A stretch of 64,000 nucleotides of DNA from Pohlia nutans (Eukaryota; Streptophyta; Bryopsida; Bryales; Mniaceae), in contig CM040087.1 of NCBI GenBank assembly GCA_022496805.1, positions 27,366,253 to 27,430,252 on the forward strand, in the 5' to 3' direction. The notes below the pieces were generated by a model that saw nothing but the letters and a program-made list of their open reading frames with translations, was not told the origin of the DNA and did no database searches. The number at the start of each line of letters is the position of its first letter. Within the stretch, counting starts at the first letter, position 1. Of this stretch, positions 1 to 64,000 are shown in pieces. The translations under genes and the position numbers were made by a program.

Positions 1-59
1 TGAGTAACATTGGAAAGAATGGTTTTAATGGAAAGAAGCATGAGTTTTGAGGTCTTATT

Positions 60-447
60 GTGTCATAACATTTAGTAGCCTTCCAAGAGGGTGCCTTTTA
101 GTTTCATCCACCTTTATAAATGGAGTGACCAGTGATTTGTAATTGAAAAAACTATTGAATCAAATAAAAAATTACAAAACATTGTTGAATTGTGAATGAA
201 TCAACTAAATAATTACAAAACACTGTTGAATTGTTATTGAATCAAATAAACAATTACAAAACATTGTTGAATTGTGATTGAATGAGTCGGTGTTTTCAAT
301 TTATTGTTCACCATGGTTGATTGCTCTTGCTTAATGCCACGTGCCCCCATAGCTACTGATGTGATGTGGAATATCCCTCATCATTTCATTGGGGGATTGA
401 TACTCTTCAAATGAGATTGATAAAATAAGCAAAATCTTGGTGGGCAG
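60..447 (+). other. Last intron of the PI4K-alpha gene (partial)
   Basis: AT-rich DNA upstream of the PI4K terminal exon, with three degenerate copies of an AATCAAATAAACAATTACAA-like unit at about 150-290. The stretch from about 65 to 400 is similar in order and sequence to 12640-12905, so it has been copied within the locus without the exon. Confidence 0.6.
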
Positions 448-706
448 CTTGTGTGTGAAGGGGTACTTGGCGGCAAGGCTACATATGGAGGGTATCTTGA
501 CCACTGTTCAATTGATGATTGACAGTGGTCTTCCGTGTTTTAGTAGAGGAGATCCCATTGGCAATCTTCGCAAACGACTACATCCTGAGCTTAGTGAACG
601 TGAAGCTGCGACTTTCATGATCAAAACTTGTGCTGATGCCTATAATAAGTGGAGCACGGCTGGGTATGATTTGATCCAGTACTTGCAGCAGGGCATTGAG
701 AGATAG
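448..706 (+). CDS. PI4KA1: Phosphatidylinositol 4-kinase alpha, last exon (C-terminal catalytic end)
   Basis: Seen: the exon follows an acceptor ending GGGCAG and reads LCVKGYLAARLHMEGILTTV, then SGLPCFSRGDPIGNLRKR, then DAYNKWSTAGYDLIQYLQQG before a TAG stop at 704-706. Known: these blocks are the extreme C-terminus of the PI3/PI4-kinase domain of type III alpha PI4 kinases, which make PI4P at the plasma membrane. The rest of this roughly 2,000-residue protein lies upstream of the window, so only about 85 residues are visible. The segment is open and well conserved, so it is probably functional, although a pseudogene cannot be excluded without the upstream exons. The preceding intron is partly duplicated at 12.64-12.90 kb. 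Confidence 0.9.
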
Positions 707-3364
707 AAAAAAAAACATATACAGCTGCCATATCCACCATCAACTTAGTTTTAGAAGTTATAGCATTAATCAACTTGTCTATTCAATTTATTATACTGGT
801 GGATATCATATTGACATGATTTAGAGGGTTTTTACATGAAAAGGGGAAGGGTTTTCTCTTCTGTTTTCATGCCCTTCCGTGTATCATAAAATGTTGAGTT
901 GAGAATGAGCAACCGAGTTGGTTGCAATTTTGTCGCTGGCAACGTTAATTCATCTTTATATTCTTGTCAATGTCTTGAGAGTTTGCGATGGAATTATTGC
1001 TCAATTTTTGGGATTTGCAAATGAAATCTGGCCTCTTTTTACACCTTTGCATTTATTTTATTCTGTAATTGAACTAAAATTTAGCCTTCTTTTTAAAGTT
1101 TTGAATTGCATGTGGACACAAAAATGCCTAGGAATATCATTTTTTTTTAGAACACCATATTGTTCCTTCTTGTGACTTCTACACTCTACCAAAAATTTGG
1201 ATCTTTGGCAGCTATTGGGTATTATATATGATTTCTTTTAAACAAAGGCTTGCAAGTTGGCAAATTGGCATTACTTTATAAACCGCACATTTTTAAGGTA
1301 CCAAATTTAACCCAAAAATGCTTTATGTTCAAGCGGTGGTGTATGCAAAATTTCATGGTCAGCGAATTGTAATGAGTGTGATAAATGTTTTGGTGTGAGG
1401 TTTGAAAGTGGGGTTGTAAGACTTATTGGAGGCTATTGCACATCAAAATTGCAAGGGTCAAAGCTACAAAATATACTATCTCAAAATTTGACCAAATGTT
1501 TCAGCTTACAGGAGCTGCTTTATTTATTTTTAATGATTTTTGAATAACGAATGCACCCCAATTTATCCTTTCCCTTCAAAATTGTGCATCTGCCTAACAT
1601 AGTCAGAGTTGTCTAAGTGATAATCAAATGCTATTTTTTACCTCAAAAATGAATTATGTACCGGTAGTTTACAAAACTAAAACACATACATGTCCTTATA
1701 CAAAACGCATTTCTAAATTTGGAAAAATAAAGTTGTAGATGGAATTCAGAGTTAATTCTAGAGTTAATTTTGTCTCTTATAGTCAAATATGAATACTAAC
1801 AACCTCAATTTATTTCAATTTATTTTTGTAGTTTTTAAAATTCCAAGCTAAACTACATTACATTGTTAGTGTTTTTAGTTGATCATGTGTCAAAAATGCT
1901 TTTTTTTATAGATTTTTTTTTTAAAGGCTTGAAAATGAAGTCTTCTAGGTGAATTTTTTATAAATTTTCAAATATAGAATTAAACACTAATCATTTTAAC
2001 AATCAAAATTTGGCCATAAATTGATTAAATTGGTATAGGAATGGAAGTTTTTAAATTCAATTTTTTTGAAATTTATCATTTTTGACAAACTTCACAAATG
2101 ATATACATCAAATTTTATACAAAATTATTGGTAATTATAGCAATCATAGATCTAAATGTATTGATAAAATTAAAAACTCATAATGTAAAACTTTTATTCA
2201 TATATCCAGTTCATTCTATCCCTCTAGGTTGGATTTCATTTTTGCAAAACTATCAAATTTGGAGAGGGCTCTAGGCATTTAGGGGTTAACTCCTAAAGGT
2301 CGGGCTATGACCGCGGAACCATGCTTTATTTGCCACACTTATTTTTGCAACTAAAATTAATACAAGAACTCAATTTTATATTTTTAGTTGATGAAGCCAT
2401 GTGTCTACTATAATTCATAAATTTTGGTGAAAATTTCAATTGACTATGGTCTTTTGAAGTCAATTATTCTAAAGAAAGTTCATATTAATTACAAAATGTA
2501 CCGTAGTAACATAGCAAGGTTGTCAAAAATTAATTCAAAAAACAAAATAAAAGTAAAAAACTAGAAATTGTGAGGATCCAAAAAAGAGAATAGAAGAAAT
2601 TATGTTTAGCTATATTTTACTATTTCTAAGCTATTTTGGGTCATTTTGGGCCATTTTTTTATCATATTTTGCTCTAGAAAGAAAACCTAAAAGTTTATTT
2701 TGTGAGGAACAAAGTCAACAAACCTTAGTTGAGTGGCAAGGGTGGTTGTTGCTAGTCGGGGCGCTATAAGTGGACCAGACCTTTGAAGGAGTGAGGAATA
2801 TCAGTAATTTTTTTCTGTGGCTACATTGATCGCCAACTTGCTATTTGAAAAATGGGCTTGCTATGTTGCTATAAAAAAAACAACTCGGTAATTATAAAAT
2901 TGAGTATATCGCCATAATCTTCATCGTTATTTGAGAATGAGAATTTATATTATTTGTACAAGAAAATTCAACTTTAAATGAATACTAGTCCACATATCAA
3001 AAATGATAGTATATTAATTCCATGCTCATTTTAAAACTAAAGCCAACTTCATTTTTCATTCTTAGTATAAAATTATATTTCAAAACAACGTGACTTTGAC
3101 TCATTGAACAAAGTGGTGACAATTTACAAAAAAATAAAACTTATCTTAGATAAGATTTTTACTTGACCAAGTAACTCATCTAAAACTGAAATAAATCTTT
3201 AATCTAGCTTCACCTCTCTTAAAGAATCAATAGTTAATAGTTCTATATTAAACAATTCTATTGATCAAAAAGTGGAAAATCAATAATTTAGAAGTGTTAC
3301 AGAAAATCCCGTGTTTTTCTAAGAAATTAGAATTATAAATAAAATAAAATTCTGAGATGACCTA
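707..3364. other. AT-rich DNA: PI4K 3' flank, then no gene seen
   Basis: The first few hundred bases should hold the 3' UTR of PI4K-alpha. The rest is long AT-rich sequence with no coherent reading frame, RNA gene or repeat that I can support. Confidence 0.6.
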
Positions 3365-3374
3365 TTGCAAATTA

Positions 3375-3621
3375 TGCATGATTTATCTATCTCTGGAATG
3401 ACCCTACTACAGAATTTACAAACTCCAGAAATCAGCGAAAATTTCCAATTGAGGATATAGAAGGATTTTGGCCAACGGAGGATCCTCCGATGTGCTCCAT
3501 TATGTTCCACATATAGTGTTCAACACATACAATGCTCTTTGCATAGTAACTAAACTCTGTCTTGTCCAGAATTAGACAGTCCATATTTGAGCCCTTTTTC
3601 CAGAACTAGATAAATCATGCA
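3375..3621. mobile_element. MITE, family 1 copy 1 (247 bp)
   Basis: The ends are inverted repeats: TGCATGATTTATCTA at the left, and its reverse complement TAGATAAATCATGCA at the right. The inverted match extends inward over TTCTGGA with about one mismatch. A second copy lies at 42251-42540 and shares most of the interior, including CAGAAATCAGCGAAAATTTC and TAGACAGTCCATATTTGAGC. No coding capacity. The match extends outward as TTGCAA...TTGCAA at 3365-3370 and 3625-3630, so I cannot fix the target duplication or assign a superfamily. Confidence 0.8.
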
Positions 3622-3630
3622 TAATTGCAA

Positions 3631-4161
3631 AAATACATGAGATCTAATTTAAATCTAATTCTTGATCAACCGATCTATTATTTTTTTGTTATACTACCCA
3701 AAATACACTCGTCTTTCAATAAATATTATGCTTTATGAATGAACATAGCCAGTCCCGCCTAAATCTAATGACTCTTGATGAGTGATTAGGAAATTACATT
3801 TTCAATTTATGTAGATATTAGAAAAATTTAAGGACATTTTGCGACATAATGTGAACATTTTAGCACATTTTAATCGTGATTAACGACTAGTTACGACCAT
3901 ATTTTAGTCATTTTGGAGTATCAATAACTTCTCAAGCATTGTCAAACTTTAGTATTGTAGAATGACATATAATATATGTAGTTACTAATTTATATTACAT
4001 TATCAATTCAAATGATAAGATTATTGCTTCATAATCTATTAATTTTTTTACTAATTACAGTTTCCTCAGCTTGATATACTGTGAATGAACCCTTTATTTG
4101 AATAATTAAGATGTAAAAATTCAGAATGAGTTGCTTAGAAATTCTAAACCAATAAATTATG
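3631..4161. other. AT-rich spacer, nothing recognised
   Basis: AT-rich sequence between two non-autonomous elements. No coding frame or repeat is supported. Confidence 0.5.
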
Positions 4162-4163
4162 TA

Positions 4164-5195
4164 CAGTGGGGTCCAACATGGAATGGCGTTTTTGGTTTCG
4201 CAGTGAGAAATGTTTTAGTACTGCCAACTTTGGAAGCCTCCCGAGAGCTCAAAAATTGGTATCTTACCACGAAATTTTTACCAGAGACTCATCTTTAAGT
4301 TAATTATATGTATGTCAAATTTCAAGGCCGAAATATTCACCCAAAAAAAGTTATTCAGAATCTACCAACATTGGTAGCTGTGGAATTTTTTTCACTGCTG
4401 CCAACTTTGACAGCCTCCCGAGAATGGAAAAAAAAATTCCTTACTTTGGTTTTTTTTTGGTAGAAACTAATTTGTGTTAGTAATATATGGTAAAAATCTC
4501 AAGTCTAAAAGATTAGTAAAAAAAAAGATATTCGCAATCTACCAACATGTGTAGTTGTGGGAAACAATGGGGGAAACCATTTCATTGCTACCAACTTTGA
4601 CTACTATGTTGGTAGATTAGAAATAACTTCTTTTTGGTGAATCTTTTGGCCTTGAAATTTGGCATACATATAATTCACTTAAAGATATTTCTTTGGTAAA
4701 ACTTTCGTGGTAAAATACCAATTTCTGAGCTCTCGGGAGGCTTTCAAAGTTGGCAGTATTCAAAGTTGGTAGGAATGAAATGGTTTCCCCATTGTATCCC
4801 ACAACTACACATGTTGGTAGATTGGGAATATCTTTTTTTTTACTAATATTTTAGACTTGAGATTTTTACCATATATTACTAACATAAATTGGTTTCTATG
4901 AAAAAAAAACCTAAGTAAGGAAATTTTTTTTCCATTCTCGAGAGGTTGTCAAAGTTGGCAGCAGTGAAACAATTACCACAGCTACCAATGTTGGTAGATT
5001 CTGAATAACTTTTTTTGGGTGAATCTTTCGGCCTTGAAATTTGACATACATATAATTAACTTAAAGATGAGTCTCTGGTAAAAATTTCGTGGTAAGATAC
5101 CAATTTTTGAGCTCTCGGGAGGCTTCCAAAGTTGGCAGTACTAAAACATTTCTCACTGCGAAACCAAAAACGCCATTCCATGTTGGACCCCACTG
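4164..5195. mobile_element. Foldback element, Tc1/mariner-like ends (1,032 bp)
   Basis: The whole element is close to a perfect inverted repeat. The left arm starts CAGTGGGGTCCAACATGG and the right arm ends CCATGTTGGACCCCACTG. It is flanked by TA on both sides (4162-4163 and 5196-5197), the usual Tc1/mariner target duplication. Arms of about 500 bp pair around a centre near 4.68 kb, and inner sub-repeats (GTTGGTAGATT, AAAGTTGGCAGT and their complements) recur several times, so nested hairpins are possible. No coding capacity. Confidence 0.85.
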
Positions 5196-5825
5196 TACAT
5201 CTAAAGTTCATAATATCTCATTATTGATAAATTTGTATTTATAATAATAGATAATATTAATCTTAGAGCTTTATTTTTATTTTTTTGTGTTCCATTCATC
5301 CAATATGTGACTATAGTTGGTTCATTTTTCCATTAGCATTTACAAATGTCAAAATTACATAGAAAGGAATAGAATTTTGTTAAACATTAACAATTTCAAT
5401 TCACTCGCAAATGAAATCAAGACATAGAAAGTGAAAATTTCTTAACAAACATCATGATTTAATCTTTATACAAGTAAGATTTTTTCTAAGGTGCATTGTA
5501 TTATAAAGTATGTACAGTTCTAGTACAAAAATAATCTTGACATTTATACCCATAAGGGCTGAATGAAACATCAAAAATAAATCATGATTATATAAGGTGT
5601 ACGCAATTAGAACATAAAAGCCTATAGCCGACTCTATATACATGTATTCATTGATGAATGCATATATTTTGGTCACACATTACTTATATGGTCACATGTC
5701 TTGTATCATGACTTTTGAATTAATGAACAAATCATGAAGCTAAAACTAAGAAGGAAGTTGCTTATTATCCTTGTGATTATAGTTTTTAGTTTTCATAATA
5801 TTTATTAAAAATGAAGTATTTGACT

Positions 5826-6096
5826 CTCGGGGGGTGCAGTGTTCTAAACATGTACGAGTATACGTGAGTGCACAAAAGGGGTATTAATTTGAACATTGCT
5901 GTATTACGTATACATACAATAAACACATTTAGAACTAAAAATATTCACGTATACTTACACTAAACATATATTTAAAACATGATACATCTGTATACAAAGG
6001 TATTTAGACATATAATCTCTTGTATACAAGGCGGTTTTTAGAAGGGGTCATGAACGCACGTGCTTTTCAAACATAATGTAGAATGCACCCCCCGAG
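5826..6096. mobile_element. hAT-like MITE (271 bp) with 8-bp target duplication
   Basis: The ends are inverted repeats: CTCGGGGGGTGCA at the left and TGCACCCCCCGAG at the right. The 8-bp sequence ATTTGACT stands directly outside both ends (5818-5825 and 6097-6104), a perfect target-site duplication of the length made by hAT transposases. The interior is AT-rich and non-coding, with CGTATAC-type motifs. Confidence 0.88.
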
Positions 6097-6104
6097 ATTT
6101 GACT

Positions 6105-7652
6105 AAATGCAATTTTTCAATTTTGTCACACAGATCCTTTAGCTTGAACTCTTTTCTTATAAAACTTTCAAGTATCCAAAATAACATATCTAAAGGTAAT
6201 CGTTTGAAAATATATCTCTACAGTAAATAGGCCACATCTTTTGTGCAAAGGGAATTTAAGAATAGAAAATTCCATGTCTACTACATTGATGCAAACAAAG
6301 TTTTTTGGCGCCCACATTTTGAAACCTTTTGAAGCATTCTTCCAACTTTAGGTGGATTCTCATCTCCGTCAAGTTTTTGAGCATGGGTTAATGTTGAATT
6401 TTTATTTTTTAAAATATTTTTACTATTTAAAGGAAATCAAAGTATCCATTTCCCAAAAGAAATCAATCATCATCTCCTAAACGTCGAAAGGGGGCCTCTC
6501 ATTCAAAAGCACCTCATTTTGGAAAGTTTTGTTAATGATCTCTAAATGCTTTCTAAAACTCTTTTTTCACATTCCAATCATAGTATCTTGTACTCATAGG
6601 CCTCATAAACCATCCTCCAAAATTTCAAAACATCTGACCATACAGATGTCAAGATAATAGCAAATGAAGTTGATATTTTGAAATTTTAGATGTTGAATAA
6701 TCTGGGCAGCCTTGTTTTCATGGGCTTCTAAACAAAAAAAAATCAACTGAAATGATGTGCCATTTTTGTCGTATTCTCAAGATGAGCGACAAGATGAGGT
6801 AGTTAACAAGATGCACGATTCAATTTGATGTTCAACTCATTAGCATTTGTTTAGAGACCTTGTAATGGATGGGGGTGATGAAGGAAAGCAAGAGATTTTG
6901 GCCAAATTGGATTGTCTCTTCAACTCTTGTCCAATTGGAAGAGCCCACAATTCATGACTTGCAACCCATGTAAGCTGGAATTTTTTTTGTTTGAGGCACC
7001 CAATGAATCTCATTGGTTTAATCAGGATTCTTGACAAGCCTACCTGAAGTGTTAAAGTTGATTTCAACATTGATGTGTTTCACTTTGAAAATTTCTCCTA
7101 ATTAGAGTTTTGGTCATACAGACAAAGATCCAATTGCATTGGAAGAAGACTCGATTACTTATGATATTTTGTTTTTCATTTTGAACAAATGCTATCTTTT
7201 TTGGACTTAGACAACGTTAGATAAATGGGTACTAGCTACTATTATTTGTAATCTTCCTTCAAGACTGCTTTCACTAATTAAGGTATGTAGAGTCTTATAT
7301 CAAAAGATAGTTCTTCAATCCGAGATTTATAGTCCATCGTAAACACACGATTTGAGAGTGTGTCCTGGACAACTGATTCAACAAACTATGCAATTTCCAT
7401 GTATCATAAAATAATCAGGACTCATAATCCAGTTCTGAATTTTCACATGATTGTTAACACAAATAATTCCATTTATATGAACAACAAACTGAAGTCAGAA
7501 CAAAGTTCAAGATTTAGTTTATTTTCAGATGAGCAACAGTGATCTGAAAGTGAATAATTATATACAATCATGATAATTGAGTAATTAATGATGTGTTTTT
7601 AAAACATTGAATAAATATTTACAATTCAAGAGCATGTTGTTACAGTTTGTGA
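6105..7652. other. AT-rich DNA, no gene supported
   Basis: Short open frames occur, such as minus-strand 6840-7070, but none shows a recognisable domain, a splice context or a conserved-looking composition. Confidence 0.5.
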
Positions 7653-8129
7653 TCATGTGATGTCACATGATCTATCAATGACAAGTTCCGTGTATATACT
7701 TGAATTTTCAGATAAATCATTTGTAGTAATACTCGTATATTTGTATAATCGAGCCTGAGGACACATACTGGTAGTTGAGATCTTGTTCAACTTGGCATAT
7801 CTGTATTTTTCTCCATAATGGCTAAGGAAGGATTGTGAAGCTTTCCTTTTCTTGTTGCCATGGTTGTTGGCAGCAGCGGAGCGATATTGGGCTCGCTGAG
7901 CTTGCTTGATCTTCTGTAAGAGACAAAACACCGTCTTGATGTCATCCTCGGGCTCATCGTCTTGGAAAGGCAATTGGACTTGGAGGCTAGAGACAAACTC
8001 TTCGTCTTCGGGAATTGTCTCCAACGGGTTGTACCAATCGTGGCACACTCTTGTGCACCACCTGTGCACGGAGCACTTGTGCAACAACTTCCCACGAGCC
8101 ATTTTACGAATCATGATATGGGGCTTCAA
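7653..8129 (-). CDS. Hypothetical protein, about 158 codons
   Basis: Not recognised. Seen: an open minus-strand frame starting MKPHIMIRKMARGKLLHKCS, with an acidic segment (FQDDEPEDDIKTVF) and a basic segment (NKKRKASQ). GC content is clearly higher than the surrounding DNA over 7780-8110, which suggests real or formerly real coding sequence. The second methionine (MARGK) may be the true start. A cluster of cysteines and histidines (HKCSVHRWCTRVCHDW) lies near the N-terminus, but it matches no zinc-finger pattern that I know. The AT-rich last 45 codons may be read-through beyond the real exon end. It could be a single-exon gene or a captured fragment. Confidence 0.35.
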   Translation of the reverse strand: MKPHIMIRKMARGKLLHKCSVHRWCTRVCHDWYNPLETIPEDEEFVSSLQVQLPFQDDEPEDDIKTVFCLLQKIKQAQRAQYRSAAANNHGNKKRKASQSFLSHYGEKYRYAKLNKISTTSMCPQARLYKYTSITTNDLSENSSIYTELVIDRSCDIT

Positions 8130-8352
8130 TTAATCAGTACGTACAGGCTTCTTAATTATTTGGCCTGGAATTAATGCAATGTGAGAAAATGAAGATTATT
8201 CAAACAATGACTTTATAATGAAATTTTAAAAGTTGACATTGTTACCTATTTAAAAAAAAAATACAAGTAAAGAGATAAAATGGTTTATCTTTTAGTCGAA
8301 AATGAAAATGAGTCTAAAAAAGACGTTCATAAATACATTTTTATAAATACTT

Positions 8353-8456
8353 TTGTTAAACACACTTTTACTTTGGATTGTTGAACACACTTATACTTTG
8401 GATTGTTGAACACACTTTTACTTTGGATTGTTGAACACACTTTTACTTTGGACTTG
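8353..8456. repeat. 25-bp tandem repeat, about 4 copies
   Basis: The unit GTTGAACACACTTTTACTTT plus GGATT repeats about four times with single-base differences. Very AT-rich sequence follows. Confidence 0.8.
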
Positions 8457-8469
8457 TATCTAAAATGCT

Positions 8470-9575
8470 ATTTTTGGCAGCAATGTTATTTTAATAATTT
8501 AATAATATTGAAATACTAATATTTTAATATTTTAATATTTATAAATGAATATAAAATAATTTACTCATTTTAATATAATATTTTTATTATATATTATTAA
8601 ATTATTCAGATATATATAATAATTTTAAATTTATAATATTAAATTTTAATATTATTTTAAAAAATGGACCAATGAAAAATACTGAGAATACAAATTAAAT
8701 ATTATAAAATTAGTATTCCAAAAAAATTAGTATTACAAAATAAGATTATAATGAACAAAAAAGGAAAGAGTATTTAATAGGATGAAGCCTTTTTTCTTTT
8801 GCTCATGCAAACTGCTGCCCATTATGCTATTTTTTTTTACATCCGGGCTGCATTCTACCCCGCATACCAGTAACTTTCAGACATTTACCCTCGGTGAAAC
8901 TGGAATCCCTTGCCAACGTGGCAATTTTACGTCTCCGGGGATGTCCTCCAAAACATCCACATCTTTCAAGACATCTTCGCGTTTTCTAGCATACACGGGT
9001 GTCTTCATGCTCTTCCAATCCCAAAAGTGCCCAATAGACGCAGTAGACATCCTTCTGTCTTGCGAGACATCCTCGCAGACACAAAGACATCACAAAAGCA
9101 ATTCTGTGTCTGCAAAAGACATCACCAAAAACGCGGGTTTCTTATAGTGTATCATCGTTGTGGCCCTCCCAAACTCTTGTCAAACTCCTCCATTGTTATT
9201 TACTCCATGTCGTCACTCTTTTGGTGCCATTGTCGCAGCTGCCATAACTTTGTTTCCAATGTATAAGATTCAATTAATATAATATAAATTAATATATATA
9301 TAATATATATCGTAATATTATAATAAAAAAATAATATATAACTAATATATATATATAACTAATATATATATATATAACTAATATATATATAATTGTAAAT
9401 ATATATTTATTATAATATTATATTTATAAGAGTAATTATTATATATCATTATTATATATTTGAATTAGTTAAATCAAAATTAGATATCATCAATAGTCCT
9501 CAAAGCTTCATAAAAGTTACTCATGGGCGGTTGTATGTAATTTTGCGGCTGCTTCTGAGTTGTTATCATTGCCAG
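8470..9575. other. AT-rich intergenic DNA with TA microsatellite
   Basis: 8470-8760 and 9265-9470 are almost pure A+T; the second holds repeated ATATATATAT runs. 8780-9260 is less AT-rich and contains overlapping open frames, but I see no domain in them. Confidence 0.6.
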
Positions 9576-10190
9576 GTCCTGAATATTTTGGATATGCGAA
9601 TCCAACCATCGCCAGACTTATCCAGCAATTACCAGATGCAGAAAAGTGCACCAAGTATAGGTAAGTAGTTGTAGTTTCTCTACACGCAGTGTGGTACACT
9701 AAGTTGGTTTGAAGTTCGTACGCTCAATGCTTAGAAGCTTTCTGTAGCTTTCTCCTTGTTCCAAGAAGAAACATGTAGGACTATTTCCTTCGATACAATG
9801 CCTGTGTCATTCGCTTGTGTCTTGCTTATTTCACATTTTCCCTCAAATGTGTGTGTAGACCTTGTTTGAAGTTGATACTTATCTAGGAAATGCTCTCACA
9901 GGCGACAAGAATACTTGCCAAATGTTCCTATGAGAACAGTCGACATCGAAGTGGCTCAAGGTACAGTAGTGCCGGAAGGTTCTGTCAGTCCTTTGCAAAG
10001 AACACCACATCCTACTGAGGAGGATGTGCATACACCTACTCCGACCCACCTTTCTGCATCCGTTCGGGAGGATTCAGGAGCTGCTGCCGAATCCATGGAC
10101 GACGTTGGATCTCCTGTGGAATTGGAAGTTAAGAGCCATTTGAAGGAGCTGCTTGTAATGAGGAAGAAGCGAAGCCTCTATCTTCGCTGA
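9576..10190 (+). CDS. Two exons of an unrecognised plant gene (3' end)
   Basis: Seen: an exon from about 9576, after TTATCATTGCCAG, encodes GPEYFGYANPTIARLIQQLP and ends at a strong donor (TATAG followed by GTAAGTAG) near 9660. After an intron ending CTCACAG, a second exon from about 9902 continues in frame (RRQEYLPNVPMRTVDIEVAQ) and runs through a Ser/Thr/Pro-rich tail to a TGA at 10188-10190. The splice signals and frame agree, so this is likely the 3' end of a real or recent gene. The family is unknown to me. Upstream exons were not found, so it may be a fragment. The tail contains ELEVKSHLKELLVMRKKR, a possible helix. Confidence 0.5.
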
Positions 10191-11053
10191 TGGAGTTTCG
10201 AATCAGAAAAAAGGCGAAGGACGTCAGAAAATTTCCAAAAGAATTTGCAGGGTGTAACCCGGGTAGCTTGTTCAGCCATTACTGGTCTGCCAAGTAGAGG
10301 AGGATGCGAACCGTTGAATTGGATGGTAGACTGTAGTCCCTTTCTGTAATCTATCAAAGCTCACGGGCTATCAATTTTTTGTAAATGACTGTTCTTTACA
10401 TTCCTTGCCCAATTTCAAACTTTGTCCTATCCCTTGTTTGGAGGTTGTAGAATGTTGTCTTAATTTACAATTAGATTCTTCGACGACTGTATTTCCTGGT
10501 GCTTTCCTACTGAGGATTTTTAGTTCGATGTGCCAGTTGATTCTGAATTCGGAAGGTAAGCCGATGGTTCCCATGCTCTGCTTTGCTTTGCGTGCTCGGG
10601 GGGTTCACTGGCGAAAATTTTAGAAACAATGTGCGATAAAAAATAGTGTTCAATATATTCATTGTAGATAAATTTTGTAAAAAATGTACATGTAAAATAG
10701 GGGATTTTTAAAAAGTGAAGCATTTTTACATGTAAAATACCATCACATATAATATTCGCAGGTTTTTTACATGTAAAATACCATCACCTTATAATATCTT
10801 TTGCAAGGTAAATAACCCCCCAAATAAATAGGTCATTATTGCAGGTGTATGCAAAATATACAAGGGAGTGCCTCCCCCGAGTTTGCGTGCCCTGATGACA
10901 AAGTTGAGCTTTAGAAGGCAGTTGAGATGGAGTTCGTATTTAGAAATGGGTGCATATGATGGTTGGGATTCTCCTCACGTCGTTGGTCGGAAAGCATCTC
11001 TTGTAGGTCTTTGCATCATAGCTATCTTGGATGCTGCTAGAGGGAGACTTTCC
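10191..11053. other. 3' flank and spacer with repeated palindromic motif
   Basis: Probable 3' UTR of the preceding gene, then AT-rich DNA. The palindrome TTTTACATGTAAAA recurs at about 10685, 10725 and 10762; the last two copies also share the tail TACCATCAC. No gene is supported. Confidence 0.45.
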
Positions 11054-11883
11054 TCATTTCATGGCGTAGACAAAAGTATTGTAGAAGAGCAAGAGTGCTG
11101 GGAAGGAAAGGCTGTTATCAGCAGCAGCAACACCGTTCAAGTTGAGAGGCTTCGGTTGTTTCTCAATGTCCTTGGGTAGATCAGCGGGGTCAGTCCATCC
11201 GGTGATCACGTAATCCGTGGTAGAGTAGCCAACAAAGCAGGAAGTGCGGAGGTTGATGCTGCCCCAGGCGGACTTTTGTGCACAACAACACTCATAGATG
11301 TTGGTGAGCAACACACTAATACAACTCTGCAGACGACAAAAGCGCAACCTATGAATAATGAAATCCCCAACCTCATCCCTCACTTACATCTGACAAAGTA
11401 CTTTTCACATATATCACAAGAATTGTTGCAGAAACGCATACTCTTGTGCATGGCCGCTAGCGAGAGGAAGATCCGGCTATGGCCTGCCTGGGTATGGCTG
11501 GAATTGTACTGAGAAGCCTGTTTCCCGAATTACGGAGATTCAAGATTGAGGCAAGTGTGCACAAGGGATTTAGGGTTAAGGTATGGTGATAAGGAGAGAT
11601 GGGAGTGTACCCCAAAGAATTTTTCAGTGTCGTTGGTGGAGCACTCCAACCAGATGGAGACGTTGCGGCGGGTGTTGCGGCTGGCGAGAGTGAGGTTGAG
11701 GAAGTGGTCGGGGCTCTTGGGGGCCTGCACTTTGAGGAGGGCGGCCGCCTTGCTGAAAATGCGCAAGAAATCGAAGTTGTACGTCTCGGTGATCATGTCG
11801 GGCCGGCTGCAATTGTAATCTGCCAGGACGGTTGCAAGCAGGGCCAACGCGCACACCATGCTCACTAACATTGCCACTGCCAT
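11054..11883 (-). CDS. Small secreted, GPI-anchor-type protein, two exons
   Basis: Exon 1 (11611-11883) begins MAVAMLVSMVCALALLATVL, a clear signal peptide, followed by a domain with N-glycosylation motifs (NLTL, NVSI, NDT). Exon 2 (11054-11272) encodes SAWGSINLRTSCFVGYSTTD and ends VAAADNSLSFPALLLFYNTF plus VYAMK, a small-residue site followed by a hydrophobic tail as in GPI-anchored proteins. The proposed intron (11273-11610) has a GTACAC donor and a CACAAAAG acceptor in matching phase, giving 163 residues. The family is not recognised. The donor is not strong, so exon ends are approximate. The product would act at the cell surface or wall. Confidence 0.55.
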
Positions 11884-12639
11884 TTTCTACCATCCTGCAC
11901 GCACCATTCTTCTCACCAAGTTACCCAAAAAAATCGGTCTTGCTCTTGGAATCAAACTTATTTAAGCTATGTTTAGCCAAAGTTGCCTAAGATATGGTGG
12001 TCAAGATGCCAGGATCAAAGTGATGGGTGCCCTCTTTAACCTGCTAAAGAATGTTATATTACATTTATTTCTTTTTTGACTAGCACATGCAATGTTCCTC
12101 ACTACTTCCAGTGATTCAAAATGTGGTCCCATCTAAATTTTATTTTTCACAACATGATTAATTGAATTTTTCATTTTGAAACTCCAAATTGTTGGTCTTT
12201 TAGGGATTAAGAGAGATTTTGAGAAAAAAGTGGAGGAGACATCATAAAGTATACAGGGTTTCTAAGCCCTCAACTTCATGGCAACTTCTCCTTAACCAAT
12301 TGAATTTGTTCATATAAACTTCAATGGGTTTCAAAAGTTGCCCATGGAAGTAGGCAAGAGGGAGGGGAACATTGGTATTACATTTTGTATCAAACCATGC
12401 CATGAAGTGGTGCACACTTCTATGGACTTGCACGAGTGACGTTTTAGGTGAAGTAATATATTAATAGTGAAAAGTGAGTCTCTTTCCCAATTTACCCAGA
12501 TTTGATTTTCAGTTCCACATAAAGATAGATAGATAGATAGATAGATAAACTCCGGGCCTATAAAAAGGCTGACGTGATTAGAGTGTCTGTTCGTAATGAC
12601 AATGACCAGATGCCCTTCAAGTCAAGAGGCCATTGGAGT
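11884..12639. other. Upstream flank of the secreted-protein gene; GATA microsatellite
   Basis: Contains the likely promoter region of the minus-strand gene ending at 11883, and a short (GATA)n run at about 12525-12546. Nothing else is supported. Confidence 0.45.
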
Positions 12640-12905
12640 TCCACATAACATTCAGTAGCCTTTAAGAAGGCTATCTATTAGTTTCATCCATCTCTTTGTA
12701 TGGAGTGACCACTGATATGTAATTGAATGCGTTATTGAATCACATAAACAATTACAAGACACGATTGAATTGTGACTGAGTGCCTTCAATTATTGTTCAC
12801 CATGGTTATTTGCTCTTGCATAATGCCACTTGCCCCTAGCCCCTATAGCTATTGGTGTGATGTGAACATCCCACGTCATTTCATTGGGGGATGAAATGAT
12901 GTGGG
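12640..12905 (+). repeat. Duplicated piece of the PI4K-alpha last intron
   Basis: The order and sequence match 65-400: CATTCAGTAGCCTT, GTTTCATCCA, TGGAGTGACCA, CAATTACAA, TTCACCATGGTT, TGCTCTTGC, ATTTCATTGGGGGA. The copy lacks the exon that follows the original. It is diverged, so the duplication is not recent. Confidence 0.75.
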
Positions 12906-15900
12906 ATATTCTACATCATTTTGTTGGGGGAAGGCAACAATCACAGAGGCTACTGAATGATGCGCAGTTTCAAATTTCAAATTTCTCTATTTCTCTATTT
13001 TTGCATTTTTAATTTCTCGATTTTTCAAATTTTCAATTTCTAGACATAATAATTTTAGAATAATTCAAAATATTGCTATTTCTTTGGAATAGAAATTTCA
13101 CTGACTTTTGTAAATATAATTTAAAATTTCTTACAGCTTAAATATGTCAACAATGGCAAATATTAGTCATGATATTCTTAATGTTGATTGGATTTCTATT
13201 TGAAATTTACGTATTCTATTTATTACTCAATGTAAATGTAATATACTATTTGTATCCACTGTCCAAATTATTGAACTAAAACAAGACATTAAAATAATTA
13301 GGTGAAAAGTAGATAACCTAGATAAAACATTATGAACTACTTGTGCCGATTTGAAAATAAATAAATAAATTATACCTAAATTAAATTTGAAACAAAGTAG
13401 TGCTTGAGATGCAAAACAAGAGGATAGGTTCAAGGTAAAGTGAAGGAGGTAGACATTCCAATGTGGAAAGGTAAAGATAAATACATTAAGTTACAAGTCT
13501 GCCCCAAAAGTACATGGATGAATAGTACATGTAAATAAAAACTTTAAAAATAAAATAGAGATTTTACTTGCTTGTACTTAAAATGAAGATTGAAAATTAA
13601 AATAATACCTAGGAATGAATTTTTGAATATATTTTATATAACAAATGTATCTTTCATAGTCGTCGTTCAATTGTCCCCATTTATCTTTAGAAGAATCATG
13701 GTCTTGAAAGGGAGCACCTCGGAATTTGTCTGCTACTACATTAGAAATTCAAGACCCCATAGATTTTAACGATTTCTGTTCAAAGTCCAAATTTCTATAG
13801 TTGCGTAAATTTTTTGTATAGATTCAGCACACTTTCCATGCCAATCCTGCAAGGACTCTACAGTCACTCTTTTTGTTATATGAAAAAATGTAGATGTTAA
13901 AAATCTTTCAAGAATAACATCACATAGATTCCAAGGTGCTCCTTTCAAGACCAAAATTCTTGTAAAGATAAATGGGGATAGTTCAACGACGACTACTGAA
14001 AGATATATGACTACCGGGTAGGAACATAAAACAACACTAATTACTTTCACTCATCTCCAGCTAAGGCGAAAGAATTTGGACTCCGGAAGATATTCAACAA
14101 AATTCAATACAATTTGATTAACTCATGCCAAAACAAAGACCCATTCTCAACCAGCCCCACATTAGGGATACCTTCAATGCAAATGACCGACCCAACAACT
14201 AGTTTGAAGATTCACAATAGATTGTTTTGTGAGTAAATGTAGAGTAAAGAGAAGTTGAAAAGGAGAAGCAAACTTATGACAACAACGAAACGTTTAGTGA
14301 TCCTATCAATAGACATGGTTCAAAAGACCTCACTCACAACGCCCTCTCGGTACTGAGATAAACTGCCCGAGATAGAGATGTATCACGTCCTACACAAGGA
14401 ATGCCAAGATTAGGACCAAACAATGTAACAAAATTCAAGGCGACCCTTAGACACTGTAAAATCGACAAGGCTCTAACAACACAAACGTGGAACCACCAAA
14501 GAGAAGATGATTGAAAACAATCAAAACGAGACTAGGAATTTAGTACTCTCAATCAACAGGATGGGCAACTGCATTAAAATAGTCTCAAGAATAAATTTGT
14601 GAACAAGAGATAGAGTACTTCATGTTTAGGGACAAACAAACCAACGCAACACATGAGGATTTAGTAGGAGCAATTATGATGATGGCTCAGAGGTTTAGCT
14701 GTGACACCCATCTTCCACTACAAGCACAAGCTTGCAATGAGGATCCAATTGTTCTGCACCTGCCCATAATGAAGAGACACCTCAAGCATCTCTATAAGAT
14801 CAGAACATGCAAAAAGAAAGTGGCAACTCAGGAGAACCAAGGAAGAAACATACCATTTTCAGACTGCGGCATTGATCTAACTTAGTTTCAGATTCCTAAT
14901 TAGACATACAAGTAGTAATCATCATGTTATGAAAGCTAAAATGCCGATTTTGTGTCTACGTTTGGTTTTACAAAAATGATACACATTTTTTTGAACCAAC
15001 AAACTTATATGCGCCATTCGTCGTATCATTAGTCGCGCCATTTGCCGTTGCATTAGTTGCGGCATTTGTTGTTGCATTGTCCCGGGCAGGAAGCTCATGA
15101 ACAGCTGTCTTGTCATTCGTGGTTGCATTGTCCCAATCAAGATCTGCCCTAGTCCCGTCATTCGTTAAGAAAAAAGAAACCCTTGAATCCAAACCTCATC
15201 ATATTCAAACATCACTGTGACTTCGTGATTGACTTTGGCGAGGGTCATCCCCCATGTCCGGTACATATCCCAAATCTCTCTGAGAGGCCTCATCATGGCC
15301 TAATTTTTTCTTCTTAAATATATCTTCGATGGATCGTCCAAAGGCCTTTCCAAAGCTCATGAATGCGCCCGGGCGTCCTATTCAACAGAGTTGGCAACGA
15401 TCCCCGAAGCTAGCTAGCAAGACCCAAACAATCAAAAAATTCCACGCCCTGACACCGCTTAGCGAGTAGATCAAATCGCACATTTAAGGAGATTGAATGG
15501 CGGAGACACCGAGGTACAAGAAAATCAAAGTGAAATATTGTTTTTTACTAAATATTTTGCAAGCTCCTTTCTCTAATCATTACGTAAGCCATCACATTAG
15601 AGAAAATAGGAGCCGTGTAGAGGGCCCCTTCAGAAGTCACGAATGGGACCTTCAATTACATTTAAATGTGCTAGGGGAATGAAGAATCCCCTATACTTGC
15701 TCACGTAAGTGAAGGTCGACAATTATAAGGGTAGGACAGGGAAGGCGGTTCCCATTGGTAGATAAAAGTTGTTGTATTTGATATAAATGCTTTTTGAAGC
15801 CCAGAAAGAACATAACATTTTGAGGTGATATTGAATATTGGGGAGTATAAATATTCATTAAACCCGGAAAGAACATAACATTTTGAGGTGGTCAGATCAA

Positions 15901-17065
15901 TGCAGCAGGCTGTGTTTAAGTGGCGTGAGAAAGTGTGATAAGCTACAGGTGTTGTTGTGGCAAGCTTGAAATGTATGGATGAGTTGAGCAATGATCGTGA
16001 TGTCAAGGTGTGATCTAATAGCAGGGCCTTGTCTCTCCAAGAAAACCTTGGTACTAATCTTGGTCAAAGATGCCCTCTTCGTTCTTGTAACTGTGCATGG
16101 CCCAGCTACCACATTCAAGCATGCACTGATCCTAGTACAGTCGTACTTTACAACTTGAAAGACTTAAAAATTTACATTTTGAACTAAGTTAATGCTACAA
16201 CCCGTCAAAGGTGTGTCACAAGGCCATTGATATAAACAGGAAAAGGCACATTCACCATGAGCTAGAATTCATTTACCTTGGGAAAATTACATAAGATGGT
16301 CACATTTTCCTGTCAAAATTTGTGTACATCACTAGCTCTCCTACACTACATTATATAGTCTTGCACTGTCAAACTATGAAGGCCCTCTTTATGGCTCTTT
16401 TTTCTCTAATGAACGCTTCATGTTATATGTCACTAGCTTGACCCGTGCCGGCCACCGGCACATAAAAAATTTCAAAATATATATCAAAAGCTCTAAGTAG
16501 GCTTTGTAGTGAGATGGGATCACACAACCATCGTGACAACCATTTGTTGTTATTTTTTAAAATTTTAACAAAGTAAAATTGACATCATAGAATTCTTTCT
16601 TGTTGAGTGTCTACAATTCTATATAATAAATGAAATTTATTCTTAAAGATAGTGTTTTCGGTCTATTTATATTTCAATATGAGTTCAAGAGGAATTTGCT
16701 AAAACTTTCCTGTTTGAGCTGACTTTTTGGTTAACTCTAATGTTCAAAGTGGAATTAGCTATCAAGAGAAGGGAAAAAAAAATCACAAGAAAATGAATAG
16801 AGAGAGGAAGAAAGTGATGCTTTGAAACAAGAAAAACCCACAGTCCTTTACGGGTTAAAGTGACAGGTTTAGAGAAGCCCGTATTATCATTCCAGAAGTG
16901 GGTGGGTATAAGACTATTTACTTCATATCACAAACAATTAGTAAGACCCTAAATGGCGAATTCTTCTTCACCTAAACTAACTCTATTGTTTGTTCTACAG
17001 TACTTACACTTGCCTCTCATTCACCTCTTTTGCTATCGATCGATGCCATTATATAGTCAACCTCG
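12906..17065. other. Gene-poor AT-rich DNA with short repeats
   Basis: No gene is supported. 14990-15130 is a degenerate tandem of GCATTAGTTGCGGCA-like units. 15780-15890 contains two copies of a block with AAAGAACATAACATTTTGAG. Minus-strand 15170-15310 has a short coding-looking stretch (REIWDMYRTWGMTLAKVNHE) with stops on both sides, possibly an exon remnant. 13680 and 13950 share a diverged inverted block (AAGGAGCACC / GGTGCTCCTTT). Confidence 0.45.
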
Positions 17066-17463
17066 GTCAATCAGTCAATCATTACATATTGACGGCGACC
17101 TTGAGGCAAGTTTCAAAACAACTTATCATACTGACCAGCATACTGATCACTTGAAAATGGATGCGGCCACAAAAGCTTGAAAAACCTGCACTCTGACACC
17201 CCCGGAATTTCCTTGTCATTTTAGCCCAACAGATGCAGTGATGGCGATGGAGATATTAGTCAATCAGTCAATCGTTTCATTTTTAAGGAGATCTCAAAGC
17301 AAGTTTCAAAATGACTTGCGTAGGACACTATTGTAATACCTTATGATAGATATGCACACCGACAGTGCTCTCTTGAAAACAGATGCGCTCGCTGCAAAAG
17401 CTTGAAAACTTGCACTCTGACACCGCGTAATTTCCTTTACATTTGCGGCGATGGCGATATCAG
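17066..17463 (+). repeat. Tandem duplication, about 195 bp, two diverged copies
   Basis: Blocks shared in the same order: GTCAATCAGTCAATC, CAAGTTTCAAAA, GATGCG, AAAAGCTTGAAAA, TGCACTCTGACACC and AATTTCCTT. Copies are at about 17066-17250 and 17258-17463. Confidence 0.65.
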
Positions 17464-17966
17464 AGTGAATTTCGACATCCTAGGTGGGAGGAATTTTGTC
17501 CGCGCGCTGCAGAATAAGAGCAGAGGAGGGCGAGGGCTGATTGGGCAAGTTGGCGTGTTTTGGGGCACCCGGTGTGACGAATAGCTTCGGTGAGGCCATG
17601 GTGGAGCTCCTGATCTGCGGCGTACCGGGCGGCGTACTCCTCGACGCGCAAAACACGCTCGATGATCCACACGGCTTTCTCCTGCAGCTGCCCTTAATAC
17701 AACAAGTCCAAAATGGGTTGCACGCCCCCGCCCCACACAAGCTCCTCCACGCCCTGTTTCACATCCACAGTGCTGGAATCCGCAAGCAGCGTGGACAGCG
17801 CGCCCAGTGCAGCGTCTCGAACACCCTCGTCGTCTTCCTTCTTCACCAGCCGGATTAGAGGTCCCACGGCCTGCGCTGCGACCAGGCAGAACGTGCCGTC
17901 CAAGAACACTCGCAGAATGCCAAGAAACACTTGCGGAATGCCAAGAACGCTCCAAGCAGGTTCCAC
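17460..17966 (-). pseudogene. Armadillo-repeat (plant U-box type) gene fragment with nonsense codon
   Basis: Seen: the minus-strand frame encodes AVGPLIRLVKKEDDEGVRDA, then EELVWGGGVQPILDLLY, then a TAA at 17694-17696, and continues in the same frame with GQLQEKAVWIIERVLRVEEY and KTRQLAQSALALL. Known: this spacing of hydrophobic helices and the 'EKAVWIIERVLR...EEYAARYA' type C-terminus fit armadillo repeats of plant ARM/U-box proteins. The homology spans the stop, so the gene is broken. No U-box or upstream repeats are seen, and the start is not real. It is most likely a duplicated C-terminal fragment. An unannotated intron over the stop is less likely, because the frame is unbroken on both sides. 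Confidence 0.6.
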
Positions 17967-19450
17967 TCCGGAACTTACTCAGATAACCACTTATTCCATG
18001 TGTAAAATGTCATGCGCGGACAAACACACAAAAAACACCCTTCTTCCTTATTATATGGATGTTCAAAGCATTAGCAACTTCTTCATTTACGTCATATTTG
18101 TTTCATCACCAGTAGAAAAGGTGGTACTTGTAAAGTGCGCAACACACACATGCCTTTCTATAGTTTGTCTTTTGTTTTTTTTATATTAAAAAAGTAAGTT
18201 TTTTCACAAATTTATTTGCAAAAATCTTTAGTCATCCAAAGATGTCGAAGCCATTGGCTATCATCATATTCAGTGAGTAGAAATTCAAAGAACCAAACAA
18301 TAAATCTGAGTTTCATCCATGCACCAACAAATATCGGTAGAGAGTGTGAACAATAGGGGTTGGAATTGTTTATCACGTAGAGCAGCAAAAACTACACGCA
18401 TAAAAACCTGTTGTCGCCTTCACGAGCAATTGGATTTGTAATATCGATTACAAGAAAGTTGTCATTGTTGTCAGAGGATAAAGTAAACATCAACATCTAA
18501 ACAAAAATGACAAACATTCCTCTTTGAACAAGAGTGATAAACATTCTTCTTGCAATAGCTAATTTTGTCTCGCTCATAGCTAATTTTTTTTTGAAATTTA
18601 TGTGTTCCAAAACAGAGGGTTCTAGTGGGAGATGTTTAGAATTCAAAGTCCCCAAGGTTCTATTTCAGGATGTTTCAAAGGTCCAAAAGAAAAAACGTTG
18701 TCATATACTAAAAGCAACAAATAACAGAGAGTTCAATGCTGGACAAAGGCACTCTCCCGACATCAGAGTTGCCCTTTGCTTTGACAAACCCGCGCCACTT
18801 TCACAACAAGGAACGACTTCAAAGAACTCCCATGTAGAAATCTAGAGAGAAAACAACCAAAAAGAAGAAGGAAAAAAATGGAAGAAACCACAAGAGCCTT
18901 CCCATTACTTCGAAACCCTCGTTTGCAAAAAAAAATGGAGAAAAAAACAAAGAACCTCGGCAACAAAAACTTTTGGATCATACATTTGCATACACAACGA
19001 AAACAACGACGCTAGTTTGTGAGCCTAGAGCGGTGAGCGCTGATTTTGTGAGCGGTGAGCGCTGATTTTGTTAGTAGTGAGCCTGAAGTTTTTTTTAAGA
19101 AAGTTTTTTGATGGAAATTTTTCTATATTTAGAAATTTTACAGGAAACAACCGGAGAGGTTAAAATTAGAAATATTTTGGTACCCATTACCGTGCCCAAG
19201 AGTATCCTATTACCGTGGTATAGGATCAATATCCAGAATATTGTGCAAATGTAGCTAGTTTGGACATGATGTAGGAGGCGGTCGCTGGATTTGTAAACTT
19301 CCGAACTCAGGGATATTATAAAAAGAGAGATATTTATTGACAGCCTCAACAAATCAAATTCAAATCCAATACAATTCTAAATGGCCATAGGGAAATTAGA
19401 GACGTAGCGTCAATCCCTTTCTACTTGCAAAAAATCTCAAAATGCCTGGG
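17967..19450. other. Spacer downstream of MULE copy A
   Basis: No gene is supported. 19027-19070 holds two copies of GAGCGGTGAGCGCTGATTTT. 19170-19220 contains GGTACCCATTACCGTG and a second ATTACCGTGGT, which match 53005-53045 downstream of the other MULE copy and are probably element 3' sequence. Confidence 0.5.
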
Positions 19451-19452
19451 TT

Positions 19453-22025
19453 TCACTCTGTCATAGGAGTGCTCGTCATGATCCTAGAAGCTAACAAAAG
19501 ATGCTTCACTTCGTTGAAACTGAGACTCAGGGCATGGATGAAGCTATCCTTCTCTACATCAGTCATGCAAACAAACCTGTATATGTAGTAGAGATGCTTA
19601 CAGTTCACATACTGCCCTCTTTTGCCAATGGAGGCGACAGCCATTGTCTTGAAGTCCAAGCAGGTACACTCTGGGTAGTTACTAATTGTGATTCGGTAAA
19701 CGTTGTGGTTAGGGTCTACACCAGATTGTAGGGAGATGATAGCCCCAAATCCGGGGTGTGGAAGTACAGTGACATCCATGATTGTCCCTTGTACGTTTCT
19801 TGCACTCTCCCACTTGTTGCGTTGATCGGTGGATGGAACTTTTGCAACGCGGCGGATCTTCTTTCCATTTCGAGTGGTTGGAAACACCTCTGGCTGAGCT
19901 ACACCGGGGTGGTCAAATTGAACAGGTTGGAAACCACGCACATGCGAAAACAGTCGACGGGGAGAGAACCCAGTGCGCTGTTGGAGGTGGAAACCGGCTT
20001 CTTCCAAACCTAAGACTTCTTGACGAGTGAGTTTGGTTCCAATGAGGACAGGCCATACTTGTGGAACATCAGGCCAAGAATGTACCCAAGATCTTTTGCT
20101 ACCCATGACACACCGGTTGATGTCATCAGCGCAAAACCAAAAATCTACTGAAACTTCTCGTTTAGTGAGATATTCTGACTTTTTTCCCCTATATGTTGGA
20201 GCTGGAGTGCCCGTAGTTCCCTTTGCGATTTTTCCTGAACAACGCCTTCCTGTAACCGCTTGGTTTGCAGAACACTTTGTGCTTGACTTGTGAGAAATTC
20301 GAGCGATGTGCCATTCGCTCGTATTGCAATCCGATTCTAATACACTTGTGACATGGAGCACTTCGAGAGGAACCTCCGCTGTTGGCATAGCCGTGCTGTC
20401 CTCAACTCTCGCCTTCATAGAGCGCGTTTGCACTCTTGGTTGAGAGTAGTTTACTTTATCGGGGCGATGAGAATCACCCTTAGACCCAATAGGAAGGTCA
20501 AGTTTTCGTTTGGTTGAACCAAAAACTTCTTCCCCTTCCAAGTGTGGAATGCGCGTACATAGCTCCTCCGCCCCAGGCATCATACTAAGGGCGGTTGCAA
20601 TCTTCGCAGGATCATCTGAACGACGGGCTGCTCGCAATCGCAATTCAGACTTTGAAGGACCCATTCCGGTGGCACGGCCCTTCAAGTATGCACGGTAGTT
20701 CGTGGCTTGCATGAATGCTCGAATGAAGTCATCCACGGTGGCGACATATAGATCATCACCCCTATTTCCGGATTGTTGTTTCCACTTGTTGTGGATAGTT
20801 TCTGCAAGGTTGCACGATGGCATGTCTGCCATCTCCTCCAGACTCAATCACTACATAGAAGAACAAACCATGAGAGACACATTAATTACTGCTTCATAAT
20901 GATACAATGATACAATTTCAAGAGAGAGTAGCAGAGGACATACCATTTGCATGAAGCCGCCCCATTGTCTATAACGGAAATGCCAAAAAGCAAGCCACAA
21001 GTCCAACTCACGAATGGCATCCTCCGATGCAGCTCCAGATGATAGCCACCAAGCTCTAATTGCCAAATAACGAGTCTCGGCCTCTTCCATACACTTCGAA
21101 TTTTTGTATTGCTTGCATAAGACGTTGTGTTGGAACTGCATGTCGGGTTTAATAAACTTCTGAGTGTGTCGATTCAAAGAAGTAGTCCAATGCAACAAAC
21201 AAGTGCGCTCCCGATTCTCCATTGGCTGTTTGGGGTCCCCTGTACCATAAATAGTACGAACGGCATTCCAATTGGCTTGGGCGCTGTCGGCCATGAAGCC
21301 TTTGAAGTTCACGTTTGCAACTCCATTGGCAGCCATGACCTCATTTAAGGATCTCCACATAATGCATTGCGCGGCCGTGTCTTCCGATTGCATGTCACAG
21401 ACAGCAATTGTCATCACTTTGCAATATGCACTGTCGTACACGTGGCACGCCATGGTGGTCCAATTCTTCACACGCTTGACGTGATCAAACATGATCCAGG
21501 AATTTTCCAAATTGCCGCCGGGTTACATTCTCTTGATCAGGTCGACTCCACTCCCGTCACCCTCTGTGAGCATCTTAAAGAGGAACACCTTCTCCTTGCC
21601 TTGCCCTGGGAAGATGTTGCCGTGGATAAAGTCTATTTTGCTGGAGTCCTTTAAGGCCATGATTGAATCGATGACTCCAGTCTTACCGGGAGTGTGCTTC
21701 AAGGAGACGATGTTGTTGCGCACACTAGAAGAGGCTAGCAACTCGTACTTGTCCATCACGGCCTCCAACGACTGCCCTGTTAGTTTTTCCTTTGGCCCTT
21801 CACCATTGTGAACAAGCTCGGAGTCTAACATCTCTTTGCTACAAGAGAGTGTTATAGCAAAGATCTTAGCCTGGGGGGTTCGGGCTACTTCTCTTTGAAG
21901 CATAGATGATATTTTATCTTACGTCTCACGACATATTCCATCTCACACAGGATGTTCATGATGTCCTAAATGCACGCATACTCGACTCCTGTCCCCTCTA
22001 CTAAAAATGTAGTACATACGAGCGT
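19453..22025 (-). pseudogene. MULE transposase copy A, C-terminal part (DDE domain and SWIM zinc finger)
   Basis: Exon 2 (20944 up to the insertion at 22025) carries the transposase core: MFDHVKRVKNWTTMACHVYD, FKGFMADSAQANWNAV (the second acid of the DDE triad) and RTCLLHWTTSLNRHT. After an intron (20851-20943; GTATGT donor, TATGTAG acceptor), exon 3 ends with a SWIM zinc finger, CTCLDF...NCKHLYYIY (CxC...CxH). Breaks: a TAA at 21523-21525 where copy B has Gln (KRMQPGG), at least two more stops around 21.92-21.95 kb, and a TGA as first codon of exon 3 (20848-20850). The gene continues across the nested element at 26568-27629. Known role: cut-and-paste DNA transposition in the nucleus. This copy cannot make an intact enzyme. 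Confidence 0.85.
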
Positions 22026-22192
22026 TGTCAAACCTCGTTTATTCAAAAACGGGCAGTTAGGGTTTGTAGGGCAGTAAAAGGTAACCCCATCCGCCATAAA
22101 TGGGAGAAATGGTGTTCCTAGTGACCTCTTTATTTATTTGGAGAGAGTGGTGCTCTCACGCGCGTCTTAAGTGTTCATTACGGAATCTAGGA

Positions 22193-25100
22193 ATGGCGGC
22201 GGACCGGACAGGAGACCGGATGGGAAACCGGGGGTCGGGGAACGGGCCTCTTCCGGGCCCGGCCACGATCCGGGAACTGAACTGGGCCGCCTTAAACTGG
22301 GCGGCTCAGTGTTCATTCCTTCCCGGTTCCTCCAGCCCTCCGTGCGCACCCCTTTTTGCACCTCCGGAGAACGCTAGAGTTCCCATTTCGCACCCGAAGA
22401 GAAAGAGCAGTGAGCGGCCGGTGTGTGAGGATTTGGAGCATCCGAGAGTGAGGGAAATTGAGCGCCCGGGGAGAAACAGTAGCGCAAGGTTAGAATTTGA
22501 GAGAGGCGATCACCCGGACAACGAGAGCCGCCATTTCCGGCGGAATTTACGGAGAGGAGTAGGTGCGCAGCCGGGAAGAGAGGCGCGGGGACTCCGGGAG
22601 GTCAGGCGCACGCTACGGAGGCGAGAAGAGAGGCGTCCGGAGCGCGAGGGGAGCAGTTTGCCGGAGAAGGAGCTGCGCCATTCTCGGAGGAGTAAGGAAG
22701 CGCGTCCGGAGTCCACAGCCATGGCGCGGAGGGGAACCGGAATGTAGATTACGGAGAAGCGCATCTGTCCGGACATCCCGCCACACGAAGGGGACTTGCA
22801 CGAGTTGATGAAGGACCTCGAGAAGATGGGGTGCGCAGGGCTCTTTGGGAGAGTGTGGGATGTGCAGGATGCAAGAATGCTGGAGGAAATTGAGGGCGGG
22901 TCGATGCTGAGCGCCTTCCGGACGACCATCCGGGCGAAGTATGGGAGCTGGACCCAGGAGATGTGGAGGGAGTTATACGGCTTCCCGGACATAAACATAG
23001 ATTTGGAACCGGGAGGCAAGGGCGACTCGGATTGGGTGAAGGCGCGATTCACCCACATCTCCGGACACGACGGGTTCAAGGTGGCGGACTGCATCATACC
23101 CCGGGAGCAACGGTTGCTCCAGTATGTGGTGCCCATCCTCAATCCGGAGAAGCCCACCACCCTCACCGTAACGCTGGCCCGGGGCATTTACTCCGCGCTG
23201 CTCCGGGGGAGAAGGATCAATTGGGCGATCTTACTACACCGGAACACGCAGAAGTGGGTAGTGAACCTGGACAACAAGAAGGGTTGTCCGTTGGCCCCGT
23301 TTCTCCACCATCTGTACGAGAGACATGGGTGTCTCACGAAGAAGGAACGGAGGAGGTTGGAGGAAACACCCATTCCGGGGCTGAAGAGCCCGACCAAGAG
23401 GAGGACAGTTCTTCCGGGTGGAGGACCGGATACCAGCAGACCCGGGGCGTCGTCACGACCGGATGAAAGGAGAATGGCACCTCCAACATCCCAACCGGAC
23501 AGGAGCAGGATCCGAGACGAGGAGCGCAGGAAGGAGAATGAAGATCGCCCGGAGAGGGATCAACCCGGAGGGGTCAGCGCTAGCTCGGAGCTGAGGATGA
23601 AAAGGAGGGAAGACCGGCCCGAGAGGGGCCAACAGGGTGACACCCGGCTGCGTCAAGAGGAGCAGCAGAGGAGGAAGGACCCGGAGACGGATCAACCGGG
23701 GGAGGCAAGGTTGCAGCGGGAGCTGAGAACGAAGAGGAGGGAGGATCCGGAAGAAGTGGAGGATTCTCCACAGCCAAAACTGACCCGGAAGAAGTTGGTG
23801 CGGAGTCAGGGAGGAAGCTCCACCCAAGAGCAACCTCAAGTGACCCCGGTGGTGGAGTCCGGGCCAGAGAAGGAGACAGCACCGCCACAGGAACGAACGG
23901 AAGCGGGTTCCGGGTTCGTGAATGAGGACCCTGCCCCGGAAGATCCACGGGAACGATTAAGGAAGGGGAAGCAACCAGAGGAGGAGGCAGGTACGTCTCA
24001 AGTGCAACTTCCGGGCATGAAGAGGAAGCTAGTCCTCATTGAAGAGGAGGAGCCGGAGGGACCGGAGACCACTCCTAGGAAGGACAAAGGACCCGTCCGG
24101 AAGAAGACAACCCCGCTCAACAAGCGTCCCAAGGAGGCAGGGGACGACGGGGAGGAAACAGGGGAAGAGGACGACCGGAGGCAGGAACCCCCGTTGGAGG
24201 AAGAACCGGTGCAGGAGGAAGGTCCACCCGGAGATGTACAGGAGGAGGTGGAGGTCCCACTGCGGGCGGAGCACATAATCCTGCAGACCCGGATTGCCTT
24301 GGACATGGTGACGGAGCAGTACACTCCCATGTTCGCCGCACTCCGGGAGACAGGAACTCTCCTCCGAACGGAGGATGCTCTGGAGTATCCAGCACGGATC
24401 CGGAAGCTTCAGAGGAAGCTGATCCGGAGCAGGGAGAAGGAGAGCAAGTTGGATGGCCAACTGCAGAGTCTCCAGGAGGACGAGAGCGAATCCGTCGCTC
24501 TCTTGAAAGGTTTGAAGGAGGAGCTGCAACGGAAGGTGGTGTACATCAAGAGAATGGAGGCCCAAGTGCAGAAGAACGAGTTGCAGATCCGGGAACAGGA
24601 GGAGACCATCCGGAGGATAGGGAAGACAAGCCAGCAGTGCATCACCAAACTGTCGGGGTTGTTCCACCCGGATGGGGAGGCACAGATGAAAGCCCGGCTG
24701 TATGACGAGAAGGTGGGTCAGCCGGGATTGGAAGGAGCAGCCCGGATGAAGAACGTGGTCCGGGAATATTCAAAAAAGGTGGAGGCCTACCTGATGGAGT
24801 TCCGGGAGCTGGCGGAGCACATGAGGGGGAACTTTTCCGATGAAGAACCGGGCCGGGAGGAGACAGTCAACCGGGGTGATAGAGTAGGGTCCGGGGAGGG
24901 ACTGCAGGGGATGTTCAATGCGTCTGCAGATGCTCCTCAGGAGGGTGAAATCGACCGGTTGATGCGAAAGGGGAGCTCAACGCAGGAGCACACCTCCCGG
25001 GTACGGTTGGATGTGGAGCCAATCCACATGGTCCGACCGGCCGGAGTGAGCCCTGTGGAAGTCCGGAACCTCTCGGAAGAAATGGAGGCGACGGACGTTC

Positions 25101-25348
25101 AGTCGGACAGGGTGGAAAGGCAACAGGGTGGGCCAGGAGGTCACCCGGGTAGCCAGTCGGGAGGAACGCAAGCAGGCGAGCCAACCGGAGGGCGACAGGT
25201 GGATCCGCCAACCGGGCACGAACCACGAGGAGCTCGGCCCACAGATCCAATCGTGGTGGACAGCCCGGAAATCCAGGAGGGGCAGCCCATGGAGGATGAG
25301 CCGCTGCCCGGGACCGCCGGAGGTCCAGGATTAGTGGTCCGGATTTAG
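22193..25348 (+). CDS. Long ORF of the nested element: Arg/Pro/Glu-rich protein with coiled coil, one in-frame TAG
   Basis: From ATG at 22193 (MAADRTGDRMGNRGSG) one frame runs 1,052 codons to TAG at 25346-25348, broken only by a TAG at 22745-22747 (a likely CAG to TAG change). After that stop it reads ITEKRICPDIPPHEG, then a folded-looking domain (ELMKDLEKMGCAGLFGRVWD ... LARGIYSALLRGRRINWAIL ... FLHHLYERHGCL) that resembles the putative plant transposon protein domain found beside plant retroelement gag regions. That resemblance is from memory and tentative. The middle is low-complexity R/E/P-rich, and about 24330-24640 encodes a coiled coil (LQRKLIRSREKESKLDGQLQ). The codons CGG, CCG and GGA are heavily used, part of the element-wide CCGG excess. 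Confidence 0.65.
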
Positions 25349-26567
25349 TGGATCTGGTCTTGTAAAATGGGGCCTTTTGAGTAGGTAGATTAGAAGACTT
25401 TTTGTGTATAGGCTTTTTAGGACTTTAATGTTAGTGGCGGCTGAGGATAGGAACTGAGCCGTGGAGGAAGCTCCCTGGATTTCCGGATCCCGGGAATGTA
25501 GGATCTGCGTATTTCTCGGATCTGGGCGTTTGGGGCGGCTTCTTATCCAGGAATGTTTGTCATTCTTGGGTGTCTTTTTTGTGTACTATTGTTCCGTGTA
25601 AATGAGTAGAGACGCACGTTCTTTCCACCAACTGTGTGTGTGTGTGTGTGTGTATGAGTGCATGTGTGTTTGCTCGTGGTATTATTCGGAACAATGTCTC
25701 AATTAGTCCCTTGGTAACCGGATGGATTAGTCGGGTTCTGGTGTACGAGTCTGTTCAGAGTCCGGGTAGAAGATTTGGGAGAATTAGGAGCGTTTGAATG
25801 TAGGGTTCTCCGGGACTGGTTGCAGGTAATACTCTCGATTAGTGGCTGAGTGGATAGGAGGGGGTACTCCGGATCTCTCAGAACTCCTGGACGGGTAGTC
25901 CGGTAGAGGTGCCAGCATCCGGGTAGTGCTTGTAATTGCAGGGTACGGGGAAGCCAGAGTAAAACGGGTCGTGAGGAATTCCATCTCTTCCGGACACCCT
26001 AGATACTGTCCACCCCGGTTAGCAAGTCGTTGTAGTATTTTCAAGGGGGAATCCGGGTTACTCTTGTGTGACCGGCTGGGGGTTTGGGATAAATCCACAG
26101 TTGAAGAGTAATACGGGAAGTACCCAGAGTAGGGAGTGATTTTTTTGGATAAACCGGAAGCTGTGAAACCCCTGTCACAGAAATCAGTAGGGGAGGGTGT
26201 AGCTTTAAATCCAGCATCCTTAAAAATATAAGTGGAGAACCCTCTGAAGGAAAACAGAGGTTAAAAGAAAACCGGATTAAAAGGATAGGATAGATCGGGT
26301 AGAGTAGGGTTGGCCAAACTCCTAACCTAGACAGAAACCGGATCTATCCCTAATCAAGTCAGTCAGTGGGAAAGATCCGGTTTTGAGTAGAGAAAGAGGG
26401 GGTTAATTGGTGACCGGAGGAGAGTAGTCACCATTCCGGATCAGTCTCCGGAAACTTCCCACTTCACAGAATCTCCGCGGAACAATAACCCGGAAATCAC
26501 CTCTACGAGCATTCTTAATACGAAAAAGTGCGCTCTAGGGGAATATCTGGTATCACGTGCTACGACA
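25349..26567 (+). other. 3' non-coding part of the nested element
   Basis: No gene is supported. About twenty CCGG tetramers occur here although it is non-coding, so the CCGG excess is not a codon effect. A (TG)n microsatellite lies at about 25632-25655. GGTATCACGTGC sits 20 bp before the right end. Confidence 0.6.
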
Positions 26568-27629
26568 AGCGTTACAAGTTGCCAAACACACAGGAGGAGA
26601 ATTGCAAATTTTGTAAGTAATAGTAGAGTGAAGGGGGGGATCCATACCAATAGAGAAAGGAGTCACAGTATTCCCTTCCCACTCTGTCTCGTTCATTCTG
26701 GAAGACCTTGAAAGGAAGTCGCAATCCTTGTTTTGGCATTGTAAGTGACCAACGCACGTAGCTCGCTTGAATGTCAGTCCCCAATCATTTCGAATGTTGG
26801 ACGTCTTCGTGCGACACCAAGTGTGGCCGTCGTATTTTTTGTCCATCCCGTCCATGTGTTTCCCGATGGAAGATGTCGAAGATGTTGATGGAGGTGGTAA
26901 CTCGAAGACGACTTCCCCATCGAACGTGGGAGGAATGTACTTCACTTTCTCATACCGGATCTTATCGAAGTTAACAAGCTTCAACTCGTTCTTGGAGCCC
27001 CGAATAGTGACTAAGTTTCTAAGACATTGCATTATACTTGGACACTCTTTCAGGGAAGGATAGAGAGGGGGCTTTGAGAGAGAAGACTGTCGAAGACTAC
27101 TGGCAGGGGATGCAAAGGGTTTGGGGGTGGAGGACATTGGAATTAGCGATCCCGTGGAACCAAATTCATCCAAAGAAATTGACGATTTGTGAGGGGTGGA
27201 TCGAGGGGGGTCGTTGCCATGAAGTAATGTATCTTTTACTGAAGAATCTTCATCAGAAGAATCACTCAATAACTCTACTACATTCTCAGGACTCTCTATC
27301 TTCACTGTACGAAGCTGAACGGACGATGTACCTGAGTTAGGATTAAATAGCTCCGTTGTGGCAACCATTTCAACTGGGTTGAGACCAAAGCATCTATAGC
27401 GACCAGGATTGAGATTCCAGTACACGACACCATCGTTGAGTAGCGACACCTGATATATCGTCTTTTCAATCGCTCCAGACTGGGAGATGACTTCTTCAAC
27501 AATGTGCATGGAGAGGAGAGCAAAACCAAAATTCAGATTCAAGACATTCTCTGTTACAATGGCAGAGCCACTGTTCGACAATGGGAAAACCATAGGGACA
27601 TCAAAGCCTACCGCACGAATGTAAGCCAT
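26568..27629 (-). pseudogene. MULE transposase copy A, N-terminal part (zinc-binding domain)
   Basis: The start (MAYIRAVGFDVPMVFPLSNS) aligns with the start of copy B (MALVRVEGAGVPTSFPLGDG). Then come an acidic/Ser-rich linker (VVELLSDSSDEDSS) and a conserved block: MDKKYDGHTWCRTKTSNIRN, CVGHLQCQNKDCDF and PPVCLATC. Known: MULE transposases commonly carry an N-terminal WRKY/GCM1-like or FLYWCH zinc finger; the Cys pairs here and the distal CVHLGHHEHPV (which resumes at about 21.97 kb) fit that. The frame ends at the nested insertion. Confidence 0.8.
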
Positions 27630-28260
27630 CTAGGTAACGTACAAAGAAGCATGAATGTGCTAGAAGGAAATGCCGTGAGACAGGGTGTAGAGCAAATGAC
27701 AACAAAGTACTTGGGAGAAGCACCAAGAGTATAGATGGACTAATATTTGAGTATGATTCATCAATATTGTGAAGCGGTTTGTTTAATTGCTATCATTAGC
27801 TAGGACTTATTTACAAGTGGTAGAGGTGGTTGAGCGATTCTAGGATCGGACCCCATCTGACACATACATTATCATGCCAGCGTTATTTCGCTATTGTCGA
27901 CGGAAAGTATGTTTGGCAGACTGCTCCAGATTATAAATTGATGATGTTCAATATTTAAGACAAAGGCTAAGAAATTCAAAATATGAAATTATGGCTTTCT
28001 AGGAATGGTATATGACGATGATGTAGTAATAAAAGACTAACTTTTACTTTCGGCGATGCCAGAGAAGCCCTAAAAGGACGAGGATAGTGTGCGCGCGGGG
28101 AGCGGGGAGCGGTGAGCGGGGAGCGGAGAAATGTGGGATTACGAGCAAGAATTTCAGGTCAACCTTGGTCAATGACATAATAATACTCCAGATCAAACTG
28201 AAAAAACAGTGTATAGGAAGAAATACTGTATCAAATTGACTATGTAATGGCTCTTTCCAG
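27630..28260. other. Spacer between MULE copy A and the palindrome-rich region
   Basis: Holds the 5' flank of MULE copy A. 28091-28125 is a G-rich run of GGGGAGCGG/GGTGAGCGG units. No gene is supported. Confidence 0.5.
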
Positions 28261-28763
28261 AATACGGGGATCCCCCGATGTCCTCTTAGCAATATTTGGA
28301 CGATTCATAATATAACATAGAGCAATGGTAATTGAAGGACATGAGGGAAACGTGTGTTCGAATTGAAGAAGTACATGCTTTAAACATAAGGAACTCTGAA
28401 ACTATTCTACATAGAATTATTATACTCTAAAGCGAATTAAAACAATTTGCAAAATAAAAGTGACAAGTACCATTGCATTCCGACTAAAGGAGTTAGGAAA
28501 GCAAATTATAAACCTCACTCAGTAACAGTATTCAATTAGAAGGTTTTAAACTAAGAATTTCAATTGAAAATATGACAACATCCCCGCTTGGAATTAAGGG
28601 GCAATAAACTGTACAAATTTTGAATGGTCGACATCTCCATCCATGCCATCAACGAACTATCGGGGGATCCCCCGAGAAAGCCGTCAAAAGCTATGTAGTC
28701 ATTGTAATGACTGCCATGAGCGTCGATTCTATCTATACATATAGACTACAAGTGCGGCCTAGC

Positions 28764-29339
28764 CTAGCGCAAGAGTCGGCGACGGAATTTCCCATCCATC
28801 TCAGATTTCAAGAGGAATTGACTAACACTTTGATAGGAAAAAAGAGGCATAATAAAGGGCAGCAACGCTGTAGAGATATTTGGAATGACGTTCCGAGAAT
28901 TTGGAAACTCCAGCTCCCCTTTCCAGGACCTCGGAAAATAGCAGCAGAGGTTACCATTCCGCCTATTCCTCCATTTGCAGTCATCCACCATCAATATACG
29001 ATCCGGACGACAAATTTCCCGAGTCCTGCAATCTTTCGTCAAGCGCTGAATCCGCTTCTCGCAGTAAGGGTACCAGTTTGGGTTATGGCACTTATTTCGT
29101 CCATATACAAATAATAGTTGTGAGGTAATGTCCTGTGGCAGCAAGAATTGAATAACATGCTGGAGTCGTCCAGCAGGCATCGAAGACCAGATGCCGATAT
29201 GAAAGTAGTTCAGGAGGTTCCGGAAAAAACCATGGAGTCCGGGACGTCGACGGATTCTCTTAACGTCGAACACAGCAGGGTTGATGCCCTCGTAATCCTC
29301 GAAGCAAAGTACACCGTTGACCGAAAACACAATCACATT
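28764..29339 (-). CDS. FCP1/HAD phosphatase-like protein, exon; nucleophile Asp replaced
   Basis: The exon follows an acceptor (CGACTTCTTGCAG) and reads NVIVFSVNGVLC, then RRRPGLHGFFRNLLNYFHIG, IWSSMP, and DRILMVDDCKWRNRRNGN to a stop at 28764. Known: FCP1/NIF-type HAD phosphatases have a DLDxTL nucleophile motif, a W-[ST] motif and a late VDD motif. Here the order and spacing fit, but the first position of the motif is Ser (SVNGVL) instead of Asp, so catalysis is doubtful. It is a paralogue of the gene at 30879-31661. Upstream exons were not resolved; a palindrome lies just upstream at 29408. Confidence 0.6.
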   Translation of the reverse strand, partial: NVIVFSVNGVLCFEDYEGINPAVFDVKRIRRRPGLHGFFRNLLNYFHIGIWSSMPAGRLQHVIQFLLPQDITSQLLFVYGRNKCHNPNWYPYCEKRIQRLTKDCRTREICRPDRILMVDDCKWRNRRNGNLCCYFPRSWKGELEFPNSRNVIPNISTALLPFIMPLFSYQSVSQFLLKSEMDGKFRRRLLR

Positions 29340-30678
29340 CTGCAAGAAGTCGATGCAAAGTGTTAACGTGATAACAATACGGTAAAGAATTACAATAGCA
29401 GAAGAATATCGGGGGATCGCCCAATACTCTAAGACCGAGCGGTTCAATATATCCCACTGCACTAAACTTCAAAAAAAAAGGCAAAAGATATCTGCTGAGC
29501 AATTGTGATATTAGGAAGACGTATTCAGACGCTCCGCACCATACTACTGCTCAGCTTCATTCCTCCGTATAAAACTCTTAGATTCATTAAAATAGTGGTG
29601 ATCATGCATCTGCATGCCCAATCAGACTCCCCACAATTGGTTTACGCAATCAACCTATAAACTTTTAAATTCATTCCATTAAGCATTGCACAAAAATGAA
29701 AATTCGACAACATTATGCTACGGCGAGACACAGAACAACGTAACCAGTATATTTACTCCCACCGTCCCAAAGATATTGAACAACTTGTCTGCTTGGTATT
29801 TCTTTGAGCCAATTTCATTGATATATTGATTAAAAAGGATTCAAAGTATGTCACTAGAATGATAGTTGAACATTGCCTATGTTCATTGCAACCTTAATGC
29901 AATTAGCCAAAAGGAAGTATATTATTGACCTACTTAAAAACTCGGTTCAAACATGACGCCGGGAATACTATTTAGAATAAAACGAGATACCTATTCGCGA
30001 AAATACTTCTCCACGATGTGTACAAGGAAACTTATGGAGCGATAGCCCCATGTACCAGAGCGACCACTAAATTCGGGAGGAGTCACCGAAGTCTAAGAAG
30101 AATCAAAAGAGTAAATGACTAGAAGTGACGTTATCGGGGGATTGCCCCATCGACAATCCCGTCCTCTTTCACTCAGCGTTGGAAATTATATTCTCGATCG
30201 TAAACTAAGATTCGATAGGGACAAGTACCAAGGCTTGTAACAAAAACTCTAAGAGGGGGCCATTAGCATTCTGAAACCTAATCACTTAAGAACTACAGAG
30301 TTCTCAATGCAAGTAACATTCATAAAAACTGAAAGATCTCTCTAAATAGTGGTCTTCATGCATCTGCATTCCCTGCTAAGCTCCCAAAAAAAAGGCATAT
30401 TAATCTGTTGGACAGCATTTATGATTATAATCATGGTCAACAACATATGAAGTGTAATTAGGACTAAAGCTCAAACCTAGGTATGAAATTATTGTTCTAG
30501 GATAGGGACCACTTAACGTATCGGGGGATCGCCCGATGTAGGGAAGCGGCGACATAATCCGGCAGAGGTCACCGAAACCCAAGAAAATGCAGCTATGAAT
30601 ATACAACAATAAAGCAATCGGGGGATCGCCCCATCGACGTCCGTGGTCTCGCTAGCTCAGGCTTCCCAGTTCAAAGTA
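29340..30678. other. Spacer or introns upstream of the FCP1-like exon
   Basis: Four palindromes (29408, 30132, 30520, 30618) sit here. No further coding exon could be supported, although missing 5' exons of the downstream FCP1-like gene may be present. Confidence 0.45.
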
Positions 30679-30963
30679 CTAAACATACGTAACAAAAACT
30701 AATATATTCAACAGACACTGCCCAAGAGCCCAATTACATTTATCAATACACAACACTTTCCTACTTACTGTTTTCAAAATCGTCTGAACAACCATCCCTG
30801 ACGACATCTGCTGGCCACCTGTATGCGGATTGGTCTTTAGAAACTGCACAAGAGCCCAAATACATTTATCAAACCACATTACTTCCTACTTAGTGATTTC
30901 AAAATGTTCTGAACAACCTCCTCTGACGGGATCTGCTGGCCATCTGTAAGCGGATTGGTCTTC
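30679..30963 (-). repeat. Tandem duplication of an exon-end segment, period about 125 bp
   Basis: 30718-30839 and 30845-30963 are diverged direct copies (AAGAGCCCAA, TACATTTATCAA, TTTTCAAAAT, GTCTGAACAACC, GGATTGGTCTT). Both encode a similar peptide: KTNPLTDGQQIPSEEVVQNI in the outer copy and KTNPHTGGQQMSSGMVVQTI in the inner one. Confidence 0.75.
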
Positions 30964-31661
30964 ACATAATCATTAACTGATAATCCTGACTCGAATAGGC
31001 CTTGTAGCCAAGGCCTCAAGACGGAGTCTAAGAAGGTATCAGCTTGGTCATCCTTCCAAGTTGGAGGGTGGATTGCACTATGCTTCACGTTCAGGACAGA
31101 CTTCGTGGGAGTATCGTCCACTAATAGAATATGATCAGTAGTACTTAACGACAGACGCCTCTGCACTACGGTTAGATCCTTGAGATACAGCGGTTTCTTT
31201 TCACCGACCACGATTCCCGCGTCCGTGCAATCAGCTTGGGTTAGCCGAAGAAGCTCCTGTGGGTTGAAGGGGCAACCCTTGGTGGTCTCATTGACCATGT
31301 CCGTAACATTCCTCATGTTGGCGGAACTCCATATGACGATTTTCGCATTGCTATTAACAAAATTCAAGAACTCCGCACAACCAGGTCTAGGATGTATTAT
31401 CCGCTTCTTACCCATTTCAAAGGGGCTTCTAGAACAGAGGACCCCATTCAAGTCAATCACAACTATGTATCGCGGTGGCGGTACCTGGGTTTTTTCTTCT
31501 CGGAGCTTGGGCCCAATAACTGGTTCTGGGAGTTTCCCTGCAATAAATCAAAAACCTTGAGACAACAACATTGGGATAGCGGGAGGATGAATGAGCAAGG
31601 TAACAAAAGATGCCGAAACTATGTGCAATATCATGCAGGTAATCAACAAAAACTACGTACC
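30879..31661 (-). CDS. FCP1/HAD phosphatase-like protein
   Basis: Main exon 30879-31537 after acceptor TTTATTGCAG: KLPEPVIGPKLREEK, PPPRYIVVIDLNGVLC (HAD motif I with Asp kept and the second Asp as Asn), RPGCAEFLNFVNSNAKIVIW followed by SSA (motif II region), and DHILLVDDTPTKSVLN (the acidic VDD motif). Known: this order defines the FCP1 homology domain of Ser/Thr phosphatases. A short upstream exon ending at 31661 (VTPVEEVKQCNDPK), with intron 31538-31660 (GTACGT...GCAG), joins in phase. The start codon is not found. About 220 residues are visible. The role is unknown; phosphatase activity on nuclear proteins is family inference. The stop is TAA at 30879-30881. Confidence 0.65.
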
Positions 31662-31801
31662 CTTGGGATCATTACACTGTTTCACCTCTTCAACAGGCGT
31701 AACTGCACTTGGTGCAGCACCTCAGATCGGGCGACCCCCTGATAGGGTGTTTACATCGAGTAAGTGCTCCCCCTGGGAACCAATAATTGTTAATGCCAGA
31801 T

Positions 31802-31895
31802 TCACATTTACAAGTCAGCCTTAGGAACATTTACAAGTCAGCCTTAGGAACATTTACAAGTCAGCCTTAGGAACATTTACAAGTCAGACTTAGGA
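31802..31895. repeat. 22-bp tandem repeat, four copies
   Basis: The unit TTAGGAACATTTACAAGTCA plus GC repeats four times and overlaps the stop codon of the minus-strand repeat-protein gene that ends at 31877. Confidence 0.85.
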
Positions 31896-33594
31896 ATCAA
31901 GTTAAAGTTAAAGCATTCATGTTCATCATAAGCAGACAGGCTTTTAGTCTTGTACAGATCTTCAAAAGCCGCCTCAATTGCACAAACCTCATCCGACTTG
32001 TTGCGCAATACCTCGGAAATGATTTTCAAAGTGTCCTTGCGAAGCTTTTCCGTGAGGGGATGCCTTAGCTTCGTCCTGGCTTCTTCCTCCTGCCACATCA
32101 CAGACCTTTCAGCTCTCATGAAGTCCTTGACGTTTGTCTTCCGACTGTTACAAATCGCTGACTCGTGCGGCTTTGCGAAGGCTCTCTCGGGAGTTGATGC
32201 GTTCAAAGCAGGGCCTGGAGGAAGAGCAGAGGCGTCCTGCTCCAATTCCGCAGCATTCTGCAACTCGAATAAGTGGCCAAAAGATTCCTCCGGTCCACCA
32301 ACTCCATCTTCCGGTGGATCGTCCTTCCCCATAGGACCCATCGGGAGACCGCCCGATACTGAAAGTGGAACTTCTTCGACGACGTTGACTTGGCTGGGCT
32401 GCAAATCCAACGTTCTGATAGAAGACTCCTCCAGTCCACCAACTCCATCGTCCGCGGGGTCAAAGGACCCATCGGGCGACCGCCCGATACTGTATGTGGA
32501 CCATCAACGACGACGTCGTCTTGGATTTCCTGGAAATCCATTGATCTGCCAGAAGATTCCTCCAGTCCACCAACTCCATCTTCTGCGGGATCGTCCTTCC
32601 CCAAGGGACCCATCGGGCGGCCGCCCGATACTTCATATGGACCTTCCTCGACAACGTCGCTTTGGATGTGCTGCAAATCCATTGTTTTGATAGAAGACTC
32701 CTCCAGTCCACCAACTCCATCTTCTGGTGGATCGTCCTTCCCCATAGGACCTATGGGTCCATCGCCCGATATTGTATCTGGACCATCTGTGCCTTGGATG
32801 ACTTCTTTTACAGGCATGCTAGAGTCTATCTTTGACAGGTCATCCCGACTCTCTTGATTTGGACTATTAGGCGCATCAAGACGCGCAGTCTCAGGATCGT
32901 GAGCAGGACTCATTCTGTCGAGGTCACGCATGGAGTCCACCAAGCATGGGTCCAGAGGTTCTGCCTTGCCCACGGCTTCATCCTCTTCACCTGAAGAAGA
33001 GTTGCCAGAGAGTATCATGGGGAGATCCCCCGATGACCCCTCCACCGTCTTCACTTTTTTTGGCACTCCACCCTCCATATCCAGTGACTGCCCTTGAACG
33101 CAAGCTTCATCATTGGCATTCCCTTCATTAACGAGAGACTCTGCCAACGTTCCGCCCTGTGATTGTGAAGCATCCTGTCTATTTGATGATACAATCTGGT
33201 TGGAACCGATCAGGGGGGCAGCTCCTGAGCGTAGCGCAGCAGGACCTTCGATGGCATCCGCAACTCCTTGCAATGCACCGACGTCAGTTGTTACGGATGA
33301 AGATTTCCTCTTCTGTGCCACTCGCTGCACCTGTATTGAGGTCGGTGTAGTGGGGTTAGCTACCTCGTCACCGACTGCATCAATATGTTGCACATTATAT
33401 GCAAGTATGTGCATAGGCAGCTGCGTCCTCCGAACTTTCGCCGCATACTTACTAGCTATAGCGATGGGATCCCTATAGCCGAATCCAGGCAACTGAGCCC
33501 AAGAAATCTCATCCGAGAGATCAGCATCAGACTCAGGAAGATTCCAAACATACATATTTGCGTGATGCGACTCTGCCTGCACTGACCAGTACAT
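31877..33594 (-). pseudogene. Acidic repeat protein gene with palindrome-bearing coding repeats; frameshifted
   Basis: Starts MYWSVQAESHHANMYVWNLP, with a folded-looking N-terminus (ISWAQLPGFGYRDPIAIASK), then a long polar linker with a basic patch (AQKRKSSS, VPKKVKTVE: nuclear-localisation-like). About 32.3-32.8 kb encodes four copies of a roughly 46-48-residue repeat (consensus pieces GRPMGPLGKDDP, DGVGGLEESS). One palindrome sits in each repeat, encoding SGGRPMGP. In the third repeat about 10 bases are missing near 32455, which shifts the frame; the reading resumes in the other frame at 32410 and ends KTKSLSAYDEHECFNFNLIP near 31877. The family is unknown. The 33594 ATG could also lie in an intron ending GTCAGTGCAG. 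Confidence 0.6.
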
Positions 33595-33680
33595 TGTAAC
33601 ATATAAACTCGGGGAATGCTCATCAAATATTAATTAAGATTTTCACTTTATTCACATTAAGAAAAGCACAAAAGTCATCA

Positions 33681-36600
33681 TCATATCGGGCTTGCGTCCC
33701 TGACAGCATCGATTTCACTTTCATCATTGCGCAGTCCAAACAGAGCCTTAGCCGCAGACTTAGTAGTCCCTGGACTTGACTGATTGTGCGGAACAGGAGA
33801 GGGGGAATCAACCCGCTTGCGTTTCTTCGCAGTCCCGTCGCCCTCGTCCTCGTCTTCGTCCTCTTCCTCCTCCTCACGATCGCTGTCACTATCGGACACC
33901 GAATCAACTCTGACACGAGAGGTTGATCTGGTACGAGGTCTCGAAGTTGTGGCTTCATCCGCAGCTTGTGGAACAGCTGTACATGTAGGTTCCGGAGGAA
34001 GAGGTGGCTGCACGGGACTGTCAAAAATAGCCTCTTTGCTGATGACGTCCCACATTCTTTGTGTTCGACTTCTGGCGTCGTCGAGCCGACTATCATTCTC
34101 CACAAACTCCAAGACACTGGCGTTGTTTCTCTGCGCAAATCAGTCCAAGCGTCATCGGTCGATCCCCCGATGTAGTGACAAATACTCTCAACAAAGATGG
34201 GGCGATCTCCCGATCAACTGGCAATTATTGCAACATAGATGGAGCTAAATAATGCGAATCTGAACTATTGAATCGTGAAGGAATTTCAGAACTTACCAAT
34301 CCCACGTATGTAACATTGGGGCCCCCATGTAAATTGATAAGAAGTATATCCTTCTTCAGAAAACGCTTGAACATTTTAGACGCAGTGCTCAAATTCAAGG
34401 ATGCACATCCCGGAATTCGCCATTCTCGGTCGACTGTTACATCCGAGGAGTCAGCTGCTGAATACACTGCCGATAATCTATCCCGAGACCCTCTGTCCCT
34501 CTCGAAGAAGATGTCGAAGTCTCCACGTGTCCCATGCCCAATCCTCCCGAATAAAAAAACAACATACACTACAACTTGAGCGCTGATGTCGCATGGAGGG
34601 AATTCATCATCAGGCTGTGGAAGGTAGTGCACGACATGATAATCCCATGAAGTGGCGTTCGATCTTCCTTTCCGCACTTCGATCTCCTTTGCAATTTGTG
34701 TCATCCCGCGCACGTCCGTGATGAAGATTGCTGGTGAGTGTATATTGACGGTCTTAATCTCCTTCTGCTCACATGCGTCAAAAATCACCGAAAGTCTTCT
34801 GTCTTCCAACAGTCTTGCCTTCGACTTGCCAGTTTCTACGGTTGTAAAGCAGAAACAGACAAAAAGAAACCTAACTTCATCGGACATGTCTTCCAACCAG
34901 CTCCGAAGGTTGCCATCATCACTCATTGCTGCACTCAGGTTCCCTTTGAACCAATCATAAGTGACGCATTTGTACCTTTTGGAATACAAATCAACGTCTT
35001 GAAGTTGAGGACGGTCTGAGTCTTGTGCACCGTAGGACATATATACGCTCTTGATGTTGTCGGGAAGGTCGCCGGGTTTGGGATTCTTCACTAAATTGTC
35101 AAGGCGCTTATTGAAGTATGCCTCTCCCTCGGGTAGTTTCAGTATTCGCGAAAGAAGTGCCATCATTGTCTCGCGAGTGTAACCCCGTTGCGTCGCCAGA
35201 GCATCCCAATCCGCAGCTAAATATGGGATGTACTCCGCCTTCCTGCTAGGTAGAGGAGATTTCTTGAAAAGATTCATAAGCTCGTCTTTCATGGCCCGGA
35301 GCTTCCTCTCTTGGTTACAGAAATCAACCATAGACATCATGGTCGCAGGTGCGCTCTTGGAGTTCGTGCTCTTCACGCAGATTTTCTTCTCCAGGATCTG
35401 ACTTGCAACAAAATTGACGTCCTCATTCCGCATCCCATGAAGAATTTTCAAGTCGTTCTCTACAAAGTTCTTCCGCCCACTAACTCCTTGACTATGCGGA
35501 GCAACAACTCTTCCCCATTGGTCTGGAAGTCTTCTTGCTAACCACTGGTTCTCAATCGAAACCCACTGCTCAAACTCACTGTCCTCTAGATATAGCAATG
35601 GAAGTCTTCCATCTCCTGCATTCTTGGATTTCACTGATTTACCCGCGAATATAAGCTTCACCTTCGGGAGGAATTCATTCTGAAATCAAAAAACGAAACA
35701 CCATGAGTATGATTTCATGAAATGGGGAGATCGCCCCATGAAATTTCCTACTGATCAGTCAAATTCCTGAAGCATGGGGCGATCGCCCCGTGAGCTATTC
35801 CAAATGAAGTGGACTCTAGGAAAAACGATTCCGATATAGATTTATATAATACCATGGATTACAAGAGGGAATCACCTATACATTAAGCATATCGGGCGAT
35901 CGCCCCATGTTCTATTGCACTACCAAAATTGAGATGCATTATGGCCTCATCTCACCTTAAATTTTGAGGAATGCACGCGTCCACATAACGCAGGCATGGG
36001 CCGATTCATCTTGTGCCACGCCACTCGAGCATTTCCAAGCTGTTGCATGAATGTCTGTTCTGTTCGCTTGCCCGCTACATCTTGATTCAATACTCGGGAT
36101 AGATACAGGAGCTTCTGGAAATTACTCTATTCGCACCAGACTGGGATGATACTAAATTTTGACAGCAAGCCTCTCTTAAAGTCAGAAATATGGTCCTTCG
36201 TGCTCAGGACCTGCTTGTGAGCTGCTACAGTGTGTTGGCCGCCAATGATGTAGTAGTGGGTACTCGAGTTAATCCAAGTCTTCTCTGGTCTGCTAGAGAA
36301 GTAGATTGGCTTCTCGTTAGCATAACCCTTCAGGGGCAGAACGATCACCTGAGCTCTGACAAGGCTAATGTCGAGAACTATTTCCACCTGCATTGCAATG
36401 CGATCTACTCTGTCCTGGACGAGCCCTCGGTACACCATCGTCCCAGGCTCTGCCCGGTGAAGATGGTCGTAGTGCACGTGCAGCTCTTGGCCGTCTGGAC
36501 TCTTCCATGATTCCATCCCCATTGTGTTTTCTGAATGATGAATATAAAGTGGGGAGAACTCGGCATCGTAGAGCTTCCTGATCTCTTCTCTCAGTTCAGG

Positions 36601-37332
36601 AGTCAAGCGTTTTTTGTCGTCAGATCCGAAGTTCACAGCATCTGCGAGGGTCAATTCCTGCTTCTTCCCAGCTTCATCTTTCTCGGTTGCAGTCTTCTTT
36701 GGACGCTTCGGCTTCATTGGTGACTTGCGCTTCTTGCTCGAAGTTGTAATATTTGCCGGCGGGTCCTCTCCAACAACAGCAGATTCGTTTTGGGCATCCA
36801 CCAGAAGCTCCCAAGAATTTTCTATACCCTCGACTGTTTCCTCCGGATCCTCGTAGATTTCAAACCCCCTCTCCGTCACAGATGTGCATAATGCTGAGTC
36901 CAATTTGTTTGCGTCTACAAGTAGTCCAAATAATCGGGTATCTGTGTCCTTCCCAAGTGGCAGTTCTTCGATAACTAAGAAAATATCGTGTCTACGATTG
37001 TGAGGCACATGTATTCCCAATACTTGGACACCTACTGTAGTACTCTTAGACTTCCCTCCTGCTGCAACCATTACTGGGATGATTTTCGCACGCTCGTCCG
37101 ACTTCTTTTGCCACATCAACCCCCACCCTTGAATATGAGGATCAGCTCTGAATGCACTTCTAACGGGGGTCTCATCATCCAACTCAAAGTTCTCATCTCG
37201 CAACCACACATCGACATACCGGGATAGCCGTCTAGGTTGAAGATCAGGAGGTGCCTCCGAATACTTTGGATGCCTGCGTGGAACACTCAGGGTCATTAGC
37301 ATAAGCGACTTACATATTCTGAAGTCCGCCAT
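33681..37332 (-). CDS. ParB/DGQHR-like large protein, three exons, one in-frame TAG
   Basis: Exon 1 (35956-37332) starts MADFRICKSLMLMTLSVPRR, has a basic linker (SSKKRKSPMKPKRPKKTATE) and a block MVYRGLVQDRVDRIAMQVEI...THYYIIGGQHTVAAHKQVL, which resembles the ParB/sulfiredoxin-like or DGQHR motif (Y-I-I-x-G-Q-H-x-x-A-A). A TAG at 36127-36129 interrupts an otherwise open frame that continues SNFQKLLYLSRVLNQDVAGK. Exon 2 (34297-35679) and exon 3 (33681-34130) join in phase 0 through GT-AG introns (35680-35955 and 34131-34296), which hold three and two palindromes. Exon 3 ends in an acidic run (SDSDSDREEEEEDEDEDEGD) and a basic patch (AKKRKRVDS). About 1,070 codons. The family link is by motif only; a DNA-binding role is inference. 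Confidence 0.55.
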
Positions 37333-39430
37333 TCCAATTCACTCTCACCCTAGAGAACCCACGCATATGGAATGAATATAAGTCTGGCTAGAATTTAAGA
37401 ATAATTATCCGGCGACCCCCCCATGCATAAGGATTATGTATACATTGCTTTTAGTTCACTAATGCGCACTACACATCGGGCGACCGCCCCATGCGTATTG
37501 AGCAAAATGCAAGACTCTATAACGAAGGCAAATAGTACTCTAGTCGTTATTGTGAACCTCCATTCCAATTCACTCTCAGCCTAATGAATCCTACAAACTC
37601 TTTCCAAAGCCAATGGCAGATGGTATCAGATCCATAAATGCATCGGGCGGTCCCCCCATGCATAAATTCTGAATATCTATATTAACATGGGTCTGGCAAG
37701 AATTCTAGAAAAAATATCGGGCGACCCTCCCATGCATAAAGATTAAACATCTATTGGATTAAGTTCACACTTGCGTACTTTACATCGGGCGACAGCCCCA
37801 TGCGCGTAGAGCTGAATGCTAGACTCATCAATGAAGGAAAATAGTATTCTGGACGTTATTGTAAACCGCCATAACAATTCAGCTTCAGCTTAATGAATGC
37901 TAGCAACTCTTACCAAAACCAGTCGCTCATAGTATCAGATCCATAATTGCGTCGGGCGATCCCCCGATGGTCACTGTGAGAATTTGCTATGAAGGAAAAC
38001 TATTTCAAGCAATTATAAGCATTTTACATCGGGCGACACCCCCATCGTGAATGACTGATTTCCTACTGTTCTGTGTTTAATAGGATCATCTCATTCACCA
38101 TGGGGGGGTCGCCCCATCCTTTACAACCATTGGGGGTCTACCCGTCATGTCATCGGGGGATCGCCACATTCTCTCATGCAGAGTGCATATATTCTGCATT
38201 GTAGGGATTGAAATATAGCTCTGGCTAGAATTGAAAATTTAGTATCGGGCGACCCCCCGATGCATAATGACTGAATATCTATTGATTCTAGTTCAGTCAT
38301 GCGCACTTCACATCGGGCGACCGCCCCATGAAGATTGAGCTAAATGCTAGATTCTACATCGGTCTCTACCATCGGGATTTGTCTACCCCAAACCCTAAAC
38401 CGAAACCCTAAAAAACCCTAAACCCTAAACCCTAAACCCTGAAACCCTTATGCTAGCAGTTTTCGCGAATGAACTGTACGGATCGGTGGATCTCCCGGTG
38501 TACTCTAACCTCTACTTCACAGTGTTTGAGCATCAGAATAGGAGCGCAGATTTGCAACTTACTGCATTTCTGGAGGATCCTCTCTGTCGGTGGATTCTTC
38601 GACTACTAGCTTTTGCCGCTGCTCAAACACCGTTTTGATTTTGTCAGGGCTGCTCCTCGTTATCCGAGCGGTGCTCTTTGTTCGCGCCAGACTTGAAACC
38701 TGGAAGTTGCTGACGTGCTCACTTCATAATCTATATATGAATCCTGCGTGCACACGACAATTCTCTCACTCAGTCCTGACATATGTGGACGTCCTAACTC
38801 GTATAATCCACTTCGAATGAATAACAGTGAAATGTAAAAACTAATACTTAACTAACAATTGAGATTGCAAAGCAACAATGACCGCAAAATCACCAAACAT
38901 TATAGACAGCGTTTTAGCACTTCCACTTTGAAATTCGAAAGACCTGCAATTCGAAAGACCTCAACACTAAACCTACGTCTTCTGGCCATTGCTAACTCAA
39001 TAATGATCGGCATTGCGCATTCAACGGAATCTTAATGACAGAAATTAGGTTTGATGCGTGTGTGAGAGGTAAGAAGCGTGCATGAGAGAGCGCGTGCGTG
39101 AGAGAAGAATCCAAACCCAAGAAGAAACCACAGATCAGAATTCCAAACCCTAGAACTACAGACTTACCTTCTGGGGTGCAAAACAGAGCCTTCAACAGCA
39201 GCAGCAGCAAGCGACCATCACCAACAGCAGCGCGACTTCAACCGCAACCAATAGCAACTGAAATTCAAGCGCTAAACAAGCTAATCAAACCCTAATCAAG
39301 CTCCCGCAGCAAAAGCTCTGAAGGCACAAGTTTTGAGGAAACTGGAGGAGGATGGTGAGAGTGAGGGAGCGCGGGAAAGGCTATACGTACGCCGCCCCTC
39401 GTCACCAGCCCCTCTCGATCACATGAGTTC
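37333..39430 (-). promoter_or_regulatory. 5' leader of the left unit: CTG-rich exon, palindrome-filled intron
   Basis: On the minus strand a leader with GCTGCTG/GTTG repeats (39190-39270) ends CACCCCAGAAG at a strong donor (GTAAGTCTG, near 39167). A proposed intron ending GTTCTCTAG, a few bases before the ATGGCG start at 37332, contains the left palindrome cluster and a telomeric-type (CCCTAAA)n stretch. The same plan recurs in mirror image at 45.2-46.4 kb. Exon use is inferred from sequence signals. Confidence 0.5.
38388..38448. repeat. Interstitial telomere-type repeat (CCCTAAA)n
   Basis: About seven partly degenerate CCCTAAA units in a row. Confidence 0.9.
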
Positions 39431-39450
39431 GAAATTCAATCATTTAAAGT

Positions 39451-39540
39451 AATTAACTAAAGCTACTTATCAGGTAATTAAGCTACTTATGAGGTAATTA
39501 AGCTACTTATGAGGTAATTTAGCTACTTATGAGGGAAGTG
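39451..39540. repeat. 20-bp tandem repeat, four copies
   Basis: The unit AGCTACTTATGAGGTAATTA is repeated about four times just beyond the 5' leader of the left unit. Confidence 0.85.
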
Positions 39541-41276
39541 GTAGACCAAAAGTCTATGACTTCAAGTTAGTTAGAACACCAAAATACTAGTCTAGTTAGT
39601 CTGTACATAAGGTGCTTCCCAACTGAATAAGAAATACGCATATGAGGCATTGATATTATTTAGTATTATTATTTTTTAGAGGTAGGCAAGAAGAAATAGA
39701 TTCCAACACAAGTTCAAACATAATTTTTTAATGAAGAATGAATTAGTTACAAATTTTCGAAGTTGAAGTATGACGCATCCCATTCACGTCATATAGGTAC
39801 ACCTCTTTCTGTCTAAAGGAGAATGTATTGCACACACTAAAGATGCTTGAACCAACAACAACAAACCCATAACCACACTTACATATACTAAAACCAACAA
39901 GAGACATCCCATTACCAACTATAACTCATGCTACAACCAACACTAGTCCAGCATTGATTGCGGATAATGCCCCTAGCTGTTGACATTAGGAGCCAGTTGG
40001 GAATGAGGTAACCACCTTATTCTTAGAATGTAAACAGACGATACACCGACTATAAGTGTGGCTTGGTGGGTTAAGGATATACGATTGTTTATCGAACAAG
40101 ATGTCATGGTTGGGTGGCAAATCACATAATAAACATTGTTTACCTAAAGTCTAGAACTTATTAATATAATGATGATAAATGTTGTAAATGTTTAAAATAT
40201 CATCTAACTATATTGAAATTATTGTCATACCTCTCTAATATTGATGACAATTTATGGAATATTATAGATCATAAAATCATGTGATAGTTCAAGTATGCAA
40301 ATATATAAATAATACCTTGGGTTCCTTAATATGCTTGGACCACCCAGAATTCCACATGTCAATTCCACATACATGTTTGACTCATTAGATTTCTGCCCTC
40401 ATTAAATAAATCTACTTTACTAAATGAATCCAGAGTGTTAGAGTACTGTAGAGTAGCGCCGCAGGTATGGTGAGCGAGCTGCTCAAACAGGGTCAGTGTC
40501 CCGTTCTGACTTCGTTGAACCCGGTCCGATTATCTTGATCGTGGCCGTCCATCACAACGAAGGGCTCAGATTGCACGAGCCCTTGCTCGAACTCGAGAGG
40601 GGTCAGTCGCTAGGTACGCCGCCATCTTTTTCATCATTTGCACATGTCAAATCACCGCCATGTCAACTTCAGTCGGCCTCGAAGCCGCCAGAATCCACCA
40701 CTGAGGTGCGGCCACGTGGAGGCCCTCAAGTCACCTTTTCGTTTATAATTTTCCAAATTAAACGTATTAAATAATTACGGTAGTACATACGTATTTACTA
40801 TTCACGTATTTACTATTAACTTATTTACTACAAACCATGGTAAATTAACCTAGTAAAAACGTAACCTAAAACTATTATTTAGTAAGTTCGACAAATTGAA
40901 TTATTTTACTTATCACAAAATTAACGCATGGCTCGGTGATAGGTGACGGTCTAAACCGCTATCTATCTCGATAATAAGTTTGCATCCCACTACTTTGTAC
41001 CGTCACCGTGTACACCTCATGGTACTTTAAAATATTTTCTACACATTTTAAAATTCAAATATCGCTCTCAAGTTTCTGATTCAAGTAGCACGTGTTGCCA
41101 ATTATTGAGAGTTTTAGAAAAAATAGACAATTGCATAAAACTGAGTCTTAAGGTTGAATAAAATATAGTCTTATAAAATGTTACAACTTGAAATTAGTTT
41201 TTAAAATGTATACATTTAGATATTAGATTTTTGAGGCAGTATTAATTTAGTTACTTAGTAGGTCTATCGGTCTATC
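39541..41276. other. AT-rich core of the palindrome region, left part
   Basis: No palindromes and no supported gene. 40440-40740 is GC-richer with an open frame on the plus strand (40496-40774), but I see no domain in it. Confidence 0.5.
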
Positions 41277-41510
41277 GACTAACACTCCTTAACAATCATG
41301 AAAGACTTCATTGAATAATCATGGTTCTAGAATGTTCATTATTAATATCTACAACAACAAAGTTGTGTTTAACAAAGTTGTGTTTTCAAGTTTTGGATGG
41401 CAAATGTTCATAAATGTTCATTATTAATATCTACAACAACAAAGTTGTGTTTAACAAAGTTATGTTTAACAAAGTTGTGTTTTCAAGTTTTGGATGGCAA
41501 ATTTAAGCAA
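41277..41510. repeat. Short direct duplication, about 85-100 bp
   Basis: GTTCATTATTAATATCTACA, ACAACAAAGTTGTGTTTAAC and TTTTCAAGTTTTGGATGGCA occur twice in the same order. Confidence 0.8.
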
Positions 41511-41977
41511 AACTGAGAAGTTCGCTTGACATCATCCAAAGGTTCAAGCTATTTGCAACTTGTGGTACTTGAAGCTGCATCATCGAGCTTTGAATCCAAA
41601 AGAGTCCTTCTCTACGTGAGTAACACTTTCCTCTTTCAGAGTTTGATTGTTATGGCAATTTCCAATGATTCCTCTCACTCAATGTATTCTTCATTATAGT
41701 TTATTTATTTCTAAGAGATGTCTTGATGCTATACATGAATGATGAGTATCTGTCATGATATACATGAACGATGAGTTGCATGAATCATGACGGGTCCGGG
41801 TCTGATATGGGTTCCAAAAAGGACTGTCTCACTAAAACACTGTCACATTATAATTCACTTAATGTGTGCTAGAAATTACACATTTTCAATTCACATGAAT
41901 TCAATATTAGATTCATGAGAAAGTTGTAATACTCCATCCAAAATAGTATTGAGCAAGAAAAATTGAACAATTTATAC

Positions 41978-42067
41978 ATTCCGGATTGTTCCTTTAGTTA
42001 GTTTTCATTGTCTCAAATCCGGAACTGTCTTAATTCCGAATTTGAGACAAAAGGAACAATCCGGAAT
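41978..42067. repeat. 90-bp near-perfect hairpin
   Basis: ATTCCGGATTGTTCCTTT pairs with AAAGGAACAATCCGGAAT, and TGTCTCAAATCCGGAA pairs with TTCCGAATTTGAGACA. A bulge of about 13 nt and a loop of about 8 nt remain. It may be a tiny MITE nested in the larger element or a source of small RNA. Confidence 0.85.
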
Positions 42068-42250
42068 ATCAATTTATAGTGAAGTAGTTCATATACAAGA
42101 AATTTAGCTAAAACAACGTTTTAGTCATATCTATGTTTAATTTTAACTCTTAATTTGATATTTTACTATATTTCCTTATTTATGAGAACTCTCAAAATTG
42201 TCTAATATTTTTAAACAATCCAAAAAGACTATGATTTCACCATATCTTTA

Positions 42251-42540
42251 TGCATGATTTATCTATTTCTGGAATGACCCTACTACAGAATTCACAAAGT
42301 CCAGAAATCAGCGAAAATTTCCAATAGAAGATCCAGAAGGATTTTGGCCAATAGAGGACCCTAAACCGATAGATCACCGCATACTTTCCGCCTACGGAGG
42401 ATCCTCCAATGTGTTCTATTATGTTCCATATATAGTGTTCAACACATACAATGCTCTTTGCATAGTAAGTAAACTTTGTCTTCTCCAGAATTAGACAGTC
42501 CATATTTGAGCCCTTTTTCCAGAACTAGATAAATCATGCA
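42251..42540. mobile_element. MITE, family 1 copy 2 (290 bp)
   Basis: Same ends (TGCATGATTTATCTA and TAGATAAATCATGCA) and interior as 3375-3621, with about 45 additional bases near 42360-42405. It is inserted in the element 41793-42861. No target duplication is evident. Confidence 0.85.
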
Positions 42541-42865
42541 TCAATTTGTCTTAAAACTATATGATATGCTTAAATATAAACTTAATAAAGTGCATGATTA
42601 TTTGTTCTAATTAGTAAAAAACCTTAAATACACAGTCCTTTCGCTACTATAATGTGAGCAGGTGCTAGTCATGATAAATTAGGAAAAAATTCAATTTTTG
42701 ATTTTAACCTACATAGCACATGATTATTGTGTACCAACATGCCATCTATAATACCATGTAATTTTTGTAATTTTCCAATAATTTATTCATTACTAAATGG
42801 ACATTCCTCTAATTAAACTCCGGACAGTCCGGGAAGGGGTACCTTGATCAGACCCGGACCTTGAC

Positions 42866-44090
42866 ATAAATTATTGATGATGATTGCACAATTATGTATG
42901 AATCTAGGGGCAATAATTGGGTCCACAAGTTGCAGATAGTTTGAACCTTTGGATGTTGTTGTTGCTTTTAAGCAAACTTGTCACTATTGCTTAAAGTTGT
43001 CATGCAAAAATTAAAAACACAATTCTGTTATAAGTTGACTGTAGATATGATGAACATTCAATTAAAACGGCATTGGAAGTATGTAGTCAGAAGTTGTTTC
43101 ACGAAAAATTGGATATAAGTAGACTATATAAGAATGATGAGTATCTGTCATGATAATTTTACATGAGTGATGAGTTTCATGAATCATGACATAAATTATG
43201 GATGATGATTGCACAATTATCTATGAATCTAGGGGCAATAATTGAGTCCACAAGTTGCAAATAGCTTGGACCATTGAATGATGTTGTTGCTTTTAAGCAA
43301 ACTTGTCAGTATAGCTTAAATTTGCCATGCAAAAATTGAAAACACAACTTTCTTGTAAGATGACTGTAGATATAATGAACATTCTTACTAGAATCATTCA
43401 CTAAATAAATGAAGTCTTTCATGTCATGGAGTGAATATTAATTATTGTGGAATTCATATATATTAATTGTGGAATATTCAATTTATAATCGTGAAATATT
43501 TCATTTATGTCATCATTCATATCAAAGTATCGTATTAATTGTGGAATATTCCATTTATGTTCAGTAAAGCAAATATTCCATTTATTAATTAAATATTATG
43601 GAATCAACTAAAGCGAATATTCCATTTATAATTGTGAAATAATACCCCATTTATAATTATGAAATATTTTTAGCAGCGAAAATTCATACATATTAATTGT
43701 GGATTATTCCATTTATGTCATGATTCAATTTTAATTAGAAGTTGTTTCACGAAAAATTGGATATAAGTAGACTATATAAGAATGATGAGTATCTGTCATG
43801 ATAATTTTACATGAGTGATGAGTTTCATGAATCATGACATAAATTATGGATGATGATTGCACAATTATCTATGAATCTAGGGGCAATAATTGAGTCGACA
43901 AGTTGCAAATAGCTTGGACCATTGAATGATGTTATGTTCAGTAAAGCAAATATTCCATTTATTAATTAAATATTATGGAATCAACTAAAGCGAATATTCC
44001 ATTTATAATTGTGAAATATTTTTAGTCGCGAAAATTCATACATATTAATTGTGGAATATTCCATTTATGTCATGATTGAATTTAGAAAAT
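42866..44090. repeat. Local segmental duplications (three overlapping copies)
   Basis: A block containing GATGATTGCACAATTAT, GAATCTAGGGGCAATAATTG and CAAGTTGCA occurs at about 42875, 43200 and 43848. A longer block from GAAGTTGTTTCACGAAAAAT to GATGTT (about 195 bp, nearly identical) is at 43088-43282 and 43738-43932. A TTCAGTAAAGCAAATATTCC block repeats at about 43560 and 43937. Confidence 0.85.
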
Positions 44091-44394
44091 AATAATTTAT
44101 CAAATATGATACTCATAATTGATATATATATATCATGATTGACAATCATGTCGAATGATCCCCAAATAACAAATCATCATAATTTGCGTAAGCTAAGAAA
44201 TATCAATCACGTCCTTCTTGGAAGCCTCATTGCAATGCAAAGCACCTCAAGCTATCAAATTCATCCTTATGCTTCCTTAGAGAAATTTGTAGCGATTTGC
44301 ATGTAACCAAAGGAAATTCAAGCAATTCGCATGTTCCTTCGCAGTGTCATGTTGTAAGTTCTTAGATTAATTTTCAAAGGTCCTAACTTCTCCT

Positions 44395-44513
44395 AAACCC
44401 GAAACCCGAAACCCTAAACCCTAAACCCTAAACCCTAAACCCTAAACCCTAAACCCTAAACCCCAAACCCTAAATCCTAAACCCTAAACCCTGAACCCTG
44501 AACCCTAAATTCC
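44395..44513. repeat. Interstitial telomere-type repeat (CCCTAAA)n, longest in the window
   Basis: About sixteen CCCTAAA or near-CCCTAAA units, including several perfect ones in a row, about 700 bp upstream of the TATA box at 45199. Confidence 0.92.
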
Positions 44514-45198
44514 ACTTCAAATACCCCAAATTGTCTTAGGTTCATACAGTTCATAACATACCCCAAATGGTCATACAGTTCATAACGTAGTACCAAAGCA
44601 GGTTGGACCTAAAATAATTCTTAAAATTAAAAAACTTAAAAATTAATACATTCTGAGGACAGAAAAACAAAAGCGGATAAATTAGTTTTTGAAATATTTT
44701 GCTATTTCTAAGCTATTTAAGGTCATTTTTACTCATTTTTTTGCGATTAAGGTCATTTTTACTCTTTTTTACTCAGTTTTTTGCGAGAAACCTCCATATT
44801 GAGAAAATCAGGTTTTGAAAGGTGAACATAATTTTACCAAAATCAAGAAATTTTCGTTCGGCAGGTCGCGAACCTCAGGAAATTTAGTACTCTCAGACAT
44901 AATCAAGTATTAGAAAAGGCATACAATGCACTTTACAGAATGTCCCTCGGTCCATTTCAGAATTACCCTCCGTTTCTGAATTATCCTTGCAAAGGAGACT
45001 ACTACCTAGGTGCAATGACTATGAGGCTGGAGTTGAACTATGAGCCATGGTACTAGTTCTCGTACATGACACTCATGAACTAAACCGAAGTGCGTTTGAC
45101 GGCGACTCCCATGTCTAGTAAATATGCTTATTTAATTTATCTCCCAATGTCCTAGCCATTAGATACGGCCCCCTCCTTTTTTTAAAAGCGGAAATGAG

Positions 45199-45206
45199 TA
45201 TAAAAA
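45199..45206 (+). promoter_or_regulatory. TATA box of the right unit
   Basis: TATAAAAA, followed after about 10 bp by the pyrimidine-rich ACTCTCTCCC, a plant-like core promoter arrangement. Transcription would start near 45.23 kb. Confidence 0.5.
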
Positions 45207-45224
45207 TCACACTCTCTCCCGCTA

Positions 45225-46415
45225 AAATTCTCATCACTTCTTCAAAACTTCAGGTTGTCTTCTTGATTCACTTCACTTTCTGAGTCAAGTATCCAGTGAT
45301 AGTCGCTCATCCAATTTCGTTCCGTTGCCACCATCGTCGTTTGTTGTTGTTGCTGCTGTTGGTAGAGTTGCAGCTGTTGCTGCTGCTACTGCTGCTGTTG
45401 CTGTTGTTCCTGCTGTTGCTGCTGAGTTTGGAAGCGTTCACCCCACATTCTGATATAACGAGGTAAGAGTCACTCTCTGAATCGCATTACATCAGCTACA
45501 TATTCTTGACTTAGTGAAATGTGAATTGTTTCAACCGCACCGCTGAAGAAATGTGATAGCTGTTTACCGTAGCATGTATCGGGCAATTCATGAGTACCAT
45601 TGTCTTCACTGACATGTAAAAACAATCAGGTTAATAATTATGCAGTTTCAGTATGGCAGAAATTTATGGAGCAGTAGTATAGCAAGAATTTTTCCAGCTC
45701 CAGGATTCATAGCAGAATTGTCAACCTTGAGCGCTAGTAAAACTCCAACACTGTTCAAGTAATTGTAGCCCTATATATCCAACAGCTTGGATTATTATGA
45801 TAGGTTTCATGGAATCATAATACATCCTCATATATTTAGAAATAGTAGTCTCTGAACCATTCAATCAACATTGAATTGTGTCGTTCGTCCAAGCGGTAGT
45901 ATGAATCAAGAGTTTGCGATGTCAAAATTATAGAGCTGTGATGACGTCGACATGTACGGATGCCATCCCGAGATCATATCATCAGGGGATCGCACGATGA
46001 TAACTCTCAGACTAGGAATACTTGTAGTAGTGATACATCGGGCGATCCCCCGATTCACCAAGTAATGGTGGTATTGTTTCCGTACTAAGACATCGGGCGA
46101 CCGCCCCATACACTATGTGCAGGAAGTGTAGCACGACCAGCCTGAACATCGGGCGACCCCCCGATGCAAGTCAGTTATTGAGGCAGCTGCAGAACAGGAC
46201 GTCAGGCAGGAGACCATTATCGGGCGATCCCCCCATACACCGTAGCACTACGTGTTCAAGACCTGCATCGGTTACGTAGCAGCATCGGGAGATCCCCCCG
46301 TCCTGCATACGACTACTTGTTGCACACAAGCGTCGGGCGATCCCCCGATACTACTCCACGCCGCAGGTAGGAGATCACTATTGGGCGATCCCCCGATAAC
46401 TTCTGACGCCGAGGC
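45225..46415 (+). promoter_or_regulatory. 5' leader of the right unit: CTG-rich exon, palindrome-filled intron
   Basis: A leader rich in GTTGCTGCTG repeats (45335-45430) followed by TTCACCCCACATTC ends at a strong donor (ACGAG, then GTAAGAGTC, near 45462). The following stretch holds eight palindromes (45981-46399) and ends just before ATGGCC at 46416. The arrangement mirrors the left unit. Exon use is inferred. Confidence 0.5.
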
Positions 46416-49400
46416 ATGGCCTCTGGGAGCGGCTCGAATTCTGAATCAACCAACGCCAGGTCGGCACGCGGAATTCAGCTCCGCAATGGGATGGACGTCA
46501 CACTCCTATATCCCGATATTGGTGAGGTCGGTTCCGGATTTATCCTTGAAGCTCAACCAGTTGGGATCTGGCTTGGAGTTTGTTATCCGGACGATATTCA
46601 AGAGTATGTTCTGCTACGGCCGTCTGGGATTTATCCAGAGTTCTTTACTCTGCCATTACATCCTCGACAGCTTGGCATCAGTGTGATTGGCCAAGCCTTA
46701 GATAAGACTGTTCTCTGGAAAGTTGACGATTTGATGATACCATCGGGCGATCCCCCGATGGATGAGGATGTCGCCAACGCGGATTGTCCCTTCCTTGCAA
46801 GATCGCAATGGGTGGGGCATGAAATCCTGAAGAAGGCAGAGAACGGTCGGGTTGTGGCGTCGGGAAGAGTCAATTGCTGCTTTCCGACGGATCATTTCCA
46901 GGACAGTACTTTGGGCGATGGGTTTGTTGGGGTCACTGTCCTTCAAGTAATGGACGGTGACGTAATGACGATCATGACGCATCAGAAGTAGCCAATTTCA
47001 GAATGTTTCTTCGCTTTCGGTGGTCGCAGTCTCAATGCCACTCTTCTTCACTTTGCTTCACTTCCTGAAGTTGTCGACCCGGACGCATATCTTGGAGGAG
47101 TTCAGAAAGCTCCTTATCGATATCTCAAGAGGAAGCGCTGTGAAGATCCCAAGGTATCCCTGTATACCAAGAAGACGGAAGAGGCTGAGATTAGACTGGT
47201 CAGCGCTGAGAAGTGTTGCAGTTTACGATGCTGCCAGGTATTCCCTTGGGCTGATACTCGCTCTGTTAGACAGTTGTTCTATCTGAAGAGTTATGAAGAT
47301 CGTCGTGAGTATGCCATCGCCGCTGGAGGACAGATGCACGCAAAGGAGGGGATGAGAGTTAAGTATATTACGCTCATGGGAAGTGAGGTTTGCGCAACGG
47401 CTTGGTATAAAATTCATGGTATTGCCAAGTCCACATTCCATTCGTATATGGAGAAGTACAATGAAGGCGTACTTTCTGGTCAGCATGGAAATAAAGGCTG
47501 CAAGCGGCCCCAGATTGGGACAGTTCAGGCCATGGGCACAATTGCTGCGATCGTGGCTGAGAACGCTGATCAAATGCCTAACCAGATGCGTGGAACCGGA
47601 AAGCACAGGCGAATGGATACCTTGAAGTACCTTCCGTCTGGAAACAATTGGACTCGAGTCCACGCTGATGCAAATGAGGTGCGTCTCTTGTGCTTCTTTT
47701 CTCTACATCGGGGGATCCCCCGATGCTTCCATAGAATTGTGTGCCTGATTACTGTAATTGCCATTCATTTGTTTTGTTAGCTAACTTATAGACTTTGATC
47801 ACACACAGACAAACGTGTCTTACGGCCTTCCGCCGGTCAGTCAGTCTGCCATTAGCCGGATCAAGAAAGGCATGTTCAACAACGTTGCTATCAAACCTGT
47901 TGGAAGCAGTTTTGCCAAATGTACCGAGTGCGACACACTTCAGCAGTTTCTTCTAAGGTGTCCCAAGGGCAGCCCCGAGTATGTTTCATTTCTGAAACAA
48001 CGAACTTCGCATTTGAATCATCAGGCATCATGCCGTCGACTCTATGCTACTTGGAGAGAAGAATCGAAGCGAAATCCCCAGGAATTTCTTTGCGTAATTC
48101 ACGACAAAATGGATACAGCCAAGACAGCTCTTCCAAGGATGCGGACTACAACAACGGCAACCTCCGGCTTGGACCAGCTTCCCATGAACGTTACTGGAAT
48201 GGTTGCTCATGGCCACTGCGACGGCGCGTACGCGCATTACTCACCCAATTGCTGGCCGTGCGATTCCAATGCCACCATCTCTTTGCTTGCAAGATTATTC
48301 AGGCAGCTTTTGGAGCCACCTCTCCGAGAATCACGGGCGCTTTTTCCCCATCCCCCAGCTAATTCTCTGTTTGAAGCATTGTTACGCGGAAAGTCCAGGT
48401 GCATCGATGCTTTGACGGTGATGGATCCAAGCAAATGTACTGGCCGATCCCGGCTTCCTCCAAACTTGTATCTTCAATTAGATAATTCCGCGAAGGACAA
48501 CAAGAACCAGTTCCTGATGGCCTTCCTATCATTGCTTACGGCAAAGGGGGTGTTCAAGGAAATCCAGGTGGGGTTTCTATTAGTTGGACATACCCATGAA
48601 GATATTGATGCGTACTTCAGCCATCTATCGAAGGCACTCAAGAACACAAATACTTTTGTGCTAGCGGACCTCATGAAGGCATTCATGCAGTCCCAGGAAT
48701 TGTCATTCATGCCAGAGTTTGTGCAGGAGATTGCTGATTTCAAGTCCTATATCAAGGGCTACCAATGCGATGGGGCAACTCGATTAATTGGCCTTGGCGA
48801 CATGCACCTCTTCAAATTCTATGTTGACTCTGACGGCTGGCCGGTCATGAGATGGAAGAAATCTGCGGTGGATACCGAGTGGCAGCCGCAGAACAAGCCA
48901 GCAATTCGACTTTGGAAAGAGGACGACAACGGGCGCCCATTACTACCGTCTGGTCCGTTACATCCAGTCCCTTTCAAGCACATGTGGGGCAGCGAAATTC
49001 CATCAGCAACGGGGAATCAGGAGAAGGCAAGAGAGTCTGCAGCGAAAGCGACAGAGCGGCGGACTTTCATGACGCTCGGAATCCGCAAGTACATTGAGTA
49101 CTGGAAGAGTGGTCGGAGAAGGTGCTCGACGTTTGCTGCTGCATTCGAACCTTATGTGCAATACTGGTCTCGAGTCCTCGATGAGCTACAGAAGCCTCTC
49201 CCCCCAACACCAGCGCGCCTTGTGGAGGGCTTTTGGTCCATACACGATTGGAGAGGGCCGTCGTTCACCATCCCACGCTTGACTTTGTTACCATTCGACG
49301 AGACTCCCGAGGACGAAGAACCTCAGGCGTAGTGCGGGCCAGCAAACGAGCGGCCCGAAGAACGATTTAATCCCTGGCGCCAGATCGCCCCTCTGTGGTG

Positions 49401-49737
49401 GGTCCTTCTCAGACCTGAAAACCTAGTAGTGTGTCCTGTATGGCTGGGAAGGGCTGTGTCTCCAGTGTGTAGGGATGAAGGGGATGATAAATATGGAAAG
49501 TTCCTTATCCAGTATTGGGAGCCCCAGAACGCAGCACGAGATATGGCTAAGAAGTATGAGAATTGCTGGTCAGCTAAGTGGGTTGTGGAGGACCGCCGTC
49601 CTGAATGGATCGACGTTGCTGCTGTCTTGTACGCGTCTTACTCTAGGACCGCTAATCCAAAGTCACGTACCATACCCAAGAGGGATGAAGCTCGTGCGTT
49701 AGACAACTTGACGAGAGCGAACATTGCAGATCCCTGA
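46416..49737 (+). CDS. DUF7869-like DDE transposase-type protein, two exons, two in-frame TAGs
   Basis: Exon 1 (46416-47678) starts MASGSGSNSES and carries a first domain of about 190 residues (GMDVTLLYPDIGEVGSGFIL; unknown family), a TAG at 46989-46991, then in the same frame EKCCSLRCCQVFPWADTRSV and MGSEVCATAWYKIHGIAKST, typical of the N-terminal Cys-rich part of DUF7869 proteins. The intron 47679-47808 (GTGCGT...CACACAG) holds a perfect palindrome. Exon 2 has CVIHDKMDTAK, LYLQLDNSAKDNKN and VGHTHEDIDAYFSHLS, which fit a D-D-E/D catalytic triad. A second TAG (49330-49332) is followed, still in frame, by PVWLGRAVSP...GKFLIQYWEPQN up to TGA at 49735-49737. If the TAGs were sense codons the protein would have about 1,060 residues. 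Family assignment is from memory of motifs; transposase function is inference. Confidence 0.65.
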
Positions 49738-51106
49738 ATGGAATTTCCGTGACAGTGCGAGTGGGAGGTGCATCATCGGGGGATCCCCCCATGAGCATTA
49801 TTCAATTTTAAGGCGATCTACCAGCGTCGATCACGCCGAGATGTCGTGTACTTGGGTTCACTTTGCAGGGTTTAGTGTGGTTTCATTCTGAATTTTTCTA
49901 TTTGGCGGAAGTTAGTTTTACGGACTCCACTACTTTTGCACCCCCACCGTTTTACATATTCTGGAGAATGTAATTTTATCTCGACGATAAATCCATGCGA
50001 TGTTTTATTATTGACCTTTTTGTTTTTTTCCTCGCTGGGAGATGTTATATGCAATGATTTAGACGAATCGCATTTTCTTTGGGTAGTGTCAACCTGGAGG
50101 ACGCAGTTCTGTTTCTGCATATGAATTCCGTCAAAGGATAGGGCGATCTCCCGATGGTCTCTGTATGCTGCTCCGAAATGAATTGCTTTCTGAAGCTTCA
50201 GGCCGGCGCCAGTGGGTGTTTCAATATCCCTAAAGCGCTAAAGGATCGGGCGATCGCCCGATGTTTACTAGTTGCTGCTTCTAAATAATGTTTCTAATTC
50301 TGTTGTGCATTGCTTTGCTCGCGCGGGATAGATTTCTCAGGTAGCTCTTGCACAGAGTTATCTTCTGTGGATGCTTCTCATCGTGGTTCGCTACTACAAT
50401 ATTGTTCTGTCTTGCGAACGAGGGCTTCTCCAAGATATATCAGGTAATTTGGCGTCCAGAAGTACCACTTAAATGTAGCATTTTGGTTACCACCTCTTAC
50501 AAGTTAGAGTTGTTTTGAACCACTCTTTCAAGAGCAATTTGTTCTGCATTATTTGATCATTTTAATCATCTAATTTCCCTCATATCTTATGTATTATGTA
50601 AACAATTGTCTTCGAAGAACTTTGGGATTTAATCGGGCATTCCAGGATGTATAATTGGATTTGGAATTGAATAATATAGTTGCTCCACTGATATTAACGT
50701 TGTCTATTAGCCAGTCTTACCAGAATCAAAGATGAGTTATGAATGTGTAGACAATTCATGATAGACAATTATGCATAATTATGGATGTGTAGTACTGAGA
50801 TTTCATATGTATAATTGTCTATCATGAATTTTGGGAATTAGATCTGCAATTGAATTCAGTCGGGGACAATTATTAGCCGTCTTTGTGAATGCATGCAATT
50901 GAGAGGGCTACGTACATAGCCTACTGTAGGGTAATCTACGTACTTTGTGTCGACTGGCGGCTCACATGAGAGTGCAATTCATTTGAAGTGTGAGCTCTCC
51001 TTTACCTTCATTTTTATATCTGGATGTGTGAGCTTCTTCTCCTTCACCATTCACTGCATTCCCTTCCTCAGTCACCTTCCTTTGCATCATCTGCATAGCC
51101 AACTCC
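49738..51106. other. Spacer between the DDE gene and the 145-residue gene
   Basis: Palindromes at 49773, 50140 and 50245. The last contains GGCGATCGCC, a perfect palindrome core. No gene is supported. 50640-50860 has short AT-rich inverted blocks around CAATTATGCATAATTATGG. Confidence 0.5.
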
Positions 51107-51544
51107 ATGGACTCTAGACTCCCTCCCCAGGCTGAGCCACCTCTCCCTTCGCATCCAGGGACTCGGGGTGCATTGACTGGATACCTGTGGTTAGTCTACA
51201 ATTCTGATGCAGTTGATCGTCTTCCTCCTCATCCATTGTTGCATGGGCTTGTTAGTGGCGAGCCCTGGAACTGGAACTACAACTATACTCTAGAGTTGGC
51301 ACGTTTAGAGGCTCATTCTGACATTGCATGGGATGATGTTTCCGACCTTGTGAATCGTCCATCCTCGGATATGCTTCGGGCGGTGCCGGTGATATACCAG
51401 GCTTGCGGGTGCGTGCTCCTTGATTTCTGCGATTGTTCTTGGACATCAGCGCCCGATAGCACGGGGAACGAAGTCATTCAGATATCATCGGATACATCAG
51501 GAGCTATGGATACCGCATCGGTGGGGAGCAACCGCCAAGCTTAG
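51107..51544 (+). CDS. Hypothetical 145-residue protein
   Basis: Not recognised. An ATG in a good plant-like context (CAACTCCATGG) opens a frame MDSRLPPQAEPPLPSHPGTR, then GALTGYLWLVYNSDAVDRLP, an aromatic/acidic middle, and DFCDCSWTSAPDSTGNEVIQ to a TAG at 51542-51544. It lies downstream of the DDE gene in the same direction within the palindrome region, so it is probably an accessory gene of the element. GC content is above the flanks. It has three clustered cysteines (ACGCVLLDFCDC) but no known motif. Confidence 0.5.
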   Translation: MDSRLPPQAEPPLPSHPGTRGALTGYLWLVYNSDAVDRLPPHPLLHGLVSGEPWNWNYNYTLELARLEAHSDIAWDDVSDLVNRPSSDMLRAVPVIYQACGCVLLDFCDCSWTSAPDSTGNEVIQISSDTSGAMDTASVGSNRQA

Positions 51545-53379
51545 AATTTGCATTGCCAGCACCTCCCGGATTACTCGTCTGCCGTTTGCTTTTGGGATTC
51601 GACCGGCTGGTTTCGGGATTGCGCGTGCAAAACTTTTGCCCTGCTCATACCAGTATTGCGAATTTTGAGGCGCCGAGGTATTTCAATTTTTCTGTTGTGA
51701 AGTAGTGTATGTTTTCTTTTGCCCAGCTTGGAGGCGTTTGCTCACTGGTCAGGAGCATGTACATTTTTTTTATGAATATATATTATACCTTCACAAGCCG
51801 TTGTAGGAAATGACCCACAAGAGCTCATGTGTCTCCGGCAGAACATACAGTGATCAGTGTTGTGCTTCTTGAGGTTCTAGGAATACTCTGTAATTACTGC
51901 CATGGCTACCTGCACAATGATGTATATAGGGGAAAGCCACCGCTTTTATCTTATGATTCATATGTCTCACGCCGTGTCGGGGGATTGCCCGGTGTGTGAT
52001 GAGAACTTTGTGTTCTTCTTTTTAGGCGTTCTTATTCTATCCTGCATCTGATGTTCTTATGAGTATCGGTGGATCGCCCCATGTTGACAGGATAGTTGAG
52101 TTTTGTATTCGTAATGGACTAAATTTCCTACTTCGGATTGGGGGATCGACCCATGGGAACCATCGACCTGCTGTGGCGGTTGTTTTTTTAGTTCATTACT
52201 CTTTAAGGAGATCTTCTAGTAAGAAGAAGTCATTTTCTCTTACCGTGTCAATGAAGCTGGTGCATGGTGACTGGTGTTTGTGTTTTCGTTCTGAGGAATT
52301 CTATTATCTTCCTGCATCTGATGCTCTGCAGAGGGTCGGTGGATCCCCCCATGTGATCTGGATGCTGGACTTCTGTATTCTTCATGCACTAAGTGTCCTA
52401 CTTAGGACCGGGGAATCGACCTATGTGTAATATTTCCATTTGATATTTCGCAGAGTATCGATGCACCCGATCGGGGGGTCGCCCCATGTTTACAGGGTGC
52501 TTGACAGATTTGCTGGGGCGTTTTCTTTTTTAATCCTGTTATTGGAATCGATACTTTACAATCTCCATTTTCACACGTAAGATAAGCAAGCGCACTTCAT
52601 TATAGTCTCGCTGTTTTAGACTCTCTCCATTTCGACACACTCTCCTCCAAGTATAATCAATCATCGGGGGATCTCCCCATAATTCTCTGAATGTTATATT
52701 ATTATGTTTAAGTTAAGCACACATTTACTAAAGTATTTCAGAAATCAATGAATCGGCTAGAAGATCTTGGTGCCCATATTGAATTGAAAAATCTTAGTAA
52801 TTTGAAAAATTTTACCCTGAATTTTCAAGGTTTAGTAATTGCAAACTCCTTCAATCCCATTTTATCGGGGGATCCATCGATATATTATGGCTGCTTGTTA
52901 TTCCAAGACTCTGGACTGTCCATATTTAGTTAAATAAAGTATTTAGCTATTATTCGAATATTCGTCTATTTTTAGTAAAATTTTAGACCTATAACCGTGG
53001 AAGATTTGGTACCTATTACCGTGGTTTAGGGTCAGTGGTTCAGGGTTTAGGAAACATTAAAGGCAAGTTGTCTCTATAACCGTGGTAATTACGGTTTAAT
53101 TCGGGGTTTAGGGTAGAAAGAGATTGTTATTTCAGCGTCTTATTACTGGCCAATCCACTCGTTTGGGGATAATTATTCACAATTGCATAGCAAGTTTAGC
53201 GTTTAGACCAGTCTGGGTTTAGGGTTTAGGGTAAAAATACCAGAGTTTAGGGTTTAGGGTTTCGTAAATAATACAACATGATTTTCAAATCTGCAGTAGT
53301 GGCCCTTTTAGTCTCACTACAATTTCATTGATTTGGAGAGTGAACATGTCAACAATGGAACCAACAACATTTTTATATC
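51545..53379. other. Right edge of the palindrome region
   Basis: Palindromes at 51977, 52061, 52137, 52334, 52406, 52471, 52662 and 52864. 52010-52175 and 52280-52440 are two diverged copies of one block (GTTTTCTGATGTTCT/CTGATGCTCT, GATCGCCCCATG, TTGTATTCG/CTGTATTC, CTACTT). No gene is supported. Confidence 0.55.
53018..53262. repeat. Degenerate interstitial TTTAGGG repeats
   Basis: Scattered GGTTTAGGGT units (53021, 53042, 53097, 53216 and 53240 onward) in the orientation opposite to the CCCTAAA blocks at 38.4 and 44.4 kb. Confidence 0.75.
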
Positions 53380-56300
53380 CTAGGGTGTTGGATGAGTCAA
53401 CAATCCGCTCTCAAGAACTAGCTTAACTTCGTTGAAGCTAAGAGTGGGTGCATGTATGAAGGCATCTACATCAGCATCAAACCCACAAACGACCATGAAG
53501 ACAAAATAGAGATGTTTGCAGTGAGCCCATTGGTTGCGTCCTCTTTTTGACTTGGTCACCATCTCCTTGAAATAAGGGCAGGAGCAGTCTGAAAACTGGG
53601 AAATTGTGAGAAGGTACTGCTGATTTGTCGGAGGCGTGCCCGAATCCAACGTGACGATGCAACCTAGGGCAGGGACTGGAACCATGTCCACCTTCCTTAT
53701 GGAACCCTTGAATGCTGCAGCGCTAGCACAGTTGTTGGCTTGCTTGATGGATGGGCTCTTCTTGTTGCGGCGGACATTCTTGCCATGACGTCGCTTGGGA
53801 ACTTCAGCTGGGAAAGCTGGAGTTACATATGTTGACAAGTCGACGGGGAGAGGGTGGTCTTGGAAGAGCCTTCGCGGCGATATGACCTCGCGCTGTGGAA
53901 GTCGAAAGCCAGCGTTTTCTAGGGCAAGTATCTCCTTGCGTGTTAGGTTAGTACCGTTCTTGACGGGCCAGATGTCGGGGACCTCAGGGCGGGACATAAC
54001 CCACTTTCTGCGAGTTCCTTTGACACACCTCTCGATGTCGTCGTTGCAGAAGAAGAATTGCATGCGCTCCTTGCGATTCTTCTTGTAGTTGTCCATCATG
54101 CCCGTGTACGTAGGAGCAGCGTCTTGTATGATTCGAGCGATGCACTTCTTCTTAGTCACAGCCTGCTGCGCGAAACAAGCCTTTGCACATGGGGCTGACT
54201 GACTCTCGTCGCAAGCCGTTTCTTGCACGGAAGTAACGTGGTGTAGAGCTGCTGCTAGGGTTGCATCTTGAACCTGCACTGGTACATCAGACTTCTCTAG
54301 TTCATGGGGAGAGACTGACAGCTGTTTAGGAGAAGCATTTAGGTTTAGGGCGTTGTTCCCTGCACCCCTGGTCTGGACTCGAGGACGAGAGATGCTGATC
54401 TTGTCAGGTCTGTGAGAGTCATACTCCGAACCGATGGGAACGTTTGCTTTCCGCTTCAACGACAGGAAGACTTCTTCTCCTTCGAGTTGAGGCATTCGAG
54501 TGCAAAACTCCTCCGCTCCAGGCATCTTCGCTAATGCTTCGTGTAGGGATTTCGAGTTCCCCGTGCGCTCAGTAGACTTCTGTGCAATCCGGAGTTTCAG
54601 TTCTTCTTTGGTAGGGCCAGTTCCAGCTCTATCTCCCTTGAGGTATTGGTAGTACGCAACGCTCTGCATGAAGGATCAGACGAGGTCATCCACAGTAGCG
54701 ACAAACAGGTCTGACCCTCGATCACCAGATTGTTGTTTCCATTTGTTGTGGATACTTTCGGCTAAGTTGCAAGAGGGCATTTCCGCCAACTCGTCCTCGG
54801 TAAGGTCCTGGAATATAGAAAGCAATGCACATTTAGAGTTTAGGGTTGTAGAGAGGAGAACAAGCAATGGCATGGACTTAGGGTTTTCAGTTTAGAGTTT
54901 ATAAGCTTACAAGTTGCATGAAGCCTCCCCACTGGCGGTATCGAAAATGCCAGAAGGCTAGCCATAGGTCGAGACGCCTCAATCCATCTTCAGTAGTAGC
55001 TCCGGAAGAGTGCCACCAAGCTCGGATACCAAGATAGCGGGAATCTGCCTCCGCTTGCGTCGAGGCGTTCTTGTATTGCTTGCAGAGCATGCGATGTTGA
55101 TCTTCGAGGTCAGCTCTGATGTCAGCCTTTGTGTGCTTCTCCAATGACTGCACCCAATGGAAGAGACATGTTTGCTCTTTACTCGGCATTGGGATTGAAG
55201 CATCTCCACTCCCGTACACAATGGGTACAGCATTCCAGTTTGCTTGCGCGCTGTCTGCCATGAAGCCCTTGAAGTTTGGATCTTGAAGTCCGTGGCGAGC
55301 GACGACGGCATTGAGATTCTTCCAAACGACCATTTGAGCTGCGACGTCTTCCGACTGCATATAGCACAACGCAATGGTCATAACACGGCAATAAGTGGGG
55401 TCGTAAACATGGCAGCCCATGGTTGTCCACTGTTTCACCCTCTTCACATGATCGAACATGAGCCATGCGTTCTGCAGGTCTCCACCAGGCTGCATTCGCT
55501 TCACAAGATCAACTCCGCTACCGGGACCAATCTCTGACATTTTGAAGACGAAGACCTTGTCCGACTCCGATCCTTGACCAGGAAACTTGTTCTCCTGGAC
55601 AAATGGCCAATTGCTGGAGCCGCGAAGCTTGGTGATGCTATCCATGATACCGAACCTTCGGAAGTACTTGAAGCCAGTCACCTTGTTGCGAATGTTGGGG
55701 GACGTCAACTCCTTGCATCTGTCAAAGAGCGGCAGGAGGTCATCGAGTTCAAGAGGTTTTGATTCCGCACCTTCGGCTGTCAGAAGCATATCCCCTACCA
55801 TCTCCTTTGTTGCCTCTAAGACAATCGCAGACTTCGTAGCAGAAGGAGTTCGGTGCACGTGCTCCTGCACTTAACTTTCTCCTTTGGCAATATCGTCTCG
55901 GTAAGCCCCGACCTTGACAGGGTGGTCGTGAGTTCCAAAATGAACACAAGCTCGAGTCATGATGTTTTTTCCTAGGACGTAATATATTTTTGCATCGCAG
56001 GTTGCAAGACAAGAGGGAGGAACTTTACAGCATTTGCAAACAAGGGTGGAGCCCTTGGGAGGATTAGTTCCCACGTCAAAAACAAATGAAGATACGCCAT
56101 CCCATTCAGTTTCGTTAACAGCTGTCGTGCGGTGAACGCGGGTTAGAAAATCGCAGTCGACATTTTCACACCGTAAATGACCACAGCAATAGGAGGTACG
56201 GAAGATCATCCCAAAATCATTAACAATGTTGGACGTGTGAGTACGAGTCCACACATGCCCATCATAGTGTTTGTCCATGCCACGGAGTTGCTTTGCTCTG

Positions 56301-56983
56301 TTGGATCCTGAAGAGGATCCCAGGGGAGGGAACTCAAAGATGACATCGCCATTGTACTGGGGTGGCAAGAACTCGACTCGTTTGACAGAGGTAGAGTTGT
56401 AGTCAAATTTTTTGAATATATTCCTAGAACCCTTTCTAGCACATAGCAATTTCAGGCACTCTACGACACTTTGTTTAGGTGACACAGAAAACGGTGTAGG
56501 CTGCTTACTAGTGGAAGGACAACTGCCTGCAGAAGTTTGGGGATTAGGCTGAGAAGGAGGAAGGATGGGATCGTGTTCTACATTCTCTGGGACGTCATCA
56601 TCACTAAGTTCATAGATCGTCTCTAAACCTGGCTCAGTTTTCACTCGGCCAGGCATGGTGGTTTGCACAGTGCAAGTGGATGACTCCCTTGGAGTCAAGA
56701 GTTCGGTAGATGCACCCATAAGGCAATCGGATAGACCGTAAGCTCTATACCTACCTGCCTTAAGCAACCACACTCTTCCATCTTCAGTAGTGGTTGGGAG
56801 CTGCCTAACGGTGTGCGTAAGCAGACCAGACTCAACATCAAATACCTCTTCATCAACGTGCACCGTTGCTGCAAGAAACTGAAACGTCAAACTAAGACTA
56901 AACGCAGAAACAACAGCTACTCTGCCGTCCCCTAGCGGGAACGAAGTAGGGACGCCTGCTCCTTCGACACGAACGAGTGCCAT
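53380..56983 (-). pseudogene. MULE transposase copy B, near full length, two nonsense codons
   Basis: Exon 1 (54911-56983) starts MALVRVEGAGVPTSFPLGDG, carries the Cys/His DNA-binding region (CCGHLRCENVDCDF, PPSCLATC, ACVHFGTHDHPV) and the DDE core (MFDHVKRVKQWTTMGCHVYD, FKGFMADSAQANWNAVP, WHFRYRQWGGFMQ). After intron 54808-54910 (GTAAGC...TTCCAG), exon 2 begins DLTEDELAEMPSCNLAESIH and ends with a SWIM finger, CSCPYF...HCKHLYFVF, about 1,167 codons in all. Two stops break it: TAA at 55871-55873 and TGA at 54676-54678. The latter sits where copy A has Arg, so CGA to TGA is likely. One or two point reversions separate it from an intact frame, so it is a fairly young copy. Known function: Mutator-type transposition. 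Confidence 0.88.
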
Positions 56984-57063
56984 GGTCTACTTTTGGGGAA
57001 GTGTAAATTCAAGACATTCAATGCAATCCAGAAAGAGAGTGAGGATTTGGGAAATGAGCGCTT

Positions 57064-57153
57064 AAATCTAGATGTGTGTTTCTGGATCCCTAAAGCCTAA
57101 ATCTAGATGTGTGTTTCTAGAACACTAAAGCCTTAAATCTAGATGTGCGTTTC
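57064..57153. repeat. Tandem repeat, about 43-bp period, three copies
   Basis: AAATCTAGATGTGTGTTTCT recurs three times with CCTAAAGCC-type spacers, upstream of the MULE copy B start. Confidence 0.85.
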
Positions 57154-57510
57154 TGTAGATAGATATAATTGAAGAATGCAGCTGTTGCCTTCGGAATACC
57201 ATTGAGATTGGAAGTAGCCGTCCGAACTCTGACAGATATCTAAAAACATTTACAGGGATGCTGCACGATGAGCATGATGGAAAGTTGACACTAAAGTCTG
57301 CAATCAGGATTAGACTCCCTTAAAGAATGAATGATTCATACCTCAATATTAGGCGCTCATTGATTTGAATTCCCTATGTCAGTCAATGAAACGGCCGCCA
57401 AGCTGATTGAACGCTTCATTCTATCAATAGTATTCATTCACAACAGAAGTCATAAATTGCTAGTGCCGGTTCAAAGTTGTTAACTGCTTGAATGATGGGA
57501 GTTCTTCATT

Positions 57511-57840
57511 ATGCTTAGAGGAGCCCAGAAGAGAAGACGAAAGAGTAGTCTCAGGTTCAGTAGTAGAAAGCAATTGCAGCGAAGCAAGATGCGGTTGAGG
57601 CGTGGGAAATCTCAAGAACCCTTTCAGGAGGACACTGCTAGAGTCTTGGAATATGGCAAACTTGTCAGTGAGCGCGAGTTGGAGACGATTCTAGAGACAA
57701 ACTTCGAGACGCCTAGACAACAGCCTCCACAACAAAGCGATCAACCAGACATTTGTGAGGACGAGAAAAGTGATTCGGAGGAAGAGTCGCATGATGTGGA
57801 GGTAAAATTGTCTTGTTTATGTAAGCAGCCAGAGCAATAA
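57511..57840 (+). CDS. Hypothetical protein, 109 codons, basic then acidic
   Basis: Not recognised. The first 35 residues are strongly basic (RKSSLRFSSRKQLQRSKMRL), like a nuclear or ribosomal-type tail. The rest is acidic (CEDEKSDSEEESHDVEVKLS) and ends CLCKQPEQ. The frame is open from a TTATG start to TAA. There are no introns or a conserved domain to support it, so it may be a chance or decayed frame. Confidence 0.3.
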   Translation: MLRGAQKRRRKSSLRFSSRKQLQRSKMRLRRGKSQEPFQEDTARVLEYGKLVSERELETILETNFETPRQQPPQQSDQPDICEDEKSDSEEESHDVEVKLSCLCKQPEQ

Positions 57841-58264
57841 TTTTCTGTCTTCATGTAAACTTCAATTACACTAAGATTTGTATGTTCAATTGAGATTCTT
57901 TCTAAAGAACAATGTTGTACAATCGATTAGCGCCTAAACGATGAGATTGTCCAAAAATCATAATATATAAAGTTTTTTTGTGGCCCCTGGACCTTATCCT
58001 AGCCTTCACATTTTTGCTTGGGTCTTGAAGTTCTAGAGCATGGCCTTCCATTTGAAAACTCTTGCCTTTGGCATGGCGCTAGTGATCGTGAGGTGGGCCC
58101 TGGCCTCCTTAGGGTTTTGGGTCTTGTAGCGCATCGGCTGTGGCATTCTCACCTGCCGGTCCGTCGTGCAAGGTCCTGGCCTGCAATTCAGTGGAGCACG
58201 AACCTGGTACCCAACCGGTCCATCGTGCACCCTCCTAGCCTTTGCCCTTTCTCGTGTCTAGACA

Positions 58265-58345
58265 GGCCCTCGTCGCCATCAATTTGCGCTCCAGGCCCTC
58301 GTCGCCATCAATTTGCGCTCCAGGCCCTCGTCTCCATCCTCCACC
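58265..58345. repeat. 29-bp tandem repeat, two and a half copies
   Basis: AGGCCCTCGTCGCCATCAAT plus TTGCGCTCC, repeated directly. Confidence 0.85.
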
Positions 58346-58509
58346 GGCACCGTATGTTGTTGACACGCTCAGGGTTTGCTTTCCTCCGCCAACACTAGCA
58401 CTGCTAAAGACTGATTCTTGAATCTGATTGATTGCGTTGAAGAATCAAACCTTTGATTGATGAACTTGTTGGATTAGGGTTTCACCATTTAGAATTTTGG
58501 ATTCCGCAG

Positions 58510-58660
58510 ATGGAGGTCGCAACAAGTGGTGATGTTCAAGAGAGAGGGGTAAACGCCGCTGGACAAGTTCAGGAGGTTGCACACATGGAGGAACTGGAGA
58601 CGGGGGCCACGTTAGAGACTGAGATCACGGCCATAGAGACTCAGCACGTTTTGCAAGGTA
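58510..58660 (+). CDS. Possible first coding exon of an unknown gene
   Basis: An ATG at about 58510 opens MEVATSGDVQERGVNAAGQV and runs, rich in Glu/Thr, to ATETQHVLQ-type sequence before a possible donor (TTGCAAG, then GTATAG, near 58657). No downstream exon was seen: the satellite starts 130 bp later. Low support. Confidence 0.25.
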
Positions 58661-58789
58661 TAGATGATCATGTCTTTGACTACTTACAGTACTTTGATAT
58701 TTTTTTGGACATTCGTTGTTAATGAAACCCTGAACTTTCCCCAGCCAGTGTCGATTTAGGGTTTAAGGTCTACTGTGTCCAGCCATAAT

Positions 58790-59540
58790 CGTTAAATGTA
58801 CTCACCCATGAGTACCCACCCTAAACCCTCCACAACCCAGCCCACATTGCAATAAAAATTAGACCCCAGTGGACAGGGCCTTGGGAGAGGCTCCAGTACC
58901 CAGCCGGTACCGGCTGCCCTCCCCCACCTTGCAATTATTATTTGAATCCACCTTGCAAATCTTGACACTTGTGGACAGGCCAAGAGAGAGCCTCCAGTAC
59001 CCAGACAGTACCAGCTCCTTCTCCCACCTTGCAATTTTTATTTTAGTCCACCTTGCAAAAAAATTCTATACGCTTGTGGACAGTGCCTTGCGATAGCGTC
59101 CAGTACCCAGCCACCTTGCAAATTTTTTTAAACCCATCTGGACAGGCCAAAGAAGAGCCTCTAGTACCCAGCCCACGTTGGCAAATTCAGTTTAGACCCA
59201 TGAGGACTCGGCCTTGGGTGAGCCTCCAGTACCCAGCCCACCTTGAAGTTTCTTTTAGACCCTTGTGGACAGGCCTTAGGAGAGGCTGGGTACCCAGCCG
59301 GTACCGGCTGCCCTCCCCCACCTTGCAAATTATAATGCACTTTGGAAAAATATTTAAGACCCTACTAGACAGGTCATGGGAGAGCCTCCAGTACACTTTG
59401 GCAATAAAGTTTAGACCCTTGTGGACAGCGCCATGTAAGAGCATCCAGTACGCAGCCCACCTTGGCAAAATATTTTAGACCCTTGTGGTCAAGGCCTTGG
59501 GATAGCCTCCAGTACCTCGCCCACCATGCAAATTCTTTTA
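58790..59540. repeat. Degenerate edge of the 128-bp satellite
   Basis: Shortened and diverged monomers (units of about 60-120 bp) share GACAGGCCTTGGGAGAGGCT, CCAGTACCCAGCC and CACCTTGCAA with the main array. Loss of regularity toward the array edge is typical of tandem satellites. Confidence 0.85.
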
Positions 59541-62500
59541 GACCCTCGTGGACGGGCCTTGGGAGAGGCTCCAGTACCCAGCCGGTACCGGCTGCCCACC
59601 CCAACTTCCAAATTTTTCTAAGTCCCACTTTAATTTTTGCTTTTTGTCCACCTTGCAATTTCTTTTAGACCCAGTGGACAGGGCCTTGGGAGAGGCTCCA
59701 GTACCCAGCCGGTACCGGCTACCCACCCCCACCTTCCAAATTTTTTTAAAACCCACTCTAATTTTTGTTTTTTGTCCACCTTGCAATTTCTTTTAGACCC
59801 AGTGGACAGGGCCTTGGGAGAGGCTCCAGTACCCAGCCGGTACCGGCAGCCCTCCCCCACCTTCCAAATTTTTTTAAGTCCCACTTTAATTTTTGTTTTT
59901 TGTCCACCTTGCAATATCTTTTAGACCCAGTGGACAGGGCCTTGGGAGAGGCTCCAGTACCCAGCCGGTACCGGCTGCCCTCCCCCACCTTCCAAATTTT
60001 TTTAAGTCCCACTTTAATTTTTGTTTTTTGTCCACCTTGCAATTTCTTTTAGACCCAGTGGACAGGGCCTTAGGAGAGGCTCCAGTACCCAGCCGGTAAC
60101 GGCTGCCCTCCCCAACCTTCCAAATTTTTTTAAGTCCCACTTTAATTTTTGTTTTTTGTCCACCTTGCAATAAAATTTAGACCCTCGTGGACAGGCCTTG
60201 GGAGAGGCTCGAGTACCCAGCCGGTACCGGCTGCCCTCCCCCACCTTCCAAATTTATTTAAGTCCCACTTTTATTTTTTGTTTTTTGTCCACCTTGCAAT
60301 TTCTTTTAGACCCTCGTGCACAGGCCTTGGGAGAGGCTCCAGTACCCAGCCGGTACCGGCTGCCCTCCCCCACCTTCCAAATTCTTTTAAGTCCCACCTT
60401 TAATTTTTGTTTTTTGTCCACCTTGCAATTTCTTTTAGACCCAGTGGACAGGGCCTTGGGAGAGGCTCCAGTACGCAGCCGGTACCGGCTGCCCTCCCCC
60501 ACCTTCCAAATTGTTTTAAGTCCCACTTTAATTTTTGTTTTTTGTCCACCTTGCAATTTCTTTTAGACCCTCGTGGACAGGCCTTGGGAGAGGCTCGAGT
60601 ACCCAGCCGGTACCGGCTGCCCTACCCCACCTTCCAAATTTTTTTAAGTCCCACTTTAATTTTTGTTTTTGTCCACCTTGCAATAAAATTTAGACCCAGT
60701 GGACTGGCATTGGGAGAGGCTCCAGTACGCAGCCAGTACCGGCTGCCCTCCCCCACCTTCAAATTTTTTTAAAGTCCCACTTTAATTTTTGTTTTTTGTC
60801 CACCTTGCAATTTCTTTTAGACCCTCAGGGACAGGCCTTGGGAGAGGCTCCAGTACCCAGCCGGTACCGGCTACCCTCCCCACCTTCCCAATTGTTTTAA
60901 GTCCCACTTTAATTTTTGTTTTTTGTCCACCTTGCAATTTCTTTTAGACCCTCGTGGACAGGCCTTGGGAGAGGCTCGAGTACCCAGCCGGTACCGGCTG
61001 CCCTCCCCCACCTTCCAAATTTTTTTAAATCCCACTTTACTTTTTGTTTTTGTCCACCTTGCAATAAAATTTAGACCCAGTGGACTGGCCTTGGGAGAGG
61101 CTCCAGTACGCAGCCAGTACCGGCTGCCCTCCCCACCTTCCAAATTGTTATAAGTCCCACTTTAATTTTTGTTTTTTGTCCACCTTGCAATAAAATTTAG
61201 ACCCAGTGGACAGGGCCTTGGGAGAGGCTCCAGTACCCAGCCGGTACCGGCTGCCCTCCCCCACCTTGCAAATTTTTTTAAGTCCCACTTTAATTTTTGT
61301 TTCTTGTCCACCTTGCAATTTCTTTTAGACCCTCGTGGACAGGGCCTTGGCAGAGGCTGGAGTACCCAGCCGGTACCGGCTGCCCTCCCCCACCTTCCAA
61401 ATTTTTTTGAGTCCCACTTTTATTTCTGTTTTTTGTCCACCTTGCAATATCTTTTAGACCCAGTGGACAGGGCCTTGGGAGAGGCTCCAGTACCCAGCCG
61501 GTACCGGCTGCCCTCCCCCACCTTTAAAATTTTTTTAAGTCCCTCTTTAATTTTTGTTTTTTGTCCACCTTGCAATATCTTTTAGACCCAGTGGACAGGG
61601 CCTTGGGAGAGGCTCCAGTACCCAGCCGGTACCGGCTGCCCTCCCCCACCTTGCAAATTTTTTTAAGTCCCACTTTAATTTTTGTTTTTTGTCCACCTTG
61701 CAATTTCTTTTAGACCCTCGTGGACAGGCCTTGGGAGAGGCTCGAGTACCCAGCCGGTACCGGCTGCCCTACCCCACCTTCCAAATTTTTTTAAGTCCCA
61801 CTTTAATTTTTGTTTTTGTCCACCTTGCAATAAAATTTAGACCTAGTGGACTGGCATTGGGAGAGGCTCCAGTACGCAGCCAGTACCGGCTGCCCTCTCC
61901 CACCTTCAAATTTTTTTTAAGTCCCTCTTTAATTTTTGTTTTTTGTCCACCTTGCAATTTCTTTTAGACCCTCATGGACAGGCCTTGGGAGAGGCTCCAG
62001 TACGCAGCCGGTACCGGCTGCCCTCCCCCACCATGCAAATTTTTTTAAGTCCCACTTTAATTTTTGTTTTTTGTCCACCTTGCAATTTCTTTTAGACCCT
62101 CGTGGACAGGCCTTGGGAGAGGCTCCAGTACGCAGCCGGGACCGGCTGCCCTCCCCCACCTTCCAAATTTTTTTAAATCCCACTTTACTTTTTGTTTTTG
62201 TCCACCTTGCAATAAAATTTAGACCCAGTGGACTGGCCTTGGGAGAGGCTCCAGTACGCAGCCAGTACCGGCTGCCCTCCCCACCTTCCAAATTGTTATA
62301 AGTCCCACTTTAATTTTTGTTTTTTGTCCACCTTGCAATAAAATTTAGACCCAGTGGACAGGCCCTGGGAGAGGCTTCAGTACCCAGCCGGTACCGGCTG
62401 CCCTCCCCACCTTCCAAATTGTTATAAGTCCCACTTTAATTTATTTTTTTTGTCCACCTTGCAATAAAATTTAGACCCAGTGGACAGGCCTTGGGAGAGG

Positions 62501-64000
62501 CTCCAGTACCCAGCCGGTACCGGCTGCCCTCCCCACCTTCCAAATTTTTTTAAGTCCCACTTTAATTTTTGTTTTTTGTCGTCCTTGCAATTTCGTTTAG
62601 ACCCAGTGGACAGGGCCTTGGGAGAGGCTCCAGTACCCAGCCGGTACCGGCTGCCCTCCCCCACCTTCCAAATTTTTCTAAGTCCCACTTTACTTTTTGT
62701 TTTTGTCCACCTTGCAATATAATTTAGACCCAGTGGACAGGCCTTGGGAGAGGCTCCACTACCCAGCCGGTACCAGCTGCCCTCCCCACCTTCCAAATTT
62801 TTTTAAGTCCCACTTTAATTTTTGTTTTTTGTCCACCTTGCAATTTCTTTTAGACCCAGTGGACAGGGCCTTGGGAGAGGCTCCAGTACCCAGCCGGTAC
62901 CGGCTGCCCTTCCAACCTTCCAAATTGTTTTAAGTCCCACTTTAATTTTTGTTTTTTGTCCACCTTGCAATTTCTTTTAGACCCAGTGGACAGGGCCTTG
63001 GGAGAGGCTCCAGTACGCAGCCGGTACCGGCTGCCCTCCCCACCATGCAAATTTTTTTAAGTCCCACTTTAATTTTTGTTTTTTGTCCACCTTGCAATTT
63101 CTTTTAGACCCTCGTGGACAGGCCTTGGGAGAGGCTCCAGTACGCAGCCGGGACCGGCTGCCCTCCCCCACCTTCCAAATTTTTTTAAGTCCCACCTTTA
63201 ATTTTTGTCTTTTGTCCACCTTGCAATTTCTTTTAGACCGTCGTGGACAGGGCCTTGGCAGAGGCTGCAGTACCCAGCCGGTACCAGCTGCCCTCCCCCA
63301 CCTTCCAAATTTTTTTGAGTCCCACTTTAATTTCTGTTTTTTGTCCACCTTGCAATATCTTTTAGACCCAGTGGACAGGGCCTTGGGAGAGGCTCCAGTA
63401 CCCAGCCGGTACCGGCTGCCCTCCCCCACCTTCAAAATTTTTTTAAGTCCCTCTTTAATTTTTGTTTTTTGTCCACCTTGCAATATCTTTTAGACCCAGT
63501 GGACAGGGCCTTGGGAGAGGCTCCAGTACCCAGCCGGTACCGGCTGCCCTCCCCCACCTTGCAAATTTTTTTAAGTCCCACTTTAATTTTTGTTTTTTGT
63601 CCACCTTGCAATAAAATTTAGACCCTCGAGGACAGGCCTTGGGAGAGGCTCCAGTACGCAGCCGGGACCGTCTGCCCTCCCCCACCTTCCAAATTTTTTT
63701 AAGTCCCACCTTTAATTTTTGTTTTTTGTCCACCTTGCAATTTCTTTTAGACACTCGTGGACAGGGCCTTGGGAGAGGCTCGAGTACCCAGCCGGTACCG
63801 GCTGCCCTCCCCCACCTTCCAAATTTTTTTGAGTCCCACTTTAATTTCTGTTTTTTGTCCACCTTGCAATTTCTTTTAGACCTAGTGGACAGGGCCTTAG
63901 GAGAGGCTCCAGTACCCAGCCGGTACCGGCAGCCCTCCCCCACCTTCCAAATTTTTTTAAGTCCCAATTAAATTTTTGTTTTTTGTCCACCTTGCCATAT
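59541..64000. repeat. Tandem satellite, 128-bp monomer, about 35 copies, continues past the window
   Basis: Successive monomers repeat every 128 bp (for example 59637, 59765 and 59893). Each contains a 16-bp perfect palindrome CAGCCGGTACCGGCTG (variants CAGCCAGTACCGGCTG, CAGCCGGGACCGGCTG), a pyrimidine-rich CCCTCCCCCACCTT, a T-rich stretch and TTTTTTGTCCACCTTGCAAT. Two subtypes alternate irregularly: 'GACCCAGTGGACAGGG' versus 'GACCCTCGTGGACAGG', and 'AATTTCTTTTAGAC' versus 'AATAAAATTTAGAC'. The apparent long open frames here arise from the repeat and are not genes. Confidence 0.97.

Follow-up and report, generated by a model that had tools for sequence, protein, structure and literature searches.

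The window, a 64-kb stretch of DNA from the Antarctic moss Pohlia nutans, contains one decayed copy of a DNA transposon of about 25 kb (family F1) with two head-to-head genes, the features of which are listed in Table 1. F1 ends in inverted repeats of about 25 bp and is bordered by 4-bp target duplications. In four other copies in the genome, the match begins at window position 28171 and runs about 100 bp farther left to the inverted repeat ATGCGRTATTTAACTAAATATGGAC, and the sequence GTCCATATTTAGTTAAATAACGCAT is common to three right ends. The duplications TTAT and TATG were observed at the two copies examined with both ends. F1 therefore exhibits the terminal inverted repeats and the fixed-length duplication of DDE/RNase-H cut-and-paste transposons.

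Table 1 Features of the F1 copy, in window coordinates
Feature	Position	Strand	Basis
F1 transposon copy, left end short of about 100 bp, right end at 52941	28171..52941	.	copy alignment
First palindrome site of the copy	28261..28280	.	matrix scan
Gene A, second NIF/HAD-like frame, diverged (SVNGVL)	28764..29468	-	PF03031, E 1.2e-6; F2 counterpart
Gene A, NIF/HAD phosphatase-like frame 1, DLNGVL motif	30879..31547	-	Pfam PF03031, E 1.1e-17
Gene A middle, low-complexity frames	31877..34139	-	repeat and ORF analysis
131/141-bp coding repeat in gene A middle, palindromes at 32339, 32470, 32611 and 32752	32329-32787	-	repeat analysis
Gene A open frame, probable next exon	34225..35685	-	similar F2 frame, tblastx with L033, 27-42% identity
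Gene A first frame, ParB-resembling protein, 461 codons, one in-frame TAG	35950..37332	-	similarity and motifs
Palindrome array upstream of gene A, 11 sites (twelfth at 38481)	37406..38330	.	matrix scans
Motif-free central part, with telomere-like CCCTAAA arrays at its borders or close to them	38501..45960	.	copy alignment
Palindrome array upstream of transposase gene, 8 sites, spacing 48-71 bp	45980..46398	.	matrix scans
DUF7869 gene, N-terminal part, two frames	46407..47702	+	tblastn with P0105 (47121-47591) and P0108 (46791-47585)
Sole perfect palindrome, between two transposase-gene frames	47706..47725	.	pattern scan and pairing analysis
DUF7869 core and C-terminal domain, one in-frame TAG	47785..49737	+	PF25273, E 1e-44
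Final palindrome site, ending 59 bp short of the right end	52863..52882	.	matrix scan and right-end comparison

With regard to gene A, its first frame shows 96% identity to P0121 and exhibits the motifs IIGGQHTV..AHK and IIPVW...LLYLSRVLNQD, which, in the forms IIGGQHTV.A.K and IPVW..LL.LSRVLNQD, we take to resemble ParB. The ParB assignment is based on these motifs: the protein has no match above the cut-off in Pfam or NCBIfam and none in the PDB; its sub-cut-off matches include DUF6551 (0.029) and a TPR-like family (0.006), among others, and its structure model failed, with a pLDDT of 36. For the second gene, the fold of the relative P0001 matches those of Mos1 and of integrases, and DUF7869 is modelled as a DDE/RNase-H transposase with an RNase-H-like catalytic core.

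The most conspicuous feature of the region is a 20-bp palindrome, present in 50-51 copies between 28261 and 52882, where 30 Markov simulations of the same region yielded a mean of 0.03. A strand-symmetric weight matrix trained on the window's own sites (score >11) detected 52 sites, 51 of them inside the region and one at 3473, and a second matrix of the same type (score >18) detected 50 sites, all inside. A scan with the pattern of the earlier note, allowing up to three mismatches, gave 49 matches on the + strand, 48 in the region and again one at 3473. The count of about 45-50 copies in 24.6 kb given in the earlier note thus holds, with one site, at 3473, outside the region; together with a low-scoring site at 42392 (score 5.8), it represents a variant form of the palindrome. 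The stretch from about 38.5 to 45.9 kb, inside the claimed 24.6-kb region, is free of the motif. As this stretch is mostly alignable with other element copies, being largely present in C2_133, C2_1325 and C2_3396 and partly in C1, it belongs to the element; CCCTAAA arrays occupy 38385-38448 and 44392-44509. The perfect palindrome previously pointed out at 47706 is genuine but exceptional, all ten pairs being complementary in only 1 of 48 sites, and the motif is therefore better described as two approximate half-sites.

The sites are unevenly placed along the element. Only seven of the 50 fall in frames supported by homology or ORFs, which account for 39% of its length (binomial P = 1e-4), introns being deduced here from frames and not from transcripts. 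The earlier note had described sites lying mainly in introns and intergenic DNA, clustering at both 5' ends and spreading into a coding repeat, and all three observations are borne out: frames are avoided, arrays stand upstream of both gene A and the transposase gene, and, of the seven in-frame sites, five are in one exon, four of these within the 131/141-bp repeat of gene A. A fifth palindrome of that gene A frame, at 33016, is outside the repeat. The transposase-upstream array comprises 14 sites in C1 and in C2_1325, 13 in C2_133 and seven in C2_3396.

Such sites could be bound by the transposase or by a TnpA-like partner, as in En/Spm, to form a synaptic complex for transposition. This would agree with the sites near both ends, the first lying some 60 bp inward of the left repeat in four other copies and the last at 52863, and with a DUF7869 locus of another organism, where the gene is flanked on either side by a palindrome proper to that locus. 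Nevertheless, no subterminal concentration is observed: the densest arrays, upstream of the two genes, are separated from the nearer end by some 10 and 7 kb, and many sites lie between gene frames. We regard a transposition complex as unlikely.

Across the 698 Mb of the genome, the exact pattern gave 1047 forward and 979 reverse matches, and the reversed pattern 0 and 0. Even spreading, which the earlier note had named as refuting its reading, is not observed: among the matches listed, on contigs C1 and C2, 60 of 68 distinct places have a listed element gene no more than 35 kb away, and the stretches this close to one represent 0.4-1% of these contigs. Four of the other eight listed places are inside recognisable element fragments. 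The remaining four F1 places have no listed or recognised part of an element nearby, and the same applies to 7 of the 69 F3 places listed. A ParB-like match is present within 45 kb of 33 of 34 F1 DUF7869 loci, head to head in 33 of 33; since both genes travel together, linkage does not indicate which product binds.

Other families of the genome exhibit palindromes of their own. The sister families F2 and F3 have variant palindromes at corresponding positions, and the F4 and F5 lineages have unrelated ones upstream of DUF7869 or ParB-like genes. The F2 palindrome, about TATCGGRGGATCCYCCGATA, has 19 sites in L033, alongside a ParB-like protein (32% identical). The F3 palindrome, about CATCGGGAGATCYCYCGATR, is present in 10 of 10 loci (50 sites, none within the transposase match); eight sites precede a ParB-like gene of this family. 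The F4 palindrome TTTAGCTCGASTCGAGCTAAA is found at 301 places in the genome (control 0) and adjoins a ParB-like ORF; in contig L008, from another organism, it adjoins DUF7869. On C1 and C4, the F4 places lie away from the 71 L008-like DUF7869 loci that were scored out of 2350 candidates; the shortest distance, judged by eye, is about 73 kb. For F5, the 1.2 kb preceding a DUF7869 gene contain nine sites of about TTCAACTCGASTCGASTTGAA (0.02 expected), at a single locus whose sequence had not been inspected beforehand. Palindromic sites linked to the ParB-like gene in the manner of parS, and lying upstream of it, are present in the loci examined: in F1 in the window and in other copies, and in one locus each of F2, F3 and F4. 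P0123, a ParB-like protein from another source (46% identical), runs 22 residues beyond the conserved exon end into SGDPPM, which is the motif translated.

The spacing of about 50-60 bp in the arrays upstream of genes resembles that of promoter arrays, as would be expected if the elements had recruited sites at which a transcription factor or an insulator protein of the host binds. However, most of the listed exact places adjoin element genes, and related elements of one genome have clearly different palindromes, which makes a single host factor a poor explanation and, in our view, a decidedly improbable one.

The palindromes might alternatively be a functionless by-product of tandem duplication in noncoding DNA. 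Some sites are indeed carried by tandem units, of 309 bp at 37382, of 131/141 bp in the coding repeat and of 48 bp in other copies, and 8 of 55 flank pairs in the 37.4-38.3-kb cluster and 4 of 6 pairs from the coding repeat are more than 70% identical. In contrast, this level is exceeded by none of 28 pairs in the eight-site cluster at 45980-46379 (mean 0.58 versus 0.55 when shuffled) and by 1 of 325 among dispersed sites, the flanks in both groups being close to shuffled sequence; the palindromes thus do not stem from a single tandem expansion, the other condition that the earlier note had named as refuting its reading. Motifs are also conserved above local flanks in the two more informative, more diverged copies, C1 (93.4% versus 79.0%, n = 29, P < 5e-5) and C2_1325 (94.8% versus 90.3%, n = 41, P = 1e-4), even though their CpG content is 4.4 times higher. 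The extra conservation is not significant in three of five copies (C2_133, P = 0.06; C2_3396, P = 0.46; C2_415, P = 0.07). Degraded sites (score <18) account for 3 of 31 fully aligned noncoding sites in C2_133, 1 of 45 in C2_1325 and 1 of 11 in C2_415, and small gaps affect two sites in C1, two in C2_1325 and four in C2_3396. Between F1 and F2, the noncoding blastn alignment is limited to one 61-bp block, common to two short repeats, yet the palindrome persists. A mere by-product of duplication is very unlikely.

With regard to the two halves of the palindrome, half-to-half matches number 352 in F1 (356.5 +/- 5.5 expected, 48 sites) and 155 in F2 (156.2 +/- 1.8 expected, 19 sites). This independent variation fits a protein dimer rather than a hairpin, and agrees with the earlier note, which had proposed a possibly dimeric binder. 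A hairpin or cruciform, or a tiny self-spreading palindromic insert of the MITE or organelle-palindrome type, would suit units that are short, palindromic and dispersed, but is hardly credible given the halves without covariation, the single fully self-complementary site, a shared unit mostly absent from flanks, and gaps that are runs of 1-3 nt with no clean 20-bp absence among fully aligned noncoding sites in alignable stretches.

Based on these observations, the palindromes probably form arrays at which a dimeric protein of two-fold symmetry, a product of the element's own genes, recognises the DNA. This protein would act against silencing and co-diverge with its sites family by family. The element-encoded, sequence-specific binding system put forward earlier is well supported at the sequence level, the sites being element-specific, family-specific and not the product of one expansion. 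The ParB-resembling protein of gene A has a nearly even chance of being the binder, and the DUF7869 transposase is a second, clearly less likely candidate. The predicted binder would coat the noncoding DNA of the element, both promoters above all. By analogy with VANC for VANDAL, this coating could maintain expression of both genes and hold the element in an open state that resists silencing by the host. In related families, site and protein would diverge jointly, so that each would act on its own kind. A bolder and rather doubtful proposal is that a group of plant transposons adopted a ParB-parS-like system, in which a lineage-specific ParB-type protein, loaded at tens of matching palindromic sites, coats its own 25-kb element and shields it from host silencing. 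Site and protein would then have radiated jointly within a single moss genome, giving five or more site types.

To our knowledge, self-recognition by plant transposons is best known so far from the VANDALs of Arabidopsis, which belong to the MULE group. F1 and its relatives appear, from their sequences, to represent an independent second case of sequence-specific self-recognition. As the sites are long and countable, and as one genome contains several diverged protein-site pairs, the evolution of the recognition code is directly testable. The data also provide evidence that DUF7869, a family of unknown function, is a transposase group of large inverted-repeat moss elements.

In En/Spm, the TnpA sites are about 12 bp long and subterminal. 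F1 similarly has repeated short sites within the element and a putative element-encoded binder, but its sites extend along most of the element and are concentrated upstream of genes. Bacterial ParB-parS, with a 16-bp parS in the descriptions drawn on here, is comparable in its palindromic sites of similar size and in the ParB-like motifs of the protein; it differs in that F1 is a eukaryotic transposon with tens of sites per element and a protein without a sequence match to ParB families above the cut-off. According to the relevant parts of PMC12730594, KDZ, Plavaka and Lanisha/CMCT elements combine a DDE-type transposase with accessory genes, as F1 does with its accessory gene. The target duplication is 8 bp in Zisupton (KDZ) and 4 bp in F1, which sets F1 apart from that group. 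In the CMCT clade (CACTA, Plavaka, Lanisha), the interval from the second D to the last E contains C(2)C and H(3-4)H motifs (PMC12730594), whereas residues 241-286 of P0001 are devoid of cysteine by eye, which argues against CMCT membership if D241 is the second D.

The closest parallel is with VANC anti-silencing of VANDAL21 and VANDAL6. In the parts of PMC5735166 and PMC10398659 considered here, motif copies occur in introns, intergenic and terminal DNA, were partly spread by tandem repeat formation and differ by family, the proteins being family-specific, and both binding and methylation loss are demonstrated. The VANC motifs quoted there are 8-9 bp long, and the main text of PMC5735166 nowhere contains the string "palindrom". 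Like VANDALs, the moss elements carry their motif in the noncoding DNA of the encoding family, with family-specific variants. Unlike VANDALs, they exhibit two-fold-symmetric sites of 20-21 bp, a DUF7869 transposase and a candidate binder that resembles ParB.

The window (C3:27366253-27430252 of the 697.8-Mb assembly) contains, in its motif-bearing region, one copy of a repeated element, the ~25-kb DNA transposon F1, as established by comparison with other motif clusters. With the 20-bp pattern of the earlier note and up to three mismatches, 48 of 49 plus-strand matches in the window fall within 28261-52882, to which the motif had been said to be confined. A symmetric matrix places 51 sites inside this region and one outside, at 3473 (0.03 expected), so the confinement holds with a single exception. 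Across the genome, the exact 18-bp pattern gave 1047 forward and 979 reverse matches, counts that overlap because symmetric sites score on both strands, and the reversed control gave 0 and 0. Among the matches listed on contigs C1 and C2, 60 of 68 distinct places have a listed element gene no more than 35 kb away, four are inside element fragments (L032, L034), and the last four are neither. DNA near element genes makes up only 0.4-1% of four contigs, taking an assumed length for C3. The motif is thus linked to the element rather than evenly spread, as the earlier note had proposed.

Four other F1 copies reach ~100 bp past the left border of the window copy, to ATGCGATATTTAACTAAATATGGAC, with a single-base difference in one of them; the inverted form is found at three right ends. 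The two copies with both ends exhibit 4-bp target duplications (TTAT and TATG) and are longer than the window copy, with extra sequence. The window copy is decayed, since the left ~100 bp are lost and both main frames contain an in-frame stop; stop-free loci exist. In gene A, which begins with a ParB-resembling frame, the second NIF/HAD phosphatase-like frame reads SVNGVL in place of DLNGVL, a change at the first residue of the motif; both such frames are also retained in the F2 family. The three frames of the element adjoining F1 had no Pfam hit above the cut-off, and their MULE-like look is a judgement by eye only; a relative in L032 lies beside a DUF7869 fragment.

Features of the window and of the F2 locus
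Feature	Position	Remark
Short repeat	3372-3626	61-bp block, 98% to L033:484-544
Inverted repeat, 417 nt	4159-5200	96% complementary, arms 208 nt apart
Gene A end	28764-31547	two NIF/HAD phosphatase-like frames
Telomere-like CCCTAAA arrays	38385-38448, 44392-44509	borders of motif-free middle of F1
Short repeat	~42230-42561	61-bp block, 97%; 45-nt inverted arms, 78% complementary
Second element	52942-57805	adjoins F1 right end; frames at 53380-56986
Telomere-like CCCTAAA array	53225-53262	just beyond F1 right end
Satellite, 128 bp	59521-63995	35 copies
F2 element (L033)	C1:36280001-36290000	

Reading frames take up 39% of the element and hold seven of the 50 sites (P 1e-4), in agreement with the mainly noncoding placement first described. 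An array of 12 sites is present upstream of gene A and one of 8 upstream of the DUF7869 transposase gene; the latter comprises 7 to 14 sites, with 48-bp units, in four other copies. Around dispersed sites and those of the 8-site array, the flanking sequences show almost no relationship; related flanks occur in 8 of 55 pairs of the gene-A array and 4 of 6 pairs of the coding repeat. Tandem duplication therefore accounts for just part of the sites, and the set did not arise from one tandem expansion, an origin that the earlier note had weighed against its own reading. For sites outside reading frames and within alignable stretches, identity was 93.4% versus 79.0% for local flanks in the C1 copy, the most diverged compared, and 94.8% versus 90.3% in C2_1325; the difference was small and not significant in C2_133, C2_3396, and C2_415. 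Other F1 copies have a few degraded sites.

The two halves of the palindrome match no better than expected from random re-pairing: half positions agree 352 times in 48 F1 sites (356.5 +/- 5.5 re-paired) and 155 times in 19 F2 sites (156.2 +/- 1.8). A hairpin as the working form would need matched changes in both halves, and none was observed beyond random re-pairing. Independent halves are what is predicted for a putative dimer reading two half-sites.

Related elements exhibit palindromes of their own. F2 (L033) has the same gene A order as F1, with 32% protein identity, and 19 sites of the form TATCGGRGGATCCYCCGATA; a search of L033 and the following 10 kb gave no DUF7869 match. Between the noncoding DNA of L033 and of the window, blastn aligns nothing except one 61-bp block, also found in two short repeats of the window. 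Each repeat has one F2-like palindrome 89 bp before the block (3473; 42392, weak), and they may be miniature F2 derivatives with one palindrome retained, one of them within the F1 element. In F3, each of the 10 loci examined has 2-7 sites of the form CATCGGGAGATCYCYCGATR or near, none within the transposase match, and in L047 a ParB-like gene of this family is preceded by 8. Searching the genome with the F3 pattern gave 348 forward and 302 reverse matches (control 0); for 62 of the 69 distinct places among the matches listed, a listed gene is no more than 35 kb away. P0123, a ParB-like protein (46% identical) on a 1519-bp contig from another source, has a frame that continues past the conserved exon end to give ASGDPPM, an in-frame translation of the motif, one such case among 126 proteins; window sites 35890, 35773, and 35721 directly follow the same exon end.

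Two further palindromes, F4 and F5, are unrelated to that of F1. Contig L008, from a cyanobacterial MAG, codes for a DUF7869 protein; its noncoding DNA carries seven TTTAGCTCGASTCGAGCTAAA-like palindromes (F4; 0.025 expected), and the reading frame has none. L008, L009, and L010, contigs with DUF7869-like genes binned into cyanobacterial and Bacteroidetes MAGs, are probably eukaryotic contamination. In P. nutans, 301 places carry the F4 palindrome (control 0); it is absent from the window and 11 other loci checked with up to four mismatches. A 1.8-kb stretch between two F4 places contains an open frame in which ParB-like motifs are present (LIDGQHHIQAAK) and which resembles the protein P0127 (24% over 107 residues, E 4e-8 when searching this stretch alone). 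By eye, none of the F4 places listed for C1 and C4 lies close to the 71 L008-like DUF7869 loci that were scored; the 2279 candidate loci without a score may account for this. As a test, the 1.2 kb upstream of the top-scoring L008-like DUF7869 locus was chosen with its sequence unseen, and it contains nine TTCAACTCGASTCGASTTGAA-like palindromes (F5; 0.02 expected).

Most likely, the palindromes are read by a putative self-encoded dimeric binder, which would act on the chromatin and promoters of the element encoding it. Loading and spreading as in ParB-parS is suggested, though not demonstrated, by the ParB-like motifs. The analogy drawn earlier with VANDAL elements is apt: the VANC targets described in PMC5735166, like the F1 sites, are short, numerous and noncoding, multiply partly in tandem, and differ between families. 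In contrast, the F1 sites are longer and symmetric, and the transposase and candidate binder differ.
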